DNA of 24,784 nucleotides. Source: a virus. Shown here in pieces: positions 1 to 24,784 of this stretch. The DNA lies in the IMG/VR virus record IMGVR_UViG_3300005825_000209, positions 1-24,784 of that record. One strand, given 5' to 3'. The notes beneath the pieces are model-generated. The model was not told the origin of the DNA. It was given only the letters and a program-made list of their open reading frames with translations, and ran no database searches. The position numbers and the translations under genes are program-made. How positions within the stretch are numbered: position 1 is the stretch's first letter; the number at the start of each line of letters is the position of its first letter.

Positions 1-17
1 CAGGATAAAGTGAAGGT

Positions 18-332
18 GTGGACGAGCTAAGCGTCGGGGACTTAATTGCGGGGTTGGCCGTGGCGAAATTAAGCCCACGGGAAAAGGCGAAGTTTGATCA
101 GTACCGACTTCTTGGGAGCAAGCACGGGGGGTATCCCACGCCTTGGGTGATCGAAATGCGAGCGATGTATCGACGTCACGCGAGGCGGATTGGCGAGGTC
201 CAACGGGCGCGTGAACGGGCGCTAATTACGATGGCAGCCGAGCGCCGCGGCATTTCAGCCACCCAAGCAATGAAGAGCCTTGAGCGCGATCGTCAACGAC
301 TTGAAACCGAACTTGAGGACATGGGGATTTAG
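18..332 (+). CDS. Hypothetical basic helical protein (104 aa)
   Basis: I do not recognise this protein. It starts with GTG at 18, about 3 bases after a GAAGG-like ribosome site at 12-16, and stops at 330-332 directly before the ATG of the KH-domain gene, so the two are probably co-transcribed. The composition is strongly charged. Residues 45-104 look like one long amphipathic helical region rich in Arg and Glu, with no signal peptide or membrane segment. Its start lies close to the window edge, so an upstream in-frame start cannot be fully excluded. Its position at the head of a replication block suggests a small accessory DNA or RNA protein, but that is only context. Confidence 0.6.
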   Translation: MDELSVGDLIAGLAVAKLSPREKAKFDQYRLLGSKHGGYPTPWVIEMRAMYRRHARRIGEVQRARERALITMAAERRGISATQAMKSLERDRQRLETELEDMGI

Positions 333-650
333 ATGGAAGCGGCGATGTGCAAAACGATTTGTGACGATCTCAAATATCTCGTGCTTCATATCATTGAGGA
401 GATTGTCGACCACGATGAAGAGGGCTCAATCGATGTTCAAGTGATCGATAGCGAGACCTACATGACGGTCGAGATCGAGACAGACATCCGGGACATCGGT
501 CAAGTCGTCGGCCAAGGAGGTTCGGTGATCTCGGCGATTCGCACGTTGGTCGCTGCGTGGGGAGGAAAGAACCGATTGCAGGTCAATCTCGTCTACCTCA
601 CGGAGCGAAAGAAGAAGAAGAGTTCGCGCTCCTGGGAACCGCGAACTTAG
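333..650 (+). CDS. KhpA-like KH-domain RNA-binding protein
   Basis: The 105-residue protein matches the layout of the bacterial KhpA/YlqC family, single KH domain proteins that bind RNA. It has an N-terminal helix followed by IVDHDEE (24-30), a beta strand, and the signature IGQVVGQGGSVISAIRTLV (55-73), where GQGG (60-63) is the RNA-gripping GxxG loop. A basic tail with four consecutive lysines follows. KhpA proteins of bacteria bind small and messenger RNAs, often with KhpB; what a phage copy does is unknown. The ATG at 333 directly abuts the previous stop. A second ATG at 345 has a better ribosome site (GGAAG, 335-339) and may be the true start. The family call is from recognisable motifs, not from a search. 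Confidence 0.8.
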   Translation: MEAAMCKTICDDLKYLVLHIIEEIVDHDEEGSIDVQVIDSETYMTVEIETDIRDIGQVVGQGGSVISAIRTLVAAWGGKNRLQVNLVYLTERKKKKSSRSWEPRT

Positions 651-659
651 AGATTGCTG

Positions 660-678
660 GCGAGCCGTTTCGGTTCGC
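660..678 (+). other. Short hairpin between genes
   Basis: GCGAGCC (660-666) can pair with GGTTCGC (672-678) over seven base pairs including one G-T wobble, with a five-base loop. There is no T-run after it, so it is not a convincing intrinsic terminator. It may be only a weak RNA structure in the 72-base gap. Confidence 0.25.
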
Positions 679-722
679 GTTCGTAGGGATGACCAGTGTT
701 TTAGAAAGTGGAGAGTAGAGCT

Positions 723-1160
723 ATGCGCGAGGAATTATGGTGGCAAAGTGGAGTTGAAGATCGGTCGAAGGAGGCCCCAGCTTTGGGCCTGTGTATGGGT
801 CGAATGACGCGTCGTCTTGAAGACGCTGCACGTCGAGAAGTTGAAGGCGGGAGTAACCCGTTTTCGTTGGAGCTCAGTAAAGATGTCGTGGTCAATGTGG
901 CGCCGCGTCAAACAGGCGTCTATGAGCGTCTTGCGGAGATCAATGAGCTTTCGGCATACCTCGCCAGCGAGCACGGTCTTGATCGCAACGATGTCCGTCG
1001 ACGGGTGCTGCGTGAAGACGGTTGGATCATCGCGCGCGGCACCTTGCTCGCGCCGATTTGGATGGATGAGCTGTTCGAAATCTCGATCGCCAGGCTTCGG
1101 CGCAACAAGGATTGCGTCTGGGTTACCGAGCTCGGATCGCTCGGAGCGAGGCCCCAATGA
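723..1160 (+). CDS. Hypothetical protein (145 aa)
   Basis: I do not recognise this protein. I prefer ATG 723 to the upstream in-frame GTG 708, because GGAGAG at 710-715 then sits at ribosome-site distance, whereas GTG 708 would be part of that site. The N-terminal 50 residues are polar. The C-terminal half (roughly residues 65-140) looks like a compact alpha/beta fold, with YERLAEINELSAYLASEHGL as an amphipathic helix followed by a strand-rich segment. There is no membrane segment. Its stop overlaps the next ATG (ATGA, 1157-1160), so translation of the two is probably coupled. Confidence 0.6.
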   Translation: MREELWWQSGVEDRSKEAPALGLCMGRMTRRLEDAARREVEGGSNPFSLELSKDVVVNVAPRQTGVYERLAEINELSAYLASEHGLDRNDVRRRVLREDGWIIARGTLLAPIWMDELFEISIARLRRNKDCVWVTELGSLGARPQ

Positions 1161-1405
1161 GCGAGCCGAAAAAGTTTCGAATTGGTGACGAGGTCAAGAT
1201 CCCCGCTGGCCGCGGGCTGGTCGTTGAAGTCCGAAATTTTCATGAGGCAATGGCGACCTTGACGGATGCAGAGCTCGAGGTCACCTCGCGCGAGCTTCTG
1301 GCGCGGGTGGGGATGGATGCGCCTCGTGTGTGGCAGCAGCTGCTTGTGAAGCGGGGACACTCGTTGCGTTGGTACGAGAATGTGAACGTGGAGGCGATTG
1401 AATGA
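1157..1405 (+). CDS. Hypothetical small protein (82 aa)
   Basis: Start and stop are both ATGA overlaps with the neighbours (1157 and 1402), which fixes the reading frame well. The protein begins FRIGDEVKIPAGRGLVVEV, which reads like a small beta-barrel (SH3- or KOW-like) opening with a GD-V-I turn. It is followed by two helices, the second containing RVWQQLLVKRGHSLRWYENVNVEAIE. I know no specific family for it. It belongs to the same translationally coupled run as the repeat-bearing gene and the helicase loader. Confidence 0.6.
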   Translation: MSEPKKFRIGDEVKIPAGRGLVVEVRNFHEAMATLTDAELEVTSRELLARVGMDAPRVWQQLLVKRGHSLRWYENVNVEAIE

Positions 1406-2328
1406 AGAGCGAAACGAAGCGGGTGGTCGCTGCTATTGAAAAGCTAAAGCGAGCGGGTACGCAGGCGCGAGAGCTCAATGCTGCGTCGCGAGCCAAGAAA
1501 GACGCGCGGGATGCAAAACGAGCGGAGGCACGGAAGACGGACGATGGGCCAAGGCAAGCCCGTACACGTCGGGGGGAATTTGGGGGGGAAGATGTTTCGA
1601 AGAAGGCGACCGCGTATGACCTCGAATCACTTTTTCGCGAGTTGCAGCAAGAGCGATTGGGATTCAAGGCGCTGGTTTCCAGATGGTCGAGAGCCGAGCT
1701 TTCAATTGGTCGCCGGCTTCTTGACGGATACGGTGACGAGTTGACTTTTGGGGCAGCTCGCTTCTTTTTTGAGCGTTTTAGCGAGTATTCCGCGGATGCC
1801 CATGATAAAGTTGCACGAGAGCCAACTGTCAATCGGCTTTGGGCAGTGCGCAATGAAGTGTTTGCCGACTACCAAATGCAGGAGCATGAACGAACGAGCC
1901 CTCGGCCGCCAGAGCCGACAACGCTCGAAAGGCCTCCGGCGCATCGGAGCGACAAGGGCAGAGGCGAAGACCAATGGAAGGCCCCTAAGAATCCAGTGGG
2001 TTGGGGCGACGAAGAGGAGCCAAAGGACCCCGGAGCTCACTACGGCTGGAAGGCCCCTAAGAATCCAGTGGGTTGGGGCGACGAAGAGGAGCCAAAGGAC
2101 CCCGGAGCACACTACGGCTGGAAGGCGCCCAAGAACCCCGTGGGCTGGGGTGACGAAGAAGAATCGGAGAGTCAGAAAGATGAATATGTTGACGAATACC
2201 GATCGAATGCCCCACGGTGCGCAGTAGGGCAAGGTGATGAAGGCAAGGCGCTGAAACATCAAAACGGAAAAGACAGCGATGAATTTCGACCGGAATTAGC
2301 CCGTTCGAATTGGGGGCGAAATGACTAA
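1402..2328 (+). CDS. Protein with tandem acidic Trp-rich repeats, next to helicase loader
   Basis: The 308-residue protein has three visible parts. Residues 1-70 are lysine/arginine-rich and probably helical or disordered. Residues 71-160 form a helical globular segment (FRELQQERLGFKALVSRW, then a GRRLLDGYGDEL region). From residue 192 come three tandem 24-residue repeats headed WKAPKNPVGWGDEEE (192, 216, 240), followed by a decayed fourth unit (APRCAVGQGDEGKALK). The globular part could be a replication accessory domain, but I do not recognise it. The gene overlaps its left neighbour by ATGA and the DnaC-like gene by 8 bases. Its repeats resemble short linear interaction motifs on a disordered tail. 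That role is inferred from composition and position only. Confidence 0.7.
   Translation: MKSETKRVVAAIEKLKRAGTQARELNAASRAKKDARDAKRAEARKTDDGPRQARTRRGEFGGEDVSKKATAYDLESLFRELQQERLGFKALVSRWSRAELSIGRRLLDGYGDELTFGAARFFFERFSEYSADAHDKVAREPTVNRLWAVRNEVFADYQMQEHERTSPRPPEPTTLERPPAHRSDKGRGEDQWKAPKNPVGWGDEEEPKDPGAHYGWKAPKNPVGWGDEEEPKDPGAHYGWKAPKNPVGWGDEEESESQKDEYVDEYRSNAPRCAVGQGDEGKALKHQNGKDSDEFRPELARSNWGRND
1975..2163 (+). repeat. Three in-frame 72-bp tandem repeats
   Basis: Units begin at 1975, 2047 and 2119, each with TGGAAGGC. The first two copies are almost identical at the DNA level, differing visibly only near GGAGCTCAC versus GGAGCACAC. The third has many synonymous changes and keeps the 15-residue head WKAPKNPVGWGDEEE. 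The near-identity of copies 1 and 2 points to a recent duplication within an older array. Confidence 0.95.
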
Positions 2329-2968
2329 CGTTCAGTTTAATGGTGACTTACGCGAGCTTGACCGGCAGGACCTTGAGCGTATGAGGCTGCCTCGGCGGTT
2401 TTGGGGCTGTACGGTCGATGACGTGTCGTCCGAATCCGAGAGTGGCCGGTCTGGCTTGGATTTTGTGAATCGATATTTCGAGAACTTCGAGACGTTCTTG
2501 AACGCGGGCATTGGCGCCGTGCTTTGGGGTGCCAATGGTCGAGGGAAGACAGGCATGGCCGTGGTGATCGCCAAGATGGCTCGTCGAGCCTCGCGGCTGG
2601 TCCTTTTCCTTGCGGCCTCGGACCTCAAGCGCGTCGTGATTGACAATGAGGTTTTCGATGAAGAGCAGACGATTTGGGAGCGTGCGTGCGCCGTGGACGT
2701 GCTTGTTATTGACGATCTTGGCAAGGGGACCGAGGACCGGACCGGCTTTGGAATGCGGCTGGTCGATGACTTGATCCGCAAACGTAGCGCTGCCCAGAAG
2801 GTCACGCTTATCACGACCAACTTTTGCCCCGAGCAATTGCGAGCGGCGCTCAAGCGTTCGACGATGGAAACGCTAAAGGAATGCGTGACCCTCTTTTATG
2901 TGGGCGGCCCGGATCGTCGATTGCGGGATAAAGCCCGAATTGATGAGCTGTTCTCCGGGATGGATTGA
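2321..2968 (+). CDS. DnaC-like replicative helicase loader (AAA+ ATPase)
   Basis: The 215-residue protein has the AAA+ core of DnaC/IstB-type ATPases, which open the DnaB ring and place it on single-stranded DNA. Walker A is GANGRGKT (70-77), Walker B is VLVIDDLGKG (127-136) and sensor 1 is the TTN at 165-167. The C-terminal GGPDRRLRDKARIDELF (195-211) is where the family keeps its arginine finger or sensor 2. The N-terminal 45 residues probably contact the helicase. The ATG at 2321 lies inside the end of the previous gene (8-base overlap). The DnaB-like helicase gene follows 77 bases later, the usual pairing. Some members of this fold are transposase helpers (IstB), but there is no transposase here. 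Confidence 0.88.
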   Translation: MTNVQFNGDLRELDRQDLERMRLPRRFWGCTVDDVSSESESGRSGLDFVNRYFENFETFLNAGIGAVLWGANGRGKTGMAVVIAKMARRASRLVLFLAASDLKRVVIDNEVFDEEQTIWERACAVDVLVIDDLGKGTEDRTGFGMRLVDDLIRKRSAAQKVTLITTNFCPEQLRAALKRSTMETLKECVTLFYVGGPDRRLRDKARIDELFSGMD

Positions 2969-3045
2969 GTCCCTGCGTTCACTGCTATTTGGCCATTCGT
3001 GGCCATGTGTTGGGTCGAAGGCCGCGTCGGAGAAGTGTGACATAG

Positions 3046-4395
3046 ATGGATTTAGAGGCTGGCATAATTCGAGCCGTATTGGCTGACGTTGAGTTGCTCA
3101 AGCGTCTGCCGAACCTTGGGGTCAACGAGAACGACTTTGAGGACCCTTTTGCAAAAAAGGCCTTCCGATTCATTGTCGAGCACCGTTTGGAGCATGGGAA
3201 GCTCCCGAGCCTCGAGGTGCTCGAGTCGGTGCTTGGTGTCTCGATCCCGGAAAGTGAAGGTGAGCCGGAGTGGCTGGTCAAAGAGATGCTTCACCGCAAG
3301 CTATTTGGGGCGCTCCAGTCCCAGCAAGCGGTCGTAAGTCAAGCGCTGCAATCCAATGACCCCGTCAAGGCGCTCAAGCTCACGACGACGTTTGTTGAGC
3401 AGAATCACTTTTCGCTTTCGGCCAAAATGCCGACGTCCGTCACTGACTTGGGCGGTGGGATGCTCGAGCAATACAAGCGTCTGGCGTCGGGTGAGCGCGG
3501 AATCGAGATGCCTTGGCCAACTGTGACCGGTACGACTGCCGGTCTTTGGCCTGGGACGACAACGTACATGATCGCGCGCCCGGGTGTTGGCAAGACGAAT
3601 GCCGCGTGGATTGTGGCCCGTCATGCCTGGAAGAATGGGCATACGGTATTGGTGATCTCCGCGGAGATGTTCAAAGACGAGTCGGCGGAGCGTTTTTTCC
3701 TGTTCGAATCTGGGGTTTCGAGTTCGAAGTTTATGCTCGGAAAATTGAGCGACTTCGAGCTGCTCGGCTTGCAAAAAACGATTGCATCGAGTCGGGGGAA
3801 GACGGGGCTCTGGATCGCCGACCCTGACGATGGGCTCACGCCCGAAGAGCTCGACGGATACATTCGAGCCTGTAAGCCGCAGCTGATCGTTGTCGATGCG
3901 TTCTATAACTTGCCCTTTGGAGGGCGGGATCGAAGCGAAAACCTCAAACGGGGCGTGGAGTGGTTTCGAATCCAAATGCGTGAGTACAGGCGACTTTTCG
4001 GGTCCGCATTGGTCGCCAATCACCAGCTAAGTCGCGATGCAACGAAAGCGAGAAGTGCGGGTGGTATGGGATACACGGAGGGTGCAATTGCTCTTTCCGA
4101 TCAGCTGCTTTGGGACGCTTATTCGGTGTGGGTCATGGAGCAGACTCCCGACATGAAGAGAGACCGTCGGATGAAGCTTCACTGCGCCAAGGTTCGACGA
4201 GGGGTTTGGCCGCGTGGGGCAGTGACCTGTCATTGGGATTTCGACAAGATGCTCTTCGATGAGATCCCCGATGCGGAGGAGTTTGAAGATAAAGAAAAAA
4301 CAGGCGACGCGAAGGCAGCGGCAAAAGCGATTCAGGACCTCAAGAAGTTTGGGAAGCAACGTTGGACGAAGGACCCGGATGGGGTCCCGTACTGA
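3046..4395 (+). CDS. DnaB-like replicative DNA helicase
   Basis: This is a RecA-fold hexameric helicase that unwinds DNA at the fork. Residues 1-60 resemble the DnaB N-terminal domain (GIIRAVLADVELL, then NENDFEDPFAKKAFRFI). The motor domain starts near residue 150: Walker A ARPGVGKT (177-184), a SAEM segment (205-208), Walker B QLIVVDAF (279-286), the ANHQLSR motif (324-330), and KVRRGVWPRG, equivalent to the KQRNGPxG region of DnaB. At 449 residues it is near the usual length. The C-terminus from about residue 420 is lysine/aspartate-rich and probably disordered. It directly follows the loader gene, and the primase gene lies about 0.9 kb downstream, forming a phage primosome set. Confidence 0.92.
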   Translation: MDLEAGIIRAVLADVELLKRLPNLGVNENDFEDPFAKKAFRFIVEHRLEHGKLPSLEVLESVLGVSIPESEGEPEWLVKEMLHRKLFGALQSQQAVVSQALQSNDPVKALKLTTTFVEQNHFSLSAKMPTSVTDLGGGMLEQYKRLASGERGIEMPWPTVTGTTAGLWPGTTTYMIARPGVGKTNAAWIVARHAWKNGHTVLVISAEMFKDESAERFFLFESGVSSSKFMLGKLSDFELLGLQKTIASSRGKTGLWIADPDDGLTPEELDGYIRACKPQLIVVDAFYNLPFGGRDRSENLKRGVEWFRIQMREYRRLFGSALVANHQLSRDATKARSAGGMGYTEGAIALSDQLLWDAYSVWVMEQTPDMKRDRRMKLHCAKVRRGVWPRGAVTCHWDFDKMLFDEIPDAEEFEDKEKTGDAKAAAKAIQDLKKFGKQRWTKDPDGVPY

Positions 4396-4411
4396 GAAGT
4401 GAGGAATAATA

Positions 4412-4855
4412 ATGGACAATAAAAAAGAGACGATTGAGAACCATAGCAGTGGCGGGGTGGCAGGGGTCTGTCATCTTGGCGTTGGCGTGCGCGGCTATCC
4501 AGAAGGCATCGATCTCCTTGAGGTGCCGAAGGACTTGGTGGCTTGTGATGCTGTCGTGCAGATCTTGGTCCGCAACCAAATTACGGGGCCGGCGTTCGCA
4601 GTGATGAGTCGAGATGGGAAGGCGGGAGCGGAGGTCTCAGGCGTCGAGTTGTTCCGAGCTTGGTACGCGCTCGGTCGAGAGATTATGCGCGTCGTGAATC
4701 CCGACGACCCCTCGGTCGGCTGGATGAACGCCGTGGCCGAAGGCACGATTACGTCGATTGATCACGTCCAGCGAAAGGGCAAGCTTCGGCGCAAAACGGG
4801 GCTAATCGGGCTCGATGGCAATGAGCTGCTTGGAGATGGGAACGATGTCGCTTGA
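4412..4855 (+). CDS. Hypothetical protein in replication block (147 aa)
   Basis: I do not recognise this protein. It starts at ATG 4412 with GAGG at 4400-4403 as ribosome site. The first 15 residues are polar and probably disordered. The rest is a mixed alpha/beta sequence including GVRGYPEGIDLLEVPKDLV and VSGVELFRAWYALGREIMR. There are no cysteine pairs, ATP motifs or membrane segments. It sits between the helicase and RRM genes and overlaps the latter by 11 bases, so it is probably translated from the same transcript. Confidence 0.6.
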   Translation: MDNKKETIENHSSGGVAGVCHLGVGVRGYPEGIDLLEVPKDLVACDAVVQILVRNQITGPAFAVMSRDGKAGAEVSGVELFRAWYALGREIMRVVNPDDPSVGWMNAVAEGTITSIDHVQRKGKLRRKTGLIGLDGNELLGDGNDVA

Positions 4856-5285
4856 GGTCAGCAAGCTATTCGTCGGCGGGTTGCCCTACGACATGGATGA
4901 AAAGCGTCTCGCTGAGGTGTTCGTACAATTTGGCACGGTCATTCATTGCAAGATTGTGCGGTGTTTGGAAACGGGCACGTCGCGTGGGTTTGGGTTTGTT
5001 GAGTTCGAATGCAGCAAGGCTGCAACCGCCGCTTTCGAGTTGGATGGCGCGACTCTGGATGGCCGAGTGTGCAACGTCTCGCTTGCGCGTGACCGGCCTG
5101 GCTTTGGTCCGCGAGGTCGCCTTCGTGGTCCGTCGGACGCGGTCGAGGTACGGGCTCGGCCAGACCCAATAGGGTTCGAGTCGTCGGGCTTCCCGGTGCC
5201 CGAGAATCGTGAGTCGAGAGCTTCGCGGCGCGCTCAAAATGCAGCTCCGCGTCGCCGAATCGAACGAAGCAAATTTGCGCAATAG
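4845..5285 (+). CDS. RRM (RNA recognition motif) RNA-binding protein
   Basis: I choose ATG 4845, with GGAG at 4832-4835 upstream, rather than the longer in-frame start at 4815. The 146-residue protein has a complete RRM at residues 6-83. RNP2 is LFVGGLP (8-14) and RNP1 is RGFGFVEF (47-54), with the aromatic residues that stack on RNA all present. The tail (84-146) is rich in Arg, Gly and Pro (RPGFGPRGRLRG), as in bacterial glycine-rich RNA-binding proteins and eukaryotic RRM-RGG proteins. RRM proteins are known in cyanobacteria and various proteobacteria but are unusual in phages. The gene overlaps its left neighbour and precedes the primase. RNA binding is a safe inference from the motif; the target RNA is not. 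Confidence 0.9.
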   Translation: MSLEVSKLFVGGLPYDMDEKRLAEVFVQFGTVIHCKIVRCLETGTSRGFGFVEFECSKAATAAFELDGATLDGRVCNVSLARDRPGFGPRGRLRGPSDAVEVRARPDPIGFESSGFPVPENRESRASRRAQNAAPRRRIERSKFAQ

Positions 5286-5309
5286 ACGCGCTGCAATCGA
5301 TTGCAGCTG
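5285..5309. repeat. Palindromic element, copy 1 (before primase gene)
   Basis: The 16-bp perfect palindrome CTGCAATCGATTGCAG lies at 5291-5306. The whole 25 bp (5285-5309) is identical, in inverse orientation, to the element at 10851-10875. It starts directly at the stop codon of the RRM gene and ends 13 bases before the primase start, so it covers the intergenic gap. There is no T-run, so it is not an intrinsic terminator. It could be an operator, an RNA hairpin or a small mobile palindrome. Confidence 0.9.
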
Positions 5310-5322
5310 AAAAGAGGGTCGA

Positions 5323-6471
5323 ATGACGCCGAATCAGGTCGTTGAGCTACTGGGGATTTTCGGCGCAGAAGATATTGAGATTCGCGGGGCAAAGATCCAT
5401 TCGTCGTGCCCACTTGCAAGATGGACTCACGCCGGCGGGACCGACGGCCATCCTTCGTTTGGCATCTATCGATCGAGTCATGGCAACCTTCGATACAAAT
5501 GCCTCGCCTGCGGGGCGGCGGGCTCGATGCGTGGGCTCTATTGGCAAATGATGACGCACGGCGGAAGCTGGTTCCCGTTGGCGAATCAACTCGTCTACGA
5601 GGAAGCCGAGAGAAGTTCAGAAGCGGCGGCCAAGCAACATCGGCTTGAGTATCGTCCTGGGGGGGCCCTCGTTGGTGAAGCGGGGATTCGCCGACTGGCG
5701 GATTGGAAGCCAGGCCCGATGCCGTCAGGTGTTACGGAGACGCTTTGGGAGGACATGACGCCGAAAGGCGAAGCGGTGCACTATGATTTGCCTGCACCGG
5801 AAACATTCGATTGGTGGCATCGTCAGCCGATTCCGGAGCACGCCCTCAAGCGCGGGGTGACTCCGGAAATGTGGGAGCGATGGGGGATGGGCTACGACCC
5901 GAACCGGCATCGGTGGATTTTCGTTTGCCGCGACAAGAATCGAGAGATTGTGGGGTACACGGGCCGCATTTGCTGGGACGCGGACCATTGCTTTCGGTGC
6001 GGGCGATCCATCGTCGACAAGGAAAAGTCCGAGAAACGGGGAAAGAAAGTGCACATGCATAAGTGCGAGTGTTGCCGGCAAAGCTACGTGAAATACTGGA
6101 ATTTCCCGGGCATGTGGCGTCGCAGTTCGGTTTACGGCATTCATCTTTACGAGGGCGGCTCGGTCGTGATTCTCGAAGGCTCGACGGACTGCTCGCGCCT
6201 CCAACAGTTTGGAGTAAAGAACCCAATGGGGGTTTTCGGCGCGCAAGTGAACCCCGATCAATTGGATTTGATTTTTGAATTAAGCTGCCCGATTGTCGTT
6301 GCCGGCGATGGAGATAAGGCCGGTCGGGAGCTCAACAGCGCGATCGAGGCGCAGTGCAAGCGGGCCGGCCGAAGTTGCGAATTAGTGACCATTCCGGACG
6401 GCACCGATCCAGGCGCGCTCACGGAACAAGAAATTCGGGCACTGTTTCCAGACCATGCTTTTTTAATTTGA
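5323..6471 (+). CDS. DnaG-like DNA primase (zinc-binding and TOPRIM domains)
   Basis: The 382-residue protein combines a CHC2-type zinc-binding N-terminus (C29, H36 or H43, then C60 and C63 in YKCLACGAAG) with a TOPRIM catalytic domain. The TOPRIM domain has E285 in VVILEGSTD and the GDGD acidic pair (D329, D331), followed by PDGTDPGAL (358-366) as in DnaG and T7 gp4. It should make the RNA primers for the DnaB-like helicase encoded upstream. A second cysteine/histidine cluster (C223, C226, H244, H246, C248, C250, C251) sits between the two domains and is not a usual DnaG feature. The ribosome site is AGAGGG at 5312-5317. The palindromic element ends 13 bases upstream. Confidence 0.9.
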   Translation: MTPNQVVELLGIFGAEDIEIRGAKIHSSCPLARWTHAGGTDGHPSFGIYRSSHGNLRYKCLACGAAGSMRGLYWQMMTHGGSWFPLANQLVYEEAERSSEAAAKQHRLEYRPGGALVGEAGIRRLADWKPGPMPSGVTETLWEDMTPKGEAVHYDLPAPETFDWWHRQPIPEHALKRGVTPEMWERWGMGYDPNRHRWIFVCRDKNREIVGYTGRICWDADHCFRCGRSIVDKEKSEKRGKKVHMHKCECCRQSYVKYWNFPGMWRRSSVYGIHLYEGGSVVILEGSTDCSRLQQFGVKNPMGVFGAQVNPDQLDLIFELSCPIVVAGDGDKAGRELNSAIEAQCKRAGRSCELVTIPDGTDPGALTEQEIRALFPDHAFLI

Positions 6472-6483
6472 CGGGATTCGAGA

Positions 6484-6542
6484 ATTGACGAACAGTAGAT
6501 CTTGGAATCTGAGCATTCCAAGACGACGGCCACGAGAGCCGT
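6484..6542 (+). promoter_or_regulatory. Leader of the SSB gene: TTGACGAAC box and two hairpins
   Basis: The 110-base gap before the SSB gene holds ATTGACGAAC (6484-6493). After it comes a perfect 9-bp hairpin (6500-6508 TCTTGGAAT with 6515-6523 ATTCCAAGA, loop CTGAGC). A second hairpin, ACGGC (6526-6530) with GCCGT (6538-6542), follows. Neither has a T-run. TTGACG could act as a -35 box, but I see no good -10 at 16-18 bases. The stacked hairpins just before an SSB start suggest translational control, as T4 gene 32 protein represses its own message; that is an analogy, not evidence. Confidence 0.5.
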
Positions 6543-6581
6543 AACAAAACCACACCACTAGGATAGGATAGGAAGCACATC

Positions 6582-7577
<996 letters not shown>

Positions 7578-7585
7578 TCTGTGCT

Positions 7586-7604
7586 GGGTTAAATCGGGTT
7601 AAAT
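7586..7604. repeat. GGGTTAAAT direct repeat
   Basis: GGGTTAAAT occurs at 7586-7594 and 7596-7604, exactly ten bases apart, with a related AGTTAAA at 7615-7621. The helical-turn spacing would suit a protein-binding site between the SSB stop and the terminator, but chance is possible. Confidence 0.4.
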
Positions 7605-7622
7605 AGACGAGGTCAGTTAAAG

Positions 7623-7648
7623 GGGGTGCAGACGCGCCCCATTTTTTT
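7623..7648 (+). terminator. Intrinsic terminator after the SSB gene
   Basis: GGGGTGC (7623-7629) pairs with GCGCCCC (7634-7640) over seven base pairs (one G-T wobble) around an AGAC loop. Seven T follow at 7642-7648. It closes the loader-to-SSB transcription block. Confidence 0.92.
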
Positions 7649-7663
7649 GGGATACGCGGTGTT

Positions 7664-9190
7664 ATGTTCAATACAATTGTGGATTCGATGGCCTGGCGCC
7701 CCTACGCGTCGTTCACCGACATGCAAAGGGCGGTGCTGCGCGACAAATTAACGCAGGTCCCGCGTCAGACTTCCGCGCACCGAAATGCGCCCGAGCCCAT
7801 CGAGCTTTTTAAGCAGGACGAAGAGCGGCAGCTCTTTGGGATCCCCCGCGAGTTCTATTGGTCCAAGCGGACGGTTGAGCATCCAATTGAAGACCTGACC
7901 GTTGATGGCGCGGCGATGGGCGATTTTGAGTCCCTGGTTTCACACAAGGGGAAATTCGCTACACAGGCGCAGACCGTCGAGCGAATCACGTCCATCTTGC
8001 GGTCTCGCCCATGGGGAGGAACCATCCTCGAAGCGGGTTGCGGCTCGGGGAAAACGGTGTGCGCTCTGCAAATAGCGAGGATCTTTGGGCGTCGGACGTT
8101 GATATTGGTCAACAAAGAGTTTCTGTTGGAGCAATGGGTTGAGCAGATTGCGAAATTTATGCCAGGCGCGAAAATTGGCATTGTCCAACAGGCAAAATGC
8201 GAGGTGGATGCTTGCGACTTTGTCGTTGGGATGCTCTCGTCGCTCGCCAGCCGCGACTACGGCGACGAGATGGCGCGAGGCTTTGGCTTTCTTATCGCGG
8301 ACGAGGTTCATCGTGTGGGCGCGCGGACGTGGGCGCCAGTGGTCCCAAAATTCCCCGCCCGATTCCGCCTCGGTCTTTCTGCGACTGTGCGCCGCAAGGA
8401 TGGGATGGCTCGGGCGTTTTTCGATCACATTGGCGAGGTCGGCTGGAAGCACCAAGGAGAGTCCATGGTCCCGGCACTGAGGGTTTTGGAGTATGAGCCA
8501 GAGATTCGTGCGGTCATGGGAGCGGGGGGCAAGATACGGATGCCAGGCTCGCTCACGATGAGTGAGTTGGAGCCGCAGCTTGCCAAGTCACCTGAGCGCA
8601 ATTCGCTCATTGCGGAGGATGTTCTGGAGGCGGCCAAAGCAGGGCGAAAAGTCATGGTTCTCGCGCGCAGGCTTGAGCATTTGCGGCTGATCGCGGAGGA
8701 GGTAGGGCGCCTCATCCGTCTCGACGAGTGCGCGAACATCGTTGTGGACGCCTTTACGGGGAGTTGGTTCCAGGAAAAGGATGGTGGGTTGATGATCGTC
8801 AAGCGGCATGCCGAGGAGCTGGAGCTGGCTAAATCTGCGAACATCATCATGGCCACGGAGCAACTGGTGTCGGAGGCGCTCGACATCCCCGCCCTGGACG
8901 TGCTTTGGATTGCCTCGCCGATCTCCGATGTCACACAGGCCATCGGGAGGGTCCAGAGATATTGTGAGCCCAATGAGGCGAAATGTAAGGCGTTGTGCAA
9001 ATGGCGGGCGGGCGTGTGCGAAAGTAAGCCACAGCCGATTGTCGTAGACTTGGTCGACCAGGGGGTCGCGCTGGCGACCACGGCCCAAACGCACCGAAGG
9101 AGGACCTATCGGCAGCTTGGAATCGACGTTTCGGCCCGCACAATCGTCTCCGCCGATGTGCTCGTGCGGAAGCCTCGCACTGCGCCGTAA
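7664..9190 (+). CDS. Superfamily 2 DEAH-type DNA helicase (UvsW/XPB-like)
   Basis: The 508-residue protein has the SF2 motif set: motif I EAGCGSGKT (123-131), motif II DEVH (213-216), motif III SAT (239-241) and motif VI QAIGRVQR (425-432). Phage members of this type (T4 UvsW) and the XPB/RecG-like group remodel forks and branched DNA. That fits with the recombinase and resolvase genes downstream. A cysteine-rich segment (C434, C441, C445, C452) just after motif VI may bind metal. ATG 7664 has a poor ribosome site; ATG 7688 is an alternative. It lies directly after the terminator, so it needs its own promoter or read-through; I see no clear one. Confidence 0.88.
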   Translation: MFNTIVDSMAWRPYASFTDMQRAVLRDKLTQVPRQTSAHRNAPEPIELFKQDEERQLFGIPREFYWSKRTVEHPIEDLTVDGAAMGDFESLVSHKGKFATQAQTVERITSILRSRPWGGTILEAGCGSGKTVCALQIARIFGRRTLILVNKEFLLEQWVEQIAKFMPGAKIGIVQQAKCEVDACDFVVGMLSSLASRDYGDEMARGFGFLIADEVHRVGARTWAPVVPKFPARFRLGLSATVRRKDGMARAFFDHIGEVGWKHQGESMVPALRVLEYEPEIRAVMGAGGKIRMPGSLTMSELEPQLAKSPERNSLIAEDVLEAAKAGRKVMVLARRLEHLRLIAEEVGRLIRLDECANIVVDAFTGSWFQEKDGGLMIVKRHAEELELAKSANIIMATEQLVSEALDIPALDVLWIASPISDVTQAIGRVQRYCEPNEAKCKALCKWRAGVCESKPQPIVVDLVDQGVALATTAQTHRRRTYRQLGIDVSARTIVSADVLVRKPRTAP

Positions 9191-9471
9191 CATAGATGTT
9201 TTGTAGGTACGGATCCGCATGTAGGCTCTGCTAAGTGAGCTTCGCTAGGTGAGTGTCCAGAAACTGTTATCTGGGTGTCTAGGAATTGTTAGCTCCTGTT
9301 ATCTGGGTGTCTAGGAGGTGTTATCTGGGTCTATAGGAACTGCTAGGCGAGTGCGCAGTCGGTTTTCCATTGACTCTGCACTTCGAGCCTTAGAAATTGG
9401 ATTTGAACTCGCGGCGAGTTCGCGCCGGTCCGGAAAAAACTGACAGATTGGGGCCAATATTGAGCTTTCGA
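9191..9471. repeat. Non-coding region with iteron-like direct repeats; candidate origin or operator
   Basis: No convincing gene lies between 9191 and about 9528. It contains three copies of a 20-base direct repeat, TGTTATCTGGGTGTCTAGGA, at 9265-9284, 9297-9316 and 9319-9338; the third copy has a few changes near its 3' end. A second word, GCTARGYGAG, occurs at 9230-9239, 9244-9253 and 9342-9351 and flanks the array. Clustered direct repeats beside replication genes are typical of initiator-binding iterons or a multi-site operator. No AT-rich unwinding stretch is obvious. Origin function is inference. Confidence 0.65.
9405..9421. other. Perfect short hairpin GAACTCG-CGG-CGAGTTC
   Basis: A seven-bp perfect inverted repeat with a three-base loop lies between the direct-repeat array and the promoter. 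There is no T-run. It could be a dyad binding site or a structured element of the same regulatory region. Confidence 0.6.
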
Positions 9472-9476
9472 TATGT

Positions 9477-9505
9477 TTGACAATGACTACATTTGACACT
9501 ATTCT
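9477..9505 (+). promoter_or_regulatory. Sigma-70-like promoter (TTGACA-N17-TATTCT)
   Basis: A perfect -35 box TTGACA (9477-9482) is followed after 17 bases by TATTCT (9500-9505), predicting a start near 9512 and transcription of the helix-turn-helix gene. TTTGACA is repeated 16 bases downstream (9492-9498), inside the spacer, and may serve a bound regulator. Confidence 0.65.
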
Positions 9506-9543
9506 ACCCGGAAGCGGTTGTCATCGGAGTGACTAAGACTGAT

Positions 9544-10080
9544 ATGGATGGGAATCCGAAGATTTTAGAGCCGGAGGATGATATTGATGAGGCTGAGGAG
9601 GCTCGCCGGAATTACCAGGCGGAGTGGTGGCGACTGAATGGCGATGAGTGTCGCCGAAAGCGACGGGAAAAGTATGTCGCGGACCCAGAGTATCGGCGTG
9701 CGTGTCAGGAGCGCGCGGAATCGTATCGGAAGCGCGTCGTAGCTGAGGGGAGGAACCCTCGGGACACGATTGGTCGGCAGATTTGGGTGCAGATTGGCGC
9801 TAAGCGCGTCCCAGCCTACACGGCGAGCTATCTTGCAACTCGAGTCAGGCGCAGCTTGCACGCGGTGAACAACTGGCAAAAGAATGGGCGTTTGCCGATG
9901 ACGCCGATTGTAACCGAAGGTGGGATTCGCCTCTATACCGAGGAGATGGTTGAGGTCGTGCGACAAGCGGTCCTTAGCCAACCGTTTAAGCGCGTGTGTG
10001 CTGACGATGTCGAGTTTACGGCGAAGATCGAAAAAGGATGGGCAAAGTTGCGGATTAAGGACGCGCGGCACGTTGCTTAG
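9544..10080 (+). CDS. MerR-like helix-turn-helix DNA-binding protein
   Basis: The C-terminal half reads YTASYLATRVRRSLHAVNNW (about residues 97-116), then a short wing (GRLP, EGGIRLYTEEMVEVVRQA). This is the pattern of a MerR/excisionase-type winged helix-turn-helix. The N-terminal half has an acidic start and then an Arg/Tyr-rich helix (CRRKRREKYVADPEYRRA) that may add DNA contacts. I use ATG 9544 with GGAG at 9526-9529, a long 14-base gap; GTG 9529 is the alternative. The gene has its own promoter directly upstream and its own strong terminator, so it is a single-gene unit next to the direct-repeat array. It may bind those repeats, as initiator or repressor, but nothing proves it. Confidence 0.7.
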   Translation: MDGNPKILEPEDDIDEAEEARRNYQAEWWRLNGDECRRKRREKYVADPEYRRACQERAESYRKRVVAEGRNPRDTIGRQIWVQIGAKRVPAYTASYLATRVRRSLHAVNNWQKNGRLPMTPIVTEGGIRLYTEEMVEVVRQAVLSQPFKRVCADDVEFTAKIEKGWAKLRIKDARHVA

Positions 10081-10130
10081 ACCTGTTGCCTAAGCGTTAG
10101 GTCGCTCCCAGCCTGATTCCCCGAATGTTG

Positions 10131-10163
10131 GCGTTCTCTTTGAAAAAAGGGAGCGCTTTTTTT
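10131..10163 (+). terminator. Intrinsic terminator after the helix-turn-helix gene
   Basis: GCGTTCTCTTT (10131-10141) pairs with AAAGGGAGCGC (10146-10156) in an 11-bp stem with two G-T wobbles around a GAAA tetraloop. Seven T follow (10157-10163). Confidence 0.93.
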
Positions 10164-10223
10164 GTTGGCCTGGAGGTCTCGCCGCATACTGGCAACCCGT
10201 GGCCCAAAGTGAAATCACCTCGG

Positions 10224-10233
10224 ATTGACGAAC
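10224..10233 (+). promoter_or_regulatory. ATTGACGAAC intergenic motif (copy 2)
   Basis: This is the same ten bases as at 6484 and 13756. It lies 31 bases before the start of the next gene, so as a -35 box it would place transcription start inside the ribosome site; the -10 (CAAGAT) is poor. It may instead be a regulator site. Confidence 0.4.
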
Positions 10234-10263
10234 GGCAAACAATGGGCCAAGATTTGGAGGGCT

Positions 10264-10842
10264 ATGAACGACGCCATTAGGTTACGCGGAAATAGTTTCG
10301 AAACTGTCATAAAAAAAACTGGCGGCGAAGAGCGAGTCATCGAGCAAGATTTTGGAAGATCGGGACATTTCGCCGAAAGTCAGTCGGTGCCTGATTTAGT
10401 GAAAGTGTCGGCAGCGACGGGGGACACTGTGTGCGTAGGTCCCTTCCGATTTGCCAAGTTCGATGTCGAGTTCTCTGCGATGGTTGAGCTCGAACACCGC
10501 GAGGAGGCCTACGCGATTTGCGAGGGTATCGTCGATGAAATTGTTGATCGTGAGCTCGCGGCATTGCGGGAGATCAAGCGCGAGAACAAGAGCCTTGAAA
10601 ACGAGATGTCCGGCGGTGGTATTTTGCATCAAATGACGTTTCGGGTTGAGTATGGGTGCACGATCCCCACGGGTCGTTTTGAGTCCACGCGGATAGCGGT
10701 AGGAGCAACGGAGATGGTCGGCGAGAATGAGGCGCTAGAAATCGCTCTCTCGCGGGTCCAAGCGTTCGTTGAGCGTCGAATCGTCGCTCGAAAGGAGCGC
10801 GTCCTCCGGGATAGTTCGCAGGCCGCTACCGCGGGGACGTAG
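10264..10842 (+). CDS. Hypothetical protein with an internally duplicated domain
   Basis: I start at ATG 10264, with GGAGG at 10256-10260 (only 3 bases away), rather than the TTG at 10225. The 192-residue protein appears to hold two copies of one small alpha/beta unit. Residues about 49-105 (VKVSAATGDTVCVGPFRFAK, strands, then a helix ending in VDREL) align by eye with about 122-180 (FRVEYGCTIPTGRFESTRIA, strands, then a helix ending in VERRI). I do not know the family. The second copy resembles strand-helix units seen in small phage proteins of unknown function. The gene lies between a terminator and the recA-like gene, which follows after the second palindromic element and may share its transcript. 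Confidence 0.65.
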   Translation: MNDAIRLRGNSFETVIKKTGGEERVIEQDFGRSGHFAESQSVPDLVKVSAATGDTVCVGPFRFAKFDVEFSAMVELEHREEAYAICEGIVDEIVDRELAALREIKRENKSLENEMSGGGILHQMTFRVEYGCTIPTGRFESTRIAVGATEMVGENEALEIALSRVQAFVERRIVARKERVLRDSSQAATAGT

Positions 10843-10843
10843 G

Positions 10844-10890
10844 CTCCGGCCAGCTGCAATCGATTGCAGCGCGTCGGGGACCCCTCCCCG
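10844..10890. repeat. Palindromic element, copy 2, plus a GC-rich hairpin before the recA-like gene
   Basis: The palindrome CTGCAATCGATTGCAG is at 10854-10869. The left flank matches copy 3 (25 of 26 bases, 10844-10869 versus 23495-23520). The right flank matches copy 1 in inverse orientation (25 of 25 bases, 10851-10875). Directly after it, CGGGGA (10875-10880) and TCCCCG (10885-10890) form a second hairpin around CCCC. There is no T-run. Together they fill the 61-base leader of the recA-like gene. Confidence 0.88.
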
Positions 10891-10903
10891 AAAGTGATCC
10901 GCA

Positions 10904-12238
10904 GTGCAGACAGTTAGAGCAAACCGGTTGAGTCGATTGGCGGCAGTAAGCCGCGCAGTAAACGAAAAATTCGGAAAGGGCAGCTTAGTCCTCTCCCCGC
11001 CCTCCACGGCGATCCCTCGCCTCACGACGGGGAGCCTTGTACTCGACGCCGCACTTGGTGGGGGCGTCCCCGTCGGCCGAATCACATTGATCGCGGGCAA
11101 AGAATCGGGCGGTAAAACCTACACGACGATGGCGATTGCAGCTCGGGCGCAAGGCTTGTGCTCAAACTGCCTGCGTGAGGTGGAGATCACGGAAGTCGAG
11201 GAGATTGTCGGCGAGGACGGAGAGGTTTTCTACGCGGCGCAGGCCCATTGCGACTGCTATGTGAAGGGCCTTTTTAAGCCAAAGCCATATCCCGAGGAGC
11301 GCAACGACAAAACGAAGGACGGTATGGCCTACGTTGAGGTGCCGGTGCTCGACGAGCATGGTGAGCCCGAATTCACCCGCGCGGGCAAGCCGAAGGTCAA
11401 TCGCGTCTGTGCGTTCGAAGATCGGTGCAAGGGCTACGAGGAAAACTCGTACGAGGAATTCCGCGTGGGCGTTTTTGATGCGGAGCGGTCCTTTGACCCG
11501 GAGTGGTACGAGAAAATTGGCGTCGATACGCGTCGGCTCGTGATCCAGCAGCCGGAATCTGGCGAGGAAGTGATCGATAGCTACGACGGCCTCTTGCGCT
11601 CCGGTGTGGTCGACTTGTTGATCTGCGACTCGATCGCCGCGATGACGCCACGCAAGGAGATTGAGAAGTCGGCGGAGGATGATCTTGTGGCCGTGCAGGC
11701 GCGCATGATGTCTCGCATGTGTCGAAAGACGACGGCGGCCATGTGCAGTGTCTTCAAAGATTACGGTCGGGAGGTTACGCAGATCTGGGTCAATCAATTG
11801 CGGGTTGACGTCGGTGTGAGCTTCGGGACCAATGAGGTGTTGCCGGCGGGCAAGGCCCAGAAGTTCGCGGCTTCGATTGAGATTCGCATGTGGTCGAAGA
11901 AGAGCGAGGAGATCACGAACGACCATGGGATGGGCAAAGCCGACGCCATGACAATGGCCAACAAGATCTTGATCAGCTTTCGGACCGAGAAAAACAAAAC
12001 AGCTCCGCCCCGGCAGACCGGCTCATTTACACTAAATGTGCTGACGGCCCAGATCGATCAGGTCGAGCAGGTGCGCTCCGTCGCGGAGCGATACGGCCTC
12101 GTTTGTCGAGAGGGCGCGAAGTGGGTTTGCGGTGTTGAATCGTTTCGTACCCGGGCCGAGCTCGACGTCTATTTGATGGAAAACTACGAGTCGAGGTATC
12201 GAGCGTTATTACTCGCTAAAATGCTGGGAACCTCATGA
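10904..12238 (+). CDS. RecA-like recombinase with a large cysteine-rich insert
   Basis: The 444-residue protein keeps the RecA core: Walker A GKESGGKT (65-72), catalytic Glu in DAERSFDPEWYEKIGVD (E194), Walker B VVDLLICDSIA (235-245), a loop-1 segment RMMSRMCRK, and loop 2 from NQLRVDVGVSFGTNEVLPAG (297-316) to KFAASIEIRM. These match the E. coli RecA signatures NQIR and GG-AL-F-AS closely. It should form a filament on single-stranded DNA and exchange strands. Between the Walker A helix and the catalytic Glu lies an extra segment (about 85-185) with C86, C89, C116, C118, C169 and C175, a likely zinc-binding insert. I use GTG 10904; the ribosome site is weak and the hairpin-bearing leader may control it. 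The stop overlaps the next ATG. Confidence 0.93.
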   Translation: MQTVRANRLSRLAAVSRAVNEKFGKGSLVLSPPSTAIPRLTTGSLVLDAALGGGVPVGRITLIAGKESGGKTYTTMAIAARAQGLCSNCLREVEITEVEEIVGEDGEVFYAAQAHCDCYVKGLFKPKPYPEERNDKTKDGMAYVEVPVLDEHGEPEFTRAGKPKVNRVCAFEDRCKGYEENSYEEFRVGVFDAERSFDPEWYEKIGVDTRRLVIQQPESGEEVIDSYDGLLRSGVVDLLICDSIAAMTPRKEIEKSAEDDLVAVQARMMSRMCRKTTAAMCSVFKDYGREVTQIWVNQLRVDVGVSFGTNEVLPAGKAQKFAASIEIRMWSKKSEEITNDHGMGKADAMTMANKILISFRTEKNKTAPPRQTGSFTLNVLTAQIDQVEQVRSVAERYGLVCREGAKWVCGVESFRTRAELDVYLMENYESRYRALLLAKMLGTS

Positions 12239-12957
12239 GGGTCAGGGTGATTTTGGACGGGAGAACAATTGATCTTGTGTTGCCCGAGGTGTGCAGCGCT
12301 GTCATCGATCTTACGCAAAACGAGGACTTGATGATCTTGCCGGATACGATGACGCCACGGGCTCGCAAGACGCTCTATAAGTTGGCCCAAGATGCCCTCC
12401 TGACGGGTGGGTTGCAGGTCGCGGTCGATGTCCCGGCCTATTGCGAAGCGCTTGGCGTGACACCAGCGAGGCTCGGCAGAAACCTTGGTGCACTAGAGCG
12501 TTCAAGAATCCTGACAAAAACTCGCAAGCGAAATCGCGGAGGCCAGGTGGTGACGTATGAAGTGGGGCTGCTGGCGGATCCCGAAGATATTTGTGAGCAG
12601 CTAAGCGGCATGGAGAATGGTTCGTCAGGTGTTGGGACCGAGTGGGCTATGGTGTTGGAATCGATTCGTGAGGCGGTCGGTGAGGATGCTCGGGAGGTCT
12701 ACACAGCATTGTGCAAGCTCGCTGGCATTGATGGAGCAGTTATGGCCAGTCCGGCAGAGCTCCAGGCGTGCGCCGGCACAGGAGGTGGGGCGCCTCTTAG
12801 CGTGTTGATCGATGCCCTCGAGGACGGGGAATGGATTACGGTTCAAGATGGCGAGCGAGTGCTGTGCGCAACGATTACGAATTACTCAAGGCTTCGCGAG
12901 AACGGGATGCCCTGGGAAAGCTGGCGGGCTCACGATGAGGAGGGGATGAGACTATGA
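12235..12957 (+). CDS. Winged-helix protein, possibly two tandem winged helices
   Basis: ATGA couples this 240-residue gene to the recA-like gene. Residues 66-112 (VPAYCEALGVTPARLGRNLG, then RSRILTKTRKRNRGGQVVTYEV) read as a winged helix-turn-helix with a basic wing. Residues about 154-220 (EVYTALCKLAGIDGAVMASP, then a GGGAP helix and GEWITVQDGERVLCATI) look like a second, similar unit without the basic wing. Tandem winged helices occur in plasmid and phage initiators and in regulators. It could be either, or a recombination accessory. No enzyme motif is visible. The domain assignment is by eye. Confidence 0.65.
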   Translation: MRVRVILDGRTIDLVLPEVCSAVIDLTQNEDLMILPDTMTPRARKTLYKLAQDALLTGGLQVAVDVPAYCEALGVTPARLGRNLGALERSRILTKTRKRNRGGQVVTYEVGLLADPEDICEQLSGMENGSSGVGTEWAMVLESIREAVGEDAREVYTALCKLAGIDGAVMASPAELQACAGTGGGAPLSVLIDALEDGEWITVQDGERVLCATITNYSRLRENGMPWESWRAHDEEGMRL

Positions 12958-13343
12958 GCGACCAGATGGCGGATTGGCTGAGCGAGCTCGACGTTTCACT
13001 GGGCCGCATCCTCGTGGTTGCCATGTTTGTTTTGATCGCGCTCGTCATCCTCGCGGTGCGAAAGGGATGGCTTCACCGGTGTTCGTTTCGCCCGGTGGCA
13101 ATGTTTCAAGGGGGAAATTTTGCAGAGCGCTGTCATGGGTGCAACCTGGTCAAGCTCTGGAGTGAAGGTGCAGATGGACAGGTTCGTGTCCGGTTGATTG
13201 CGTCGGTCGCTGAGCAAGAGGAGTTGTTGCGTGTCAAGGTATCGCCCAAAGATCTTCGGGGACTCGACCTCGCCGCAGGGGATGAGCCGCAAGCAGGAAG
13301 CGAGCGCGGCCAAGGTTCATGGTGGCCGACTCGTCCCCGGTAG
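12954..13343 (+). CDS. Small single-pass membrane protein with Cys pair
   Basis: ATGA overlap with the previous stop fixes the start. Residues 19-35 (ILVVAMFVLIALVILAV) form one membrane helix, with polar N-terminus and a basic RKGW just after it, suggesting the C-terminal part lies in the cytoplasm. A CHGC pair (C60, C63) follows. The 3' part overlaps the nuclease gene by more than 100 bases in another frame, so the C-terminal tail (GDEPQAGSERGQGSWWPTRPR) may be poorly constrained. I do not recognise it. Phage membrane proteins of this size include lysis helpers (spanin- or holin-like) and exclusion proteins, but its position in a recombination block gives no support for lysis. Confidence 0.6.
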   Translation: MSDQMADWLSELDVSLGRILVVAMFVLIALVILAVRKGWLHRCSFRPVAMFQGGNFAERCHGCNLVKLWSEGADGQVRVRLIASVAEQEELLRVKVSPKDLRGLDLAAGDEPQAGSERGQGSWWPTRPR

Positions 13344-13635
13344 CGGGTGCAGTTTCTATGCCAAGGGGGACGTTCGGCAGTTATCCCCAGGCGTCGTGCA
13401 CGACATGTGGAGATTCCTTTTTGAGTGCAAGACGACTGGCGACAAGTCGATTCGAATCACTTCGGCCTGGCTGACCAAGATCACACGTGAGGCCATGGCG
13501 GAGGGGCTTGAGCCGGCACTTGAGTTTGAGATCCGCGGAGGGGCCGATCCTATTTGCGAAAAACAATGGGTCGCCATCCCTCGTTCAGTATTCACACGGC
13601 TCCAAATGGCGGCATTGGAGTCTAATGCTAAATAG
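13231..13635 (+). CDS. PD-(D/E)XK endonuclease, Holliday-junction resolvase-like
   Basis: I choose GTG 13231, which has AGGAG at 13219-13223 seven bases upstream. The first residues (SRYRPKIFGDSTSPQGMSRKQE) and the following core match a phage nuclease family. The core has E23, the GGRLVPGSG motif, D47 in KGDV, and E65-x-K67 in FECKTT, the metal-binding set of the PD-(D/E)XK fold. Then come an SIRITSAWLTKITREA helix and a final strand. Such small phage enzymes cut branched DNA or act as structure-specific endonucleases. At 134 residues it has the usual length. It overlaps the upstream membrane protein gene by 113 bases. ATG 13282 is a poorer alternative start that would remove the N-terminal motif. 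Confidence 0.82.
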   Translation: MSRYRPKIFGDSTSPQGMSRKQEASAAKVHGGRLVPGSGCSFYAKGDVRQLSPGVVHDMWRFLFECKTTGDKSIRITSAWLTKITREAMAEGLEPALEFEIRGGADPICEKQWVAIPRSVFTRLQMAALESNAK

Positions 13636-13636
13636 A

Positions 13637-13819
13637 GTGCATTTGCACCAGCTCTTGAGCCTGGGGATGACGCTGTGGATAGTGAAAAGGCGATTCCTGG
13701 GCGTTTTTGCAAGGGAAATCCGCAATGTGCACGCGTCCATTTGGCGCGCATGGGCATTGACGAACATTTCACTACACCATAGCCTGCGATATGCAGGTCA
13801 TCTCTTTGGGAGATTCGAT
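13637..13819 (+). promoter_or_regulatory. Intergenic region with ATTGACGAAC and a dyad
   Basis: This 184-base gap holds a short palindrome (GTGCA-TT-TGCAC, 13637-13648). It also holds ATTGACGAAC (13756-13765), with TAGCCT (13780-13785) 17 bases after TTGACG as a weak -10. The dyad CCTGC-GATAT-GCAGG (13783-13797) overlaps that -10. Together they look like a repressible promoter for the next gene, though the -10 matches the consensus poorly. Confidence 0.45.
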
Positions 13820-14323
13820 ATGCCTATAAATACGAGTGAGTTTGAGACGCGCGCATTGATTGCGTTGTTCCGAAAAAGTGAGACGGTACGAAGCGCGAAT
13901 GCTTTTTCGCGCGTGTTCAAGGTGGGTCAGCCCTTCCGGGTCGGGGATAAAGTTGTGCTTTGTGCGACGTTTGGTGGGCATCCCATCGTGTTCGCGGGCG
14001 CAGTGATTCGGGCCGTGCTCGAGTCGACCTTTGAGCAGCGCATCGCAAAGACAGCTCAGGCCACCCAATGGGCTTTGGCTGAGGGCTATGAGTCGACCGC
14101 CAAATGGGCGGAGGGGATGAAAAAGCGCTACCCCGGGATCGAGCCCAAATCTCGTGTTCTGCGTGTGCTACTGAACGAGATTCGGCTCTCGCCGGAGATG
14201 ACCGAGGGTGTGGGCGGAGGCGCCGAGTTCGACCCTTATACGGTGCCGGCCGGGAAGGGTGCGGAGCCTAAAACGGTGATGACGGTGCAGAATCTCGACG
14301 CGTTTGGGGAGCTTGGCGGCTAA
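13820..14323 (+). CDS. Hypothetical protein (167 aa)
   Basis: ATG 13820 has GGGAG at 13808-13812 at good distance. The in-frame open stretch upstream is not used because it lies in the regulatory gap and lacks a ribosome site. Residues 30-70 (VFKVGQPFRVGDKVVLCATF, then FAGAVIRAV) read like a small beta-barrel, perhaps PUA/ASCH-like, followed by a helical region (ESTFEQRIAKTAQATQWALA) and a Gly-rich tail. The family is not recognised. It may be the first gene of the unit running through the Cas4-like and RuvC-like genes. Confidence 0.6.
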   Translation: MPINTSEFETRALIALFRKSETVRSANAFSRVFKVGQPFRVGDKVVLCATFGGHPIVFAGAVIRAVLESTFEQRIAKTAQATQWALAEGYESTAKWAEGMKKRYPGIEPKSRVLRVLLNEIRLSPEMTEGVGGGAEFDPYTVPAGKGAEPKTVMTVQNLDAFGELGG

Positions 14324-14352
14324 GGCCGTTCGAAAAGGAGAATGGGGGAAAT

Positions 14353-15405
14353 ATGTTGAGCCGAGCGATGATGGCGTTTTCGACCGTGGCCGCGCCTTCG
14401 CGGCGCCTCCAGAAGGCATTGTTGCGTGGGCTGCCCGAGAAGCGGGTTACAAGGCAAAAAACGTTGACCGCTAACGCGATCAAATTTCGGATGAGTGGCC
14501 TGCCGCGTCTCTGCCCGCGCATGTATGGGCTCATGGCGCTGGAAAATGCGGATATCGTGGAAGAACTGGGTGTCGACAGCGTTTACACGCTCGGCACGGG
14601 GACCGCGATTCATCACCAATTTCAGTCGAGCTACCTTGCCAAGCTGGGCGACGTGTTCCAGGGGTGGTGGCGCTGCACGCATTGCCTCCATACCGTCAAG
14701 GGCGACCGAATGCCCGCGGGCTCGATGCTTTCGCACCGGTGGACGCCTAAACCAAAGGTCGAGTGCCCGAATTGCGGGAAGCCCGTTGCGACCAAGGACA
14801 CGGCCGAGGCAAGGGGGTTGGTCGATTGGACGGACTTTGAAGCGGTTGAGCTGGAGTTCGTGAATCTCGAGTTTTCGATCACCGGCCATTGCGATGGGAT
14901 CTTGGATTGGAATTTCGACCCCGAAGAGCCGAGCGACTTGATTGAGGGCCTGGAGCTCAAGACGATCAATCCACGAGGCTTCGCCTACGTTGACCCGCTC
15001 GAAGGGGGTACGCCCAAGGTCGACCACATCGCCCAGTGCCAGGGGTACTTATGGGGCCTCGAGGGGACGGGTATCGAGCAGATTCGGATCATGTATGTGT
15101 CCAAGGATTTCGAGCGTCCGATGACGCAGACGTTCGCTGAACACATCGTGCGCTACGATGCGGGGTCCGTTGGGAGGATCCAAGCGGGGCTACGGCGCTC
15201 TAGGGAGCAGCTCCGCGAAATGGACGAATGGAAACAGTCGGTGGCTGATCATCCGACCCCTGCTCCGCTTTGCGACCGCCTTCACCTTTGCACCAAGAAG
15301 AGTGACCCGCGGACCAAGTATTGTCCGATGAGGGACCAGTGCTTCCCCAAGAGGCCTGCGAAGGAAAAGCCGCCTGTAAAGCGTGCGACGAAGAAGGCTG
15401 GCTAG
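14353..15405 (+). CDS. Cas4/RecB-type PD-(D/E)XK exonuclease with iron-sulfur cysteines and zinc ribbon insert
   Basis: The 350-residue protein has the RecB-nuclease order: H87-H88, D181 in GHCDGIL, E201-L-K203, and Q228/Q230 with Y232. It also has four cysteines placed as in Cas4/AddB iron-sulfur nucleases: C54 near the start of the fold and C307, C313, C324, C330 at the end (one more than needed). Between H88 and D181 lies a zinc-ribbon-like insert (C108-x2-C111 and C138-x2-C141). It probably trims DNA ends to give 3' tails for the RecA-like protein. Related phage proteins are annotated as Cas4-like, but no cas1 or cas2 is present. The basic Lys-rich tail (335-350) may bind DNA. GGAG and GGGGG lie upstream of ATG 14353. 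Confidence 0.85.
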   Translation: MLSRAMMAFSTVAAPSRRLQKALLRGLPEKRVTRQKTLTANAIKFRMSGLPRLCPRMYGLMALENADIVEELGVDSVYTLGTGTAIHHQFQSSYLAKLGDVFQGWWRCTHCLHTVKGDRMPAGSMLSHRWTPKPKVECPNCGKPVATKDTAEARGLVDWTDFEAVELEFVNLEFSITGHCDGILDWNFDPEEPSDLIEGLELKTINPRGFAYVDPLEGGTPKVDHIAQCQGYLWGLEGTGIEQIRIMYVSKDFERPMTQTFAEHIVRYDAGSVGRIQAGLRRSREQLREMDEWKQSVADHPTPAPLCDRLHLCTKKSDPRTKYCPMRDQCFPKRPAKEKPPVKRATKKAG

Positions 15406-15468
15406 GGAACGGAAATCGCATTGAGCGTCCCGAGCCCGACGAGAGCGGCTCGAAGGTAGAGGGTGATA

Positions 15469-16107
15469 ATGGCAATTGAAGTGAGTGGAAACCCTGAGGA
15501 TCCGATCTATCGGCGGGTGATCGGTCTCGATCTTTCGCTACGCGCAACGGGCTTATGTGCCCTCGACAAGAACGGCACGATTCATTTTGCGAGGAGCGAG
15601 GGGATATCGCTCGAGCAGGAGGCGACGTATCGAGAGAAGCTCGATCGGATGCTGTTTATCGCCAAGATGGTGGTGGAGGGGGTCCGACACAATTCGTTTT
15701 CCGTGATTGAGCCCGGGGCTCGGTGCAAAAAGCCGTGGGAATTCGTTCCTAAGGTAGCGATCGAGGGCTACGCCTACTCCAAGGGCGGGACGAAGAAGGG
15801 CAAAGGAAAATCCGGGAGCACAGGTGCGGGGGCCGTTTTCGACCTGGCGGAGCTTGGCGGGGTGATCAAGTCCCAACTATTTCTCACCTTCGGGATCGAG
15901 CCTTACATTGTTTCGGCTGGGACGGCCCGCAAAGCAGTGCTGGGCAAAGGCCGAGCGAGTAAGAGCGATATTGTCGAGTTCGCCAACAAGAACGGCTTGA
16001 AAACGACGAACCACAATATCGCGGATGCCTGGGTGATGGCCCAATGGCTGCGTGGAACTGCATTCGAAGAAGGACTGAATGATGACAAAGCTCAAAACGT
16101 TGGATGA
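15469..16107 (+). CDS. RuvC-like Holliday-junction resolvase (RNase H fold)
   Basis: ATG 15469 follows GAGGG (15459-15463); GTG 15463 is part of that site. The 212-residue protein has the acidic triad of the RuvC fold: D21 in IGLDLSLRATG, E99 in VAIEGYAY and D186 in HNIADAWVMAQW. A disordered Lys/Gly stretch (about 105-122) follows the second motif. It should cut four-way junctions made during recombination-dependent replication, before packaging. RuvC-like enzymes occur in several phages, often with poxvirus A22-type features. Its end overlaps the next gene by 29 bases. A second resolvase-like enzyme of another fold is encoded at 13231. Confidence 0.88.
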   Translation: MAIEVSGNPEDPIYRRVIGLDLSLRATGLCALDKNGTIHFARSEGISLEQEATYREKLDRMLFIAKMVVEGVRHNSFSVIEPGARCKKPWEFVPKVAIEGYAYSKGGTKKGKGKSGSTGAGAVFDLAELGGVIKSQLFLTFGIEPYIVSAGTARKAVLGKGRASKSDIVEFANKNGLKTTNHNIADAWVMAQWLRGTAFEEGLNDDKAQNVG

Positions 16108-16900
16108 TCTGCCGGACGGTAAAGAAGAGACAAAAGCCGAAAAGGCGCTTCGCGAACAGCTCAAAATGGAGGTTCGAGATATCGAGCGTAGCCACTGGAA
16201 GCTCGGGGAGAGCCTGCATTCGGTTCGACAAGAGGCGCTGTACCGGCTGTGGGGGTACGCCACGTTTCAGGAATACGTCATTCGAGACCTGGAAATGTGC
16301 GATCGAACGGCGCACTACCTGGCAAAGCTCGCAGAATTCTTGAAGAAGCTAAAGCCAGAGCACCAAGCCTGGGTTAAAGAGCTTGGCTGGACGAAGGCCA
16401 AGGAGCTCACCGACTACGTCAACAACGGAAACGCGGCGGTCTGGCGGGACAGGCTCAAAGGCAAAAGCGTGAAGGAGATTCAGGCGATTGTCCGCGAAAA
16501 TCGAGCGGGCGCGCTCAAGGAGGCGGCCGAGATCGACGAGGCGAAGGATGACGTTGATGTCGAGAAGGCGGTTCAGGTTCGGTTTCCGCTTTATCCGGAG
16601 CAAGAACGGACCGTGACGCAGGCCATTGAGCACGCCAAGGAGATCGCGCAGTCGGACAAGAAGGGGCACTGCTTGGAAATGATCTGCCTGGATTACCTCG
16701 CATCGCATTCCGGTGTGACCGATACGCAGGCGTATTTGCGTGTCGTTGAGAACTACACCGGGGTCCGACTTATTGGTGTGTGCCTCGATGAGGCATCCGA
16801 GCACTACGGCGACGTGGTGTTCGGTGGCGAGCTTTGCGACAAATTGCGAAGTTTGACCAGTGAAGCTCAAGAAGACGAAGTCGGCGAAGAGAGTGCATAG
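16079..16900 (+). CDS. Helical HTH-like protein, unknown function (273 aa)
   Basis: The gene starts inside the end of the RuvC-like gene (29-base overlap); AGGA at 16071-16074 serves ATG 16079, and ATG 16082 is an alternative. Residues 35-95 (RSHWKLGESLHSVRQEALYR, GYATFQEYVIRDL, CDRTAHYLAKLAEFL) resemble the helix-turn-helix of ParB-like and DUF3102-like proteins, where a host-type sequence reads LYR-GY-SF-EY followed by an HTH. Residues 169-210 (FPLYPEQERTVTQAIEHAKE, then HCLEMICLDYLA) form a conserved-looking helical hairpin seen in phage proteins of unknown role. The C-terminus is acidic. The DNA-binding suggestion is inference. Confidence 0.65.
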   Translation: MMTKLKTLDDLPDGKEETKAEKALREQLKMEVRDIERSHWKLGESLHSVRQEALYRLWGYATFQEYVIRDLEMCDRTAHYLAKLAEFLKKLKPEHQAWVKELGWTKAKELTDYVNNGNAAVWRDRLKGKSVKEIQAIVRENRAGALKEAAEIDEAKDDVDVEKAVQVRFPLYPEQERTVTQAIEHAKEIAQSDKKGHCLEMICLDYLASHSGVTDTQAYLRVVENYTGVRLIGVCLDEASEHYGDVVFGGELCDKLRSLTSEAQEDEVGEESA

Positions 16901-16954
16901 CGGCCGACAAATGCGCTTTGGCTCGTTCCCGCCCCCGAGAGCGAAAATTCCATA

Positions 16955-16982
16955 TTGATCGTTCGTCAAACTCAACTATCAT
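16955..16982 (+). promoter_or_regulatory. Promoter candidate (TTGATC-N16-TATCAT)
   Basis: TATCAT (16977-16982) matches five of six -10 positions, and TTGATC (16955-16960) matches four of six -35 positions at 16-base spacing. The reverse complement of TTGACGAAC lies at 16961-16969, inside the spacer. It would drive the packaging block from ATG 17003. Confidence 0.5.
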
Positions 16983-17002
16983 GATCCTATATCGAGGGCC
17001 AT

Positions 17003-17299
17003 ATGAGTATGAAGCCGAGACCTACTGAGGATGTGGTGGCGAGCCTACTTTTGCACTACGGACCGGAGCACCAAATGGAGGGTGGCCCGCAAGCGTGTGC
17101 CGAGTTAGCGGAGACACTTAGCGGATGGTCGCGAGGGTGCGTGAGCGTCGAGGAGCTTGTGGATCGAGTTGCCGGAGTCGCTATATTGATTGAGGAGCTG
17201 GAAATGATATTGCCGGCGGCAGCGTTTCGGCGACTTGAGAAGCTTGATGACTTGTGGGAGGACATGGAGTTCTCGAAGAAGGCCTCTGCTGGCTCATGA
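17003..17299 (+). CDS. Hypothetical small protein (98 aa)
   Basis: ATG 17003 has GAGGG at 16994-16998. The sequence is acidic and helical (CVSVEELVDRVAGVAILIEELEMIL and AAAFRRLEKLDDLWEDMEF), with a short hydrophobic stretch too polar on both sides to be a membrane helix. I do not recognise it. It stands first after the promoter candidate at the head of the packaging genes. Confidence 0.55.
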   Translation: MSMKPRPTEDVVASLLLHYGPEHQMEGGPQACAELAETLSGWSRGCVSVEELVDRVAGVAILIEELEMILPAAAFRRLEKLDDLWEDMEFSKKASAGS

Positions 17300-17314
17300 A
17301 ATGGTCATCATGCG

Positions 17315-17323
17315 TTGACAAAC
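17315..17323 (+). promoter_or_regulatory. TTGACAAAC intergenic motif
   Basis: TTGACAAAC is a one-base variant of the TTGACGAAC motif, in the 50-base gap before the candidate small terminase gene. No -10 box follows at 16-18 bases. Confidence 0.3.
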
Positions 17324-17349
17324 GCGCAAAGATCGCCCAGCGTTAAGAC

Positions 17350-18117
17350 GTGTCTAGGACGTCTGAGCAGATTAGTGGAGCAGCGCGATCAAGACGGAGG
17401 GGTGAGCCACCAAAGGCAAAAGACGCCCATTGGAGGATTCGCGGCTTTCCAAAAGCCATCATTGACGAGATCGACCACCGTCTCCTTGCGGGCGACGGTT
17501 ACAAGTCGATCGCGTATTGGTTGCAAAACGATAAGCGGCTAGCGACCGATGTCGTCGAGCAAACACTGGTGCAAAACCTCAAGCGATACAAAGAGTCGCT
17601 TCGCAAGGTGTCGCCGAAGAAGTCGGTGCCGGTGACGGTCGAAGCCATCGAGGCGGAGGGCGGTCCGGTGATGATTGCCGAGGTGACGTCGTTTCTCGAT
17701 ACCGTTGAGGCGATCGATGAGATGGAAGTGATGGCGGCGGCGATTCGCTACCAAAGCGCGCGGATTGATATGCATAAGGCTCTGGAGCAAATGATCAAAC
17801 GCCCGACGCGTTCGTGCTCCGAAGATCTCGAATTGCTTTCGCGCATGTGCGTGCGCAGCCACGATATTCGGATGGACCGGGGCAAGTTCAATATCGACTC
17901 GACGTCGATTCGGCCTGAGCTTCGGCAGCGTGTGACGGAGTCCTATGGCGAAGAAATCGCGGAGGCGATGGAAACGCCGGAGTCGAGCGCCAAAGTCTTG
18001 TCACTTTTCCACCAACTCAAACGGCAGGCCGCGGCGATGAATCAACCAAGCCAAAAAAGCCCGCATGTACCCGAAGATTTTGTCGAAAATAATGACGCCG
18101 ATAATGTAGGAGGGTGA
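17350..18117 (+). CDS. Candidate terminase small subunit
   Basis: This 255-residue protein lies directly upstream of the large terminase gene and overlaps it by GTGA, the usual place for the small subunit. After a basic start (RSRRRGEPPKAKD), residues 30-80 (WRIRGFPKAIIDEIDHRLLA, then YKSIAYWLQNDKRLATDVVE) look like a helix-turn-helix, consistent with DNA recognition. Residues 105-200 are helical and could form the oligomerisation core. The C-terminus is polar. The start GTG 17350 has only a weak ribosome site (TAAGACG). The function rests on position and predicted folds, not on a recognised family. It could also be another packaging accessory. Confidence 0.6.
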   Translation: MSRTSEQISGAARSRRRGEPPKAKDAHWRIRGFPKAIIDEIDHRLLAGDGYKSIAYWLQNDKRLATDVVEQTLVQNLKRYKESLRKVSPKKSVPVTVEAIEAEGGPVMIAEVTSFLDTVEAIDEMEVMAAAIRYQSARIDMHKALEQMIKRPTRSCSEDLELLSRMCVRSHDIRMDRGKFNIDSTSIRPELRQRVTESYGEEIAEAMETPESSAKVLSLFHQLKRQAAAMNQPSQKSPHVPEDFVENNDADNVGG

Positions 18118-21100
18118 TTCGCAAGGAGCAGGGGCGTCACCATTCGGTGCGCACCGAAAAAGAGGACGCGCAGCTACTCGTCCAAACGTTGGCATCGCTA
18201 AGCGATGCTGAGCGAAATTACCTCGAACTTTTGTTGCGTCAGGAGGGCTTGCCCGATGGGTCCAGGCCTTCGTTGGAGAATATTGCTGCGGTGGATTACG
18301 GGACAGACTCGGTGTATCGCTGGGAGCCCGTTTCGATCGAAGAGTTCTTGTTCGACGAATACTATATGGGTGCAAGTACGACCACGCTTTACCCCAAGTG
18401 GAAAGACGACATCGAAGAGATGTTTACCTTGTCCGGTATTCGAGAGGTGATATTGGCTGGATCTATCGGGGTAGGGAAATGTGTATCGTACTTCACGGAG
18501 GTTATGGACGGTGTGACGGGTGAACGTCATGAAGTCGGTAAGCTGGCCGAAAATGAGTCGACTTTGAACGTCGTGAGCTACAAGGACGGATTTCGCTCAC
18601 TACGTGCGCGTGCCATGAAGTCAGGGGAGAAGCCGCTCTGGCGTGTTCGCTTCGCGAGCGGTCGGTGGGTTGAGCTTTCGGCCGATCATCCCATGCGGAC
18701 GGCCTACGGATGGACCCGGCCGCTTGAGATGGCGATAGGCGAACTCGTGGCATCTCCGCGAAGGTTGCCCGAGCCGACGACTCCTTTGGTTTTACCTTCG
18801 GCCGAAATTAAGTTTCTCGCCTACATGATGGCTGACGGCGCCTGCTCGTCGGGCAATTGGTTTTTCACGAGCATGAATGACGATATCCTTTGTGAGTTCG
18901 AATTATGCGCGCGTGAGCTTGGTGGCCGGGATGCCTCATTGCCAGCAATTCGGGACCGAAAGTCGAAAACGCGAGCGCGAGAGGTCTATCCCTACGCGAC
19001 GACCTGGCTTCGCGAAAAATACGGCTTGACGCAGAAGAGCAAGGACAAGCGGATCCCCGCCAAGCTCATGGGCCTTCGTAGCGACCTGCTGGCTTTGTTT
19101 TTGAACCGGATTTTCACATGCGATGGCTGCCTCGTAGTTCCTAAAAAAACTGGGAGTGCAGGGATTGAACTCACGTTGGCGAGCGAGCCATTCATTCGAG
19201 ATGTCCAGACGGCACTACTTCGATTCGGCGTGCAATCGCAATTCCGACATCGAGTCGTTGCCAAAAAATATCACGCTTGGCAGCTCCGCATCAGCGGACG
19301 GTCAAACCTTTTGCAGTTTTTCGAAACGATTGGGCTGCTCTTCGGCCAGGAAACACGGAGCCGCGAGATTCGAGACGTCGCTCTCGAAAAGACTGGGAAT
19401 CCGAACCTCGACATCACGCCTTGCGATATGGAGGTGATTCGAAAGCTTCGTTCTGAGGTTGGTGGCGTTTGCTGGCCACATCGACCGGAGGGCCAGCTAT
19501 TGAGCAATGAAACTTTCGTGAAAATGGCCCGCGAGCGTCCGTTGCCGGCGTGGTGTGGCTGGTGGGGGGATATGTTTTGGGATCGGGTGGTTGAAATTGA
19601 GCGGAGGGAGGACCCCCGTCCCGTTTACGATCTCGAAGTTCCCGATTCAGGATGCTTCGTCGGGAATGGGATGCTTATTCACAATACAACCGTTGGTTCA
19701 CTGGCTATTTCTCGCATCCTCTACGAACTCTCATGTCTCGCGCATCCGCAGCTGACGTTTGGTCTTTCACCGGGTTCCGAGATGATGGTGAGCTGCGTGA
19801 GCAAGTCGCTGTATTTGGCGCGTACGGTTCTGAAGAGCTCGATCGAAGAAAAATTGAAGCTGAGTCCCTATTTTCAAGAGAACTTTGCACCGCGAAAGGG
19901 CTTCGGTGGCGAGCACACGACCTTCCCCAATTCGATCAATCTGGCGATCGGGAGCTTTCAGTCAGATCGAGTCTTGGGCCAAAACGTGTTTTCCGGCATC
20001 ATGGACGAGGCCAACTTCGCAGGGACGAACAAGCAGCTTATTAAGTCCACGGGCGATGGCCGGAAGCACGCGGGTATGTTCGACCGCGCTGAGAAGGTAT
20101 TTACGGGCTTGGTGCGCCGAATCAAATCTCGATTCCAGCGAGCGGGCGGGGGCTTCCCTGGCTTTATGATCTTGTTGTCTTCTGCGAATACCGTCGGTGG
20201 GTTTATCGATCGCCGGATACGTGAAAGCATCAACGATCCCTCGGTCTTTCTCCGCGAGTACGCACAATGGGATATCCGACCCAAACAGCACTATTGCGGC
20301 CGAAAGTTCTTCGTGGTGATTGGCTCGTCCGCGATGCGTTCGCGGGTTTATCCGGAAGGCGCTCGGGCGGAGATCAACGAGACGTGGGTTGAAGAACAGG
20401 GAGGGGCGGTTATCGAAGTGCCTTCCGAATATTGGGAAGATTTCGACCGCGATCTTGAAGGGTCGATCCGCGATATTGCGGGGATCAACACGTCGGCGAT
20501 CAGCCCCTACTTCTCACGAACGGAGCGAATCGAGATGTGCCATTCGACGCGCCTCTTTCATCCGTTTTCGGTGATGGAGTACCAGTACGGGCAGCCCGGA
20601 AAGTTCTTGTGGGATCGACTGGTCGAGCGAAAAACTCGCAAACTCGCGGGAGGCTTTACCGAAGAGTATTACCGGCCAAGGCTCAATCCGAACCACGCGC
20701 GATGGGTTCACATCGATCTTGCGCTCTCTTGCGACAGCGTGGGGATTGCGGTGGGGCACGTCGAAAAGATGGTGGAAGTCGTTCGGCGTAACGCGGAGGG
20801 CGATGAGTTCTCCGACGTTGCGCCCTATATCGTGATTGAGTTTATGTTGAGAATTCTTCCGCCTAACGGAGAGCAGATCATTTTGGCGGATGTGCGGCGC
20901 TTGGTCTACGAGCTTCAATCACGAGGGTTCCCGTTCGCGGGCGCGAGCATGGACATGTTTCAAAGCGCCGATAGCTTGCAGCAATTCCGTCATCGGGGGA
21001 TCAAGTCCTGTGTGATCTCCGTGGACCGAACGACGGAGCCCTATGACAACCTTCGCTCGGCGATGTACGAAGGGCGGCTGGAGCTTTACCCTTATGGGCC

Positions 21101-21410
21101 TTTCGAAAGTGAGCTCATGGCCCTCGAGTACGACCCGCAGAAAGGCAAAATCGATCATCCCGTGGCCGGGTCGAAGGACGTTGCGGATGCAGCCGCGGGT
21201 GTCGTTCAGGGTCTCACCGAACATTGCCGCCGGCTTCCCGTTGCTGCGCCAGGGCCAGAGATGTCACGTCGCAGCGAGGATGATCTTAGCTGGGCCAATC
21301 CGGCCGGGCTGATCCCCGTGGGTGACGATTTCGACTTAGAGCGAATTCGGAGCGAGTATGGGCGAGACGATGACTTTGGGGATGACAACGTGCTCTTCCC
21401 ATTGACCTAG
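18114..21410 (+). CDS. Terminase large subunit interrupted by an intein
   Basis: The 1098-residue precursor should splice to a 696-residue terminase, the ATPase-nuclease motor that pumps DNA into the head. The Walker A loop is GSIGVGK (116-122), cut off from its Thr (525) by the intein; after splicing it reads GSIGVGKTT. Walker B is IMDEA with D631-E632. The C-terminal RNase H-like nuclease has D868 (WVHIDLALS), D947 (ASMDMF) and D1022 or D1025 (GSKDVADAAAG). The N-terminal 110 residues are helical and acidic. GTG 18114 abuts AGGAGG (18108-18113) very closely; GTG 18147 is an alternative start. The portal gene follows after 10 bases. The ATPase cannot work unless the intein splices out. Confidence 0.93.
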   Translation: MIRKEQGRHHSVRTEKEDAQLLVQTLASLSDAERNYLELLLRQEGLPDGSRPSLENIAAVDYGTDSVYRWEPVSIEEFLFDEYYMGASTTTLYPKWKDDIEEMFTLSGIREVILAGSIGVGKCVSYFTEVMDGVTGERHEVGKLAENESTLNVVSYKDGFRSLRARAMKSGEKPLWRVRFASGRWVELSADHPMRTAYGWTRPLEMAIGELVASPRRLPEPTTPLVLPSAEIKFLAYMMADGACSSGNWFFTSMNDDILCEFELCARELGGRDASLPAIRDRKSKTRAREVYPYATTWLREKYGLTQKSKDKRIPAKLMGLRSDLLALFLNRIFTCDGCLVVPKKTGSAGIELTLASEPFIRDVQTALLRFGVQSQFRHRVVAKKYHAWQLRISGRSNLLQFFETIGLLFGQETRSREIRDVALEKTGNPNLDITPCDMEVIRKLRSEVGGVCWPHRPEGQLLSNETFVKMARERPLPAWCGWWGDMFWDRVVEIERREDPRPVYDLEVPDSGCFVGNGMLIHNTTVGSLAISRILYELSCLAHPQLTFGLSPGSEMMVSCVSKSLYLARTVLKSSIEEKLKLSPYFQENFAPRKGFGGEHTTFPNSINLAIGSFQSDRVLGQNVFSGIMDEANFAGTNKQLIKSTGDGRKHAGMFDRAEKVFTGLVRRIKSRFQRAGGGFPGFMILLSSANTVGGFIDRRIRESINDPSVFLREYAQWDIRPKQHYCGRKFFVVIGSSAMRSRVYPEGARAEINETWVEEQGGAVIEVPSEYWEDFDRDLEGSIRDIAGINTSAISPYFSRTERIEMCHSTRLFHPFSVMEYQYGQPGKFLWDRLVERKTRKLAGGFTEEYYRPRLNPNHARWVHIDLALSCDSVGIAVGHVEKMVEVVRRNAEGDEFSDVAPYIVIEFMLRILPPNGEQIILADVRRLVYELQSRGFPFAGASMDMFQSADSLQQFRHRGIKSCVISVDRTTEPYDNLRSAMYEGRLELYPYGPFESELMALEYDPQKGKIDHPVAGSKDVADAAAGVVQGLTEHCRRLPVAAPGPEMSRRSEDDLSWANPAGLIPVGDDFDLERIRSEYGRDDDFGDDNVLFPLT
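18480..19685 (+). mobile_element. In-frame intein with LAGLIDADG homing endonuclease
   Basis: The intein spans 402 residues (precursor 123-524). It begins with Cys123 (CVSYFTEVMDG, block A). It has S189-A-D-H192-P (block B), a DOD homing endonuclease with FLAYMMADG (D241) and FLNRIFTCDG (D337), block F VYDLEVPDSGCFVGNG, and ends in the His-Asn pair (H523, N524) before Thr525 as the +1 nucleophile. All residues for class 1 splicing are present, with the usual block B Thr replaced by Ser189. It sits between Lys and Thr of the terminase P-loop, a preferred intein site because it is conserved. Both LAGLIDADG acids are intact, so homing may be active. No frame break is seen. Confidence 0.95.
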
Positions 21411-21420
21411 GCGAGAGACC

Positions 21421-23187
21421 ATGGGACTGGCAGGCAATATTTCCAGAGCGTTTGCGAAGTACTTCGACCGCGAGCGCAAAGAGAGTGGCCAGGATCTCAA
21501 GCGTGGCGAGGACTACACGAGAGCTCCGCTGACGGGTCCAGACTCGCAAGGCTACCATCGCCTCAACGATGAGCTCACGCTTGACGGTGACCTCATGAGC
21601 CGTTACGCGGACTATGAGAACATCGCCGATTATGGAGAGGCCGCGGCGGCGCTCGACATTTACGCTGACGATGCGACGACCAAGGACCTCACGGAGAACG
21701 CGGCGATCTGGGTCAAGAGTAAGGACGTCGTGATCAAAGCGATTCTCGAAGACCTCTTGACGAAGCGGCTCAAGGTTGACGAGTCAATCTGGTCCGTTAC
21801 TCGCGTGCTTTGCATGTACGGAAACGTCTTTGGCGAGGTATTGGCGAACAACGAGGGCGTCCTGGGCATCAATTTTATGCCCACGCCGAGCGTGCGCCGA
21901 GTGGAGTCCAGGACGGGCGAGCTCATTGGCTTTGTTCAGGACATCACGGGCCAATTCAACATTACGAATCGCGAAGTTGGGGAGGCGGTCCATCGGATGC
22001 GCCACGGCGAGAGCCAGGCAGCGGTGCCTCCGGCTAGCGGATACTCGCGCGCGTACGGGCACATGCAGGCCAGCGCGGGCCTAAACCCGAGGGAAAATGA
22101 TGTCACGATCTTCCAGCCTTGGGAGGTGATTCATTGGCGCCTTCAAGCTCGCCATGTTTCCGCGCCCTACGGACAAAGCGTGCTTGAGCCGGCGCGCTAC
22201 ATATTTCCGCGCTTGGCGATGTTTGAGGACTCGGCGTTGATCTATCGACTCACGCGCTCGCCCGCGCGTTTTGCCTATTACGTCGATGTTGGCGAGCTTC
22301 CGCAAGGCCAGTCGATGGCCTACGTCGAAGCGGTCAAGCGCAAGTACAAGAAACAGCAAAGTTGGAATCCGAGTCGCGGGATCTTAGGCCTTCGCAACAA
22401 TCCCATGGGGATGAACGAGGACCTTTGGCTTCCAATGCGGGGCGGGCAGGAGTCGACACGGGTGGACGTGCTTGCGGGTCCCGACTATCAGGTGGTCGAC
22501 GATCTCGAGTACTTCCGAGACAAGTTCTTTTCGGCGATTCGCGTGCCGAGGGCCTACCTTGGCTTCGACATTGAGGCCAGCCGCAACGCGTTAAGTAACG
22601 TCGACGTCCGCTTTGCGAAGGCGACGATGCGAGTGCAGCAGCAGTTGATCGCCGGTTACTCCGAAGCGTGCCGGATGCATCTTGCGATTCTCGGTGTCGA
22701 TCCGGACTTGGCGGATTGGGAGCTCGAAATGAAGCTTCCGAGCCACATCTTCGAGCTCGCGCAGATTGAGCTCATGGGAGCTAAGCTCGATGTGGCTGAG
22801 AAGCTAAAGGATTGGTTGCCAAAGACATGGATCCTGGAACGCGTTCTCGGCTTCTCGGCGGAGGAATCCGACGTACTCCAGCGGTCCAAGGTTGCCGAGA
22901 CAGAGCAGAGCGAATTGCGAGCGGCGTCTGTGCAGCAGACAATCGGCGAGCGTTATCCGTTAGCGGTCGGCATGGATAATTCCGACGGCGCCCCGCCTCA
23001 ACCCGATCAAGCCCAAGAGTCGCTCCGTGAAGCGGTCATGACGGGCCTGTCTCGCCTGGAGAAACGGCTAGACGAGCAGGGTGGCACGATGGCCCTGAAA
23101 TTAGATTCGTTGTCCAAACCTATTAAGCATGTGAATAGAGCACTGAAACTCCGCGAGCACAGCGACCGGACAAAGAGGGCAGTCTAA
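21421..23187 (+). CDS. Portal protein, T4 gp20-like
   Basis: The 588-residue protein carries the recognisable run of T4 gp20-type portals: ADYENIADYGEAAAALDIYADDAT, then YGQSVLEPARYIFPRLAMFE, LIYRLTRSPARFAYYVDVGE, and EDLWLPMRGG with a VDVLAG segment. The portal is the 12-fold ring at one head vertex, where the terminase docks and the tail attaches. The order terminase then portal is standard. The C-terminal 100 residues (from about 495) are polar and partly coiled-coil, with QESLREAVMTGLSRLEKRLD. ATG 21421 lacks a strong ribosome site (GCGAGAGACC before it). The stop directly abuts the next ATG. The match suggests a contractile-tailed phage. Confidence 0.92.
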   Translation: MGLAGNISRAFAKYFDRERKESGQDLKRGEDYTRAPLTGPDSQGYHRLNDELTLDGDLMSRYADYENIADYGEAAAALDIYADDATTKDLTENAAIWVKSKDVVIKAILEDLLTKRLKVDESIWSVTRVLCMYGNVFGEVLANNEGVLGINFMPTPSVRRVESRTGELIGFVQDITGQFNITNREVGEAVHRMRHGESQAAVPPASGYSRAYGHMQASAGLNPRENDVTIFQPWEVIHWRLQARHVSAPYGQSVLEPARYIFPRLAMFEDSALIYRLTRSPARFAYYVDVGELPQGQSMAYVEAVKRKYKKQQSWNPSRGILGLRNNPMGMNEDLWLPMRGGQESTRVDVLAGPDYQVVDDLEYFRDKFFSAIRVPRAYLGFDIEASRNALSNVDVRFAKATMRVQQQLIAGYSEACRMHLAILGVDPDLADWELEMKLPSHIFELAQIELMGAKLDVAEKLKDWLPKTWILERVLGFSAEESDVLQRSKVAETEQSELRAASVQQTIGERYPLAVGMDNSDGAPPQPDQAQESLREAVMTGLSRLEKRLDEQGGTMALKLDSLSKPIKHVNRALKLREHSDRTKRAV

Positions 23188-23958
23188 ATGTATTTGCAAC
23201 GCGAAGAAATGGATCGTTTGTCCGAAGGCAGTGTGGAGGATTTCATGGCGCATGTTTTGGAGAAGGCGAACGCCGAGAGCCAAACGCCCTTGTCGATTTT
23301 TGCCACGCATCGTGACCACGCCTTTGCGGTCGCGGGTGACAAAGTTGTTCGACTTGAGTGGGAGGGGAAGGGGGACGAGATGGTCGTCAAGATTTTGGAT
23401 GCTGGCGTGACCTTGACCCAAGAGTCGGAGGATTCGCCTCGGAACGTGGCTGACCAGCTCAAAGCGAGCGTCGCAGAGCTTCTGGACGACAATTCTCCGC
23501 CCAGCTGCAATCGATTGCAGTCGCTCGTGATGATTTTGGGCGAGTCCGCGGGCTACTGGATGGACGATCTGACACGGCGCGTTCGAGAGCAGGAGGAGGC
23601 AATCGCACGACTGGGGCGGGACGCGAGCGCGTCGATTTCCGAGGGTCGTCGCGAGGCCCTTCTTTCGGGGATCCCCAAAACTCCCTATGCTCGATTGAGC
23701 GCAGTCCAGCTTCCGGAGTTCGAAGGTGAGCTTCGGTCTTCGCTTACGCACTTGGCCGAGATGGCGGATGTGCTCTCACGCTCAAAACCACCGGCCGCCA
23801 GACACCTCGATGGATTGGTTTCGACCATTGACGCCGCTCTTGCGCTAGCCAAGCCCGATGAATTGGCACTACTTGCAGAGTGCCACGATCTTTTTGCGAG
23901 TGCGCTTGGCCGGGTGATACTCATGGACGAGAACGTAGAAGCAGGAACGAAGCAATGA
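23188..23958 (+). CDS. Hypothetical protein after portal (256 aa)
   Basis: ATG 23188 abuts the portal stop, so translation is probably coupled. Residues 1-90 are mixed alpha/beta (TPLSIFATHRDHAFAVAGDK, then VVRLEWEGKGDEMVVKILD). From 95 the protein is mostly helical with coiled-coil character (DDLTRRVREQEEAIARLGRD). I do not recognise it. In T4-like gene order, small head genes and the prohead protease and scaffold follow the portal, so a head-assembly role is plausible. No Ser-His protease motif is evident. The third palindromic element lies in frame at about residues 104-111 (PSCNRLQ), inside the coding sequence. Confidence 0.6.
   Translation: MYLQREEMDRLSEGSVEDFMAHVLEKANAESQTPLSIFATHRDHAFAVAGDKVVRLEWEGKGDEMVVKILDAGVTLTQESEDSPRNVADQLKASVAELLDDNSPPSCNRLQSLVMILGESAGYWMDDLTRRVREQEEAIARLGRDASASISEGRREALLSGIPKTPYARLSAVQLPEFEGELRSSLTHLAEMADVLSRSKPPAARHLDGLVSTIDAALALAKPDELALLAECHDLFASALGRVILMDENVEAGTKQ
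23495..23520. repeat. Palindromic element, copy 3, inside a coding region
   Basis: The perfect palindrome CTGCAATCGATTGCAG (23505-23520) with its left flank matches copy 2 at 25 of 26 bases (23495-23520). It is read in frame as Ser-Pro-Pro-Ser-Cys-Asn-Arg-Leu-Gln without a stop codon. Presence inside a gene argues that the element is not solely an intergenic terminator or operator. Confidence 0.9.
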
Positions 23959-24784
23959 ATCGGTATCTTCAAGTGTCAAGCATGAACCTCGCTGAGGACC
24001 TCGCGGCAGCGGGGATCCCGTTTGCGCCGCAGGATCTTCCGGCGATCGCAGCGGCGGACGCTCATTCTCTTATTGCGATTGCGGGCCTTGGCGATCGTGC
24101 GAGGAGCCGTCGTCAGGCGAGTCTCGTTGAGCAAGCGGAGGCTGGCGCTTCGGCGCATGATCCAATCGATGGCCCTTACATGACGCGTGAGCTCATGACT
24201 CGTGTCTTGGAATTGCCGTTTGGAGCGATGAAGGCGGAGGACTTTGCGGCGCTCATTGGCGAACTTGAATCCAAAGAAGTGCCGGCTGGCGATAACGATC
24301 TTGCCGAGCAAGTTGTCGAGTTTATGTCGATTCTTGGAGACATTCGCGAGTCCAAAGGGAGCCCGCTTGATAGTCGCCTGGTCAATCGCGAAACGCTGGC
24401 GCGAATTGTTGCACTACCTTTGGATCGCTTGTCCGAGGAGGACCTCCAAGAGCTCATGGTGGAGCTTTCGGCCAAAGAATTGCCCGAGGATGACGCGACG
24501 TTGGCCCGGTTGCATGGGGACGTCGTGGTTGCCCTGCAAGAGGCAACGCGCATCGCTCGAAGAGTTCAAGCGGGCAAGATCATCGGGACGAAGCGAACGT
24601 CCGGCAAGAAGCGAATTGAGGGCATGAAGTACCGGCGCAAGCCGACGGCCAAGCGGGCGACTCGAAAGCGCGCGAAACGACGAGCGGCCGGAAAATTCAG
24701 CCAGGCTGAAAAGAAAAATATTCGACGCAGTGGCGAGACTGTCAGTGACCGAAAACAGGCGGCTCGACGAAGCGTTTACGGAGA
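23955..24784 (+). CDS. Hypothetical protein, partial, duplicated domain and basic tail
   Basis: The ATG at 23955 overlaps the previous stop (ATGA), and the frame stays open to the window end, giving 276 residues without a stop. Residues about 75-125 (PYMTRELMTRVLELPFGAMK, EDFAALIGELESKEVP, then an LAEQV helix) align with about 140-190 (SRLVNRETLARIVALPLDRL, EDLQELMVELSAKELP, then an LARLH helix), so the middle is an internal duplication. From about 205 the sequence is very basic (KRATRKRAKRRAAGKFS), suggesting nucleic-acid contact or a precursor segment. I do not recognise it. By its place after the portal it may be a head or scaffold protein; its 3' end lies outside the window. Confidence 0.7.
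   Translation, partial: MNRYLQVSSMNLAEDLAAAGIPFAPQDLPAIAAADAHSLIAIAGLGDRARSRRQASLVEQAEAGASAHDPIDGPYMTRELMTRVLELPFGAMKAEDFAALIGELESKEVPAGDNDLAEQVVEFMSILGDIRESKGSPLDSRLVNRETLARIVALPLDRLSEEDLQELMVELSAKELPEDDATLARLHGDVVVALQEATRIARRVQAGKIIGTKRTSGKKRIEGMKYRRKPTAKRATRKRAKRRAAGKFSQAEKKNIRRSGETVSDRKQAARRSVYG

What the first reader, a model, noticed from the sequence alone, without database searches (positions are those of the whole stretch)
5285..23520. Three copies of a conserved palindromic element
CAGCTGCAATCGATTGCAG (19 bases, containing the perfect 16-bp palindrome CTGCAATCGATTGCAG) occurs at 5291-5309 (minus orientation), 10851-10869 and 23502-23520. Identity extends further in pairs: copies 1 and 2 share 25 bp in inverse orientation, and copies 2 and 3 share 25 of 26 bp on the left flank. 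Two copies fill the gaps before the primase and recA-like genes. Three identical long words in 25 kb cannot be chance. It could be an operator for a phage regulator, a structured RNA, a packaging or partition site, or a small mobile palindrome.
Basis: seen in the sequence. Interest (0 to 1): 0.78.

Follow-up and report, generated by a model that had tools for sequence, protein, structure and literature searches.

The report
Evenly spaced phage DNA-binding palindromes
The three identical palindromes are part of an apparently undescribed network of about 10-50 short, evenly spaced and strongly conserved sites strewn over the genomes of a large group of phages, most likely docking sites for one conserved phage protein that resembles the DNA-reading part of the bacterial chromosome-partition protein ParB.

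Summary
CTGCAATCGATTGCAG occurs exactly three times in the window (chance about 0). It is not peculiar to this phage. A site of the form TGCAA-N4-TTGCA (centre variable, spacer exactly 4) is dispersed through the genomes of a broad phage clade: IMG/VR contigs plus cultured Stenotrophomonas, Rhodobacter, Rhizobium, Agrobacterium and Vibrio phages of 80-101 kb. Copy number is about 9-52 per genome, against about 0.1 expected. Spacing is more even than random in most (about 1 per 2-4 kb). Between DLP5 and DLP3, 300 of 300 half-site positions are conserved while flanks are 84% identical. Cellular genomes show background only. Nearly every site-bearing record encodes one conserved protein of unknown function (phrog_17202; window 16079-16900); the outgroup phages without it lack the sites. 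Its predicted structure matches the DNA-binding domain of ParB/Noc/KorB (Z 8-9.6), without the CTPase domain. Best explanation: parS/KorB-operator-like sites of a stand-alone ParB-type HTH protein, placed along the phage genome at regular intervals for DNA organisation and/or gene control. Binding and function are inferred, not shown. RNA hairpin, mobile palindrome, host repeat and LacI operator are disfavoured. The open-access literature searched did not mention it.

The parts
5291..5306 (.). palindromic site, copy 1 (18-bp palindrome 5290-5307), between the RRM-protein stop and the primase start
10854..10869 (.). palindromic site, copy 2 (18-bp palindrome 10853-10870), 34 bp before the recA-like start
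23505..23520 (.). palindromic site, copy 3, inside the ORF after the portal gene
   Evidence: also exact in identical fragments L005/L231 and L006
16079..16900 (+). candidate site-binding protein ('HTH273', phrog_17202, 273 aa): ParB/Noc/KorB-type DNA-binding domain, residues about 17-150, no ParB_N CTPase domain
   Evidence: structure model and fold matches; presence across site-bearing records; PHROG
15463..16107 (+). RuvC-like Holliday-junction resolvase, overlaps the start of the HTH273 gene; a resolvase or RNase H-like gene also precedes it in G006, LV6 and D4
5323..6471 (+). Toprim primase, gene after copy 1
10904..12238 (+). RecA-like recombinase, gene after copy 2
23188..23958 (+). protein of unknown function holding copy 3

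Best explanation
The palindromes are members of a clade-wide network of dispersed DNA-binding sites (TGCAA-N4-TTGCA; in this phage CTGCAATCGATTGCAG). They are most likely bound by the phage's own HTH273 protein (window 16079-16900), a stand-alone ParB/Noc/KorB-type helix-turn-helix protein without the CTPase clamp domain. Shown by computation: the sites are real, under strong purifying selection on the half-sites, more evenly spaced than random in most genomes (about 1 per 2-4 kb), intergenic-enriched but also in genes, and they co-occur with HTH273 rather than with the separate ParB_N-domain protein of these phages. Inferred: a dimer of HTH273 reads one half-site per recognition helix. Because it lacks the CTP-dependent sliding clamp it cannot spread from a few sites, and so uses many regularly placed sites along the genome, organising phage DNA and/or silencing or regulating transcription, including that of its own gene. 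Confidence that these are selected protein-binding sites about 0.95; that HTH273 is the binder about 0.7; whether the main role is genome organisation or transcription control is close to even.
For: Exact spacer: TGCAA-N4-TTGCA 31 vs 0.10 expected in G007 and 28 vs 0.06 in G001, other spacers at background. An unbiased palindrome search returns the same motif family as top hit in 8 of 8 cultured relatives and in the IMG/VR relatives large enough to test. Cultured relatives: DLP5 31, JP1 33, RcTiptonus 27, reversed-pattern control 0. Cellular genomes: about 1-2 per Mb, about equal to control. Conservation: DLP5 vs DLP3 half-sites 300/300, centre 0.95, flanks 0.836, isolated half-site words 0.854; TM16 vs Y1_11 87/90 vs flanks 0.68. 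Even spacing against a null that keeps intergenic/genic counts: gap CV 0.46-0.62 vs 0.97-1.25, none of 4000 simulated sets as even in DLP5, JP1, G001, G007, RcTiptonus and G026. Independent set: 41 loci picked only by HTH273 homology hold 146 sites vs 1.1 expected. HTH273 found in 20 of 24 records; the four without it are three outgroup phages lacking the sites and the partial contig G001. Fold: model residues 20-150 with block pLDDT above 90; best matches ParB-parS 6t1f Z 9.6, Spo0J-parS 4umk 9.5, Noc-NBS 6y93 9.0, KorB-operator 1r71 8.0. Specificity shift: G019 has GTCCAATTGATTGGAC sites and carries S/H at the >=90% conserved R76/Y80 of the predicted recognition helix. A site lies at the 5' end of the HTH273 gene in 6 of 15 genomes vs 16/195 for other conserved genes, Fisher p 0.002.
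Against: No binding experiment exists. Sequence-level homology to the ParB HTH is not significant (no Pfam HTH_ParB hit; hhalign probability 4%), and Z 8-9.6 for a helical domain is suggestive only (Raf1 also scores 8.2). HTH273 is one of several genes of a co-inherited replication module, so co-occurrence alone cannot single it out. The specificity shift rests on one clear case; other changes in the helix (G012, RcTiptonus, JP1) do not map simply to site changes. Some members deviate: L339/G020 has 3 sites and a different dispersed palindrome, L332/G021 none, and the Vibrio phages have quasi-palindromes. The window holds only 3 copies in 24.8 kb. G001, with 28 sites, has no HTH273, presumably because it is partial.
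Confidence: 0.65

Rival explanations
1. Stoperator- or operator-like silencing sites bound by a different phage regulator (an immunity repressor or the ParB_N-domain protein next to TerL), used to shut off transcription genome-wide.
For: Intergenic enrichment (G001 86% vs 18% noncoding, G003 90% vs 15%, KarBoss 75% vs 16%), many G001/G003 sites 13-45 bp before start codons. DLP5 and DLP3 form lysogens, DLP5 as a phagemid (PMC5834331, PMC7326821). A ParB_N gene is present in many members.
Against: ParB_N is not found in site-rich LV6, G019, G026 and G037 and is present in site-free Arthrobacter phages. RcZahn, reported as virulent, keeps sites (PMC8601537). In DLP5 and G007 about 70% of sites are inside genes. 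Sites are palindromic, unlike the oriented asymmetric stoperators (PMC9283540).
Confidence: 0.22
2. The palindrome acts as RNA: a hairpin in transcripts (terminator apex, mRNA processing or stability element).
For: In G001/G003 several copies sit in the apex of longer perfect inverted repeats, some followed by T-runs like intrinsic terminators. Window copy 2 with its flanks folds better than shuffles, z -3.25.
Against: Window copies 1 and 3 fold no better than shuffles. Many sites lie in genes. Half-site deviations are uncompensated (TGCAATCGATTGTA, TGACATTAATTGCA). Extended arms are a minority and confined to a few contigs. No Rfam match.
Confidence: 0.05
3. Mobile palindrome (REP/MITE-like) or a host-wide iterated palindrome (HIP1-like) carried over into the phage.
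For: Many identical copies at non-homologous places between distant phages.
Against: Sites stay at the same places in DLP3/DLP5 while flanks diverge. No conserved flanks or target duplications seen. Cellular genomes examined have only background counts. Even spacing.
Confidence: 0.03
4. Operator of a LacI-family regulator (TGCAATCGATTGCA and JP1's TTGCAAACGTTTGCAA resemble LacI-type operators, from general knowledge).
For: Resemblance of consensus only.
Against: No LacI HTH (PF00356) in 20 clade records although it rings in 10 control genomes. Control by a host LacI protein would not explain conservation across hosts or even spacing.
Confidence: 0.02

Closest known systems
KorB and its operators (OB) on plasmid RK2
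   Same: ParB-family HTH protein; 16-bp operator; 12 binding sites on one plasmid; long-range control of plasmid genes (PMC11790492); HTH273 model resembles the KorB DNA-binding domain (Z 8.0)
   Different: KorB carries the CTPase sliding-clamp domain; HTH273 has none. Site sequence differs, and sites are more numerous and evenly spaced over phage genomes
ParB-parS and Noc-NBS systems
   Same: Palindromic sites of about 14-16 bp; same DNA-binding fold by model (Z 9.6, 9.5, 9.0)
   Different: No ParA found, no CTPase domain in HTH273, different site sequence, sites spread evenly rather than clustered
Mycobacteriophage L5-type stoperators
   Same: More than 20 short repressor-binding sites spread over a phage genome, often intergenic (PMC9283540)
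   Different: Those are asymmetric and oriented with transcription and bound by a monomeric immunity repressor; here palindromic, often inside genes, and kept in a phage reported as virulent (RcZahn)
HIP1 highly iterated palindrome of cyanobacteria
   Same: Dispersed exact palindrome
   Different: HIP1 is a host-genome feature (general knowledge); here the cellular genomes examined have background counts only

Membership tests
ParB-parS partition system | ParB_N CTPase domain in the site-binding protein | tested here: not met
   HTH273 has no ParB_N hit; ParB_N is a separate gene and missing from several members
ParB-parS partition system | ParB-type HTH DNA-binding domain | tested here: inconclusive
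   Structure model matches ParB/Noc/KorB Z 8-9.6; no sequence-level significance
ParB-parS partition system | ParA ATPase partner | tested here: not met
   PF13614 not found over cut-off in 20 records, some of them fragments; other motor types not tested
ParB-parS partition system | canonical parS sequence, clustered near the origin | tested here: not met
   Consensus TGCAATCGATTGCA and variants, spread over whole genomes; canonical parS sequence from general knowledge
KorB-OB global control network | many dispersed palindromic operators for one ParB-family protein on one replicon | tested here: inconclusive
   Dispersed palindromes met; identity of the binder and its ParB kinship are inferred only
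KorB-OB global control network | CTP-dependent sliding clamp | tested here: not met
   No CTPase domain found in HTH273
Stoperator system | asymmetric sites oriented with transcription | tested here: not met
   Sites are palindromic in most members; G012 and Vibrio variants are partly asymmetric
Stoperator system | bound by the immunity repressor, silences the lysogen | not testable with these tools
   Needs binding and transcription data
HIP1-like host palindrome | high density in the host genome | tested here: inconclusive
   Background counts in 14 cellular genomes, none of them a known host of this phage
LacI-family operator | LacI HTH protein encoded by the phage | tested here: not met
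   PF00356 absent from 20 records
Mobile palindrome (REP/MITE) | copies differ in place between near relatives, target-site footprint | tested here: not met
   30 of 31 DLP5 sites align to DLP3 with intact half-sites; no common flanks

The most novel reading that the evidence does not exclude
A phage-encoded, CTPase-free ParB-type protein organises the whole phage genome through tens of regularly spaced parS-like sites: a viral chromosome-architecture system, conserved in phages of several proteobacterial hosts and in both temperate and reportedly virulent members, that replaces clamp spreading by site density.
Probability: 0.4. Interest if true: 0.88.

Novelty: new variant of a known kind. 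Interest (0 to 1): 0.74.

Why it matters
It shows that a large group of about 80-120 kb phages keeps an evenly spaced grid of near-invariant protein-binding sites that genome annotation has missed, and it gives a testable function to a conserved protein family of unknown role (phrog_17202). If confirmed, it would link ParB/KorB-type DNA recognition to phage genome organisation or silencing without the CTP clamp, and would give a model for how phage DNA is structured inside the cell. Cultured members (DLP5, DLP3, RcTiptonus, RcZahn, JP1, TM16) make it directly testable.

Tried and rejected
ParB_N-domain protein as binder: attractive at first but present in site-free Arthrobacter phages and not found in site-rich LV6, G019, G026, G037. 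LacI. RNA families and tRNA: none. Promoter-like reading of the G012 variant TACAAT: no conserved -35-like flank seen in site-centred profiles, not pursued. Position bias of sites within intergenic gaps towards the next start was clear only in G001, so a pure 5'-operator model was not adopted. Vibrio phage D4 first looked like an exception (HTH273, no exact site) but has 25 quasi-palindromes against about 1 expected. hhalign of HTH273 against bacterial ParB HTH: not significant. The pdb_via list covers only residues 17-153; the C-terminal part has low confidence and was not tested. Literature searches found no report of the sites, but only open-access papers were searched.
Full report
CHECK OF THE OBSERVATION. 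Shuffles expect essentially none. The extended pairwise identities are also right. Copy 1 lies 16 bp before the primase start, copy 2 lies 34 bp before the recA-like start called here, copy 3 lies inside a gene after the portal. The window is the entire record of an IMG/VR virus fragment.

THE SITE BELONGS TO A PHAGE CLADE, NOT TO THIS PHAGE. Scanning IMG/VR for the 16-mer gave 54 stretches, many from the same few contigs. Whole-record counts of TGCAATCGATTGCA were 25 in 105 kb, 9 in 38 kb, 11 in 106 kb, 10 in 95 kb and so on. Most of those contigs are distantly related to the window by TerL, RecA, helicase and primase, at roughly 35-45% amino-acid identity in the best segments. The 105-kb contig G001 is from the same sample as related G003 and shares no such gene, so it may be another part of the same genome (inference). 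Cultured relatives were found with clade proteins: Stenotrophomonas DLP5 and DLP3, Rhodobacter RcTiptonus and RcZahn, Rhizobium TM16 and Y1_11, Agrobacterium JP1, Vibrio LV6, D4 and KarBoss. They share the replication and packaging module.

ANATOMY OF THE SITE. The generalised site is TGCAA-N4-TTGCA. The spacer of exactly four is the signal: in G007 31 sites against 0.10 expected, with neighbouring spacers at background. An unbiased search for any 5-mer inverted repeat returns this family as the top hit in all eight cultured relatives first examined. Each phage has its own variant: TGCAATcaATTGCA in DLP5, TTGCAAACGTTTGCAA in JP1, GTGCAAcatATTGCAC in the Rhizobium pair, GCAATTAATTGC in LV6, CTGCAATCGATTGCAG in the window group. 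The Vibrio phages often keep one perfect half-site and one degenerate: 25, 43 and 28 sites within two mismatches of TGCAATTAATTGCA in D4, KarBoss and LV6, against 0-2 in simulated sequence. Cellular genomes contain about 1-2 TGCAA-N4-TTGCA per Mb, like the reversed control, against roughly 300 per Mb in the richer phages.

SELECTION. Between DLP5 and DLP3, whose aligned DNA is 83% identical, 30 sites align and all 300 half-site positions are identical, while the flanks are 84% identical and isolated TGCAA/TTGCA words 85% identical. For TM16 vs Y1_11 (74% identical) half-sites are 87/90 identical, the centre 72% and flanks 68%. The centre drifts while the halves do not: the signature of a dimeric protein reading two half-sites.

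PLACEMENT. Sites are enriched between genes in all genomes analysed (for example 86% vs 18% noncoding in G001, 61% vs 17% in RcTiptonus, 32% vs 12% in DLP5), yet many lie inside genes. The gene calls are from a simple in-house caller and approximate. Gaps between neighbouring sites are more even than random even when intergenic and genic counts are kept (gap CV 0.48 vs 0.97 in DLP5, 0.52 vs 1.25 in G001, 0.53 vs 0.98 in G007; none of 4000 simulations as even). Against a uniform null, LV6, RcZahn and KarBoss, with few exact sites, did not show this. Median gaps are about 2-4 kb in most. In G001/G003 some copies sit at the apex of longer inverted repeats with variable arms, several looking like intrinsic terminators.

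WHICH PROTEIN READS IT. The first candidate was a ParB_N-domain protein next to the terminase in many members. It does not track the sites: it is in Arthrobacter phages with no sites and not found in LV6, G019, G026 and G037 with many. The better candidate is HTH273 (window 16079-16900; phrog_17202, function unknown). Of 24 records searched it is present in all clade members except the partial contig G001, and absent from the three outgroup phages without sites. In the opposite direction, 41 IMG/VR loci fetched only by HTH273 homology contain 146 sites where 1.1 are expected. Co-occurrence alone cannot separate HTH273 from the rest of the replication module, but it is the only universally shared member found here that looks like a sequence-specific DNA-binding protein (inference).

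Its AlphaFold model (41-row alignment) is confident for residues 20-150. The best matches by structure are DNA-binding domains of ParB bound to parS (6t1f Z 9.6, 4umk 9.5), Noc bound to its site (6y93 9.0) and KorB bound to its operator (1r71 8.0). This is suggestive, not proof: the domain is all-helical, Raf1 also scores 8.2, Foldseek E-values are 0.15-0.8, and sequence profiles do not confirm homology. Two further lines support it. In G019 the palindrome is GTCCAATTGATTGGAC instead of TGCAA..TTGCA, and G019's HTH273 has Ser and His at two positions (R76, Y80 of the window protein) that are Arg and Tyr in 90% or more of homologues, within the predicted recognition helix. And a site stands at the 5' end of the HTH273 gene itself in 6 of 15 genomes, against 16 of 195 for other conserved genes, as expected for autoregulation.

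MECHANISM. Shown by computation: conserved, evenly spaced, protein-type sites and the co-occurring ParB-like protein. Inferred: binding by HTH273 dimers; the absence of a CTPase domain means no clamp sliding, so dense regular sites would take the place of spreading. Whether the outcome is DNA organisation, packaging or segregation, or transcription control, is open. DLP5 persists as a phagemid and DLP3 forms lysogens, which fits partition or silencing, but no ParA was found, and RcZahn, reported as virulent, keeps 9 sites, which argues for a role that does not depend on lysogeny.

COMPARISON. It works most like KorB and its 12 operators on RK2, and has the dispersed layout of mycobacteriophage stoperators, but fails a defining test of each: no CTPase clamp, and not asymmetric/oriented. 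A 2025 survey of the ParB-CTPase fold in phages (PMC12704722) starts from the CTPase domain and so would not capture HTH273. Searches of open-access literature found no description of the sites.

Noticed in passing
window 18114-21410: The large terminase gene carries a LAGLIDADG intein.
   Followed up: no
window 333-650 and 4815-5285: The phage encodes a KhpA/KhpB-like KH-domain protein and an RRM-domain protein, two RNA-binding proteins unusual for a phage.
   Followed up: no
window 9250-9346: Three imperfect direct repeats (TGTTATCTGGGTGTCTAGGA...) in the gap between the helicase gene and the 9493 regulator-like gene.
   Followed up: no
window 1975-2190: Three in-frame 72-bp tandem repeats in a protein of unknown function.
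   Followed up: no
L376-L378 (UViG_2708742415_000004): Twelve copies of a different long palindrome, CTCCCTGGATCG-N4-CGATCCAGGGAG, dispersed over this contig, beside 3 copies of TGCAA-N4-TTGCA.
   Followed up: partly
L184-L191 (UViG_3300008255_000111 and _000246): Several site copies form the apex of intrinsic-terminator-like hairpins with different arms.
   Followed up: partly
L211 around 13500-15300 (G007): Three tandem ORFs each with a ParB_N domain.
   Followed up: no
L194 and L223 (UViG_3300045974_000189 and _000167): The two contigs share about 150 nearly identical bases at their ends in inverse orientation, so they may be pieces of one genome.
   Followed up: no
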